This document shows positions 1 through 64,000 of a DNA stretch of 64,000 bases, one piece after another. Source of the DNA: Grammothele lineata (Eukaryota > Basidiomycota > Agaricomycetes > Polyporales > Polyporaceae); contig NDFF03000053.1 in NCBI GenBank assembly GCA_002150815.3, forward strand, positions 1 through 64,000. Direction: 5' to 3'. The position numbers and the translations under genes were made by a program. The notes under the pieces were generated by a model. That model was given only the letters and a program-made list of their open reading frames with translations, had not been told where the DNA came from and did not search any database. The number at the start of each line of letters is the position of its first letter. Within the stretch, counting starts at the first letter, position 1.

Positions 1-593
1 AGAGGCACTGCTCAAGGCAAGCTCCTTCTCAGTGTTCTCCAAGTCGAGCGCATATACTCACCTAAACCTCGCTGCAGCATGGGCCCAAGTTTCAGTTGTC
101 GAAGAAATCAGGGGCTCAAGAGCAAGATGGACGACCTGCACGCCGCGGTAAGAAGAGAGGGGTCGCCAAGAAACCGGAGCCGAGACCTAAAGTAAAGCGG
201 GCACGAAAGGGTGACTGAGTGCTAGTCAACAAGGAAGTAGTGGGCAAGGGCGAGGATGGTGAGTGGGCAGCGGCTGCCAACATCGCTCATAGGGGCAGCC
301 TGACTAGAGCTTCCCAGATAGAAGCGTGCGGATCGAACCCAACTTTGGGCGGGCTGCGGCCCGGACGGATGCCGCGCGACCTCAGTAGACGAGAAGCGGC
401 GCACGTACGTTGCGACCGTCATCGAAAGCGGGGGATAAATTAGCAAGGTCTAAATAGTGTCAGGGGTGTTAGAAGTATACATTATCTCTATTATAGAACC
501 ATAGAATCGTATGGCAGAGCGTATTTGAGGGCATGAGTAGTGAGCAGGCTTAGCGTCGTATGAGGAGCGTATGAGGACGAATAAGCGCTGGGT
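1..593. other. No gene recognised
   Basis: Short open frames on both strands show no family motif and no splice-linked continuation. I see nothing I can name here. The stretch lies beyond the truncated 3' end of the first DUF6533 copy. Confidence 0.5.
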
Positions 594-761
594 GCGCGCG
601 CGTCGCGTCGCGTCTTGTCGCGTCCTGTCGCGTCTCTCCTTGCGCCACAAACGCCACAGCGCGTCCCGGTCGCGTCCCGGTCGCGTCCCCACCTGCGTCC
701 CGTCGCGTCCCCTGTCGCGTCCCGTCGCGTCCGTTTGCGTCCGTTTGCGTCCGTTCGCGTC
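594..761. repeat. GC-rich degenerate tandem repeat (GTCGCGTCC-type)
   Basis: An imperfect tandem repeat of a roughly 10-nt core reading CGTCGCGTCC on the plus strand. It is interrupted by about 30 nt near 640-660 and drifts to CGTTTGCGTC near 740. It occupies the place where the last exon of the DUF6533 gene on the minus strand should be. Both strands stay open through it only because the repeat lacks stop codons, so the Arg/Asp/Ala-rich frames here are not taken as genes. Confidence 0.85.
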
Positions 762-852
762 GAAATACCTGTGCCCGTGTGAGACGACGAGGATGCATCA
801 AGTTTCGGGGTGAATGAAAGAGAAAGTGAGGGACGCAGGATAAGTAACGTAC

Positions 853-2243
853 GGATCGGTGAAAACAGTGATGACACTGATGTTGCTTGTGGCCACGTTG
901 GGAGCCTGAAACAGAGGTACAATGAACACGGTTCTAAGAAACATAGCCCCCGCCTCGTACCTCGGAGAGAAGAGTAAGCAACATTTGAAGGGAGTTGAGG
1001 ATGAATATAGTACTTGAGAGTGTGCCTGTCAACAAGTCGATCTCACAAAATGCTAACTACATCCTCACATGAAGTATACGGTCCCTTAAGAAAAGGTCTG
1101 CATTATCGCCCTCGTCCAGTAGTGGAGGCACAATTACGGCGCTCACCATCGACCAATAGGATAGTAGAGAGTGTGTTGGCTTCGAGTACGTTGGCATTCG
1201 TTCTTCCTCTGTACACCTTGTACCACGTCGTTCCAATTACGATGCCGTCTGCAACCATCAAAGTCGATCGAGACAATATTGTGACTGCGGGATTGCTTCA
1301 GTTACTCTACGACCGTAAAGAGAGGATAGTCGATGCTGACATCTGCAAAGAACCAATCAGAGTTCAGACAATTTCGAGCTAGAATAGATGACCTACAGTT
1401 TAGAGAGCGCCAGCGATACTGTGGAGCCCGATGACCATCCGAAGATGGGGACGAAGAACGCACTGAAGGTGGTGAGGCTGTACTATGAGTCAAGTCATCA
1501 TCAAACATTCCCGCCGGATAATACACCGTATATCCAGTTTGTAACTCACCACATTGATTCCAACCGAGACGAGGGAGAGGATAAGAACCGAAGCAGCGAG
1601 AAATTTAGATTGGCTCAGTGCTAGGGTGCGCATTGCTGAAAATGCTGCCCGATAGGTATCATTGACCCGCAAATGTAATGGCAGATAAACGTTGTAGCTA
1701 ACCGGCCCATGTGACATCCATCGCAAGGCTCAAAACGAACTGCGCGCGCCCTAGAATCAACGCTCTGTAGTCCAGGAATTATCAAGGTTTCAGCAAGAGC
1801 TCAAGTAGTCCACTAACCCCTGCAGCTGGGCTATGAGCAGGAGCAGCATGTTCGACAGCACGACTAGACCGTACCTCCGGGCTGAAATATGTAACATCTG
1901 CCTGAACAACTATGAGCCAGCATTGCACTATGAGGTTAAGATATCTGTTTGTGTTGAAGAGGACCGAGGCCCCGGTGACCTTCGTCGACCAGAAGTGCTT
2001 GACCTCTGCATCGAATGTGAGCAGATAGTCATAAAGTACGAATGCTAGTGGGTGATATGTCAATCTTATCGTTAAGGTGCCCTTATTATGAGGTGCCCAC
2101 CTGCTACAGCAACAGCGCAGTAGTTGCCGAGAAATCTGTAAAGGAGTATGCATTAAGCAGCCTAGTATTATGTTTGACACTGAGGCTACTCACATGCTGT
2201 TAATCGCCGCGATGAATGCCGGTGTATCAAGCTGTGACGCCAT
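853..2243 (-). pseudogene. DUF6533 membrane protein, copy A, missing its last exon
   Basis: First copy of the tandem family. Exons on the minus strand are 2243-2194, 2135-2101, 2044-1875, 1819-1818 (2 nt), 1764-1703, 1644-1550, 1482-1397, 1342-1341 (2 nt), 1284-1147, 1084-1069, 1012-961 and 905-853. The 2044-1875 exon encodes the DUF6533 signature (LYDYLLTFDAEV, then ASVLF and NRYLNL). The last recognised exon ends in VITVFTDP with a good donor (GTACGT), but the expected final exon beginning LTSILISRFLL is absent. A GC-rich tandem repeat sits in its place. All retained exons are in frame, so the loss looks recent or the copy may still make a C-terminally altered protein. The function of the family is unknown; it is a multi-pass membrane protein. 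Confidence 0.8.
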
Positions 2244-5200
2244 TGTCAAGTGTCAACTTGGTAGCTGCTTGAGAGCGTCAAGGCTAGCGTACCCTAGCCG
2301 CTATAAGTAGGACCTCTTTCTGATCAGTGATCTGCGAAGCGCCCCTGAGTACCCGGGGCGTCGACAGCTCAGAACAGATAAATCGCACCTGTGACTACCA
2401 ATTTATCGCATGGGCAATGAATGCCAATAATTGATTGAGGTCGTCGATGTCTTTTCGCCTGGTGATTGGCTAGTAAGATCAAGAAGCCAACGGGAAGAGG
2501 TACTGCGCCTTCTCTCACGTCTGAATGCGTGGGTGATACATCTCGCCCACCATTTACTTGTAAGTCTCGAGAACAACAGAAGTGATGCACATGACAATAC
2601 AGCTCCCATGGCAGATATTTATAAGGGCGTTGTAAGGTTAGATGGTTGCAAGAAGACGACTGGAGGATTCACAGTCAATGTCATTGACGGCAGAACCTCA
2701 GACGTGAGATGATGTGCTGTAAATTTGCGCGCCGCGTTGTGGATTTTCCGAAACAGATCGACGTATTCAAACAAGATAATTTGATACATCCGTCTGTACT
2801 CCGTCCTTCAGTGGAGCCAGTGAGCGCTATTGAAATGATAGAAGATGTCACTACTCGTGGAACTCCTTTGAGGACAGTTAAGTTCATCTGCGTCTCACGT
2901 CACAGTCCTTCGGTTTTGATGAACCGGTAACTGCTTCGAAATGCAAAGATGGAACGAGAGTCACACGACAGACATGATGAGCGGTGCGTGGAGTCCACAA
3001 ACACTGCCGACGAACCTGCGACGACGCAAGGTTACCGTTGGTTGCACACCTCCCCTCTTACTCAGAGATTCGTCGAATCAAGGAAATAGCCTTCTCCCTG
3101 TGAGCGGCACGTGTCATCAAAACAACCATGTAGGACACAGAAGGGTGGCGTACCGTTGTGTGCGGGGCGCAGCCTCCATCAAATTGCGTTACTGAATGAC
3201 CGTCTAGAGATAATGCAGGCCATTATTATGCAACTAGTGTGGCACGTCGAGCGTAAGCTCCCCTTCCACGCGCCACAGAGCGCGATCGCTCCGGGTAGTA
3301 GGTGGGCCGCGCCACACGCTGAGAACAAGGAACGTAGAATTAGCTACGACAATCCTTCGTTGACGTGGACATACCTTATGCATATGCATATGATAATGTG
3401 CTAGACGTACTCTTCAGTCCTGCGCAGGAGCACTCGTCCTTCTGACCCCGAGGATGTCGGCGTCTTGAGGCGCCGCGCATGTAGATGGAAGCCTCACACA
3501 GATGCAAGTCTCAGGCTTGTGCCGTATTTTGGACAGGAAATCCATCGCGCAGGGGCGAATGAGACTTCGGCGCACTTCGTCGACGCGAGTTTAGGCAATT
3601 CTCCCGCTGCGTCTCGCAGCAGGCGCACGATGCAGCCTTCAGCCTTGATAGCACCGGTCGTTCCTTCCTACACTCCTCTCAGTTCAGCGGCATGAAAATT
3701 GTCCTCTTCTACAGATTTGCTCACCTGGAGGGTTCGTCGCGCAGAGACGTGGTCGCATTGGAAGTGCGAGCTACGCCGGTTGTGATAATCACATTGCCAT
3801 TTGAGAAGCGTTGAGCTCTACTCAGTTATAGTGTCCTCAGTGCGCCGTGCGTGCTGGACGATGAGCGAGAAGTAGGAGCGTGGGCGGAAAGGGCGGAAAA
3901 TCTGAGTGAGATGGCCCGCCGCCGCTTACCTGAAGCCAATCATCATTCGAGATGGTGGCGATCCATTGGCGAGCAGTGTGTGCTCAACGATAGGAGACTA
4001 GTTGTACATGAAAGGGGTATAATTTGGAGCGAGTACAATGTGCGGCCAAGCATAAATCGCGAGTAGCGGTGAGTCCGAACGGTCCAGTTTTTGCGGCGAC
4101 TCACTGCACGAGTCGTCGCGTGTTGGTCGCGTGGCTCGGGCCGGACGGCCCGGGACCTCCCGCGCTGCGCAACAGTGCGCAACGGCAGCTTAGCGACTGT
4201 GAAAATCGTTTCGCTCTGTCCTTGAATTCAGAGCTTGCCTGAGCTACCACGCATACTTCGGCGCCGCTGAACAGAACTTCTACATCCCATCTACTTCTCA
4301 CTGTCTGCACTTAAGTCGACCACGTATCTCAACCTATCGACCTGCCGGCCAGCTCGTCTCTCGTGGACACCCAATCTACAAAGTCAACATCGTCTACCTC
4401 CAATCCATAGATTCTTTCGCGCTTGCCAACTCTAATCCCCTAAGCCATCTCCCTCAGTGTGGGTGACATTTCCCTCACCGTGTCTTCTCGGTCTATCTCC
4501 GTCAATGGCAAGCATAGACTCACGGTAATCAAAGTCCTACGACACCAAGACGAGGGCGCTATGTCAGCAACGCGAACGACAAGGATCAATTTAGAAAGGA
4601 TGGAGGGATAGCAGGAGAAGCCAGGCGTTTATGTAGGCAGGGCACTTAGCAGGAGAGGGAGAAGCAGAGCACTGACACCTTGCTCGGCACGCACGGTATG
4701 AAGCCCGTGACAGCGGCACCAAACACCAGAACGCCCGGTATACGCTCTCTACACCCGGATAGTGTCCAGTTGCATGAGAAGGTCAGTCTCTGGTGCCGTC
4801 TGCGACTTCTCTGAGCTCACTGCGTTTACACGCCGCTTGATTGCCCCTCCCTCCTCCTCAATGTCGCTCTCCCGTTTGGATCCTGCATCACCAGTCTCAT
4901 TCCGCCTCAATGTGGCCCCCAACGCTCCTACCTTTCTGACCTGATTGCTCCGCCGGGCGACATTCTTTCCGCGCTTCGGGTATGTTCTTCATCCTCCCAC
5001 ATCTTCAACTTCACCCCCCGCCAATCGCTGAACTGCCGGCCTTTACCGCAGGCTTTGTCCAAGGGATCCGTGTTGCATCTTACCGAACGCGGACGTCGTG
5101 GCGACGGGACTTCAACACTTTTCAGCCGATCGAGGGATACCGAGCGTGGCCGTGCCCGGCGGCGTGTTACATAGAGAAAGGAACTTGAGAGGACGAACGC

Positions 5201-6685
5201 GTGGTTGGGACGTGCTCGAGATACGGAGAACCCACTACTCGCACGATACCCACAGCACAACCGAGGACGACCACTCCACCACCGAATCATCCCAAAGCCC
5301 AGATTCCCGGTGGACGTTGCCTGCCGCAAAAAGGGCGACCTCCCCTTCAACGCTGGTGTTCATTGTTATCGTCCCTGTGAGTATCATTTGACTACACTGT
5401 TACTCTCGTTGTATGCGTATCCTCGTTCCTGGCAAGACGGGCGTTTTCGATGTGCTCTTGGTGCTGCATCGACGATCTCCGCCTTGCTTGTGGCGGGTCA
5501 CACAGTCCCAGCGTAGTGAAGACACGAGAAGAGCCAGCGCTTTCATCCCTCTTTCTGCGTCCTCATACGAAGATCTGACCTTTCACAACCCCAACAGGAC
5601 GCTGCGCCTTGCTGTATCGACACCTATGAAAGTCGCGCTTCGAGCAGTATGTGGATGCGGATCCCGCCCCATGCCAGTACCGACCAGGGCAGAACAAGAC
5701 GAATGCGACAGTGAAGGTACGTTCTCTTCTGATCATCTCTTGCGCTGTGGAGCTGACACCGCTCAACCCCTCTTAGCTTACGATTGAGCTTGCACAATTC
5801 GGACGCTAGAAGCACGCCGACCACGTCATCACTTGCGAAAGGTAGACTCACTCGGCCTCCGACATTGTCTCGAACGACGACGTCTTCAACACAGGTCTCG
5901 CGCGTGCGATCTCGACCTTCGTTACGCCGTACCACGTTCCCGGATGTCATCTGCGCGGTGGAGCACATCCTCCTCAACGTGCTCGTGCTCCGTCGTGAAA
6001 CCGTATGGTCCTTGGACGTGGGATAGAAGCGCTCACCATGGCTCTCACCAAGCCTGTCCCGAACAATGAGACCCACCAGCCGCTCCCTTCGTGTACTACG
6101 CCATACCTAGCCCGACCGCGACTTCGAACCAAACGTGCGCGCGCAACCGCCGCTCGCGTACTCGGTCTAGACGTCGAACGACTTGATGGACCTTCCAGGC
6201 GCGCGCGAGCCCGAGCGGGGAGCTGGTCCTCATGGCAGAAGACGCGCGCGACCCGGCCGAACACTCCTGCGGCGGCGCTCTGCGGGGTTCCGGCCGACGA
6301 CACCGGCGGCTCACCCTGTCCTGGTGCGGAACGAGCAGAGTTGCTCGCTGCCTTCTACTGCGTTGCGCGCTCAGCAGGCCGTCGTCTCTCCGCTCTGCTT
6401 TGAACTGGTGTAGGTGTCCGTCGTACATATCCACCACCACCACCCCACCATCCCACCCGCACATCCTCGTTTAGCATTCAGCCCCTTCTCCATACATACG
6501 TCCATATATATATAACTCGATCTCGCCCTTCCTCTTCACGATGTATTGACTTCGACATTCTTCTAGTCTTATACCTTTGCTACTCCATGGCTCTACTTCT
6601 CCGCTTAAGTTGGTGGTGTACAATAATTTCAGCGACAATAAGTTCTCCCTCAAGCCTTCGCATACTTCGCGTAGTATGCCAACTA
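2244..6685. other. Spacer between copies A and B; decayed plus-strand segment
   Basis: There is no intact gene. The plus strand at about 5000-6400 contains splice-like signals, for example an intron-like stretch from about 5719 ending in CTTAG near 5776, and many short open frames. Related segments recur between the other DUF6533 copies, so the spacer appears to have been duplicated along with the genes. I could not assign it to a protein family. Confidence 0.45.
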
Positions 6686-8409
6686 CTACGCCACGTCCTC
6701 GCCTTCAGTCTCCCTGCTCTCCGCTACCGAATCCACGACGTCGGTAACATCATCGTCATCCCCAGACTCATCCTCGAGCTCGCCCGCGCGGAAGTGCTCC
6801 GGGCCGATGGACGCCGCGACGGAGCCTATAACGCGCTCGAACACGACCGAGTCGAAATCCGCACTCAGAGAAGCATGAGCGGAGGCTCTGTTCGCGGCTT
6901 GAAGGTGGAGAAGGAAGCGAGAGATGAGGATGGACGTCATGCTGCGTGTGATGAGTGAGTTGTCAGACCGTCGGTCGAACTGAAAGAGAACGCGGGGGAA
7001 GGGCGACGTAAAACGTACGGATCCGTGAAGGTGGTGATTACGCTGGCGTTATCGGTTTCGTCTGACGCCTGCGCGTACAAAGAATGAGTAATTCCTTCGA
7101 ATGTAGCAAGCCCAGGTGTGTACCTCCGACAGAAGAGTGAGCACCAAATGAAGCGTGTTGAGCGCGAGAAGGGTGCTTTGGAGTATGCCTGTCAGCCGAG
7201 CGCATCAAACGCTGCATGTATACATACATGAAATATACGGTTCCTGAGCGAGGGGTCCTCTATATGAGCCTTGCGCCTCGCGGTTTATGCATATATAGCA
7301 ATAGTACTCACCATCAATCAGAAGGATACCTGAGAGTGTGTTACACCCAAGTACGCCCTTGACTCGTCCCCTGTACAACTTGTACCAAGTCGTCGCGATT
7401 ACGATGCCGTCCGCAAGTATGAGTGTCGATCTAGACAGTATGGTAACTATAGAGCGATCTCAGTCATCTCAGCAAGGAGTAGACAGATGATGGCAGACAC
7501 CGACACCTGTAAGCAAAGAATGAGAAGGCATAGCGCTGTATGAGAAGAGATGGATTACAATCTAGTAAGCTCAGGGGGATCATCGTGTCCCGCTGACCAT
7601 CCGAATATGGGAAAATAGAAAGCCTCGAAATTGCTCATGTCGAACTGCAACATTAAGGCACAGCTCAGGCTCTCTGGATAATACTCTAGACAAACGTATC
7701 GCCACTCACCGCATTGATGCCAAAGGAGACGAGCGATAGAGAGAACACGAATGCAGAGAGGGGGCGAGACTGAGTAATGGCTAAGATACGCATCGCCGAA
7801 AATCCTGCCTCGCGAGAACTATCAACATATGAACGCAGAGCGACATAACACCAACCAACCGGCCCATGGGATATTCATCAGAAGGCTCAGCGTGAATTGT
7901 GCACGAGACAGCATCAGTGCTCTGGAGTTGGTAGAGGAATTTTCAGTAACAACACACGCATTGCGCCGTGCCCGAGCACTTACCCCTACAACTGAACGGT
8001 CAGCGGAAGACGTATACCCACCGAAAAAGAAGATCATACCGTTTCGCTAATAGATAGCCAGCCCACCATGAGCATAACGAGCCAGGACTCCGCTAAAAGG
8101 TTGAGATATCTGTTTGAGAGGAAGAGTACCGAGGCGCCAGTAAACTTCGTCGACCAGAAGAGCTTGACCTCCACGTCTAAGGTAATTAGGTGCTCATAAA
8201 GTACGAGTACTGATAGCCTATATGTAAATGGGTTTGATATCGTACACCTGCGTTGAAGTACTTGCCTGATGCCGCAAGGGCGCAATATTCGTTGAGATAC
8301 CTGCGATTAGTATACGTCAGCCTGAGGATACGTGATATTGAGCCCGACATATCACTTACCCATTGCTTATCTCTGCCGCAAACGCCGAGGGATCAAGCTG
8401 TGAGGCCAT
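6686..8409 (-). CDS. DUF6533 multi-pass membrane protein, copy B
   Basis: Intact 336-aa gene of unknown function, predicted to be a plasma-membrane or endomembrane protein with about seven hydrophobic segments. Exons are 8409-8360, 8300-8266, 8209-8040, 7985-7984, 7921-7860, 7804-7710, 7644-7559, 7506-7505, 7446-7312, 7243-7228, 7175-7124, 7068-7019 and 6941-6686. The DUF6533 block is at residues about 29-85 (LYEHLITLDVEV, then ASVLF and NRYLNL). Later family motifs are FSAMR, FYFPIFGWSAG, LFTILSRSTL, DGTVYF and ILISRFLLHLQ. The tail is acidic (DESGDDDDVTD). Two exons are only 2 nt long (GG and GT); without them the frame breaks. The donor at 8265 is GC (GCAAGT). The start is the conserved MASQ codon shared by copies A-E. 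Confidence 0.9.
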
Positions 8410-11400
8410 ATTTTCAAGAGAAATTAGTAGGGATTGAGGAATGCCACTCGCTCATCCTCATCGCCTTAACTAGTAGTTCTTCCCGGGTAGCCGCGACGAT
8501 GTGTCAAGAATTTGCACTTCAATGACAGCTTCGGGTGCTCTTACCTTCCTTCACATAAGACGAAACGCACCCGGAGCTTCTGGCGTATGATAGTACCTAG
8601 GGATGATGAACACTAGTAAGTTTTCGAGGCCATCAGTATCTTTCCGCCTCGCAGTTGGTTAGCAAGGCCGGGGGGCGGTGCTGCACCTCCACGCAAATCC
8701 ACGCACATTCGTATTTCCAGAGGCCAGCCATCAGATAACGCTGTGCTTCCGTGGTTCGAGCGTTATGAACGTGATGCAAAGTATGATGAGACTCCCAAAA
8801 GGAGATAACTGTGACGGCGTAGTAAGATGAGCGGTTATAGGAAGACGGCCGGCGCCGACATTAGGTCCATGTCATAGAGACTGACCGTTTAAACATAAAA
8901 CATCTGGCCCCATCCTACACGACCAGTTTGTGAAAAACTGCCGCCTCAGTCCGCCTATTACAGTACCTATGCCGCGACGGTACTTGCAAGTCCGCGGAAG
9001 GCTGTGTAGCGTCTTCTTCAGAATTTTGGCGTACAACACGCTTGCCACCAGTCCGGTACTATAGTACTGAAATTGCAATACATCCGGGCGGGTCGGAGAT
9101 CCACAAATAGCGCGGCGAGGAAGTCATTGCGATTTCTAGCAAGCGTAGCACGACGAAGATCATGATCACGAGTAGACGTTAACACGGTGAGTGACTATGC
9201 GCTGTAGGAGCCTTAGCAAAAACTTGAACATGAGCTTGTGACTTGCCTTCAGAATAAATACCGCCATCGGCCACTTCCCATCCCTGTCCTGAAGCCTGCC
9301 TGCCAAAGGCTGAAGCTGAAAGTGCTGACGATCCCCGGGCGGCTGAGCCACGCCACGTGTGTCATCCCGCCCAAGCCGATCGGGGCCGGCCGGCCGGATG
9401 TGGCGGCTGCACGCGCAGTTTCCGGCCGCCGGTGCAGCGCGTACGTCGAGTCCGTTCCAACGACCTGCCACTGCTACTATGACGCGTTTCTCTACACGCC
9501 GTACCAACATTCCGCGTGAAGGCCATATCTATGCCCACTCGATGTCTGCTCTCTAGCCAAAGTCGGCCTTGCCTCATCAAGGCGGTGCTCTAGCCAGATC
9601 GCCTCTCGACTCAGTCTACCACAAGAACTCTACCTCCGGCTCAAAGGCTTTACGGTCCGTCTAGGACAGCGCTGCTCGCGGGGATGGCCGGGAAAACAAC
9701 TTATTTTGGCTAGGAGAGGTGGAATGGCCGGGAGAGAGCAGGGCAGACATACAGGACGAATGGTTGGCGAGCAAGGCGGAGGGTACATACTCGAACAGCG
9801 CAACGCGCACGGCGCCGAATCCTAGGAGCCCCCTTGCCCCCGTCGCCCGGTAGCGTCAAATCCCACTGCACACAGCCCATCGCTCGCATCTTCGACTACG
9901 CCCTACATCGCCGATTATGGCTGAGGTTGCGTACGGGAGAGACGGCCGCCGTGGGATAGGAAACGTCTTGCACCCTATGCTCGTAGCCGTTTAGTAGGTG
10001 AGTGACCCTACTCTGTAATTGTTGCCCCCGTCGCATGAGAGTGCCCGTTCGTGGTTGGCTGGCCGTTATGGATGCACCTCGGGCGAGCTGTCAATTACGC
10101 GGGTGTTACGCGTCGTGAGACGCACCCGTCCTGAGACTTGAGAAAGGCCTAAAAGAGAGAGCGAAGTTACATAGGCTACCGTACGTGTTCAAACATAACG
10201 CTGATCGTACGCGTTACCAGGAAGGCCTTAGGTTCTGTCGTCTGCGCTCTCCGCATTGTCCACGGTTCGGCGCCGTGACTCGCATCCTCAGATCTGGCAG
10301 GGTGGTACGAGGACGTAGATCCTATCACGCGGTGGTGTTCGTTCAGGCTAAGGGAGAAGAACACGGCGTCGAAGGTGCGTCTGCGTCCGGTTCTTCAGAG
10401 TGCTTTAATGCTAACGTTGGCGACAACAGCTTGTCACCAAGCTGAACCCTGTTGGCGGCAAGGAGTGAGGATTTCGTCTCAGTTCTCGGCGTCTTCTGCG
10501 AACGTGAGCTAATCACCACGCACTCTGCAAATCGCGTCGATCTTTCCTTCGGCGCGGGTCAGCCAGTTCGAACTGGACGACATATCCCCCCAGCTGCCCC
10601 CTCCGCCCCCTCCGCCCTTCTTAGCTATCACAGTTGTGAATCCGCACGGACTATGGACGATCGAGATTTTCGTAGAGGCGCTGTTCAACCCCTCGCGCTC
10701 CCCTCCCCGGCGAGCGGCGAGACCCACAACAACCTCTTCGCGTGCTACGTTCGGCCCTCAAGGTAGTCCGACTTGCAGCAGTATCAGCTCTCGCAAACGC
10801 CACATGCGTTCTCCATAACGACATCGAACGTGTCAGCAGACTTCCAACCTGCAGGCTCGCACGGCGGGCGTACGCGTTCTGTCGACCTCATGTGGACAGT
10901 TCTAGCGAGCACTCGGGCGTCGTCTTCGACCATCCGGGAATGACGAACGACGCGTCGACGACCTTCTTCAGCATGGATGCGGCAGCGTATGTCACAATTC
11001 TCGGCCATTTGAGCCTTTCTTGCGATTTGTTGCTGATGACTTCGCACAGGGCGCGTCGTTACACAGGCCACGACGTCTTCCCAGGCGGTGACGCCCTTCG
11101 CGCGAAGCCAGTGCATTCGCGTACGTCTTCCTTCCGCCCCTGTGTACTCAGTCTTATCTGACGTGAGATGATGTTTCTTTGTCTGGCAGTGTCCTTGTAC
11201 CTCGACTAACGCTTCGCGAGCAGGATATCTGACCATTCGCCGGACGCGATGCGGGCTTAGAAGACGTCGCCAAAGGCCGTGCCCCCAGGTAGAGCACGCT
11301 TCTAACCGCTTCTCTTGCCCATGCACACCGGGTGCCAACGTATCATTTGGGCGCACGCGCTCTTCGCATGTGTACGTGCGGCTGTAACATCGGTGTAATG

Positions 11401-12474
11401 CAGACGGTTTTCTGACGGCGGCTGCTCCTATCACAGGTCGTGCGGAAGTCTAATGGTGGAGACCACCACAGGAAATGATCTACGGAAACTCAGGGGCCCG
11501 GGAAGCTTGGAACGCTGCGCGATGTGGCTGAGCGCACTGCCCCGGCCGTCCCCAGTAAGCCGTATTGCAACATCTGTCTGGTACCATTGCGTTCTCATCT
11601 TACTCTTACAGCATGTGCTTCGGAGGATCTAGGAGAGGGCACCGCCTCTGTGATACATGGAACGTCCGTAGCGACAAATCTTATCCCAGACCCGACGCGT
11701 CACGCCGTACCGCAGTCCATCTAGATCTCACGGCCCCACGCGACACGTTCGACATCCAGCTTACCGCTCACGCTCGCCGGACTGGGTCGCTCTTGCCCTC
11801 CCAGCTGTGCCAGCCCGCGTCGTCGAGCTCGGATCGGTCCCCCTTTCATCTCAAACAGGTCGACGTGCCGGGCCCACATCTTCCGATTCGTTCACGTGGT
11901 CGGCTCAATGGGATAATCACCACGTACTCATACTAATCCGTTCGAAACACACGCTCGCGCTCGCAGCCATAGAAATCCTACATGCACCTTGCCCTGCGCC
12001 TGCTCCGAGGGCGACTGCTTGCAGAGCCTCACGAGCTCGAGCACGTTACGCCAACCTTCTACACCCATCGACCATAGACCGTCACAAATGTCGTCCGCAA
12101 CCGCTTCTGGTGCCTTGAGTCTTCTACGGTGTTATGTACCATCCCCCTCGTATGACAAAGAAAGAGGATTGTTTCTATGGTACCTGGGTTTTCGTCGCGC
12201 ACATATTACGTGTTCTGCGACGCGTACGTCTCGATCATCTCAACGTGTTGCACCAAGGTATTACGGGATTCGCTCAGTCGAGGAATGGTGATGAATGAGA
12301 CCAGAGTCTCGAAGTCTCTGAGAGTCGTTCTTCTGGGATGCGCTGGTACGTGCAGGCACGCTCTCGTTCCTCCTAATCAGGCCTACTTCCTCGTGAGGGA
12401 GCAATGTACAAGAATGTTAGAAACGCGAAGCTCTCCATCCCAACCCCTCCATCCACGACGGGTCACGACCGCCG
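8410..12474. other. Spacer between copies B and C; decayed plus-strand segment
   Basis: This spacer is related to the ones at 2244-6685 and 14216-17167. Matching stretches include 9720-10440 against 15400-16140 and 10740-11430 against 16500-17010. On the plus strand both carry an intron-like stretch (here about 11125-11190, there about 16790-16856) followed by a partly conserved frame with the pattern RT..S.VY.R and PIT.R. Stops and frame changes interrupt it, so no complete gene can be built. I do not recognise the parent protein. The 216-codon minus-strand frame at 10784-11434 is judged to be a shadow. Confidence 0.45.
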
Positions 12475-14215
12475 CTACGCAACAAGCTCTTTCCCGGGTT
12501 TCTGTTCCTCGGGCGTCGAATCCGTCCCGCTTTCCTCATTCCAAAGCTCGTCCTCGATCTCGCCGGAGGCGAAGTTCTCTGGACCAATGGACGCTCCGAT
12601 GGAACCCACAACGCGTTGGAATATGATGGAGTCGACGTCCTCACTCGAGGATCCTTGGACGCATTCTCTGCTTGCAGCTTGAAGGCGAAGTAGGAAGCGA
12701 GAGACGAAGACGGACGTTAGACTAGGTGAAATGACAGATACATGTCAAATTGTGTATCCAATAGAGAATGACGAGGAAGCATAGTGAGAAACGTACGGGT
12801 CAGTGAAGATTGTAACAACACTGATGTTATCTGAGGTCGCGTTTGAGGCCTAGATTGCCTGTTTAATGGATGAGATTTGACGAAACGCTAGATTTCTCGT
12901 ACCTCGGAGAGAAGGGTGAGGAGCAAGTGAAAGGCGTTGAGAACGAGAAGCGTGCTTGAAAGCGCCTGTTAGACGAGCAGATCTGACCTTAGTGGGACGC
13001 GTACGCACATAAAATATATCGTTCCTGTCCAATGGTAATCTAGCATGAACGTCCTCGCCCCGTGATACAACTACTTGAGCGTGGTCACACTCACCATCCA
13101 TTAGCAGGATGCTCGAGAGCGCGTTAGCTTCGAGTACACCCGCGACCCTGCCTCTATACAACCTGCGCCATGTTGTTCCAACGACGATCACGTCGGCAAG
13201 CATCAAAGTTGATCTAGAAAGAATGGTGACTGCGGGGTAGTCTTAATTAATTCAGTAGGTCCTCATGGGCTGGGATGTACTGACAGCTTTCAATAACAAA
13301 TCTCGCTCAGGATTTGGAAGAATCGTGAGAGATACAATGACTTACATTCTAGAAACTGCCAACGAGTTTGTGACCCCCGCAGACCATCCGAAGATAGGAA
13401 CCTGAAATGGCTGGAAGGTGCTTATGTCGTACTATGATTTGAGTCATTAGTCGAAGCGTTCGCATAGTACGATGTACGACTTTATTTTAACCCACTGCAT
13501 TAATTCCGAACGAGACCACTGAGAGAGCGAAGACAAATGCGGAGAGGGATCGACTTCGACTAAGTGCCAAGGTGCGCATCGCTGAAAATGCTGGGCGACA
13601 AGAGGCATCAATACGCTAGCATAGTGTGAAACAAACCTCGGAACTGACTGGCCCATACGATATACATAGAAATCTCAAGGGCGAACTGCATACGCGATAG
13701 GTGCATTGTTCTGCAATCCCGGGTCCCGGGTCCGGTAATTTAGAAAGATTCCGGAAGAGCGCAAGTAGTGACTTACCCCTGCAGTTAAGTCGTGAGCCAC
13801 AGTATCATACCCAACGAAGCAGCGTCGTACCTCTGCGCTGATAGTGACAAAACACATCCCCACAACGTTGATCAAGCATTCCGCTACGAGATTGAGATAT
13901 CTGTTTGCGAAGAAGAGCACTGACGCCCCAGTAAGCTTTGTCGACCAGAAGTACTTGACCTCAGCGTCCAAAGTCAGCATGTGGTCATACAGGACAAGGG
14001 CTGGTGGACCATCCGTCGATGTTAATTTCAGGATGATCGTACTTTGTGGAGCGCTTGCCTGATGCAGCAGTAGCACAGTAGTTGTCGACAAACCTACGAA
14101 GGAGCATGCGTTAGACACCATGATACTTATTCGAATACACAAGATACTACGCTCAGTGCACTCACAACGCATTTATTTCCGTAGCCAAAGCCGATATATC
14201 AATCTGTGAAGCCAT
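12475..14215 (-). CDS. DUF6533 multi-pass membrane protein, copy C
   Basis: Intact 334-aa paralogue with the same 13-exon layout: 14215-14166, 14093-14059, 14000-13831, 13778-13777, 13710-13649, 13590-13496, 13431-13346, 13286-13285, 13229-13095, 13024-13009, 12954-12903, 12849-12797 and 12721-12475. The DUF6533 block reads LYDHMLTLDAEV, ASVLF and NRYLNL. The last exon starts LTSVFVSRFLLRLQ and contains IIFQRVVGSIGASIG. The two 2-nt exons are GG and AG on the plus strand (CC and CT in gene sense, read as GG and CT). The intron after exon 2 has a GC donor (GCAAGC). No stop interrupts the spliced frame. Function unknown; role in the membrane inferred from hydrophobic segments only. Confidence 0.89.
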
Positions 14216-17167
14216 TGTTGAATAAAATCTTGGTCAAAGGTGGGGGGCTTTGGTAGCCCATGGTCGTAGCCTTAAGTACTAGTCGCTGTTCTAGTGCCAC
14301 GGTTCGTTCAGCATGTCCAATGATAGCTGTGGAGTGTCTTACCTACGAACTCTATAATGACATATGCCCCACACTTCTGTTAATTAACGCTATAGTATGG
14401 CCGTCGCAATCAGCTTCTGTGCTCTTCGAGACTAGTAAAACGCGGTGGGATTCGAGTAGAGACAATTATAGAAACGTCAACAGTCGAGTCCGGGACAGCA
14501 ACGATCTCACCTTTCTTGTTACCATCTGGACGTGACGGATATTGATTCCAAGCAGTCTGGCACGGAGCTCGGCGTACCGCGAACTGCTTGGCATGATGTT
14601 CGGAGGATATACGCGGGTTCTCGTCTGTATATAGAGTTGATGCATACCGTAGACGATGCCTTCGGCGCCCTGTCGAGCTACATGGTCGGCGGTCCACGTC
14701 GTGGACATTATGCCACTGCAACGCCAAGCGCCATATACGATGAGAGCACTACTAGTATCCGACAGGCTCTGTTATAGTACTACAGCCGGTGTCGCGGTAG
14801 AATCGCAGTTGCTTCTCGGAGGGTGTAGAGCTACCACACTGTGTTCGGTGGGCGTGCTTGGTAGCGAGCAAAACTTCCACGCTTCAAGCGTAGCCTAGTG
14901 CCAGCCTCAGACGGTTCCACCGAGACTGTGCTTGGGAAAAGGAGTGGGATCGTGCATTGATCCGAACAGTACAGTGGTAGTACTAGCACTCCTCGCGCCG
15001 AGGTGTGGGACTCTCTCCGGGCGCACCTTGTTGACATGAATCCAGTTGTGCAGATGGCGACGCTGCATAACGCAGCTGAGACTTCTAAGCGGCCAGAAAC
15101 TGAGAACATCTTGCAATTGAGAGCTAGCTCAAGCCAAGGATAGTCGACAATTTGATCAATCGCGGCCGAGTCGTGAGTCCAGTGGCCGGTTTGTGAGAGC
15201 GGCCGAAGCAGCCGATTCGGGGCGAACGGGCCGAACGGGCCGAGAATGGCTGGGCGCTGCTGTCTCCGTTGCCCCGATGCTGACCCGCCGCTGCAATTGC
15301 CTGCCAGTTTCTCGGCTTATCGTGCCAATCTTTCGCTTGAGGACTGTTTACAACACTCTCACTGTCTTCTCTTCCATATCTGCTCCAAAGCTGTCCGTGC
15401 TTTCTCATCAAGACGATGCTTTAATCAAATTGCCTCTCGACCGAGTCCGCAAGTTTACGAGAATGGCCAGGACAGCTGCATGGCTGGCCTAGGAGGAGCG
15501 GAAGGGCCCGGAGACTACGCGGAGCGGGTTTGTGAGATGGACGGTTGTCAAGGGAGTCGACGGGCACGTTGTCGAAAGACACAGTACGCACGGCATCGAA
15601 TCCTAGAAGCCCCGTTCCTAACCGCTTGACAGTGTTCAAGCCTACCGCACGCAGACCACCACTCGCGCCTTCAGCGATGCCTTCCGCTGTCATACCAGCG
15701 CCAGCCGGACTGGATTTGCCTGGGATGGCGCCACGAAGCTACAACACCCAGTGGCAGCCTATGATCGAGGTTGCGGGCGGGATAGGCGTTCACTGTGAAA
15801 CCGGCAACGTCTTGCACCCCAGGCTTGTAGCCGTTCAGGTAAGTACCTCTAGCTGCAATTGCTACCCGCGCTGTATGAGAGTATCCGTCCCTTGTTGGAT
15901 GGTTAACAGTACGAGTGCACCTCGGGCGATCTGTCGATCATACGGGTGTTACGCGTGGCGAGACGCACTCCTTCCGGGAGTTGTGAAGGGGCTAGAACTT
16001 AAGACAGCGAGGTTGCCTCGGTGTCCGAACACGGTCAGACACGAAGCTGATTGTATACGTTATCAGGAACGCCTTATGCTATGCAATCTGTGCTCTCTGC
16101 AATATCCACGTCTCGGTGCCACGACCCGTACGCCCGGATGTTAGAGTATGCGAACGCTGGCACTATGACGCACAATCTCCAGACCGAGCAAGTGGACTCC
16201 ACGACGTCCCGGGTACGTCTACATCTGGTTTCTTGGAGTTTTATAATACTGATCGCATTGATGACTCCAGCTTATCGAGCTGGACTGCGTTGGCGGCATG
16301 GATTACGCGAGGACGAGAATTTCGCCTCAGCTTTCTGGGTTTCTGCGAAAGCGGCCTTCTCACCATGTACTCTACCAGCGACGTCAATCTCTAGTTCGGC
16401 ACTGGTCGGCCAGTTCGAACGAGGCAGCACATTCCCCTATACCGCCCACTCGGCCATTCCTCGCGAACCCGCACGGGCTATGCACGATCCCCTCTCAGGC
16501 GGCGAATTTGACGATCGCCCCTTTGCGTAATGCGCTTAGCCCTTGACGAGAGTTAAACTTGTGGCCGGATCGATGCTCACGATCGCCATGTGTGTGTGCT
16601 CCATATCGGTGCCGAAAGACTCGGGCATGAACATGTTCAGCACGGATATATGAACGTATGTCGCGATCTTCAGCCTCGGGAACCTTCTTCGTAACCCTCG
16701 TACTGATGACGTCTTGCATGGCGCGTCATTGAGGACTACGGCGTCCTCCTAGGCAGTCATGCGCTTCGAGCCAAGCCACTATATTCTTGTGCGTCTTCCT
16801 TCCGCCCCTCTTTATGTGGTCTTAGCTAACGCGGGATGGTGTTTCCCCGTCCAGCCTCCCTGTACCTCCACCAACATCTTGCGGCCGGTATCATCGACTA
16901 TTACCCGGACGCACGTACCTTCGTATGTGTACATGCGGTGGCTGCACCCGTTTCGCGCGAGGGGTTCTGTGACGGTTATTTTTCCTATCACAGACCGTGT
17001 TGGTTCCCTCACGTTGACCGGATAGTGAACGTCCATGCCATCAGGCTCGCCCTCCTGTCTTGACGTTTCTCCCGTTGACATGTATACTCCATGATTCTGA
17101 GTTCATAGCAAATACAAGAAGCGCTCGCTCCCCCTCCCTTCTCATGCGGTCCATGTACTGCCCATCA
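14216..17167. other. Spacer between copies C and D; decayed plus-strand segment
   Basis: This spacer carries the same decayed plus-strand unit as the B-C spacer, roughly 15190-17060. Intron-like stretches with GT, CTAAC-type branch and AG occur, for example at 15839 onward and at about 16790-16856. The longest plus frame (15545-16144) and the others do not join into a recognisable protein. Confidence 0.45.
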
Positions 17168-18927
17168 CTACGCCGATTCCTCGTGCTCAGTGGTTCTCCC
17201 TTGGAGTTCTACTTCCTCTTGCACCATATCTGTACTAGCTTCCTCATCCCAAAGCTCATCCGCGTGCTCGCTGGAGGCGCCAAAGTGCTTTGGTCCGATG
17301 GACGCCCCGATGGAGCCTACGACACGCTGGAATACGATCGTGTCGACGCTTTCGCTCAAAGTCTCCTGGCAGGACGTTCTGTTTGCGGTTTGAAGGCGGA
17401 TTAGGAAGCGCGAGATAAGAATTGAGGTCAGTCTGCGTGAATGTGGAGTCGCATCAAGCTGTGAGCCGAAAGAGTAGATGTGGGGAACATGTAGTGAAGA
17501 GCGTACGGATCAGTGAAAGCGGTAATAACGCTCCCGGTGCTTTCTCCGCCCGATGCCTAAATCACAAGTGCGTTCGATATGAGTCAGAGAGGCTTAGTCA
17601 TGTTGCAACGTTCATACCTCGGAGAGAAGAGTGAGCACGAGGTGGAGAGCATTGAGGACGAAAAGAGTGCTTTATAATACACATTCTAGATTAACAATTC
17701 CATGAAACGGAACCAGTACACGCACATGAAATATATAGACCCTGCACAGGGATAATACCGTTTAATTATTCTCGTCCACCGGTATAAGTTTTGCCGCGAC
17801 GAGAGCACTTACCATCGACCAAGAGGATGCTCGAGAGCACGTTTGTACCCATTGCACCCCGGATCCTTCCTCTGTATAACTTGTACCATGTTATTCCAAT
17901 GACGATACCGTCGGAAAGCATTGATGTTGATCTGGAGAGTGTGGTCACTGTAAAATAGCCTAAGTTTTTACATTCAGGCCTGAAAACAACGTCGCTACTG
18001 ACACCTGTGAGGTGAAGGTGAATCGGAGTATCGAATGATTGTGCCTTTCGTAACAACTTACAGTCTCACGTCTTTTAGCGATACAGACGGACCCGCCGAC
18101 CATCCGAATATAGGGAAATAGAAGGTACTGAAGGTGCTTATATCGTACTATGAATTCAACTATTAGCTCACACATCCAAATAGCGCTTTATATATCTTGA
18201 CTGAAGCTTACCGCGTTTACGACAAACGAGACAATCGACAGAGCAAACACGATAACGGAGAGCAACCGGGACCGGCTGAGGGCCAAAGTGCGCATTGCTG
18301 AAAATACTGTTCGACTTACGGTTATTGAGGTACACATGGGTCCACATGAACGCTTCGACGAACCTGACCATGGAATCGACATTAAGATGTTAAGAGCAGC
18401 CTGTGTGCTCGCCAGAACCATTTCCCTGCAATCCGGGATTTGTGAAAGATTCAGCGAGAGTGTTAACAGCCGCCACTAACCCCTGCGCCTCAACCGTCAG
18501 CCAGAAGAGCATATTCCACAAAGGATTTTCGGTACCTCTTGGCTGATAGATACGAGGCCTATCACCATAGCATTGAGCCAGCATTCCGCGATAAGGTTGA
18601 GGTATCTGTTCGCGATGAAGAGAACTAATGCCCCAGTGACCTTCTTCGACCAGATGTAATTGACCTCCGCATCGAATGTAAGTAGATAGTCATAGAGGAC
18701 GAGTGCTGGCGAGCTATCTGTGAGTGCTAATCATATGGTGCTTCTGCTCTAACGAGGGGCACTTACCTGACACCGCGATCGCGCAATAATTGTTGAGAAA
18801 GCTGAAAAAAGTGTAGATCATCAGCCTGAGGCAACATGGCACTTGACCCGATGCGCTGATAAGAAGGGGCTACTTACCCGCTGTTTACTTCCGTAATCAA
18901 CGCGGACGTATCAAGCTGCGAGGCCAT
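17168..18927 (-). CDS. DUF6533 multi-pass membrane protein, copy D
   Basis: Intact 343-aa paralogue. Exons are 18927-18878, 18801-18767, 18717-18536, 18482-18481, 18425-18364, 18306-18212, 18147-18062, 18004-18003, 17947-17813, 17741-17726, 17669-17618, 17556-17507 and 17432-17168. The third exon is 12 nt longer than in the other copies (182 against 170 nt). The DUF6533 block reads LYDYLLTFDAEV and NRYLNL. Later motifs are FSAMR, FYFPIFGWSAG and LISRFLIRLQ. The introns flanking the first 2-nt exon are 53 and 55 nt with CTGAC and GCTGAA branch-like sites. Those flanking the second are 57 and 55 nt. The donor after exon 2 is canonical (GTAAGT), unlike copies B, C, E and F. Confidence 0.89.
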
Positions 18928-21429
18928 AGCCGAGGTACCTGGTAGATGCGGAAAGATGTCAGCAGCATCCTTCGACGACCTCAATTAATAGCGCTTTCTC
19001 TTTCGTGATCCGTGGGGTGCTGACGGGGATGCCCGTCCTCATGAGCACACTGCATACACAGGCGTCCAATTCACGGGCGACTTCTTAAAATACATCTTCC
19101 TGCATAGCCTGAGACGCATAGGAGTGATACGACGCAACCGGACTCCAAAAGACGGACGTTCGCACCGACATAGCAAACCGTATTCTCGGAAAGGATACTG
19201 AACCCTAAACCCCACATACCTCAAGGTTCAACAACGATATTCATATCTTTCATCAAACTCTACCAGATGATGCGCTTGCACGTATCTATACAGTACGGCC
19301 GCCTGACCCAAGATTTAGTATGATCATCGCCAGTGTCAGGAAGGGTACCAGACATGCTAAGTTCGTCGGCAGCAGGGCATGTGGTTCACGGTGACCGTCC
19401 CTCCTTACTACTGCCGCGAAACTCGTTGGATTATCAATGCATGGACTGTCGAGACGCTGAGGAGACAAGTTAGCAAAGGATCACAGGCGCCTCGCTCAAT
19501 GCTCCTCACCCCTGTTGCGTGACACCGTCTGACTTGTATAGTAGTGCGGAATCCGAAGCTCGAACGGCAAGGTGTGAGTGTCCAGCGGGGAGCTGTGCCA
19601 CGGGAACAGGGCACTCGGCCGCTACGCGCAGTGGACGAAGCTGCTTTCCTGTGCATGAAGTTGACCCTATTCTAGAGCTAGCCTGATAGCTGCTTGATGC
19701 GTTTTAGCCCCGTTCGTCCTCTTGGGTCTGCTCAAGGCAGGACGCGGGCTAAGGAAAGCGCCATAGTATCGAGGGTCCCGCCGATTGAACCGTAATAACG
19801 GACTACTTACGTCATAGATAATCTCGATTTTGTCACGTGCCGAGTGTTATCGCGCGCGCTCAATGGGCGCCTCTCTTGCCCCTCCGTCCTCCGAGCACTG
19901 GCTGTTGCGTACGGCTTGCCGCTTCCTTCGTCCTTGCGCTGCCATTCACTCGTCAAGATCCCACATTTCCCGCCCATTGCTCTCTCTGCATGCTCACTTT
20001 GCAATCCGTCGCCCCTCGGAAGTGCTCAGAGCGGTTCCTTCTTCACTGCCACCTATAAACGCGAAAAGCCGTATTAATAGCCTCAAAATTGAGACCGTAC
20101 GTGCCCCAGGGCCATATCACGCTAGGTGTCGTTGTCCTAAACCTTGAGGTAGTGGATACAGAAACTTTACGTAGACCCAGGCTCTGAGAAGGGGTTCAAG
20201 AAGACACCATCGAGGCACAGAACATCCACATCGCGTGCGACGCCCACCGCGACTGATGGTGACCACTCCACCTTCCAATACCCCTGGAGCCAGAGTCACG
20301 CTAGACCGGACGCCAGAACCATATGCCATGGGCCCCGCGCGCGCGTCGTCGAATACCGCCGAACACAGCTCTAATCACATCGGATTATACCGTGAGCGGC
20401 GTCATAGAGCTACAGCGTCAAGTGCCCATTCACAGTCGGCATTGCGATTCAAACAGACATCCACCGCAAGGTGGATGAACTATTGGGAAATGGGCGGAAG
20501 CTCGTGATGTTTCCGGTGAGTGATCTTCAATCGCACTACCTGCGCAGAGCATATGAATGGGGCGGTCTGCTGTGAGGCTGACTATCGGCTCGCCCCTGAA
20601 GATACGATGATAACGTCCGCTTTGTATGCCGCGCCAAAAGCATCCATTCTGGGTCAGGCGGAGATCCGAGGAGGGCGCGCTTGACCGCCTCTCCTTTGAC
20701 ACGTTCAAAGACAGCGTTGATGGTTGTCTGTTTCTATCAGCGCATTGTTCCCGACGACTCGAACTCTCCGCGACAATCGTGCACCAAGCGCTCTACTTCA
20801 GTCTGGTGAGTGGGGTACGGCAGCGCGATTCCTACTACGTGACGACGTTTCTGCGGGTAGTACAAAACGATTAGACGCCGTTCACGGACCACGCCCGCCT
20901 CAATCGGAGCGCGACCCCGACCCGGATCAGCGCCTGCAACCACGACTCACCACATGCGCGCTGCATGTCGACTCGTTCGGTCCGTATCTGCTAAGTACGG
21001 ACACGCGGACTGACGTTTCTCTCCTGTACGACAGGCCCCCTGCCGACAATGGCCTGACGGGACGCGAGCGAGCACCTCGGGAACTATATTGAACGTCTTT
21101 CATGGCGAGCAACGCGCCGTGAGCAGCCGTTGATCTGGGGTTCTAATGGTGGAGGGCGCGCGAGAGCCAGCCCCGCACGCCCGCCGCGTGTTCTGAAGCG
21201 TTCTCTCCCCCGCCGACGCCGTCCCCGTTTGTCCCAGTGTGCGCGACGTCCTCCATACAAGGTGTTCTACATAGTCGCCGCCCCAGCCTTACCAAGTGTA
21301 CGAAGTACAAGAATGTCATAAATACACCGCTCTCCTCCTAACATATACCTACAAAATGTGCTATGCCTACAACTTCACAATCTGTTTGGCGCCTTGCGGC
21401 GCGTCTCGATGAATAGTAACTCAGCGCAT
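18928..21429. other. Spacer between copies D and E
   Basis: About 2.5 kb with no intact gene. Several GC-rich plus-strand frames at 19830-21120 resemble in style the decayed unit of the other spacers but are shorter and more broken. I could not identify a protein. Confidence 0.4.
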
Positions 21430-23107
21430 CTAGGCTTCCTCATTGCAGGTTCCATTCGTTGGACTAGTCGGGATCGCCCCCGAGTGATCAATGGATGCCC
21501 CCAGCGATCCTATGACGCGCTGAAATATGATAGAGTCGCCCTCAGTGCTGGAGAGCCCGGACGTGGAGGCTCTGTTGGCAGCTTGGAGGCGAAGAAGGAA
21601 CCGGGAAATAAGGACGGATGTCAGGCTACATGGCGAGAACAATGCGATCAGCCACAGAGGGTTGAAAGAGAAAGAGATATGATGGAGATTCAAAGGGCGA
21701 CGTACGGATCGGATAACGAGGTAACAACGCTAATGCTGTCGCCAACATCTCCCGCCTAGGTTACGGATCAACGGAGGAACGTTACCGTGAGGTGTCTTTC
21801 ACTCACAATTGACAGGAGAGTGAGCGCCAGGTGTAGAGCATTCAAGAGCAGCAGGGTACTTGGCGATGTATATTTATTAGCTGGCGCAAAAATAAAAACT
21901 ATATCCATACATAAAGTAAATTGTGCCTAGGCACGATGGTACATGAGCGTCACGCCGAAACTATTGAGCAGCAGTGACGGTGCTTACCATCAAGTAGTAC
22001 TATGCTTGAGAGTGTTTTCACGCCGAGAACACCCTGAAACCGTCCGCGAGATAGTTTGGACCATGTCGTCCAGATCACGATAATGTCGGAAAGCATTTGA
22101 GTCGATCTGGATACTATCGTCACTGAAAGATCGTATGAAGTTGTGATCTTGTGACTGTTGACATAATACATGCTCACGTCTACCCCAAAGCCAATCAGCG
22201 GACAATACAAAGCAGCAGCATAATCTGACTCACATTTTTGCAACCCCCAGCGGTTCAGTGGCCGTGGTCGACCATCCAAAGATGGGTGCATAGAAGGAGC
22301 GGAATGTTGAAACTTGGTACTAAACCGGAGCTGCAAATTAGCCCTACTTGAGGATTACCGGAGCATCTCTCTCATTGCTTACCATATTGACTCCGACCGA
22401 CACAGCGGATAGTATGAATACAAGAGCGGCAAGCAAGCGGCTCCGGCTGAGCGCAAAGGTTCTCATTGCAGAAAATGCTGTCCAGTGGTATTTAGCATGA
22501 AATTTACTGCGTGAATCTGATTCGCAATTGCTCTCACCTGACCATACCAAGTACATCAAAAAGTGGAGAGTTTCTTGCGTACGTTCATAGTCTAGACCGC
22601 TGGGTTATGTAGATTTGTGAATAGAACTGATGTATACGACCTGCGGAACCCACCCCTGCAATCATGCCGTGGTTGTGAGTAACTGGTCGCGTCGTGAGAG
22701 ACGGAAATATACCTCTGCACTGAAGGTATCTACAAACGATCCGATGACAAACAGCCACCCCATTACGATGATGTTGAGGTATCGATTTGCAAGAAAAAGG
22801 ACAACCGCTCCGGTGACTTTGGGGGTCCAGAAGTATTCAATCTCAACATCAAACGTCAGGAAGTGTTCATAGAAAACAAATGCTACAATGGAGAAGCTTA
22901 GTAAAGCCGCTGCGGTGTCTGCGTTGCGGGTTGAATACTCGCCTGATGCGGCAATAGTGCAATAGGTATCCAGCAGACTATGAATGAGTGAGGCGTAAAC
23001 CCAGTTCAATCAGTGAACCATCTCTCCGTTACGATCTGTGGTATTAAGACAACGTACTTGCTGCTCACCAACGCAATGATCTCGGATGTCTCCGCTTGTG
23101 AAGCCAT
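21430..23107 (-). CDS. DUF6533 multi-pass membrane protein, copy E
   Basis: Intact 316-aa paralogue, the shortest because its last exon is shorter. Exons are 23107-23058, 22977-22943, 22882-22713, 22655-22654, 22599-22538, 22477-22383, 22319-22234, 22179-22178, 22122-21988, 21926-21911, 21858-21807, 21755-21706 and 21625-21430. The DUF6533 block reads FYEHFLTFDVEI and NRYLNI. The last exon begins LTSVLISRFLLRLQ. The intron after exon 2 uses a GC donor (GCGAGT). The 2-nt exons read GG and AC in gene sense. The spliced frame is open throughout. Function unknown. Confidence 0.89.
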
Positions 23108-24349
23108 GGCAAGGGTAAGAAGCTGTGGGGAGCGGGAGATCGAGCTGCGGTGAACACAGCCCGATCTTACTTATGTACTATTCCCGATCGTCAGGTTTTT
23201 GCGGCAGGCTTCACAGAGATAAAGAAAAGGCGAAGCACATACCCGCTCACCCTACTGACCGGCAATTGTGCGCATCAACGTCTCCACTTCGCGATGCGCC
23301 GCCGTAGTAGTAAGACGGCGGCGCCGGAGCCTGTTGCTAACTATAGGCTCATGGCAGTGCATCTAAACGTGGAGGCAAAGAGATGTTGTCGACATTCCAG
23401 GTAATGTAGTACGGATGCAACACTTTTAAACCCACTAGGTTCTCGTCGGCTTTAATCCAGATAGTATCTGTCTGAAGTTTGAACGTGTGGGCTACAACCA
23501 GAAGTTACAATCTCTGCGAAACGATTATCTTGAGCCTCCACGCCGGACGCTCAAACTCCCAAGAACTTCAGTGGACAAAACTTCCACCGACAGTTTCAAA
23601 TCGTCGGAGCAGTGCTTCCACAAATTTTATCTCACCCGTCCAATCTAAGTTCATCAATCGTAACTTCCTAAGTGTCAGCAGAATGCAAACTTGGCCCCTA
23701 TCCTGACTCGGAGACGTCTTCGACCCAAGTGAATGTGCCGCGCATCGACTCGTACGTGTGCATACCGGAGGAGTACCGCATACCTTGAAGCTTGGACGAA
23801 TGCGGTGCATCGTGGCGCATTAAGGAGGTCAACCACCGCGAGAAAGAGGTCAAAGCGTGGACGGACCTGAGAATGAGAGGGCGCTGCGTCGACTGGGGCA
23901 GCGTTGAAGCGCTATGATTCGTCCTAGCTGGGCTATTCTTAACTGCCTAAGTGGTGCAGAATTCTATCACAAGAACACTGGAAATGAGCTGGGCTAGAAT
24001 CGGACAGCAACCGCACCTCTGAGTCACTGCAGCGGATCGCAGGTAATATCACCCCGGGCGCCGTCCGAGTCTCCCTACATCCGAAATGACGTCTCCGTGA
24101 ATGGGCTCAGGTTAGATACTCCAAGATACGTCGAAATTTTCGTCTTGAACAGCCCTCTTCGCGGCCTGTTGCTGAAGATCTCAGGCCCTGTATTCGGCGG
24201 ACTCAAGGCTCAGCGCTCAGTACTCAGTCACCGGTATGGCTCACGCCGTCGGATTGGGCGTCTAATATAGTCCCACCCGCGCGACGAACTACGTCATAGG
24301 CGGTCATGTCGCGCGCGCACTCCATGTCCTCCTCTCGCGATGTACACTC
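23108..24349. other. No gene recognised
   Basis: About 1.2 kb between copy E and the calcium uniporter gene. It holds only short frames without family motifs. It should include the promoter of the uniporter gene and the 5' flank of copy E. Confidence 0.5.
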
Positions 24350-25924
24350 GTGCGACACCCCCTTCCCCTTTCCTTCATCCACATGCACCGTCTTGTCGGC
24401 CTTCGTCTGTGCCAACACCTCGCGCGACGACCTCCTTGCGCCCCCGCACCCTATCCACCCCGAACACGAATACAAGGGCAAGCCACATACCCAACCTCAA
24501 TCCCGGTATTCCTTTTAGCGGGCATACGCCACGCCACTACAAGTACTGCCACACCGCCAGAACACTCCCTTTCTCACAAGAGCGCGCAAGGAACCTCGGC
24601 TCAAGAGGCGGAGAATACGAATGTCGCGCACGCACGGTTCATCGCGGAGGCGTCCAAGAATGACCGGTGGCGACGTGGAGAAGGAGAAACGGGTAATGAA
24701 AATGGAAGAAGAAACAGCGTGTCCGGAGGCGAGGGCGAGCATGAGCTGAACGGAGAGGACTTCGAATCATTGACCGAGGGGAAGGGTGAGTCTTGCCCCC
24801 AACGCCATCTACGAGATCCCAATATGCTGACACGGACGTCGGAAACACACGCATATATGTGGACAGGAAAACTCTCACCCACATCATCCCACCTCTTCAA
24901 GCTCATCCTCCCCCTCGGCGATGCGCGCAGTCGTGTCGCAGGCCGCGGAGGCGCACTGCAGACTCCTCCACCAACCGTATTCCTCCTCCATCCTTCCCAA
25001 CCTCTCTCGCACGTCGCTCGCCTCATCGTAGCATCATTCGCACCTGCCGCGCCGGAGATCTCCTTCCGTAGCGCCGCAGCCCCTGGAGCTGGTTCGCGCG
25101 TCGTGCAATGGGCAGACTCGACCGATGTCGCGGACTTTATCCGCGACGCATCGCGCGCGCGCGAGTTCACCGTTTGCATCACGCCCACCCGTTCCCCCTC
25201 TCCTGTCGCTGGTGAGGACGCGTCAGAAGCAACAAAGATGCAAGAGACGCACATCCCCGTCGAAGTTCCCTCGTTCGCAGATCGGACGCGTTTCCTCCGC
25301 CGCAGGCTCGCGCGCGTCGAGGCCGAGCTCGCTCGAATGGAGGAGCTGAAGCATGCGTGCGACGTCGAGGCGCACCGAGGTGCGCGACGCATGGCTGTCG
25401 GGGGGTTCGGCGTGCTCATCGTGTATTGGGGCGCGGTTGCGCGACTGACGTTCTGGGACTACGGGTGGGACGTCATGGAGCCGATCACGTACCTCTCCGG
25501 GTTGTCGATCGTCATTCTGTCGTATCTGTGGTGAGTGCAACGTCTATTTTGTCCTCCTTCGCATATTCGTATCGTCGCTGACTCTGTGTGCCTGTTGCCC
25601 ATTAGGTTCCTGCGCCAGGGGCGCGAGGTGACGTACTCGTCGCTCTTGCACCACTCGGTGTCCGCGCGGCGCGAGGCGCTGTACAAGTCTCGCGGGCTAG
25701 ACATCGAAAAGTGGATGGACCTGATGAGCGAGGCGAAGACGATCCGGCGAGAGATCAGCAAGATTGGAGAGGACTATGACGAGCAGCGCCGGCTGAAGGA
25801 CTCGGAGACCTCGGATGACAGCCGTCGGAGCGTAGAGGAGCGCGAAGAGGTGGACGAGACGGAGACGGAGGAGCCGGAGGAAGAGGAGTGTAGAGAAGAG
25901 ACCTTGAGTAGAGAACGAACATAG
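24350..25924 (+). CDS. MCU: Mitochondrial calcium uniporter pore subunit
   Basis: Pore-forming subunit of the calcium uniporter of the inner mitochondrial membrane. Exons are 24350-24785, 24867-25530 and 25606-25924, giving 472 aa; an in-frame ATG at 24383 would give 461 aa. The 81-nt first intron is a multiple of three and is supported by its GTGAGT donor and CTGAC branch site; retention would also stay in frame. The selectivity-filter motif WDVMEPITY is at residues 346-354, between two hydrophobic segments. It is preceded by a coiled-coil-like region rich in Arg and Glu and followed by RQGREVTYSSLLHHS and a second coiled coil. The N terminus is Arg-rich with few acids, as in a mitochondrial presequence. 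The last 50 residues are strongly acidic. Neither an EMRE-like nor a MICU-like gene is seen nearby. Confidence 0.95.
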
Positions 25925-28377
25925 ACATCGGGACTGTAGATGTATCATGGACGTTCCGTAGATACACGGTCACCACGTCGCGTATGGCAAGTTTCCCTGT
26001 ATTTTCTTCTGCGATTGTCGCCTTGTTAGGGGCGGGCCGAGCGGGCCGGAGCGTGCCTGAAGACTTCACGGCGCGACCTTCGCTTTCTTTCAGACCGCCG
26101 CGACTTGTCGCACATTCCTCTTCCTCCGTCCACGTTTTCCCCTATCTTCCATCATCTTGCCTACAAATACACGAAGCCATCGCTTGTCCGCCTACAGCAC
26201 CTGTAAGCAAAGTAGAAAGCGCAAAAACGATGACTCAAGACCGTCCAAGAGGTCGTCTGAATCGCATGAGACGACGGAGTCGATGACGACTCGGAGGCAG
26301 CTTGCGGTGTTCTCTCGAGTCTCTACGGTACGTGCCAACACGCTTGCCATTTGAGCTATGGATGCTAATGTGAACCCGGCTTCCGTCCTCCTTCATTCTG
26401 CACCTCGACTCCGTCTGCTGCCAGCGACGAAGAACTCGACTTTAGGCCGAGACGCTTGCGTATGCCGGTTCCGCGATGAGCTCTCACATCCTCGAGCTAT
26501 GTACGAGCCGTATGGCATCTTCGAGGTACGTTCTTACTTTGGTTCGTTTTTTCTCTGTCGTTCACCTGAATTCACCACGTCTGTTCTAGTCCGGCCAGGT
26601 ACACAATGTTTACGAGGATACCATCTCCCCATCCGGAGAATCGCTGTGATTCCCTGTTTTTGTGTTATTTACAACCACACAAGACAGCAACCTCGGTAGC
26701 GCCTCAGCAGCACGACATCGGGTGGATTCACGCGATGTTGGAGGGCGGACGGGATAGGTGGACTAGGACTCGTGATCGTGGAGGTGAGCAATTCTTGATT
26801 CCATCTGTCGCCCCCACTGTTGGAGATTCCGCTCGCTCTGTGACCGATGCAGTCGCTGGACGCTCCTTGTTGTCTTGACGGGATGGCGGAAGGGCGCTCT
26901 ATCGCGATGTCATGCACAGTTTGCATGGCTCGTTCCTGCGCTGCTGGACCCGTCAGGACTGGAGCGAGCGCAGGGGGCTTCTTCCGAATTTGGGTGACCG
27001 AAATTCTGACTGCATACCTTGCTTACAGCGTCTTATACCGAGCGACTTGGAACTTATACGAGACTGGGCGTTGTATGTGGTGATATCCCCCAGCGAAGAG
27101 CAAAGGCGGCACGGACATGAAGGTTCGTTCTCGTTCCATGATCGTGTGAATGGTGAAGATGAACAGCTCCTTTTGATTAGCTCGTCATCACTGCGAAGTG
27201 CATACGCTGCGGACTGTGGTCGTCCCCCGCCTCTCCTCGGACCGCGTTTCGCTCCTTCACCGATGGCATGGAGGGTGTCTGTGTCTCACCCGACCTAGAC
27301 ATTCATCACTACCCTCTTCAACCCTGCCCGGACGACGTACCCTTCAAAAGACGTCTCAGTCGCAGTCGGAATCGGAGCACTCCGCGCCGTTCGCGAAACC
27401 TACATGACCTCAATCGGAAGTGTGGAGATATCGCACTAGGGCCGCTACTCGGTCACCGGACGGCGAGGGACGTAGGCTTGAAGGGGCTTGATCATCAGCC
27501 TACGCAGGTGGCAACAGACACGGGGGTATCCTGCTGGGCGCTGCTGCTGCGTGAGCTGCAGTGCTTCACTCTTGGCCTACGGCTTCTCCCGCGTTCGAGA
27601 TGGTGATGAGTGGTCAGCCGTTCAGGTCGCCTGAGTAGGTCGAGTTCTCAGCCACCGCCCAGCTAGAATCATCGAACTAAATCGGCGCTTTTCGAACAGC
27701 TTTGATGTCGTGTGCCTGCCGCATATCTTTTGGACCGTTCGAGGGGAAGGACTAGTGCTCCTACGGGATTAGGTCGAGGTATGTAACGATCTCGTTTACA
27801 TGCTGCGTGGCGGAGCGTAGTCACTGACTGCGCGGCACCCAGGTTACACTACACCCGTGTGCGGTCAAGGAAGAAGGCGCATCCCCGTTCACCCGACCCT
27901 GCTAGCAGCAACTGTGCCCCGTCTTTGTCCATTCCGGCCATTTGCGTCCCGCCCTTACGCTATGACATCCGTCGTTGAGGACAAAGTCGCCGACTCCGAC
28001 ATCGTTGATATGTAGTGTCACTCGCCATCATATGTCTCTTCTTCCGCTGCTACATCATCGATAAGCCCCTTCTGTCAGTAGTTACTCCCACGCGCGCCGA
28101 GAAGCAAGCTCACACCTCTGTTTCTGTTCCTCCAGGGCACGAACCAAGTCCGCCTATGCTCGTCCAGTGACGGGTTATCGTCCGCAACCACTGATCGTAG
28201 TTGAACACTGCAGTCCGTCCGACCCCCGCGCTTCGGATAAGGTGATGCCTAGCTGCGGGTAAGTTGATGGCCAGCTTTCCGCGCGAGAGCAATATAAAAA
28301 TGACAATTCGACAGAATGTATACCTGTGTGTACCCAGTACACCTGTTTTTTTCACCCTTCCATTTGCTCCCCGCACG
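25925..28377. other. Mostly no gene; weak BTB-like relic near 26190-26525
   Basis: No complete gene was found. On the plus strand at 26190-26330 a Lys/Arg/Ser-rich frame (SRKRKNDDSRPSKR) is followed by a good donor (GTACGT). Beyond it, at about 26350-26525, comes a frame with the pattern LWM then RDACVCRFRDEL, vaguely like the start of fungal BTB/POZ proteins. A frameshift would be needed to join the pieces. The rest, to 28377, has short frames only. Confidence 0.3.
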
Positions 28378-30024
28378 ATGGCCGACGATGGGATATCCGC
28401 GGCGTGGCACTTGCTCGAGATCACGGGTATAGTACAGTCCGTGCTCTGTGCCCTATTTGGTGCGCCTTGTGTTATTTGATGACCCTGCAAAAGCTGATTA
28501 AGACATGTCTGGGGTGCAGGTGTTTATTTCGTGCTTTTTCTACTCGCCCTTTGGGCGAACCATGGCCGTCGCGACACTTCTTCGCGTCGATTGAGGCTTG
28601 TCACTATCATTTTGTAAGCTTCGCTACCGACCCTTCGTGTCGTTGAAAGCTCAGTTCGCTCATCGTTGTCCCAGATTCGTCGACCTGTGTGCACACTTCA
28701 TCGCTCGCTCTCTGCAGTTCTCGCGCGCGAGAATCATGGAGCCTGCAGACAACGAGTTCTTCAAATGGGGGATACCTCTCGTCGTCATCGGAAAGTAAGT
28801 CTCGATCGCCTGAATCTCGCACACATATCCACTGATCGGTTCTGTAGCGTGACCACTACGTTCGCTGTATGTCTGAAGCACGCCAGTGGTGGAGATCTTG
28901 CGCTAATAGCGAACTCCAGGGATTGTGCTCTGACGGCCTCCTTGCATGGCGATTTTACGTCCTGTTCGAACAACGCAGGTGGGCGCTGTACATCCCCGGT
29001 ACTTTCGTCGTCATCAATGCTCGTGCGTCTCCATACCCCCTGTATTGCGCGTTTCGCTGCGTACTGACTGCGTCCCATCCTGCGCCCAGTGCTGTGCTGG
29101 TCGGCGGATGCACAACATCTCGCGGCGTACAAGCACTACGATTTCTACGAAAACACCCTACTGGAGGTGACGCTGCAGATAACCGTCGCCTGGGGCTGGT
29201 TGATGTTTGCGATCAACACGATCTTGACTGGAGCGATTATCGCGCGTATCTGGTACGTCTCGCGCGTCCTCCGATCGGTTTTTCCCTCCCAGCCTAACAT
29301 TGCTGATACTTTATTTATTTTATCTGCCCGTCTATATAGCGTCGTTGCACGGCTCAACAACACTCTGAGCGTGTACGAAACCGTCATTCGAGCGTGTATC
29401 GAGTCCGCGCTCGTCACTTGGGTTGGTCTCCTATTGTATGAGATCTGCTCGCTCGCTCCGAATGGTCATGTTGTCGTAAGTTTCTATCTTCCCTACTCTC
29501 TTTGCACTACGCTCAAACGCCTGTGGACTCAACAGACGAACTACGACGTTGGCTATGTCATGGCCTGCGTCATTCCGGTATTCTTTGTACGTTGGTCCTC
29601 CTACTCTCTTATCCGTGCCCGCTCGACACTCACCCTGGCTCTTTCCACTTAGGGCATCTCGCAGTGCCTCATCGTCGTGCGCATCGCCCTCGCAAGCGAG
29701 TTCGCCCCCGCGCGCTCTGGCGCGTACTCCAACACGCAGACGACCTCGGGCGGCTCCCGCACCCTCTCCCTCGCACGCGGTCACCCAGGGCTCGGACGCG
29801 CGCCGACCAACCCTTACGCAAAGACAATCGCGTTCAAGTCGGCGGTAACGACGGAGTCGAGCATGACTACCAGTCCCGGATATGGGTACGAGCGCGAAGA
29901 TGAGTCGAGCTGGAAGATACGCGAGGGAAGCGCGGAGGGGTTCCCTGCGGTTGAGGAGCACGCGTACGAGATGGTGCCTCCGGACAGTGGGAAGGCGGGT
30001 CATTTCGGGACGCACGCCGTGTGA
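28378..30024 (+). CDS. Seven-TM integral membrane protein, fungal family of unknown function
   Basis: A 379-aa protein of a family very common in Agaricomycetes; the role is unknown and any receptor function would be speculation. Nine exons: 28378-28459, 28520-28613, 28675-28794, 28848-28866, 28920-29022, 29090-29252, 29340-29475, 29536-29586 and 29653-30024. The frame closes through all of them. Family landmarks are GVYFVLFLLALWA (TM1-2), FIARSLQFSRA, DGLLAWRFYVLF, NTILTGAIIARIW, SALVTWVGLLLYEI and GISQCLIVVRIALASE. The last 110 residues form a hydrophilic cytoplasmic tail. The fourth exon has only 19 nt. Introns are 51-87 nt with normal GT-AG ends. Confidence 0.88.
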
Positions 30025-30531
30025 TGGATGGAGTATCGTACTTCTTCTACCGCCATCCGGCCTCCGTTCCTTTTCACTGCCCTTCTCTTCTCCTTCAGAG
30101 GTGTCATATGCTTTTACTTCTCGTATTTATTCCCCTCAGAAAGTCCAGCGAGCCTCTATGAGCTGTACTTGTGTCAGAACCACTCGTAGTGTGGTGGATC
30201 GTCCGTCACTACATTCTGTAACCCCAATAGTTCCTCGTGTGCCCTTCTCAGAAGACACGGCGCATGCTTTCGCGGCAAGGCGTCTTCTACGACGTGCCAA
30301 GTGTTCGGGTTTCCTCGGCGCGGACCGTTCGGGCCGAATGTTCCGGAGAGCAACGACGGCCTTCGTGGCTGCACTCTCGCTTGTTTCCCAACATTCGCCG
30401 TTTCCTGCTCGCTCTCTCGCCTCTGCCCATCTCTTTTCGTTTACTCCAGTCATCACTTTCTCGGAACCTCAATAGCAGCATTGCAGCTCCTTCGTTGAAC
30501 GGACTGACTCTGGCGTGGAGGCGCGGGAGAC

Positions 30532-32672
30532 ATGAACGATGACTACAAGTCGTCTAAGGAGGCGTTTGTGTCGGGAATGACGGGCTCGACGATAGGGCAT
30601 ATCAACATGGTGTCGCTGGTCTCCTTGGTATGTGGTAGACTCTTGCTCTGATGGTTAGTGTGCACTTATATCGGCTAGGCCTCAATAGCCCTCCATTCTG
30701 CCGTACGAACACGCCTTCCTCCACCACAACGCGCACAATTCTTGGCCGAGGCGTGTCTCCTCATCCTACCCCTCCTCCTCTCCGTCACGCTGTTCGCCAG
30801 CTCGCCTACATGGCTTTCGGTCCTTCTCATTATCCCCATCGCCCTGTTATGCTTCCTACCCCACCGAGAGTCAGGCACCTATCTACCGTCCTCGCATCCC
30901 CAAAGTCGCGCCTCCTCCCGCTCGTCCAATCCCTCTCGTGAGCCAAGCCCCTCGTGCGCATCAGTCATGCACATTCCGCCCCTTCCCGCCCTCACGACAT
31001 ACCGTGCACACATGCTTCTCCTCACCTTCATCTGCATCCTCGCGGTCGACTTCCCCGTCTTCCCCCGGTTCCTCGCCAAGTGCGAGACCTACGGCGTCTC
31101 TATGGTAAGTTTCTACCACGTCTCGTTTCCTCACTAGTGCTGAGAGTCTCAAGATGGATATCGGTGTCGGGTCCTTCGTCTTCTCCCAAGGCATTGTGTC
31201 CGCCATACCCCTCGTCAAGAACCCCGCGCACCTTACCGAACCCCTCATTCCCAAGCTCGCGAATTTTTTGCGGAAGTGCTCCCCTGTTCTTCTCTTGGGC
31301 TTGTTGAGGACAATCTCGGTGAAGGGCACAGAGTACCCAGTGAGTCATTCCTCGCTGTCGACTTCCCATCTCCTATTGAACGCTCCCCGTTCCCCAGGAA
31401 CACGTAACGGAATACGGAGTACACTGGAACTTCTTCATCACACTTGCGATTCTACCCATCCTTCAAGTGGCGCTACATCCGTTAATGGTGTACGTTCCCA
31501 TATCCATGCTGGGGATTGTAGTCGCTGTCTGTGCGTATCCACCACCTCCTCTCGCGAACACCGTCTTGACACGTTGCGAGCCAGCACATCAGCTAGCATT
31601 GTCCATGGGGAAGCTTGACCAGTTCATACTACATGCGCCGCGCGAAAGCCTCGTTTCCGCGAACAAGGAAGGTCTGATCTCTGTCACGGGTGAGTCTCAT
31701 GCCTACGTTTTCTTCAACGCCATATCGCAAAGTCGTCCTCTTGTGTCTCTTGAGGTTCTGCGTCTGCGTCCTGAACGTGTTTATATCCAAGTCGAGATAC
31801 TAACTTTACTCTGGCGTAGGTTACCTCGCGATCCATCTTCTAGGACTTTCAACCGGCACTCTTATTTTAGGCCCATCCCCGTCCTACTTTCGCCGGCGGC
31901 AGCAGCAGCTCGCACGCGGAACCAACACCCGACGGCGTCCTTCCGCCAGTGATTCGGACTCAGACGACGACGTCCTACCTCCGCCACCACCTCCAGCCCC
32001 TTCGTCTTCCTCGCCGACTACCTTGTCTCCTGATGCGAGCTCACCTACCAGCCCTCTCCCTCCGCCACCTGCGAAGGTGGGGCTCCGGAGGGAGAACGAC
32101 AAGACAGCTACCGAGCTCTGCTCCTACGCCGCCCTCTGGTGGATCCTCCTCGGCGCACTCACTCTCATGCGGACAGGTGGAGGCGTATCGCGCCGGATGG
32201 CTAACCTGCCATACGTCGTGTGGATAGCAGCATTCAACACGACATTCCTCACCGGGTACCTGGTCCTCGACCTCATCTTCTTCCCCTCGCCGCTGTCCAA
32301 ATCCGTCTACTCGCCCCACTCGAAGCTCAAAGTTCAACCAGGTCGCGACGCTCGCGGACGGAGTGCTGCAGTAAAGGAGAACGCCGGTGCAGGAACGGGC
32401 GCGAGTGCGCCCCCACTTCTAGAGGCGATCAACAAGAACGGGCTTGTGCTCTTTCTGCTAGTGGGTCTCCCTGTTCAAATTGCGCAAACGGGCCGCTGAC
32501 ATAAGCAACGGGCGTCTGCGCGCAGGCGAACGTCGCGACGGGTCTCGTCAACCTGTCGATGCCGACGATGTACATGTCCGACTGGGCAGCAATGCTCGTC
32601 CTCACGCTGTACAGCTTTGCCGTAGCTGCAATCGCGTGGTCGTGCAGACATAGGAAGGTCTGGCGGTTCTGA
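30532..32672 (+). CDS. GWT1: GPI-anchored wall transfer protein 1 (inositol acyltransferase)
   Basis: Acylates the inositol ring of glucosaminyl-phosphatidylinositol in the ER, an early step of GPI anchor synthesis. Seven exons: 30532-30627, 30679-31104, 31154-31339, 31398-31530, 31585-31689, 31820-32460 and 32526-32672, giving 577 aa. The N terminus [21 protein letters not shown] matches the family opening closely. Further landmarks are [50 protein letters not shown], and a C-terminal [19 protein letters not shown]. The protein is multi-pass. It is longer than yeast GWT1 (about 490 aa) because of a Ser/Asp/Pro-rich stretch in the sixth exon ([16 protein letters not shown]) and a second hydrophilic insert before the last TM. 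It is a housekeeping gene; the nearby surface-protein cluster would depend on the same pathway if any member is GPI-anchored. Confidence 0.95.
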
Positions 32673-33693
32673 GCCACGGTCCTGAATGGCCGCGTCCCTC
32701 GAAGTTCAAACATACCCGGAAGACGAAGACAACATGGTCCATCGAGGTGGCGTTCCGGATATGTGGGCGCCGTTTTCTGACTGTTCGAGTGGCAATGACG
32801 CTGTGTAAGCACTCCGTCTGCCAACAGCGGCACTCCGCGAAGGAGGACGGGGTTCCGTGTCGGGGTAGTTGACGGTCTGTGATGCGCTGCGCGATGTGGT
32901 AGTATTGAGTGGGTTAGGAGGTCTTTGTACCAGTGGTGTGTGACCTCGCTGTTGAAATTGTATCTAAATTCATCATGCGCAGGAGACGTCACAGTCGAGT
33001 AGAATTCGGTCAGAGTCTCCAGTACTCTCGATTTCGACGAAGTTCTTAAATCTACTCCGTTGGCGGCGTTACCCCGCATGATAGAGGATCATCCGTCTCC
33101 CCAAGAGGTGTCGGCCGATGACTCCGAGTCATTCATTCGCGCTTCCCGAGGGCCGGTATTTCAATCACTAAATGTCCATTCGCGCCTCACTCATCGTCGA
33201 GGTAAGTTTCACAATCAACATAATGCGCCCCCCGTCAGCATTTGGGCTGCTGACGGTGTGTTCGCCAGTACCGCGTACTCCATCACCGCCTCAATCCCCG
33301 CTTATGCGCTGCCTACGGCCGCCGCACCGCAAAACGCACGCCTATGTGTTCCGCTCCAACCATCGTGACTGCATCTTCATCACCGACCGTCGGTCCCTCT
33401 TCTGGCGCCCCGCACTATCATCCACGAAGCCCTCCAGGTGAAACCGCGTGCAGGCTATTAGTAGCGACGGGTTCCCATGTTAGTGACCATTATGCAAAGC
33501 GCTGACGTGCATCACCCACCCTACATCGCCAGACAACTAACTCTACGGAACAGTGCAGGGTGTACGGATCACATACCCGTACCCCGAATATAAGAGAGGG
33601 CCGCCTTCTACTGCCGCAGATCAACCACTTCTCAGATCAGCTTCTCTGTGCCCCGGTCTTGCTCATCTCTAACTCGCGAAGTGCTCAGCCAAG
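32673..33693. other. No gene recognised; promoter of the dioxygenase
   Basis: Only short frames without motifs. The stretch should contain the 3' end of GWT1 and the 5' flank of the dioxygenase gene. Confidence 0.5.
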
Positions 33694-34682
33694 ATGGCGA
33701 CTACACCCAACACCGACGCGACGTGGGCGCCGCTCGCGCATCCTGGTAAACTCTGGCAATGGATGAGCCATTTCCGCTCGTTCCTCTGGGTACAGCTCGG
33801 GCACGACAACCCGCTTGCGTGGAAACTCGGCATTGTCGGTAGGCGGGAGAATGAGGATCTCGAAGGTGAGCTGAGAATGGGTTCCGCCTGTGGTGCCGGC
33901 GCTGACGACTAGCCTTCCGCTGACTTACCCTCGTCTCGCATAGGCCCATTCTACATTTTAGGCCCTCCTTCCCGCCAGATCGACGACGGCAAGGCGGTTC
34001 TAGCGCCCCCTGAGATTCTGAACGGTGCGCAGACATCTTCCTCTACAACGCCTTCCCCACTCACGCTACTCTTACGTACGCCTTAGAGGGCCATGTATAC
34101 CTTTGGCTTCTCGAGGTCAAGGACGCCAAGGGAGACCCGCTTCCGTTCGCCCACGTTGACCTTTGGCATTCCGACGTCAAGGGCGACTACTATTTGAGGA
34201 CCTACACCCTCCGCGGGACGGCAAAGACGGATGCTCGTGGGCGTCTTGAAGTCCTGACGGTGCGCCCTGGGGAGTACGCAGGCAGGAACGTTGGACACAT
34301 CCACGTCATCCTCTCCGGTACTGTCAACAGACAGCACAAGAGCCTGACTTCCCAAGCGTACATTTGCCCCGGGAATGATCCCATGAAGATGGACCGCGAC
34401 TTGTACGTATCGTTGTCCGAGTGAGCAACTTGCGGCGAACTTTTCTCTGACGCTCGTGGACTCTACCCTAGTTTGAACTACTGGCGCCCCCGTCCAGACC
34501 ACAACGTCACGAAGTCTTGGACGGTCGGCGCGGAGAACAAGAGATACTTCGAGTTGCCTGAGCTTCCTCTAGACGATGTTGATGCGCTAGAGAGCGTCGT
34601 CTGGTGGAACTCGAAGCTGAATGAGCATGGCATCGCCTCACAAATCGTTGCAGTTGGTCGCCATACGTTGAAGCTGTCTTAG
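33694..34682 (+). CDS. Intradiol ring-cleavage dioxygenase
   Basis: A non-haem Fe(III) enzyme of the catechol/hydroxyquinol 1,2-dioxygenase fold that opens dihydroxylated aromatic rings, probably in breakdown of lignin-derived aromatics; the exact substrate cannot be read from sequence. Exons are 33694-33865, 33944-34024, 34087-34402 and 34472-34682, giving 259 aa. GPFYILGPP (residues 58-66) is the family opening. The expected iron ligands are visible: a Tyr at 119/120 in GDYYLRTY, Tyr148 in RPGEYAG, and His155 and His157 in GHIHV. There is no signal peptide, so it is probably intracellular. The donors include GTGCGC, used elsewhere in the window. Length is typical of the shorter fungal members. 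Confidence 0.9.
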
Positions 34683-35058
34683 CGCGATGGTACCTAAGAT
34701 CCTCTTCATCTCCACGTAGGTAGTCCTCTTCAGCATATTCTGCGATTTATGTACCCATCCGCGTTAGCGATCGTTCCCTCTGCTCCGCTGGAAACGTGTA
34801 CATCTCGTCAGAGTTGTACTTCCTTACGCCATGGATCTCGATATACCTCTAATCATTTTCGAAGCCAGCACTGCTGCGTTTCGTTTCTAGAGAACGTGTA
34901 TGCGGGTCACTATAGGATACAAGCCTTGAAGCACAGTTGACCCAGAACTGAGAAAGCCGATCTACGTTCTACTCCGCCTCGCCCGCTGGGTAGCCTAGTA
35001 TCATCGCTGTCAATACATTATCCTCTACCTAACGCCGCTCTACATTCCGTCAGTACCA

Positions 35059-36857
35059 TTATATTACCGCCTCCCTCACTGCAGTCACAGAAGCTACTGG
35101 TGCATTGTGTGCATCAATGCATTGCGTACCCTCTTCGGTTTCGTTTGCAGCAGAATCCCTAGGCCGAATGGATGAGGTAAGGGAGCCCATGACCCTCTCG
35201 AAGACGACCGATTCCATGTCTGTGTTTGACCCATCGGACGTGTGGGCTGACGTTCTACTTGCGCGTTGAAGGTGAAGGAGGAACCGTGAAATTAGGAGAG
35301 ACGTGAGGCTGGATAGCCCATACACCATTAGTATTTGTCGATAGAAGCCGAAGGCGCTACCGTATAAGTGATTGAAGAAGTACGCACGGATCCGTGAATG
35401 TTGTCATATCACTAACACCAGAGGCTACATTCTTGACCTGAAAGAAATGATCTGTACTGGAGCACACCATCCGAGTAGCAACGCCGTCAGGCTATCGTCA
35501 CCTTCGACAACAACGTAAATGCCAAGTGAAGGCAATTCAAGGCGGTCAGAGCCCTATGTATACAACGTCGACACGTCACATCATTGACTAAATCCATTGA
35601 AGAGGTTACGAGCATGAAGGACACACGTACAAATAATAGATTGATCCTGCATAACCCAAGGTTCGGGGAATGAGTACTATACGTTGCTATGAACCACTGT
35701 AACGAGTCTCACCGTCAATTAGAAGGATATTAGACAGCTTGGTGGGGCTCAGAACGCCCTCCATCTTCTTCGTGAATAATGTGTACCATGTTGTACAAAT
35801 CACGATGCTGTCCGAAATAATCAACGCCGATCGCGTTGTGATAGTCACTGTCGAGAAATATCACAGCCAACAGCTTGGATGATTCGCTCTGTAGTCAATC
35901 AGGTGCAGCGCTTACGTCTGCAAGTAGTGCGTTAGTACATGTCATAATGGTTCCAATGAGGCAGGCCTGCCTACATATTGACGACTGCCTGCGACTGGAT
36001 GGTGCTCGCTGTCCACCCAAACGAGGGGTAATATAAAGAACGAATTGTCGTGAGCAGGTACTGGGTGCGAACTCGTCATTGAGCCGGTAGTACTCCGGGT
36101 TAAAGGACAGAATAATTGAGTTACTACTCACTACGTTGGACCCAAATAGCGCTAATGCGAGGACGAAGACAAAACATGCTAACAGCCGACTCCGGCTGAG
36201 CGCGAAGGTTCGCGTTGCGGAGAACACTGTTGGGTAGGATCTCTTGATAGAGAAACATGAATTTATTATTAGTTATACCTACCTGGTAATACGAGGGACA
36301 ATAGAGCTCCATTGGCAACTTTCTGGGCAAACACAAGACTAACTCCGCTATTACGGGCATAACGTTCTGAGCTTCACTCAAAGAGAACATCATATCCAAT
36401 GGAGAACGTACCCCTATATTGCGGTGATGAGTAGGAGTAACATTGCGCACCGCAATATAGTGCATACGAACCTCAGCAGTATCAGGTACATAGGTTAGTT
36501 GGATGATGTAAAGAAAGGCGTTGGCAAAGATGTTGAGATATCGATTGGCGAAGAACAGCACGGCCGCTCCAGTGATCTTCATAGACCAAAAGTATTCCAC
36601 TTCCGAGTCGAGTGTTATGAGATACTCGTAGAAGATGAGAGCTGGTGCAGCTCAATGTTAAAAAATCATCTAGAACACATAAACACGACGATCTTGCCCG
36701 GTATCGTTACGCTGCAATAGTTTTCGACAACGCTGGGGAACACGACGTTCAAGTCAGCCAAACATTGATCAGCTCGTCAAGGCTCCATTCACTGAAGCAC
36801 TTACCCACTGCTTATTGTCGCAATCAGCTCCATGATATCTGTAGTCTGGGATGTCAT
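35059..36857 (-). CDS. DUF6533 multi-pass membrane protein, copy F (divergent)
   Basis: Intact 344-aa member separated from the tandem array by about 12 kb of other genes. Exons are 36857-36805, 36732-36698, 36641-36472, 36413-36412, 36371-36283, 36226-36132, 36060-35975, 35917-35916, 35847-35713, 35646-35631, 35553-35502, 35437-35388 and 35308-35059. The start is MTSQTTD rather than MASQ. The DUF6533 block reads FYEYLITLDSEV and NRYLNI. FSATR, PSFGWTA and LLISRFLLHLQ follow. Exon 5 is 27 nt longer than in the other copies, and the intron before it is only 40 nt, so that acceptor is the least certain. The 2-nt exons are GG and AC in gene sense. The intron after exon 2 has a GC donor (GCAAGA). 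Confidence 0.85.
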
Positions 36858-39249
36858 GGTGTGTGAAGATGGTTTATATGGCAGTTGGGGGATGGCAGTA
36901 GGAGGGATACGGAATGTCTTTCGTGAATGGCTGCCTGGACTTAAGTACGGCCGCGAGCCAGCCGATTCTCGTTGAGACTCGCATATAGAGTTCAACCTTC
37001 CTGTGCAAGGGTACGAACTGTATCGTTATGCCAAGGTCGAAGAGTCGACCCGCAGTGCCTACAAAGTTGTTGACATCGCATGGATCAACATCGGCATAGC
37101 TCAATCTATCGGTGTGCAAAGACCACAGCTGACGATGACAAGGCAAATTTAGATAGCACTCACTGCTCAGGCTCCCTTGAATACGTCGCTAAACTGCATA
37201 GTTAGCGTATCACCAAGAAACCCCGAAGCATGAGGCTCTATCTCCGGCAATGATTGAGCCTATGCGAGGAGATGAGCTCCGGTTGCTCCGGTGTGCAAAC
37301 CACATCCGGTGTTTCAGAGTCTGCTGGATGCGGGTGGGGTGCCGGTTGGTCGGGTCGTGTGTCGAAAGTGAGCTTCTATTGCTCGTCCGTGTTATTATAC
37401 GGTGTTATCGGTCACTTTGGACCTATCTATAAATCACGAGACAATACTCATACGCCAGGTGCTGAGATACGTACGTGAGGTACTGTTGCGTCACCTGTAA
37501 TGACCCGAAGGGGGTTTGGGGCTGGCCTTCGTTCTATGTAATAGACGTCCCGAATGACCGCCGTACACCATTCAGCCTACACCGGGATGATTACGACTAT
37601 ACATCAGCCCTGGCATCCGCTAATTACACGCATTCAGCTCACCGTCAATGAGCTTTAGCTGGAGCCAACATCATTGGGTTTGACGGATGTAAGCGGCGGC
37701 ATGCCCGGAGAGAACGTCGCTGTAAACAATCGCCATAATGACTGCCCATAGGCCGTGCCAACGTCCATCACTATGGACTAGGTATTACCGCCCGCGTGTC
37801 TAGCCACAGTCAAATTCCTAACGCCGCCAGAATGAGCCACAGCAATATGTACGAGTCGAATCAAGGCGAAGACGAACCAGCAGCGTTGTGCTATCGAAGC
37901 AAGGAAAGCGAGCACAGGTTTCGTTCAGAAGGAGAGCCTTTGTAGAGAGAACCCTTATTCCCTAACTTGAATAAGGCTGCGACTTAACGTTCAATGCTCG
38001 ACACTGTCAGTATGTTCGCAGTGGACGATGACTTGACGTCAAGCTTCAGATTCCGTTTCTGATCTGATTTGCGATTCGCAGACTATAGTATCCTCGTTCG
38101 TGTGTATAAGCTGGTCACGAAAGCCCTGGTTTATGTACAGTGAGCTCGAAAGTAGCGTGGCGAAGACAGCGTTGGATGCCATAGCCATACCTCCGAAACA
38201 AGCAGATTTCACCCGTAGTGGCAGCCTGAGAGGTCGGACCTTGTTCTGAATAAGCGGAATCGGTTCTTCCAGTCGAGCTGTCTTATCCTGGGATTTTCGC
38301 TCCGCAGGAAGTAGGGGCATGATGATATTCGTACATACACGCACGAAGTAAGTAGTAAGTCGTCGGAAGAGACCTCCGAATCTGAGGGCGTCTCTCGAGA
38401 TGCGCCTCGACCTCGACGCTGACGCCCTCGTCTTCGCATTCCGCCACGACGTCCACATCTTCCTTGCTACACATCGCTCATACCCGTTCCATATCGTCAT
38501 CATTTCCACCATCGCATTGGTTTCATCAAGCTCTTAGATCATGCAGCAAATTTTGACAACGTCCTCGATCTCGTCGCGCGTTCCCACCTTTCTGGCCTCC
38601 GACTGCATCTCCCACTCTTCGCGCCCAACCTCACATTGGTTTTGCCTGTGAGGTAAGGCCTCGTTCTACCGTTACTGTCATATGATCATGGCTTATCTGT
38701 TTTTGCTTCAGGCTAACGCGCTGAAAGACCCCTACGAGCCGCACTGCCAACACACACTTGTACTCGGTGGCACGATCGAAGAGAGGGAAAGGCCGGGCGG
38801 GAGGCTTGGAGGGCAGGAAATGGCGTGAATCATTGTTGGGAGATATACATAGGGCGAAGGAATTGGCATTTCGTCCTCCGCCCTGGAGAGATTCGCCGGA
38901 AAGACCGTCCTAGGTGAGTCTCCGCGTAATCGTCGCGTTTCCTCGCAGACGTATTCAACGTCGATTAGCTTGCACCCATGACCGACCGCAAGTGATGCGC
39001 TCTGGCTCATATTGCAAAAAGGCTATGCCATGGGTAGAATGGAGGGCAAGCGGGACTCCTCGAGGTTGTTTGGAATTCTGAGGCAAGATAGGACGGCCTG
39101 GTCGGCGAAGTCAAGCCCTGGAGCCCCGACTTGAAACGGTATATGCGCGGCGAGGTCCGAGCGTACACCCGCGTATTTAAGTACTCTCTTCGGCTCCGAT
39201 TGTCTCTGCCTCGAAACCCGTCCCGACACAAACAGCACTTCGCCCCGCC
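36858..39249. other. No confident gene; includes duplicated upstream flank from about 38730
   Basis: Frames at 37250-37480 and a 157-codon minus-strand frame at 38039-38512 show no recognised motif. From about 38730 to 39249 the sequence matches the region upstream of the second hydrolase copy (about 41050-41527), including the stretch CGTTTCCTCGCAG at about 38936 and 41213. This part belongs to a segmental duplication. Confidence 0.45.
39174..39180 (+). promoter_or_regulatory. TATA-like element of the epoxide hydrolase gene
   Basis: TATTTAA lies 70 nt before the start codon. The duplicate gene has TATTTGA 68 nt before its own former start (41454-41460), so the element was duplicated and has since changed. 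Confidence 0.5.
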
Positions 39250-40510
39250 ATGAACCCGTCCAAGTACAAGGATTGCATCGTCCGGCGCGGACTTACGTAC
39301 CATTACTATCACTCCCCTGCAGCCTCGGGGAAGCCCACGCTCCTCTTCATCCACGGATTTCCGTCCAGCTCCTTCGACTGGGTCCGTCAAGTTGCGTACT
39401 TCGAGCCCAAAGGCTACGGCCTCATCGTCCCCGACTGTCTGGGCGTCGGAGGAACGTCCAAGCCTTCGAACTACGATGCGTTTCGGTACAAGCTCATTGC
39501 GGAGGACCTCATGGACGTTGTGGACGCGGAGAAGCCGGAGATTTTGGTCGGGATAGGGCATGACTGGTACGTCTATCTCCACTCTTCCCCGACTCTCTAC
39601 CAACAACTCCTCCCCGCCATGCAGGGGCTCCGCTATGCTCTCGTCACTGTTGCACTATTATCAGGACCGCTTCAGTGCTTGTGCGTGGCTTGCGGTCAGC
39701 TACATTCCGCCCACCCCCGAGCCGTACGACTGGGAGACGGCTCTGGCGCACAGGAGGTCCGTCGCAGGAAACGACGTCATCGGGTACCAGAAGTTCTTCT
39801 GCGAGCCCGGCGCCGCTGCTTTGTGCGAGAAGAACGTGAGTTTTCTTTCCCTCTATACCCGATTTCCCATTCCTCGCATTTCCTTCGACCGCTCTGACGC
39901 TGTCGATGCACTCAGATGGACAGCTTCGTACAGCTGATCTACCCTACTGCTCCCGAAGACTGGCTCGAGACGATGTGCCCGCTCGGTGCTTTGCGCACGA
40001 ACCTCGAAGCCAACAAGCAACCAGGACGCGCCCCATGGATGACCGAAGAGGTGCGTCCTCGTCCCCTTCCTTCTCTTGCCTACCGCTCGACTGCAGACGC
40101 TGACGGCTGCGCGCGCATCCCAGGAGTACAACACTATCCGTGCCACGCTCGCGCGCAACGGAGTTGCGTCTCCAATGAGCCTCTATAGGGTCAACTACGA
40201 CAGCATCAACCTTGCTGATCACCAAGGTACGTTCTCGTCCTGCTCTTTTCCTACGGACGCGTTGATCTTGACCTATCCTCACATGACAGCTATCCCCGAG
40301 TCTGCGTACGCGGTACGCAAGCCCGCACTGTTCGTCCAGACGAAGCGCGACTATGTGTGCTTGCCTGCGTTGTGGACGCCGCTCATGACGAAGTTCGCAC
40401 CCCACGCGGAGATCGTGGAGATGGACACGGGACACTGGGTGCAAATGGAGGCGGCTGACGAGTTGAATGCGACGCTGGAGCGGTGGGTGGAAGGTGCCGT
40501 AGGGGCATGA
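39250..40510 (+). CDS. Alpha/beta hydrolase, soluble epoxide hydrolase type
   Basis: Probably hydrolyses epoxides to diols, or a related hydrolysis; substrate unknown. Exons are 39250-39566, 39625-39835, 39916-40050, 40124-40226 and 40290-40510, giving 328 aa, the usual length. HGFPSSSFDW supplies the oxyanion-hole loop. GHDWG, split by the first intron, carries the nucleophile Asp105. The region QTKRDYVC offers the acid residue and DTGHWVQ the catalytic His near the C terminus. The middle 100 residues form the cap, with Tyr residues available for epoxide binding. There is no signal peptide, so cytosolic or peroxisomal location is likely. A decayed duplicate follows 1 kb downstream in the same direction. 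Confidence 0.9.
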
Positions 40511-41527
40511 GGCGTTATTGGCGATGTTCTGTATACGGTAGCTCCTCTCATCGAAGCATTTCCTGTTGAAATACATAGCATGTCGCTGAAGCAAAGGAGG
40601 ATGTTTTCATGTCGTGGAAGGAAGCAGTTCGGAATACTCGCTGTGCATACTCGGGTAGTGGTACGAAATGTGTCGCACTTCAAGCTTCTTGGACCTGGCT
40701 TGAGATTCGTTTCAAGCACCATTGAGCGTCTGCGAAACTGTCGCGCTGTGCCTCCTACCACGACGTTCACGACATCGATCCTTCCTACACACTGCCCTCA
40801 CCTGCTCTAAACTGCAGACATGACCATGACCATCCCGTGAAGGCGTAGACGGCCTTCGGTTACCGGACAGGCCGCGGCTGTATCACCATCCTCTCCGCGT
40901 TCTCACAGATCGTACCTTCGACGTCCTCCCATCCAATCTTCCACTGGCCGCCCTCAACCGTACTCTACTCCCTGCCTTCAGGCCCGCCGCAGGACGATCT
41001 ACGCTCCCTTTCTGTCTCGAGGACAGCCCCGAACCGATGCGTACCAGCTGAAAGCCGTCGTGCGTGGTGGCACGATCTGAACGAGGGCGAGGTCGGACGG
41101 GACCTGTTGCGAGAGAAGAAGTAGCATGAGGGCTCGTAAGTCAGTCTTGGAAGAGAAGTAGAATGGCGCGTCGCCCGAACCGACTTAGGTGAGCATACAG
41201 GCAGTCATCACGTTTCCTCGCAGCCGTGCTGAACATCGCTCGGTTCGTACTCGTGACCTACTTTTCAGTGATGTGCTTGAGGCGATTCCGCATGGCAGCG
41301 ATGCCCTGGGTAGTGGAGAAGATTGCTGGGATGCCTCGAGGTTCAGGCGCAGAAGTTCAAGACGAGGCAAAGTAGCTTAGCCGGCGATGTTAAGCCGCCA
41401 ACCCTCGACTTGAAAAGAGCATGCGCACAACGAAGCCCAAACGTACGTCTGTGTATTTGAAGATTCTCGACCCTAATAACCCATCTACTTTATCCCTATC
41501 TCGACGCGGACAGCTGTGTACCCCGCC
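40511..41527. other. Intergenic region with duplicated promoter
   Basis: The right half (about 41050-41527) is a diverged copy of the flank at 38730-39249. No gene is seen. Confidence 0.5.
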
Positions 41528-42874
41528 ATGGACCCGTCGAAGTACACTATCTGCACTGTCCGGCGTGGCTTCACGTACCGCTACTACCACTCTCCCGCTG
41601 CCCCAGGTAAGCCCACGCTTCTTTTCATCCACGGCTTTCCGTCCAGCTCTTTCGACTGGGCCCGCCAAGTCCCATAATTTGCGCCCGAAGGCTATGGCCT
41701 CATCGTCCCTGACCGCCTGGGCGCCGGAGGGACGTCCAAACCCGCCGAGTGCGACGCGTTTCGGTTCAAGCTCATTGCGGAAGATCTCATGGAAGTTGTG
41801 GACTCGGAGAAGCCGGAGATCTTGGTCGGTATAGGACACGATTGGTACGTCTGTTGCGGCTTCTCGCCTGCTCTCTACCAACACTCCGCTCGTGTGTATG
41901 CCATGTAGGGGTTCCGCCGTGCTTTCTGGCCTCGTGCACCGCTATCAAGATCGCTTCCACGCTTTTGCATGGCTTGCGGTTAGCTACGTTCCACCTAATC
42001 CCATGCCTTTTGACTGGGAGGAGGCCTTAGCGGGCGCGAGGTCGGTCGCGGGGAACGACGTTATCGGGTACCAGAGGTTCTTTTACAAGCCCGACGCCAC
42101 TGCGCTGTGCGAGAAGAACGTGAGTCCTTTCCCAACTGGATCACCTTTACTTATGCCTTTCGATCGCGGCTGACGACTCAACGGTGTACCCAGCTCGACA
42201 GCTTTGCACAGCTACTCTACCCAACCACTCCCGAAGACTAGCTCGAGACGATGTGCCCTCTCGGTGCCCTCCGCGCGGACATCGAGGCCAATAAGCAACC
42301 AGGACGCGCCCCGTGGATGACTGAAAAGGTACGTTCTCGTCCTACCCCTCCCCGTAGCTCTTCTCCTACCCCAGTCGCTGATAACGATCACGCATTCGTA
42401 CAGGAATACAACACCATACGCACCACACTCGCGCGCAGCAAAACCGCGTCCGCGATAACCCTCTACGGGGTCATCCACGACAACGTCAACCTCCCCGACT
42501 ACCAAGGTGCGTTTCCTTGTCTTCTCACTCTGCGCCGTGCAGACCCTAACCCTACGTTCTGTCCCAAAGCGATCCCCCAGTCCGCGTACGGCGTACGCAA
42601 GCCCGCGCTGTTCGTCCAGCCGAAGCGCGATTACGTCTGTCCCCCGGCGATGTGGACGTCGCTGATGAAGATGTTCGCGCCGCACGCAGAGATCGTGGAG
42701 ATGGACACGGGGCATTGGGTGCAGATGGAGGCGGCGGAGGAGCTGAACGTGACACTGGAGAGGTGGGTGAGCGAGGCCGTAGGGACGGGAGGTGTATTTA
42801 GGAAGAAGGGAGAACGACGAGCAGGGTATGTTGATCACGTTGGTGGCGGTTTACCCGTAGGTTCGAGACCTTGA
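41528..42874 (+). pseudogene. Epoxide hydrolase duplicate with two nonsense mutations
   Basis: Second copy of the preceding gene, with the same five-exon layout and identical lengths for the first four exons: 41528-41844, 41909-42119, 42194-42328, 42404-42506 and 42570-42874. The first exon has TAA at 41675-41677 (codon 50, where the intact gene has Tyr). The third has TAG at 42239-42241 (codon 192, where the intact gene has Trp). The original stop is also lost, so the last exon runs on to 42872-42874. All splice sites and the GHDWG and DTGHWVQ motifs remain, which points to recent inactivation. A readthrough product cannot be excluded but is unlikely with two stops. Confidence 0.92.
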
Positions 42875-43378
42875 AATCGCACAACTTGTGTTTTATCGAT
42901 CGAGGTCACGCCTTACGACAGCATGAAGCGCACTCTTCTTCCGTTGCTCTACGCAACGCTGGTGTCTCCAACTCCAAGGGTACGACCACGGATCAGACCC
43001 AGCGCGACATGAGCATTCATCCCCACCCAATACGTCCACTATAGCAAACCCACCCAGCGCACCGTATCCACAACACACACTAAAGAGAGTCCGTCTAAAC
43101 ATAGGGCCCTAGCTATAGGTAAGTGGGTACAGACACAATGTTCGTACAACATCAGCACGAGCCACCTTTGAGCCGTCGGGCGCGCGCAAGCTTTCAGGCT
43201 TCAGGTCTCAGGACTGAGCCTCAGCCGTTCAAGGCCTCGCGCTGCCCCCTCTCTCAGGCGCTGATACGGATACACGTTGGACAGATTCTTCTTCTCCCTC
43301 TCCCTTCGAGTGCGGCCTTCGTCCTATTTCGCCTCCTCACTCCTGCTGCTCCGAGATCGGGGTACCCAGGCTTCGGAC
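42875..43378. other. Intergenic region
   Basis: Lies between the convergent 3' ends of the hydrolase pseudogene and hexokinase. No gene is seen. Confidence 0.55.
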
Positions 43379-45647
43379 CTAGAAGTTGGGGTAGATGTTG
43401 GCGTCCTTGCGGTTCTTGGTCATCGCGGCGATGATCGCGGCGCCGATGCCGCTCCCGTCCTCGGCGTGGTAGGTGACGATGTTCCTGAGGTGCAACGCGG
43501 GGGTGATCAACGCCTAGAGGATGCCCCGGGGGAGGAAAGGTACTTACTTTCCCTTCTCGCCGAAGATGTCGTGCAGACCCTCGTGTATCCGCTCAGCGAA
43601 CATAGGGTATTTCTGGAACAAAGATCGCGTCAGACATACACAGTCAACGCACGATACGAATGGAGACGCACGTTGTAGAGCGACCCGTCGGCGCCGACCG
43701 AGCACCCCTCGTCCAGGTATCCCATCTTGCTCACGATCGCCGCGATACCACACGCGCTGAGACGCGCCGCCCGGCGCGCGACGAGCTTCGCGAGGGCGCG
43801 GAAGAACTGGCGTTCCGCAAGCGTCGTCTCGAGCGCGAAGAAGTGGTTGAAGATCCCAATAATCATCAGCAGCTCGTCCGTCGGGTCCATCTCCATCAGC
43901 GAGAGGAACGCCGTGTCGAGCGAGTAGGGGATCTCGATCTTGTACGTGTTCTGCCCGAGGAAGATGACGCCCTCGTCGATGAGCTCGCAGATGATGAGCC
44001 GGAGGATCTCGCCGAGGTACCGCCCGGAGATGAGCTTCTCGAAGGCCTGCTCGCCGACTTTGTTCGAGGACTCGTCGATGATCTGGTCGTACTTTGTGCG
44101 CGGGAGGTTCTCGTGCTCGAACGAGTCGAACGCGCCCTGGGTTTGCGTGCGGTCAGTCGTGGCCAGCCACGATAGTGGACAAGTGCGCTCACCCATTCGC
44201 AGTTGATGGCCATGTGCATGTCGGGGTCGATGCCCAGGTTCGCGATCTTGGGGATGTCCCCTACGCGCTCCATGTACGCGGCGTTACAGCCGGTACCAAA
44301 GATGCACGCGATGCGCGTCTTGGGGTTCACGTAGTGCGACGCGATGAGCGTGCCCGTCGTATCACACGTGAGCGCGACGATTTCTGCGGGGACCGACTGT
44401 CCAGTGTCATGTAGAGGCGGGATCAAAACCGAGCAATCAGCATGTCAGCGAGTAAGCGCAATCACGAAGCCTAAATTAAACGCACGTGTTTGTCGAGGGA
44501 TTTGCGGAACATGGCGACGACGTCATGGCCTTCGGTGTTGGGCGCGCCGAAGCCCTTCGTCCAGCGGATGAGCTCGCCGTGGTCGATACGATCTTGCCTG
44601 TTGGTAAAGTGAGTGGGCATAGACGCGTAAAAGGGCCGGCGACAACACACGCGCAGGGGTATGAGAACTGGAAGGCCCTATCAGCGTGTTGAGAAGAGAG
44701 AGAAGGTTTCAGTACGAACCGTAAAGCCAAGAGGCAAGACCGAGTCCTTGGGAATATGGCCCTCGGCTTGATGAGTAACGATGAACGCTTTTAGACACTC
44801 GCCGCAGAAGTCGAAGAGCTTCTGCCCGTCGTCCTGCTTCTGCTCCTCCGTGAGACGGTACTTTGCTTGTGTGATCTCGAACTTGCCCTCGCCCTCGAGC
44901 GTGACGAGACAGACGCGAAGGTTGGTGCCGCCTGCGAGAACAGAGTGAGTGAATGGTGCGATAAACGCAAGGATGGCACGACTAGTCGGATCATTAGCGG
45001 TTCACGAACTCCACCCCGTGACGCGCGCGCAGATGAGGCTCCAGATTCTAGGGTTGCCTTGACTGCCCGTATGCATGTACCCCCGATCGCGGGCGTAGAA
45101 GTAGAGTCGGAGGCCAAGTGGAGAAGGATAGATTGAACATGCAGAGAGAACGAACACGTACCGAGATCAACTGCGAGGAAATTGCCCTGCTCCTTGCCTG
45201 TAGGCCACCCGAAGACGTATGTCGGGATCATGGGCTAGCGTCCGCAGTATCATCTTGTCGATGAAGACCCTTCGCAGAAGCACAACGTAGGACTCACGAC
45301 TACTTGTTTGTGCTTGGAAAGCCCGAGTTCGAGGGTCTCCTTGAACGCCTCGACGATCATGCGCATGCGCTGAGGCGTCATGTTGAACCTGCGCGTGGCC
45401 AGGATGAGACGGGGGGCGCATATAGACAGCAGAAACGACTCACAGAGCCTCATACTTGCGGAGATGGTCCGCCATCGTCCTGTGATTGACACCGATCGCA
45501 TACGGGGCGACGCGGGGGACCGGGAGAGCGAACGTACTTCTTGGTTGCGTGCGGGAGCCCCTCCTCATCCTGCGAGTGCTTCGTGAACGTCGCCATCGTC
45601 TGCCCCGAGGGCAGCAGCACCGTCGAGCTTCCGCGTCTGCTGGACAT
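43379..45647 (-). CDS. HXK: Hexokinase
   Basis: Phosphorylates glucose or fructose at C6 with ATP, the entry to glycolysis. Eleven exons: 45647-45538, 45479-45444, 45388-45298, 45234-45162, 44931-44720, 44667-44651, 44597-44486, 44396-44193, 44136-43672, 43612-43548 and 43484-43379, giving 496 aa, the normal size. Motifs in order are MIPTYVFGWPTG, the phosphate-binding DLGGTNLR (102-109), LGFTFSYPCAQ, RWTKGF, the catalytic Asp229 in LTCDTTGTL, IFGTGCNAAY, INCEWGAFD, GEQAFEKLISG and the adenosine-site EDGSGIGAA near the end. The residue before the catalytic Asp is Cys228, where almost all hexokinases have Asn. The sixth exon has only 17 nt. The start is the first ATG in frame with a conserved N-terminal region; 5' exons further upstream cannot be excluded. 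Confidence 0.94.
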
Positions 45648-46338
45648 GTTTGAGTGCGCGCACGCTGTCGAGGGCGGGGCGGGAGTCGATATCGGCCGCG
45701 AGCTGGGCGAGAGCAAGAGACAGCCCCACCTGGCGCCCGCTCTCGCCCCATCGACCCAGCCGCGGCCCGCCATCTCCGTATTTGGACTTATCGCTCCGGA
45801 TCCCGGGACGCCATGTCGTCCGACTCGCGGCCGAGGCTCTTTTGCATCTGCACACCTCATCCACCCGGTGTCCTCGTTCCTTCTGGAGCGTGCACCGGTG
45901 TATTGACTGGCATGTTCAGACTCAAGCCTGCCACCGAAAGTTCCCTGGCACTCCGCAACCGTCTGTAGGCCCTCGAGGAGCTTGTCGGCAGAGCGTGTTC
46001 CGAGTCAGCATTCGAAGTTAGTACAGACGGAGTTAAACCCCAAGGAGGCTGGGGAATATGGACGCGTTCATATTGTGCGTACGTCTCGTTGACCCTTTTA
46101 CTTTTCTTTTGTTCTCACTCCATTCCGGGCCACTCTGCCAACGCTTAGTTAGGGCGCACTGTGGCCACGGGGACTTTTGGAACCGGTCAGGATTTCTTTC
46201 CGTTCACCAGTCAGACAGTACTAATTGTTGACGCGGTGACCCACAGGTCACAATGGATGGGACAATATGGTACCCGTCGAACATATCACTACCTCGCAGC
46301 GTAACACATCCTACGCGTCATTCAACTCAAACGCTCTC
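45648..46338. other. Intergenic region; hexokinase promoter
   Basis: No gene is seen. It contains the 5' flank of hexokinase and the 3' flank of the next minus-strand gene. Confidence 0.5.
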
Positions 46339-47184
46339 TTAACGCACAGTCGGGAAGTCGTCAAACGGGTTGTCTGATTTCCTCTCAACAACCGCTTCCG
46401 GGGAGAGCGCACTGACGGTAGGATGGTCCGAGTTCTTGGCTTCTGCATCGTCTAGCACGTCAAGAAAGAGGCCATATAAGCACGAGCCAGTCTGTCCGCT
46501 GAAGGACTCGGACTCACTCTTAGCGCCATTTCGTGCCATACGTCTCGCAGCGTCCCGCCGATAGTACAGCACAGCAAGCGCCCCTATCGCCATCAGGCCC
46601 ACCCCTCCGACGACCACCGAAATCGCCACGATCGCGCCCGTGCTGAGGCCCTTGGACGACCCCGAAGTCTGGCCCGCTCCGGCTGCTGATCCCGTGGCCG
46701 CAGCGCCTGCCGCCGCGCGCGAAGTCGCGGGCTGCGTATCCTGCGGGCAGTTGTTGGTGAGCGAGTCTTGCGCTTCAAACTGTGCGCTCTTCCCCTCCGC
46801 TCCGGTGGCGTCGGTCACGGTGAAATTTACGATAGCGTTGGTCTCGTTGCCGAACAAGGGCTGCCAAGAAAAGTTGCGCCCGGGGATGTTCATCTGCTCC
46901 TGCTCGAACGTGTGGTTGATCTTGGTTAGGTACTCGATGATGTCGATCGTAAAGGGAGGCACGCCGCCCTCCCAGGTCAAGTTTACTGGTTCACAGACCG
47001 TCACATTAGCCGGAGTGTTGACCTTCAACGTCGAGTCTTGTGCTTTCGCCGGGTCCGCCAAAAAGGCGAACATGAAGAGGCCGAGGGAAACGAGAAGGGA
47101 ACAGCCAGGCAACTAGGTGTCGTAATATCAGTATTCATGTACCAGAACGCCATGAGAATGATGAATTGCGGAACCTACCATCAT
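46339..47184 (-). CDS. Single-pass surface protein with Kre9/Knh1-like ectodomain and NPFDD tail (S1)
   Basis: A 234-aa type I membrane protein. Exons are 47184-47179 (ATGATG only), 47112-46518 and 46442-46339. The second intron is 75 nt and in frame, so retention is possible. A signal peptide (residues 1-26) ends at AKAQ. The ectodomain has the pattern VCEPVNLTWEGGVPPF, as in fungal Kre9/Knh1-like surface proteins. An Ala/Gly/Ser linker follows, then one TM segment (GAIVAISVVVGGVGLMAIGA), an Arg-rich stop-transfer region and a short tail ending NPFDDFPTVR. Ligand and role are unknown; wall contact or sensing is inferred. It is paralogous to the next gene upstream. Confidence 0.8.
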
Positions 47185-47706
47185 GCAGAAACAGTTCCGG
47201 GCGGGAGCTGTCCAGAAGGGTCCCTCCTATATGTACCCGCCTTTTGGGCGTCCAGCCGGAAGCATTGCACACGTTGCTCCGAGAGTACCGGCACGACGAG
47301 GGTCTGGTGGGCCCTGCCGCAGTGTACGCCCGGCAGCCGCACTGTGCAAGGGGCTGATGAGGCTCTTCAGAACGGCATCTGTGACGCCCATTCATGACTC
47401 GCAGAGCGACTAAGAAGATGAATGCGTAGGCCCAGCTCGCGGTGAAGTGTACGGAACCCGCGCGAGGGGTGGAGGGAGAGGCTGTACTGCCTTGAAGACG
47501 TGTGTTGTATTTGGCAGTAAGTCCAACTACTTCACCTTTGAGTGCCGGGACGGCGGAAGCGTATGACAAGGTTCATTCTCATGAGCGGTCTTTCTCGCCG
47601 AACAGACGACAGCAGGACCTCGGCGGACAATTTCGGCATCTGGCATACACGTATCGACATTACGTCGTTACGGGCTCTTTCGTGTATATCGTACATCTCA
47701 CCATCG

Positions 47707-48531
47707 CTATTTCCGCAACACCGTGAAATCATCAAAGGGGTTCTCTGGCACCTTCTCGACGGACCCGGCCTGAGGCGAAAGCTCCACATTGTAGACATGG
47801 TTCGGGACTTTAGTCTCCAGGTCTCCTGTGGACACAGCGAGCAGAGCGGTGAGAGCGAGCCCACTGATATTGAGCAGTAGAATACTCACCGTCTGCGCCG
47901 CCTGGAGTGACCTTCTTCGCAGCTCTGCGCTTCACATAAATGATAGCGAATGCCAATAAGACCGCAACGACGGGTGCGCCTACGCCAACAGCAATCCCTG
48001 CGATCGTTGCCGCGCTCAACCCATTCGAAGAGGACGTGTTTGCAGCCACGGCGGCCGCGGGACGCGACGACGCAGCAGGTGCCGCAAGCGAGACACAGTC
48101 CTCGTCCGGGTCGCTGTGCGCGACGAACGGTGCGCTCACCGTCCTCTTACCCGTCGCATCCACCAGCGCCGCGACGACGATTGTGGTGTTGCTCACATTG
48201 CCCACTGCGGTATCCCAAAGGAAGCTGTGTCCGGTGAGGTTGGCGAAATATTGGGCATACGTGATCTTGCCGGTCTCTGTTCCCGCGACGACGGAGAGCG
48301 AGTAAGGGGGTACGCCACCTCCCCAAGTTATGTTCGTCGGGTGGCAGGCGGTCACACTTCCTGCGATAGTGATGTTGAACGTCTGACCTTGTACTTGCAC
48401 TGCGATGGAGAGAAGCGCGAGTACGAAAAGGACGAGGAACAAGAAGCTCGACCCGTAGGACGCCTTGATAGGGGGAAAGCCTGGAGGTTAATGCCCGCGT
48501 TGCAATAATAGCAGACTGAGGGACATACCAT
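47707..48531 (-). CDS. Single-pass surface protein with Kre9/Knh1-like ectodomain and NPFDD tail (S2)
   Basis: A 231-aa paralogue of S1. Exons are 48531-48529 (the ATG alone), 48463-47890 and 47825-47707. Exon 1 was inferred from the canonical donor straight after the ATG and from S1, which has the same layout. The signal peptide is followed by TACHPTNITWGGGVPPY, several N-glycosylation sequons, an Ala-rich linker, a TM segment near residues 155-180, KRRAAKK, and a tail that ends ENPFDDFTVLRK. The last intron (47826-47889) has a clear GTGAGT donor. Role unknown. Confidence 0.78.
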
Positions 48532-49797
48532 CTCGCGGGGGAAGCGGACTGTGGGAGGTTCTGGAGTGGCGGGGGCCTCAAGTAGTGCAGGAATCGCTGC
48601 TGCGCTGTCCGCTGTCCTAGGAATCTAAGTATCATGATATGTACGTCACCGGCGGCGACCACATAGTATGCCCCGAGACCCAAGAATTGCGGGGAGAATG
48701 CGGGCACGAGGTGGTATGGGCGGTATCAGCATGGCCATCTGTCAGTCGATATCCTGGAGCCAGCTAAGGAGCAGGACTAGTACGTCGTCAATGACGCGCA
48801 CGAGTGAGTCGCTGACGGCAATGATAAAGGCAAAAAGTACGGGCTTCCGTACGCCAGGCTGTAGAGGCGGTAGCGTCAACACCCTATGAGAAAGTAAGAA
48901 AGTTTGACTTCACCTAGGGCTGTCATCAAGGGTTATCGGTTACCTACGCATGCTGGCTACTACATAGTGCTGGTTGCAAGCCGGTGTAGACCGCGACCGC
49001 TTCGCTCACCTAGGGCCCGCTCATGGCCAGATTGAAACCCCGCAAGCGCGGTGTAAAGGGCCGCGCTGCCGGCACTGCGAGCGGCTTCTTCGGCATTTGC
49101 TAGCGGACTTCAGAACTGATTGAATTATCGTTTCAGCCGCGGTCTACGCGGTAGGCCCTTATCATACGACTGATCAGCCAAAGTTGTGGCAGCCTCATAA
49201 GCTCCGCCTCGCAGCGTTCCAGGCCCTCGTGAGCCACAACTACCCACGCACAAGGACTCCTGCTCTAAATGTGTTGCGTTCACGCGGCTGTTGAAAACAT
49301 TTATAGAAGTCTATTGGAGTCAAGACAAGTGATCGTAGACACCGTAGAGTATCCCATCGGTTTCTCGGCTGCTCAAATAACTGCTACCGCCTTCTCCGCT
49401 TTCCAAGCATGTATTGAAGGCGAACAGTGAGAAGACAATCGCTGCAGGGCTCTGTAGTGAAAATAATGACTCGTTTGCGAACTCGAGAACATATACATAA
49501 TTTACAGTGCAAAGTGATAGTTTGATAGACCAAGATCTGACAGTCGAAAGGAGCGACTAGGGTTAATAGAAGAAACTTCAGATCGAATGAAGAATGAATT
49601 CTGTGTCCCACTGGTCCATGCCGGGCCCTTCGCTCCACAGGGCAGGGCAGGTGCCGGCGCGCAGTACCCGTTCAGGCTGAGATTGCTGCACGAAGACAGG
49701 AAGACATCGGAAAAGGCCCGACTCTATGCTATGGTCACACCTGCAGCACCTTGTCAGATCATTGTAGAACAATGGGAAGGGGTACGTACCCCCGCGT
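48532..49797. other. No confident gene
   Basis: The minus strand at 48668-48889 has a hydrophobic frame (FAFIIAVSDSLVRVID) that might be a relic of a membrane protein, but nothing in frame flanks it. The rest is without recognisable features. Confidence 0.35.
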
Positions 49798-50770
49798 TCA
49801 CGGCAAGACCATTCCCCCAAGGAACAGCGCGGCTCCGAGCGCAAGGCCGCTCAACACCCGCACGGATACCCCGGGCCGAGATCGGCCCGCGCTGCCCGAC
49901 GACGCGCCCGAAGGAGGGGACGAGCTCGGCGAACCGTCGGGCGCGGCGGGCGCAGTGAAAGAAGTCATCGTCAAGGTGTTTTGAGAAGACGACGGGTCTA
50001 CGGAAGCGACGGCGCCCGCGGTAGGCGCGGCTTGTGTGGAGGCGGAGACTGTGAGCGTCGTGGGCTTTCCGCTTGTCGCGAGGCTCGACGGAAGGGTACT
50101 GGAACCGGAGGTCAGGGTCAGGTTGTGCGACGCCGTCCCACTCGCTGAGCTGGATGCAGAGCCGCTCGACGACTGAGATGTAGAGCCGCTGCTCGCCGCA
50201 GAGCTGGTGCTGTTGTCGCCGCCGCCGTTGTCCTTGGACTTGACTTTGAGGTACGCGAGGAAGAGATCGGCGCCGTTGTTCGTGATCGTGATCGTATGCT
50301 CGCCGTCGTCGAGCACGTCAGAGGTGAAGATCGGGGCTTGGAAGAGCGAAGGCGAGGATCCAGGGTCGAGGTTCGACTCTTTCTTGGGGTCGCCCGAGTC
50401 GATCGCGTATGATACGCTCACATCTCCAAGGCCAAGGTCGACCGCGGGCCGAACTTGGGCACCAAATACTTCGACTGATACCCCTAGAGCATACAAAGTA
50501 TAGTGAGAATGACGGACCGAGAATACGCTCGAAATGAAGCGTGGACGGAGAAGGCTCACCGGTGAAAGAGACCACGGCGGTATTTCCTGAGCCCTGCGAC
50601 TCGGCAACAGGGACTGTTTCACCGTTTCCATCCGGAAAGGATTTGGTCGACCATCCGGCAATGCCTAACTGAGGGGTGTATTGAATGGCGGTGTTGTTGC
50701 TCAGAATGCACTGGGTGTTTGCTGTGGATACGCAAGGGGGAACCTGGTTGGCGTTACTGGAGAGCGACAT
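49798..50770 (-). CDS. Ser/Thr-rich surface protein, probably GPI-anchored (S3)
   Basis: Exons are 50770-50560 and 50483-49798, giving 298 aa from the ATG chosen; the same frame is open upstream to about 50878, where a hydrophobic stretch could supply a signal peptide, so the true start may be further 5'. The ectodomain has two halves joined at the intron: NNTAIQYTPQ, then GVSVEVFGA, VSYAIDSG, and DGEHTITITNNGADLFLAYL, a pattern found in many basidiomycete surface proteins. A Ser/Thr/Gly-rich stalk follows. The protein ends with a hydrophobic stretch (VLSGLALGAALFLGGMVLP) and no cytoplasmic tail, as expected for a GPI-attachment signal. The other cluster members have a TM plus a tail. Confidence 0.72.
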
Positions 50771-52157
50771 GAATGAGCGGACGCCGACGGGCGCGAGGAA
50801 AGTGAAGATAGCGTAAGGGGACGTAAGTAGGCGAAATGTGCGAGGAAAGTGGGGAACGAGAGAAGGAAGAACTATCACGGGAGTCTATGGGGCTTTGTGG
50901 GAGCCCATGTGAGTCGTGCGCGGGAGCGAGATTCCCCGGCATGAAGTGGCGCCTGCGATGCAAAGTTGTCGCAGTTGAAGATCAAGAGTTTGTTGGACGT
51001 CGAGATGAGCGAATACCATGCTTGATGAACTGGAAGAACGGAAGGGAGTGACAGCCTGGGAAGGGCGGCCCGCGAGGATTGAAAAAGGAAATTGCGAATG
51101 GATTGCGAACGAGGCGGTACGTACGACACATGAAGATACCCGCATGTGCGACATCGAACGTGAAGAATTGAGACGATCGGAAGACTGAGGAGGGAAAGAG
51201 CGAGTAAAGAAGCAGATGTCGATGGGGGCAGTACGTTGCGTATATGGGACTTCTATCAATCACAGAGGACGGGTATTCAAGAGCTTCGCGCCACTGCTGA
51301 CGTTGATATCAGATGTGGAAGATGCTACAGATGGTCGACGGAGGAACCGGGTAGAAGCCGCTGGTAACTCTTGTCTTGCTGACGAAACCTGCATTGCTTC
51401 GCCGTGAGCAACGATCGGTATGTCGCTCTCGGTCTCAGAACGGGCGAGCGAGATGAGATGGATGGATGGCGCAGAATGTGGCGTACGGGAAAGATAAGAA
51501 GCGCCTCCTCGATGGTCGTCAGGACGGGTGTGTCACCGAGCTTTGTTAAGGATTGCATGAGGAACGAAGGGAAGCGCGAGCTGAATATGAACGGGACGCA
51601 CCCTCGATGTTGTGAGCCCAATATCTTCGGCGGCAGCACGAAGCAGGATGGTGGACACCGTGATGATCACTGATCAACTGTGACATTTGGAGAGAAGATA
51701 CTTGCGCAAGAACTGGATGCGTAGGCTACTAGTTGCTGCCTGGATTATGAACTAGTCGTTGACGTCGGCGGGAGCCGACAAGTGCTAAGAACTGAGTATT
51801 CGCGTTGACCCGCACCATGCTTGAGCGCCCTCGAAAGTCGAGCAGGTGATGTTCGTAGAAGATGCAGATCTAGGTAACGTTGGAAAAGAGAGTCCTACGA
51901 AAGCGTGGTATTGCAGCAGAACGAGGGTAAATACGTGTCGAAGGAGGCGGGCGGAAGCGAGTCCCAAATGCGTCGTGACGCGCCATGCAGGTGCGCTGAT
52001 GTAATCCATCAATTACACGCACGTGCACGTCTGAACGTGCAGCCTTTAAGTTCGAGACCACCATGCCGCATCGCCGCGCACGCTGGTCTATCGTCAGCGT
52101 ATGCTGCCATTCGTAATGTAGGTTTCTAACTGTAAAGCTGGTATGCTTGCAGAAGCC
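50771..52157. other. No confident gene; 5' flank of S3
   Basis: Short frames only. The first 110 nt may belong to the S3 signal peptide. Confidence 0.4.
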
Positions 52158-53515
52158 CTAAACAAAGGATATGTCCGAATACTGAGGAGGCAAAGTCGAA
52201 GCCGTCCAGTCAGAAATGGTACTCCGGTCTTCGTCGACGACGGCTCCGTAAGTTCCTATACCTCCACCTGCTAGTCTAACTCCTGCGTCCCTCGCGAACC
52301 TATAAGCATCCACCCGCGCTATGTGTTGGGGATCCCTTCGTTCTCCTAGAACATCTGCGTAGTCGTTAGGAGATGTAACCGTCCTGGCGTTATCTCCGCC
52401 ATCTCCGGTGGCTTCATGAGTCTCACTTGAGCGATGCTGGTGAGTGGCAGCTCTGGGGAGGCTGCTTTCTTGGTGCTCCTTCGGATCTGTCCCTACCATG
52501 TGCGATTGGACAACGGCGCTTCCGACTGTTGCGTCCGCGGAGGAGCTTTCCTGAGAAGAAACAGTGCTCCCCACGCTCAAGCTTGCCGCTCGAGGTTTCG
52601 AGATTCTGCGGAAGCGCGGTAGTCGTGCGGAAAAAGCAATCTCATTTGTGTCCGACATTAAAGATGTGAAGGCTAGGGATAAAGCATCAGAGAAAGCTAT
52701 GGGTATGGAAGAGACAGAAAACACTGTACTGGAGTTTCGGTCACATCGGGTTTGCCTCCTCGCGCCACTCGTTCTCAGTCGCATTCGTACTATAGCCACG
52801 AGGAAGATCATAGTGAACAGTGATCCACCCACAACTCCTGCTATGATACCCTTGGAGAACGTGACATGTCCATGTGAACTATTCGCGTTGTTCCCTCCTA
52901 GTGTAGTACTATGAGAGGCGCTTGTTGAAGTTGGCGAGCTTGGCGAGCTACTGTGGGTACTGTTCGTGACAGGCTTTCCTGAGGTATGCACAGCCTGTGA
53001 GGAGGCTGTGTTCCGTAACATTTGTTAACTACTAGAAGCAAAGATCAGCGCTGATCATGCTTACTCTTGAGTCCAGCTGTCGAGGCTGAGGTTGAGTTCG
53101 AGTTCGAGGTAACGTGTGTCAAGATGCCAGACAGGTTCAGATGAAACGAAGGGGGCGCGGGAGGATGCAGATGAAACGAAGGGGGTGTAGGAGGATGGAA
53201 TGTAGGAACTTGGGGTCTCCGCACTGTGGAAGACGGCGTTATAGCAGTTGAGGAGCTAGGGGACATGGTTGACTGTTGCTCTAACTCGGAGGACGTCGTG
53301 GAGACATCCGAGTCGAAAGTAAAGAAATCTAAGACCATATTGACACCTCCGTTGGTGATAATTGCAGGGACGGAGTGAACGAGAGGAACAGGGAAAAATG
53401 ATATCCTGGACAGCTGGCGGTTACTTGAATATCCCCTGCTGAGACCATAACTCACTGCGAAATAGTTCTCACAAAGGCGTAGCGCCCGTGTACTACCATC
53501 AGCACCGACTCGCAT
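52158..53515 (-). CDS. Single-pass surface protein with PPxY tail (S4), 5' part degenerate
   Basis: Recognisable exons are about 53515-53065 and 52978-52158, joined by an 86-nt intron with donor GTAAGC. The ectodomain half ending TNGGVNMVLDFFTFDS matches S3 and S6-S8, but the preceding half, the DGxH motif and a signal peptide are missing. The gene is therefore probably 5'-truncated or a pseudogene. Next come a Ser/Thr/Pro-rich stalk with a duplicated 10-residue unit (HPPxPPSFHL), a TM segment (GIIAGVVGGSLFTMIFLVAI) and a long 180-residue cytoplasmic tail that ends STLPPQYSDISFV. The start is not defined. Confidence 0.55.
53138..53197. repeat. 30-bp tandem repeat, two units
   Basis: Two in-frame units of 30 bp starting CAGATGAAACGAAGGGGG on the plus strand, within the stalk of S4. 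They encode the doubled HPPxPPSFHL unit. This is a likely site of length variation. Confidence 0.8.
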
Positions 53516-53757
53516 CTAAGGGTGGTGCTCAAAGTTTGGTTAAGTGAGCACTGCATTGCCAAAGCACGCCTAGCAATCTAACAGAGTACAACGCGGAATT
53601 CGAACACGCCGTATCTTCGCACGGGATCGCTAAGGACCATCGATCAGGGATTCCGGCTGCGAACAAAGCTACTGCAGTACCTACAGACTCAATGTAAATG
53701 AGCGATCACCCAGAGCGTATATAGAAGTGCACAAGCTCACCAAGAAAGAGGAAGCAG

Positions 53758-55148
53758 TCATTCAGTCCCGACGTTCTCCAGGGGCGCGTACGGCGGCGGA
53801 GGTGTGTTGCCGGAACGGTTGGGGGTATAGGCGTACGGTAGTACCTCACTCCCGTCCGAGTAAGCAGGTCCACCGGCGAGGCACACGCCGCCGTCTTCGG
53901 AGTACTGGGAGTACTCGGATAGGGACAGAGCCATGAAGGATGCGATGGTGGACGCCACGGAGAGCGCCCGGCCAACGTCTGGCGCGCAGTGGGCCTCATC
54001 GGGCTGTCGAGGACTGTACCCGGTCAGCGCGAAGCGCTTCTCGGTGGACCGAGGGCGTGGCTCTGCATCTGGAGGGGGACTGGGAGAAGAGATGGTCGCC
54101 CGGCGCGACCAGGAGGACATGTTGGAGAACGCGCGGTGGAGCATGCACTTGAGCTTCGTCGGCGCCCGCCTGAGCGACCTTCGTGCAGGGGCAGGGGGAG
54201 TAGCCGGATCGTCTTCGTCGGTCAGTTCTGTTGAGGTTAGAAGTGTCAGAGATAGAAGGCAGGAAGGGAGATAGATGGTTGCGGAGACGTGCCTTGGAAG
54301 TTTCGTGCTCGACGTCTTCGGTAACGCAGGACAAGGAGCAAGATGATGACAGCGATGATAACGAATGTCGCGGCTGCAATTCCTGCACAGGCGCCCACAC
54401 TGAGGCCTCCTCGAGAGGAAGGTCTCGCTGCACCGATGGTTGGAGCGACGACTGCCGTGCTAAAGGCTTGGTGATGGTCTCGAGTGTTACCGGTGGTCTC
54501 ACTGTCTCCATGAACCGGGGCAGAGCTGGAGCCCGTCGAAGTCGGAGGCGTGTCAACCGCGGAAGTGGTGGATTCGGCTGTAGAAAACGCATCATCGGCT
54601 TGCGACTGCGTAGCCGCAACTGGTGGAGAGAATTGCACGGAGGTGGGTGCGGCATCGTCAGTCGTAGATGCGTCGGCACCAAGAGGGGCAGAAGTGGAGG
54701 TCCCTTGGAGGTTTTGCGTAGAGTGTGTCTGAGTAGAAGAGAGAGACGCGGGGGAGGAGGTAGAGGATTCGGTGACACTGGATGGACTCTGCGTCCCATG
54801 CGGAACTCGGCGACTCGCAAGGCAGCTCGCGTCAGAGCCAGCTTGGATGACAAACGGCGTCGAAGATGCGGAGAAGTCAGAACCGTCGATGACCGTAATC
54901 TTCACCTGTGTACCAGCGGGCCAAGCGATACTCCACGACGTCTGCGTTGAGTTGGTTGTAGACGAACTGGTGTCCTGTCCCGAGTCGAAGTTGACTTCGT
55001 ATGGTGGCGTGCCGCCCTGCCATGTTACGAGAGTGGTGGCGCATTCGGTGGGATCGGTGGGCACGTTCACGGACAAGGTACCGTAGACCCGAGGAAAGAA
55101 GGACAGAAGTGGGAGGACAATGGCGCCGATATGAATGAAAGGGACCAT
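53758..55148 (-). CDS. Single-pass surface protein with Kre9/Knh1-like ectodomain and PPxY tail (S5)
   Basis: A 441-aa type I membrane protein. Exons are 55148-54293 and 54227-53758. A signal peptide ends near PRVYG, followed by the ectodomain pattern ECATTLVTWQGGTPPYEV and FVIQAGSDASCL, as in S1 and S2 and in many basidiomycete Kre9/Knh1-like proteins. A 160-residue Ser/Thr-rich stalk precedes a TM (CAGIAAATFVIIAVIILLLVL) and RYRRRRA. The intron has a GC donor (AAG|GCACGT), and the frame closes only with it. The cytoplasmic tail ends TPPPPYAPLENVGTE. An upstream ATGATCATG with a strong donor at 55346 suggests there may be an additional 5' exon, as in S1 and S2, but its phase does not fit. 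Confidence 0.78.
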
Positions 55149-56707
55149 AATAACGATGGACGCGAAACCTGAACAGCCAGAGGGTAAGTTCGGGAGCCCA
55201 AGTAAAACGAGAGTGGGTGAAGGAGAGGAATGGGGTGGCAGGCACACAACGACTCCGAACCGTCCACCTCGAAAGACATAGTCTCGTGTCTTGCTAACGA
55301 AGCATGCCTGGAATGGAGACCGACAGGAAGCGAGGAAGGAACTCACCATGATCATCCGGAGTTGGCGGTGCATACCGGCTGTCCTTCAAGAGCTGCCAAT
55401 CCATCTACCACGAGTCGGGTCAGCACACCCATGACCGCCACGAATCGTCGGATGCTGAGGGGATCCGCACGTCAGATGTCACAAGAGGTTCGTTCGTCGT
55501 GCTGCGAACCCTATACGTCTCAGGGACTATCTGAAAACCATATTGAACTAAGAAGAGGTAGGAGAAACGTTGCTCAGAGAGCGTACGCGAGGGAAAAATG
55601 TGGGCACTCACGAAACGCGTGTTAGATACAACCCTGCTGCCATTTTCACCGTCGAGTGTGGCGAATGCTCCGGGACGACAGGCATGTTGTGATGGGAGCT
55701 TGGCTGACGAAGGTGTAGCAGCATGCAGTATCATAAGTTCACCCCACTAATGCGTGGGATGTGACTACAGTCGGCCGGGGGAACCAAATTTCGTCACGCA
55801 TAAATTGTACGGAGAGAGCCGCTTTCCGAGTGAGCCGCTGGGCGCTGAGCGCTACATATTAGCGCTTAACACTTGCTTGGAAAATGAATGATTATGTAAC
55901 TCTAGGTCCGGTCCGACATCCGCAGGGCGCTACTTGGCCGCACGGGAGGTCCAGGGAGCTCTTCGCGTAGGCTTCCCAGGCTTGGCTGTGCTACCGTGAC
56001 CCAAACAACGCGCACTGAAAGTGTCCCGCTACCTTCTGCGAAGCCAGTGGATGAGCACGATGAAATCTCTTCTGTAACTAGGCCGGCGCGATGCCGGTAA
56101 GTATTTCGTAACCAATTTAAGTCTGCTTCCATCACTGAGTCGAGTTGTTTGTTAGTACAGTGACGGTTTATCATGGGACAACGAACAACGACTGCTGCCA
56201 TCAGTCCTTCTGAGAGGTTCCTTGGAGACACTCTGCTCATATCTGAGTACAGTGGAAGCTTTACAACAATGTGTCTCGCTATTTCTACGTACGCTGGTAC
56301 CTCGGAGGCTCAGTCTTGCGTCACTGATGTCTATCTGGGAATGCTTCTGATCAAGGCTTCAAGGAGGGATGTTGTCTTCCAGGGGTACGTATTCATTTGT
56401 GGTGCTTTATGAAAATGGTTATCAGGTCATCTGTTCATGAAACGATGTCGTCGGTCTTCGTGATCCCAAACATTGAGATGCGTGCTATCTGAGGAATGGA
56501 CGTATGTTCAAAGTTTGATACGTATCTCTGTGACAACATATAAGATACAATCTTACCGCTGATTTCCAGTAATGATTTTGTGTGTTCCTCGATGGGAGTG
56601 CTCGTGATATACATATCTAGTCGGAAAGCGTGGAAGGTACCCCAGCACTCTCTCAACGCCGCAAGTCCCGGTCCTTCCATAAAACCTCTCCGCTACTCTC
56701 TTGCACA
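55149..56707. other. Divergent intergenic region between minus- and plus-strand halves of the cluster
   Basis: No confident gene. Near 56560-56640 the minus strand carries a frame reading TPIEEHTKSLL, with a similar one (TIEEHACSLL) near 58690-58730, upstream of the next gene. This suggests that the upstream flank was duplicated with the genes. Confidence 0.4.
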
Positions 56708-58125
56708 ATGCCTAGCAGGATCTCAAATTCCCTCATATGTGGGGGCGATCCTAACTACTCTTGTCTCGACGCTAGCCTACAGAGTCTCCAGAGTCTTGAT
56801 GGTCAATGGCAATCACAGCCGAACGGCAAGGGCAACTATCTTGCGTCATCTCGTACGAAAGACGCTTTGAGACTGGCTTTTCAAGGTATTTCCAGTCGTC
56901 ACAGATGTTTCAAGGTCGGTACTAATAGCGATTAACAGGTACCTCCATTGAAGTGGTTGGCCAGCAGTTCACCGGACAGGGAGGCTCAGACGGCTCCTCC
57001 GTTTTGATGCTCGATAACGACGATTCAACAACATCTAACGTCACGGTGCACCAGCCGCCTTTACGCTCCGACATTACTCTATTTACCACATCGGGCCTCG
57101 ATGAAAAGCTGCACACGCTTTCATTGGTCAATAGCGGCGTGGATCTATTGATAACGTCCATCAAGACGTCCTCGTCTTCACCGACAATTGGGTCAAGTGA
57201 TGATACCTCTTCCATTACGACTACTCCAGCACTCAGTGTAGTGGTTACTACTCCATTTCCGCCTCACATAACTTCACAAGGTGTTTCAGCAACGCCCGTT
57301 AGTTCGTCTATTTCTGGATTCAATATCACGGAAACTACCGATCAGTCTAGCAGCGGTTCTGCGTGTATGTCTTTCCAGTACATTGCCATATTTTCCACGT
57401 GACAACAACTTCGGATAGCGAGCCCAGCGCAAACAGCGAGCACAGAAGAATCTGGATCAGGCTCTACATTCCTAACCTCAACTCATACGGTTTCTAAGGA
57501 CGATTCAACATTAACTGCAGCCCCATCATCGTCTAGGGGCCCCGCAGGATCTCCAATGGGCGCCCCCGTCGCCTTACCCACTTCCTCAAGTGATAGTCCA
57601 CAGCCTTCGGAAACCTCTCTCTCTGCTTGCAACAGTCAACTCAGTCCAGGAGCGACGGCAGGTATAATAGTAGGGTGTCTTCTCATTCTCCTGGTCATAG
57701 GCGTCACACTCTGTCTCGTAAGGCGAAGACGAAAGGGCATAGTGCGAGGGGAGCTCAAGTTTGGTATGTCCCTCTACTAGCGCTGTTATCTGCCCGTGTA
57801 TCCACATGTCATCGCAGAGCCGCATAGACTCTTCAATCCATCTTCTCAACCGCCTCGTCCCCAATCGTGCGAGAAGCCGGAAGCGTGGGACGAGCGACTT
57901 TCGTTCGCGCCGAGCACAGTACCTACGCTGCCTGCGTATGGCTATATCACACGCGATGTGAGAATCGACTGCCGCACCAGCATCGAGAAGGGCGGCGTCG
58001 GCGGTTTCCTGGAGGAAAGCGAAAAGGAAGACGACAAGGACGACAATGACACGCTGCGTCCCACTTCTCTGACGCCGTTGTGCCGAACGGACGACCTTCT
58101 CAGCGACGAGACGCATGCGGTGTGA
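56708..58125 (+). CDS. Single-pass Ser/Thr-rich surface protein with LPAY tail (S6)
   Basis: A 418-aa membrane protein. Exons are 56708-56885, 56939-57364, 57419-57763 and 57818-58125; introns are 53-54 nt. The ectodomain is split by the first intron at the same place as in S3, S7 and S8 (FQG|TSIEVVG), with later HTLSLVNSG. The stalk is Ser/Thr-rich, followed by one TM (GIIVGCLLILLVIGVTLCLV), RRRRKG and a tail with TVPTLPAYGYI and acidic runs. No signal peptide is visible at the first Met, so an upstream exon may be missing. The role is unknown. Confidence 0.8.
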
Positions 58126-58909
58126 ATGGCAGCGAACACGGAGGATTCCCAGGGGGCTGTGGTCTCTAGAACTATAACGAACACAGATACTTGGAATGGG
58201 TCGTACTACTTTCCACGTTTGGATGGGCGTAAGAATAGTCTGTAATGTATCGAGCTTCGATTTGGATCTATCTGTCTGATATGTTCCTGTCTCCGGCAGT
58301 TCGAGCTTCCACAATTCTCCGCATACCGATATGGCCGTAGCGCGGAAACTGCGAGCTGTCCGTAGAAAGAATCAGGGGTTCCTAACTCAGTGGCGGGTAC
58401 TTGTACTTCTGAAGGCTTCACGCGTGACTACTAGAAGATACCACCAACATCAGACGTATTTTCTCCGGTAGATACGCAATCAATGTTCCACCTGACAGAG
58501 ATTCCGCAATGTGCCTCTTCCAAGACGTGGATGGACGTGCGGATAGATGGCGACGCTCCGTTCTTTCACCACTACTCGGTCTAGGCATGGAAGTCCCATT
58601 CTTAACGCTCATGGACATGTGGGCTGTGCCATGCTCGCTCTTACTGGGCGGTCCGTTCCCACCTGACGCGTCATCTCGGCTACGATCAGCATCTGCCTGA
58701 GATCCCAACAAAGAGCATGCATGTTCCTCGATGGTAACGAACGTGCGGATCTTGATAGGAGCAGCACTCGGAAAATGACCTCAGTGCGAGAGTGTCCCGC
58801 GGAAGACACTGTATCTCTGAAGTTGCGTCGCAAACGCGCTCTCTGCCTCTAACGTCTCAGCCCGTCTGGACTTTACACTCGTTTTACCTCGCTCCACGCA
58901 CCAACACAC
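58126..58909. other. Intergenic region
   Basis: The segment just before 58910 (CGCTCCACGCACCA) is repeated before the next paralogue at 61177, so the proximal promoter was duplicated. No gene is seen. Confidence 0.45.
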
Positions 58910-60243
58910 ATGAATTGTTTTCCGGGTTCCGGAGAATCTTGCATCGAAGGCTCCTCACCTAATTTCAAAACACGGGGTACTTGGAAAAGTGTACCCGGCG
59001 GTGGACCTGGGCCAGGTCCTCGTGAATTCTCCTACAGTACAGGGGACACAGGGACATTGATCTTTGAAGGTAAGTGAATGCCTTTGAAGAGGAGGCGACA
59101 TGGAAATGACAGTGTAGTCTAGGAACCTCAATACAGATATCAGGCGTCCGGTTTCAAGGGGAGAGGGACTCTTCCGGAAACATAGTCTATTCACTTGACG
59201 AGGACTCAACGTCAGACACGGCAATTCCGGCTCAGAACCCGTTTAACGGGGGCACAATATACGCCTCGTCAGGCCTCAAAGACGGTCAGCACACGCTGAG
59301 TATTATCAATGGAGGCGTGGTGTTAGGCATAGATTTCTTCCTTCTCAGCACCTCAGCCACTACCGCGCCATCCACCACATTTACAGCTCCGTCTAGTTCG
59401 ACACAATCTACTCAGCAGCCATCCCCGGTTTCAAGTGGCTCTGCACAGAGCACTTCTTCCGCCTCTTCGGATACATTCTCATCTGTAACGAGCGTGAAGT
59501 CTACCTCTTCCCAAGAGGCGTCGGCGAATACTGCATCTCCAAGTTTAGTTGGTCGGTGTTCGCGCAGTACATCCGCCTATTGCTGTCACTAACAATTCCA
59601 CGTAGTGCCGTCCAAATCGAGCGTCATTTCAACTCCTAATATGCTTACAAGATCTTCGGACGCACAGGATGGGAGCTCCGAGACGGCCTCGTATGAGATA
59701 GTTACAACAACGGAGTCGGGCATGGTTGTAACAGCTCTCGAAACTGTCCCAGCATCCGCCTCCCCTTCTCCATCTGTTGAATCTAAGACGCACCACTCGA
59801 CGAGCGGCGTTATCGCAGGGACGGTCACCGCAACGCTCGTCTTCCTGTGCATGCTAGCTGCGCTGGGCCTCTTTGTGTATAGAGCACGCAGAAAGCGCAG
59901 AAAAGGGGATACAGTGCTTCATTTCGGTACGCCTCGCGTAACTTAGACAGTGCAGAACGTCTATCTCACCGGTGCGTCTGCAGAGCGTGGCGCGTTTGCA
60001 CCCTACGCTGTAGCGTCCCGGAAGAGCGTGGAGGAGTCCGAGAAGGGGAAATCGCACCTTTCCATTGCAGCAAGCGCTGTGCCAACACTCCCTGCGTACG
60101 GATACACTTCGAGAGACATTCCTTTGATGTTTGGAAGCCGTATCGGAGAGGAAGCGACCACGGAGGGAGCGGAGGCTGACGATGACGACGGGGACACTTT
60201 ACGGCCGATATCCAGGGCTTCAACGTATACTAAGCCCCTATGA
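58910..60243 (+). CDS. Single-pass Ser/Thr-rich surface protein with LPAY tail (S7)
   Basis: A 389-aa paralogue of S6 and S8. Exons are 58910-59069, 59123-59551, 59606-59926 and 59984-60243; introns are 53-57 nt. It begins GSGESCIEGSSP after the first residues, then FEG|TSIQISGVRFQG, VYSLDEDS, DGQHTLSIINGG. A Ser/Thr stalk and one TM (VIAGTVTATLVFLCMLAALG) follow, then RARRKRRK and a tail with AVPTLPAYGYTSRD and an acidic end. The start is supported by matching flanks in S8. No signal peptide is visible at this Met; either an upstream exon is missing or the single TM also directs insertion. Confidence 0.82.
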
Positions 60244-61176
60244 CGAGGATGTACGAGGGTCAAAGTGAGAGTACAGAGTACACAGACGATCGTAGTATCA
60301 GGAGATTGGCGTTAAGTGGAAGCGAGCAGTGGGAAAAAACAGAGTACTACAACTCACTAGTGGGATGTCGACGCGCTAAGCTCGGACAGGGATTTCGGAT
60401 GAGAGTCAGCCTCGAGGAAGTTCCACTGTAAAACGTAAAGGTATAATCTGTATCACGAATGTGAAGTGTGCCAGAACAGAGAATACGAGTGGCATCCGTC
60501 CAGACGCCGTGGTCGCCGCAAAATCGAATTTGCGCTTGAGCTTGCAAGTGAGCGGTAGAAGAAAGTCACGGACAGGATAATATGACATGAGAGAGCTGTT
60601 AGAGTGCGGTGTAGGACTCTGAAAAGCTTAATCACAAGTGCGTAGACTGGGTACTCAGGTTTCACGCACTGTACGCCTTGTACAAACGTGGCCGCCAATC
60701 CCCGAGCACTGCACAGGTGGTCCACGATTATCGGACATTCCATGCTGCTCTTATGCTAGTCACCCGAGACTTCCCTGGCTTCCGAGAGTCCGCGCATGAA
60801 TGACTTCATCTGTGTGGGAAACCTGCAAGCGTCCAAGCAGCACAAGCCCGGGTTGCTACCGAGTCCCTCGAAAATGGTATACATGACAAGGAAGTGGCAG
60901 TGACACATACACGTTATGCAGTATTCGCTTCGTGGAGAAGATGAACAGCATCTTGCCGAGTTTTTGGGTCCATAACATCAAGCATATCTCAAATACCTAT
61001 CAAACAGTGAAAGATGGTTGACATGGAGAGAACCATCGCCTGGGTAGTCGAAAACGCTCTATTAAAATGCCCTGCAGAGGTCTCCATCTTCGCCTGCATA
61101 TTCTCCGTTCATATATCGACACTTGTGGAACTCTGCGTCTCCTCTCCCATCGATCCCGCTCCACGCACCAGCACAC
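60244..61176. other. Intergenic region
   Basis: No gene is seen. The last 40 nt match the flank of S7. Confidence 0.45.
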
Positions 61177-62518
61177 ATGAGTTGTCCCTCAGATTCCGGA
61201 GAATCTTGTATTGAAGGCTCCTCGCCAGTATTCCAAACCAAGGGTTGGAAGAGCGTACAAGACGGTGGACCTGGGTCAAAGCCTCGTGAATTCTCGTACG
61301 CGGAAGGCGATATGGGAACTCTGATTTTCGAAGGCAAGTAAATGCTATTGAAGAGGAGGCGACATGGAAGTGACTGTGTAGTCTAGGAACCTCAATAAAG
61401 ATATCAGGCGTCCGGTTTCAAGGAGAGGCCGGACAGTCGGGACACATAGATTACTCACTTGACGGGGACTCAACATCTGACACGGAAATTCCGGCTCAGA
61501 ACCCATGGAACGGAGACACAATATACACCTCGTCAGGCCTTAAAGATAATCAGCATACGCTGATTATTGTCAACAGAGGCGTGAACATAGGGATAGACTT
61601 CTTTAGTCTCGGGACCTCGACTAGTTTCACGTCATCGACCACGTCTCTGGCCCAGGCCACTACCACACAATCTACTAAGCAGCCCTCCCCAGTTTCAAGT
61701 GGCTCTGTACAGAACACTCCCCCACCTTCGGACTTGTTGTCATCTGCATCGAGCGTACAGTCAACCTCTTCTAAAGAAGATACGACAAATACTGCATCTC
61801 CAAGTTCGGTTGGTCGGTGCTGGTACCGCACATTCAGCGATCCCCATCACTGATAATAGCACTTAGTGACATCCAACCCGAGCGTCCTCCAAACTGCAAA
61901 TACACGAACGACAGACGACCAGGATCAGAACTCCGAGACGGCCTCGTATGAAATAGTTACGACAACTGTGTCGGGCATGGTTGTAACAGCTCTCGAAACT
62001 GCCCCAGTATCCGCATCCCCTTCTCCATCTGTTGAATCCAAGGCGCACCACTCGTCGCGCGGTGTTACGGCAGGGACGGTTTCTGCAACACTGGTCGTCT
62101 TGTGCATCATAGTTGCGCTGGGCTTCCTCTGGCACCGCAGGCGTAGGACACGGGTGAGGCGGATGACAGGCCTTGACTTGGGTGCGTTCTGTATGGAAAG
62201 ATCGGCGCGCTGGAGTACGTTGTTAACTATACGTCAGCGCCGGATGCGTTTCTCCCGGGCCCCACCGACATTTTCCTTCGCGCAGCTGCAAACCAGGAAG
62301 TATCATCGACCCTCATCCACACGGAACACAGAATCTCGCTTCCCGAAGATGCAAAAAATATGACAGAGAGCATGACCAAAGCGCAAATGATGTCAGCAAC
62401 TTTAGGCGACGTTAGCAGACGTGAAAGGGGACCGGAGCGTGCTGCAGAAGTCACAGAGTCCAGTGTTGTGTCTCTGTCTACTCTTCCTCCGGCTTACTCC
62501 TCTATCGCATACCTCTGA
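61177..62518 (+). CDS. Single-pass Ser/Thr-rich surface protein with PPAY tail (S8)
   Basis: A 392-aa protein, the close tandem duplicate of S7 in its first three exons. Exons are 61177-61333, 61387-61812, 61867-62181 and 62238-62518. The first intron has a GC donor (GAAG|GCAAGT) where S7 has GTAAGT; the frame requires it. The ectodomain reads TSIKISGVRFQG, IDYSLDGDS and NQHTLIIVNRG. The Asp-Gly of the DGQHTL motif is Asp-Asn here. The TM is GVTAGTVSATLVVLCIIVALG. The cytoplasmic tail is unrelated to that of S7 and ends STLPPAYSSIAYL, like the tail of S4, which suggests exchange of the last exon. Confidence 0.82.
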
Positions 62519-64000
62519 ACTGTAGGCCTTTCCAGTCTCGTGATGTCACTAGTAGCATTCAACACCACTTGCTTATACATCCCACGCGGCTGGGATGCGT
62601 GCATTCTCACTCGCTTGCGTCGCCATTGCTGTTGTGCTTGTGCTACGTTTCTTTTACGTTCTGTGCAACGCGTCGCGGACGTTAAATATCCACCATACCT
62701 GTTCAAAGAGTAATCCAGTACTCACACGTGACTGTATATGTGTCATACTTGCGATGATTGCATCCGCTGGGCAAGTACAGCATACTTGTGACGGGTGCTG
62801 AGACTGTTAGATTGCTGTACTTGCGTTATGCCTAATTTCTAGTTCAATTGTTCTTTTAGCTCTAATACGCGTAGTGAGGCCACTTCCTTGTAATCCGAAA
62901 CGGGGGCAGAGGGGAGTTGGGCCTGTCCGCCGTTGTCGCCGCGTTGGCGGCTTGTTTCCGCATCTTGTACCTTGCGTGTTCCTCATGGCATGATCACGGC
63001 ACGTTCTATGCTGTAGGCTAGCGCAGATCTCCACCCTATTTCAAGCATGTGGCCGCGGGGGCTCAATTTGACTTCATTGTATATAAGTTTTTTTCTTCCT
63101 TAAGGCGGACACGCACGAGCGTTGCGCATAATTCGGGCTACTAGTTCTCTGAGGCAAACCAGCTGATAGCGTGCCTCTTCTCTGAATTATACCGTGATGC
63201 TCCACAGCGGAGGATGACAGTCGCATCGCAGTGGGAGGTCTCATTTAGACGTAAGATTCTTGAGCAGTGAAAGGCTATAAATTTAAACAATCCGGGACCA
63301 TGTACACCGGGACAACGGTACAAGAAAGTCGGCTGTGTACGTCGCTGGCGTGATTTCAAGGGTATATTTGAGTAGACATGCACTGGGCTCGTCGTTGCCG
63401 CAGTAACAATCTGTGACGCTCAACACAATACCGTGGCTGGCTTGGTCACTGCGCTCGTCGCGTGATCAGAGCGTGGCAGAAAACGAAAGGCACTGCATCT
63501 GATCAATATTGCCGGCAGATAAAGTATTGCCCAGAGTGCGTCTAGCCTTCGCGATGGATTATCGCCCCGGTAGCACCCGCATACCCAAAGTTAGGATCTA
63601 CGCTCTCGAGACTGGCAGACGTGAGGAAGAGACGGATGTACCTACACTCATACAATTTTCCAATCAGGAGCAGTAGATGTTCTGAGATCCCTGTCTCCAT
63701 TCTCGATGAGACAGTGCTGTGCCCACAACAATCGCATCGTGGTACCCTTGAACACCATGGAAGTATGACAAGACGGGGATGACTAGGAGACTCACTCGAG
63801 TTAAATTGAAACCCTCAGTCGTCACCGGGGACTCAGCGTGGTATACTCAGCGTAAATTCCGATACTTAGAAGATTTCTTCGTGCTTCTAGCGCATAAATA
63901 GGATATCGTCGCAACTATGGTATCACGACGGTGTCAGCCGCTGACATGACGTCGCCTGGCTACGGAATATGAGATGAGATGAGGGAAGAAGGGTTCGGCG
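62519..64000. other. No gene recognised
   Basis: About 1.5 kb with only short frames lacking motifs or splice-linked continuation on either strand. Confidence 0.5.

Follow-up and report, generated by a model that had tools for sequence, protein, structure and literature searches.

Results

Six DUF6533 gene copies and their predicted 2-nt exons

The window, by which we mean the whole 64,000-nucleotide stretch of Grammothele lineata DNA analysed here, carries six copies (A to F) of a DUF6533 gene, all on the reverse strand. Copies B (positions 6686 to 8409; 336 aa), C (12475 to 14215; 334 aa), D (17168 to 18927; 339 aa), E (21430 to 23107; 316 aa) and F (35059 to 36857; 336 aa, with an exon 5 longer by one codon) are each modelled with 13 exons, and their spliced models have no internal stop and stay open to the stop codon. 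Copy A (853 to 2243) is open over exons 1 to 12 and is missing the last exon; its exon 12 ends at 853, with GT next. The models of copies A and B were built by hand, after which a custom spliced aligner was used that set no limit on exon length and a minimum of 40 nt for introns. Exon lengths in the window models are 50 to 53, 35, 170, 2, 62 to 65, 95, 86, 2, 135 to 138, 16, 52, 50 to 53 and, for the last exon, about 200 to 265 nt. The original prediction of five genes open over 13 exons held, with its protein range of 316 to 344 aa corrected to 316 to 339 aa. When copy B was scanned, residues 22 to 66 matched Pfam PF20151 (DUF6533) with 58 bits against a gathering cut-off of 24.1.

Several other features of the window were noted. 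The 16-nt exon 10 (e.g., 7228 to 7243), a third very small exon, has the same length in all 57 models that reach it (59 models in total). Intron 2 has a GC donor in four of the six window copies (B, C, E, and F; e.g., 8210 to 8265), and GC donors occur in 24 of 325 introns that do not adjoin a tiny exon. Just past the end of copy A, positions 660 to 761 hold a GC-rich tandem repeat whose units measure about 10 and 22 bp. The forward strand carries matches to the mitochondrial calcium uniporter (24266 to 25531; PF04678) and to GWT1 (31804 to 32496; PF06423), both ordinary fungal nuclear neighbours.

Two of the modelled exons are only 2 nt long: exon 4 (ME1, at site 1) and exon 8 (ME2, at site 2). 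ME1 reads GG in every window copy, at 1818 to 1819 (A), 7984 to 7985 (B), 13777 to 13778 (C), 18481 to 18482 (D), 22654 to 22655 (E) and 36412 to 36413 (F), all on the reverse strand, and is preceded by cag or tag and followed by gt in 6/6 copies. ME2, on the same strand, reads AT at 1341 to 1342 (A), GT at 7505 to 7506 (B), CT at 13285 to 13286 (C), GT at 18003 to 18004 (D), AC at 22178 to 22179 (E) and AC at 35916 to 35917 (F), as confirmed by reading the DNA. All 12 dinucleotides lie exactly where they had been predicted, each directly after AG and directly before GT. In copy A, ME1 supplies the first two letters of the codon GG|A (Gly86), and ME2 completes CT|AT|TCACA, which reads LFT. The predicted phase gaps were also borne out by the gene models: the phase changes from 0 at the end of exon 3 to 2 at the start of exon 5, and from 2 at the end of exon 7 to 1 at the start of exon 9, and both junctions need 2 nt (modulo 3) to keep the frame. 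The introns adjoining the tiny exons in the window range from 52 to 68 nt, a narrower span than the predicted 40 to 68 nt.

Adjacent short introns in a fungus are the setting in which stwintrons (nested introns) have been described (PMC6616335), and on this model each composite gap would be removed with no nucleotide retained. Excision of the whole composite, however, leaves the frame two nt short at each site in 6/6 copies. Without ME1, a stop follows 1 to 72 residues beyond the ME1 codon in copies B to F, and paralogs with a single intron at site 1 (below) retain the codon. We give the nested-intron explanation almost no weight.

It is also conceivable that the tiny exons exist but are left out under certain conditions, such that premature stops and mRNA decay would switch the gene off. 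The length of neither exon is divisible by three, early stops arise in copies B to F whether ME1, ME2 or both are skipped, and a Trichoderma micro-exon has been described as a switch (PMC11121469). Unregulated splicing errors would nevertheless give an identical picture, and we regard regulated skipping as unlikely.

Distribution of the tiny exons across the genome

The genome surveyed comprises 41.8 Mb in 252 contigs, and the window is positions 1 to 64000 of its contig C49. A protein search gave 136 exon matches among the matches listed; the best candidates were scored, and 58 stretches were fetched around most of them. Weak or partial matches (L045, L063, L065, L091, and L095) and overlapping ones (L092, L094, and L096) were left out early, and L093.1 was left out of the tally as a duplicate. 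In all, 58 copies were examined, including the six in the window.

ME1 is present as a 2-nt exon in 48 of the 54 copies that span site 1, comprising 42 called by family-profile alignment, four from other runs (F, L056, L084, and L085) and two by eye only (L086 and L087). Five of the other six have the codon in a normal exon, with one flanking intron absent, and the degenerate L051 lacks ME1; L042, L043, L058, and L064 do not span the site. For ME2 the count is 55 of 56, namely 54 from family-profile alignment plus L071 from other runs; L087, which gave no clear call, makes up the total, and L043 and L059 do not reach site 2. The tiny-exon codon falls in a single alignment column in 38/38 cases for ME1 and 50/50 for ME2 (52 aligned models). 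ME1 had been predicted to read GG always, which is true of the window (6/6) but not of the genome, where the 42 automatically called genes read GG in 22, AG in 8, AC in 3, GC in 3, GT in 2, AT in 2, GA in 1 and AA in 1. For L064, a gene without ME1 and with an exon of 85 or 79 nt was considered, and its DNA, when read, pointed instead to a 5'-truncated copy.

Introns adjoining the tiny exons average 57 to 59 nt genome-wide. The composite gaps measure 103 to 155 nt, and other introns 62.8 ± 8.9 nt (n = 325), 0.3% of which reach at least 100 nt. These figures bear on the possibility that AG-NN-GT is incidental and that the flanking exons are joined in frame by a single longer intron using a shifted or GC donor or a different acceptor. 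With the family profile, site 1 was indeed bridged by a single long intron in F (125 nt), L056, L084, and L085 and by a path with a GC donor in L086 and L087, and single queries took such paths in more copies. The paths, however, differ between copies and require introns of 108 to 129 nt, a length that few other introns attain. Forbidding the tiny exons lowers the alignment score in 34/41 genes (below), and three paralogs, L076, L088, and L070, carry exactly the codon that a tiny exon would supply. We consider a single long intron very improbable. A related proposal, that ME1 is fused to exon 3 in L086 and L087, was dropped, as a GT donor with cag-AG-gt is also present in both.

The DUF6533 copies are clustered on contigs C49, C129, C179, C29, C2, and C76, with partial copies (A, L042, L043, L058, L059, and L064) among them. 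The alignments of L044, L049, and L056 needed a skipped base, and L042 and L043 are the two halves of one split gene. Together with the degenerate L051 and the missing last exon of copy A, these could be read as signs of pseudogenes, and one could argue that the copies are decaying and that the tiny exons rescue frameshifts on paper only. Against this, the same two-nt offset falls at the same codon in 48/54 copies, the window alone holds five complete open frames, and constraint is seen by codon position (below). That the copies are decaying pseudogenes is highly improbable in our judgement.

In the split gene (C179, around 49,000 and 40,900), exon 5 is interrupted by about 8 kb of inserted DNA, and a 6-bp repeat (GTTCTT) marks the two broken ends. 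The inner insertion end beside L042 resembles, on the other strand, window positions of about 600 to 790 next to the truncation of copy A. Because of this resemblance, the truncation of copy A may go back to a mobile element of the same kind.

Chance and coding constraint

AG-NN-GT with both introns at least 40 nt long arises in about 14% of shuffled composite introns (0.136 and 0.147). A single gene consequently proves little, and the weight of the argument comes from recurrence at the same codon. The product of the shuffle probabilities has a log10 of −38 and −47, values too extreme for a literal reading given the kinship of the copies; since the copies are related, these probabilities must not be multiplied.

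Sequence identity was compared among 11 copies (A to F, L040, L041, L057, L060, and L072). The four flanking introns are barely more similar than when shuffled (0.58 against 0.57, 0.56 against 0.53, 0.58 against 0.56, and 0.57 against 0.55), and GG at site 1 is kept in 11/11 copies. Exons 3, 5, and 9 show identities of 0.64 to 0.71 against 0.58 to 0.60 when shuffled, and the mismatch rates by codon position (0.39, 0.27, and 0.55) indicate coding constraint.

Comparison with proteins of other species

An other-species profile was made from seven proteins (P0001, P0002, P0006, P0007, P0008, P0011, and P0012) that were picked as intact at both sites, a choice that favours the 2-nt-exon reading. 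It was applied to the 41 genes in which the family profile had already called both tiny exons. Compared with forbidding exons shorter than 7 nt, allowing them raised the score in 34/41 genes, by a median of 12.7 half-bits; with AG and GT at these positions altered in silico, a gain was seen in 5/41 (p = 2.7e-7). The gain was nil or under 0.5 half-bits in 7/41 genes, including copies A, where ME1 brought no clear gain, and E, where neither ME1 nor ME2 was preferred. On its own, the other-species profile recovered both tiny exons in 18 of 59 runs (D, L044, L060, L066, L067, L068, L072, two genes of L077, two of L078, L079 to L083, L085, and L090), one in 29 and none in 12, and queries with single other-species proteins frequently took other local paths.

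Two lines of evidence are independent of the choice of the seven proteins. The first comes from the five paralogs with a single intron at site 1. L076 reads GTG TCG GAC AAG, intron, AGC TGC; its exon 5 has 64 nt (2 + 62), and the downstream intron is absent. L088 has the same layout, again with an exon 5 of 64 nt (2 + 62). L070 reads CCT AC, intron, G TGC, with the two nt at the end of exon 3 and the upstream intron absent, and its sisters L069 and L071 share this layout with one extra codon before the cysteine. In the DNA of the single-intron paralogs the ME1 codon is plain coding sequence, whatever proteins are chosen for the profile. No single-intron relative with the ME2 letters in a larger exon was found among the 58 copies of the same genome.

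The second is P0001, a protein of 401 aa with the source label 'lgn' from a contig of 1735 bp, which shows no gap at either site when compared with L082. Twelve introns at 45 nt each, the minimum in our models, would together with the 1206 coding bases exceed 1735 bp, and we therefore infer that P0001 derives from a spliced transcript contig. Three other proteins were tried as rulers. P0203 and P0205, which likewise come from short contigs, fall in other DUF6533 branches and are uninformative on both sites, and P0209 lacks site 1 and departs from the family past site 2. Contig collections, viral and genomic, were scanned for a second genome with these genes, and no relative was found in them.

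Public gene models were then compared by means of 137 homologous proteins, the named ones of which we take to come from polypore genera; 105 of the 137 have the exon-6 anchor. By a simple pattern at site 1, 37 of these 105 have the expected residues and spacing, a few of them loosely (e.g., P0009 and P0121). In 38 the cysteine is in place and the pattern fails upstream, which in some is natural variation (P0036) and in others a clear insert (P0061 and P0076), and the remaining 30 are otherwise different. Two strains of Lentinus tigrinus differ just at site 1, with P0043 intact and P0060 gapped, and P0070 intact and P0091 with an insert; such pairs point to annotation rather than biology. Extra residues occur at site 2 in P0005, P0009, and P0010. 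The 2-nt exons are the likely explanation of why public DUF6533 models are often wrong at these sites. This anchor-based listing replaced a profile-based indel count over the 137 proteins, which was confounded by length differences between subfamilies.

The original prediction, made from sequence, was that each gene has two conserved and real 2-nt exons that gene finders miss. The four tests beyond the window (52 further copies, the proteins of other fungi, five paralogs with a fused codon, and in-silico destruction of the sites) support it and agree with one another, with the exceptions given above.

Discussion

Proposed splicing of the tiny exons

AG-NN-GT stands at both sites, the frame needs the two nucleotides, the same codon is concerned family-wide, and in single-intron paralogs that codon is fused into a larger exon. 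From this we infer splicing in vivo with inclusion of the 2 nt, constitutive inclusion, and sequential removal of the introns. We have high confidence in the reading that each gene has two predicted constitutive 2-nt exons between ordinary short introns, included by intron definition, with the introns most likely removed in turn.

Under this reading, each short intron (52 to 68 nt in the window) would be recognised across itself. The two neighbouring introns would most likely leave one after another, as an exon of two nucleotides probably leaves no room for simultaneous occupation of its acceptor and donor. In C. elegans, micro-exons are reported to depend on PRP-40 except where an adjoining intron is very short (as little as 49 nt), a result that its authors read as intron definition (PMC8378409), and that interpretation would fit the present genes too. 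As for order, the fraction of introns with a canonical branch site was 0.69 and 0.72 upstream and 0.39 and 0.44 downstream of the tiny exons (36 genes), and the upstream intron might leave first. Intron 5, which adjoins no tiny exon, has a similarly low fraction (0.47; 36 genes), so the branch-site argument is kept only as a weak one and upstream-first removal is offered as a weak guess. We also observed that the donors of intron 8, which follows ME2 (e.g., 1285 to 1340 and 17948 to 18002), have C or T at +3 in 16/36 genes (GTCAGT and GTTAGT); the corresponding figures are 11/36 for intron 5, 4/36 for intron 4 and 0 to 2/36 for most other introns.

Origin of the intron pair

A quick maximum-likelihood tree of 63 rows, rooted at the midpoint, places genes with both introns in each of its two main clades, and the tiny exons most likely predate the clade split for this reason. 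The three genes with the downstream intron only (L069 to L071) form one clade with a support of 98, and the two with the upstream intron only (L076 and L088) lie apart. The simplest history is an old pair of introns two nt apart, of which the downstream one would have been lost at least twice (L076 and L088) and the upstream one once (L069 to L071). Loss as the direction of change should be taken as presumptive, the root being a midpoint.

Comparison with known systems

A close parallel is Fusarium CYP621A, for which a 1-nt exon with SRA read support is described and nearly all public models are reported to be wrong at that point (PMC12940212). In both systems a fungal exon of less than 3 nt is deduced from a phase mismatch and AG-N-GT or AG-NN-GT, lies inside a conserved motif, is kept over orthologs, and can be measured against a relative with fewer introns (intronless for CYP621A). 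CYP621A, however, is an ascomycete P450 with a single 1-nt exon backed by reads, whereas the present exons have 2 nt, occur twice per gene, are predicted from DNA, and belong to a seven-helix family of which one genome has dozens of copies and both kinds of single-intron paralog. The same source cites exons of 2 to 5 bp, the size class considered here, for Arabidopsis, Drosophila, and human (PMC12940212).

In plants, 1-nt exons of APC11 and VPS55 are reported as proven by RNA-seq and RT-PCR (PMC4674806, PMC8831610). As described there, they resemble our predicted exons in being constitutive and sub-codon, and some copies hold the nucleotide in a larger exon after intron loss; they differ in being 1 nt long and in occurring in low-copy plant genes. 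Among the P450 genes of Phanerochaete chrysosporium, likewise a wood-decay basidiomycete with short introns and very small exons, the shortest exon in the cited account is 6 bp (PMC1184071). Ascomycota stwintrons, as described, also involve neighbouring short introns removed in sequence, as we propose here, but retain no exonic nucleotide, whereas here two must stay (PMC6616335). Our search of the open-access literature on very small exons turned up, among the hits listed, neither a basidiomycete 2-nt exon nor a gene containing two exons of sub-codon size.

Significance for the DUF6533 family

DUF6533 proteins of this group are predicted to be seven-helix membrane proteins. The DUF6533 protein SNB1 has been called seven-helix but outside the receptor classification (PMC10949477). 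A cysteine pair in helix 3 and loop 2 (residues 84 and 151 of P0008, the codon after ME1 encoding the first) was present in 18 cases, absent in 31 and one column off in 3, and the window copies have lost both cysteines. Judging from these sequences, the family may have a receptor-type seven-helix fold, with the two cysteines retained or lost as a unit.

Dozens of genes with two 2-nt exons, together with five single-intron paralogs, constitute a natural series for testing the lower limit of exon size. With it one can ask how the spliceosome copes with an acceptor and a donor that nearly touch, in what order the introns leave, and whether recognition across short introns is sufficient. For annotation, gene finders need a sub-codon exon state, and a number of published DUF6533 proteins are likely to be wrong at the top of the third helix, beside a cysteine that resembles one half of a receptor-type disulfide.

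A broader reading, which we think improbable, is that the roughly 100 2-nt exons of this one genome are the largest natural sub-codon set, kept since before the clade split, and that such exons would be routine for the spliceosome of this fungus through strictly ordered intron definition. With the frame lost after any slip at one of the two sites, the pair would then act as a double proofreading gate on the expression of a receptor-like seven-helix repertoire.
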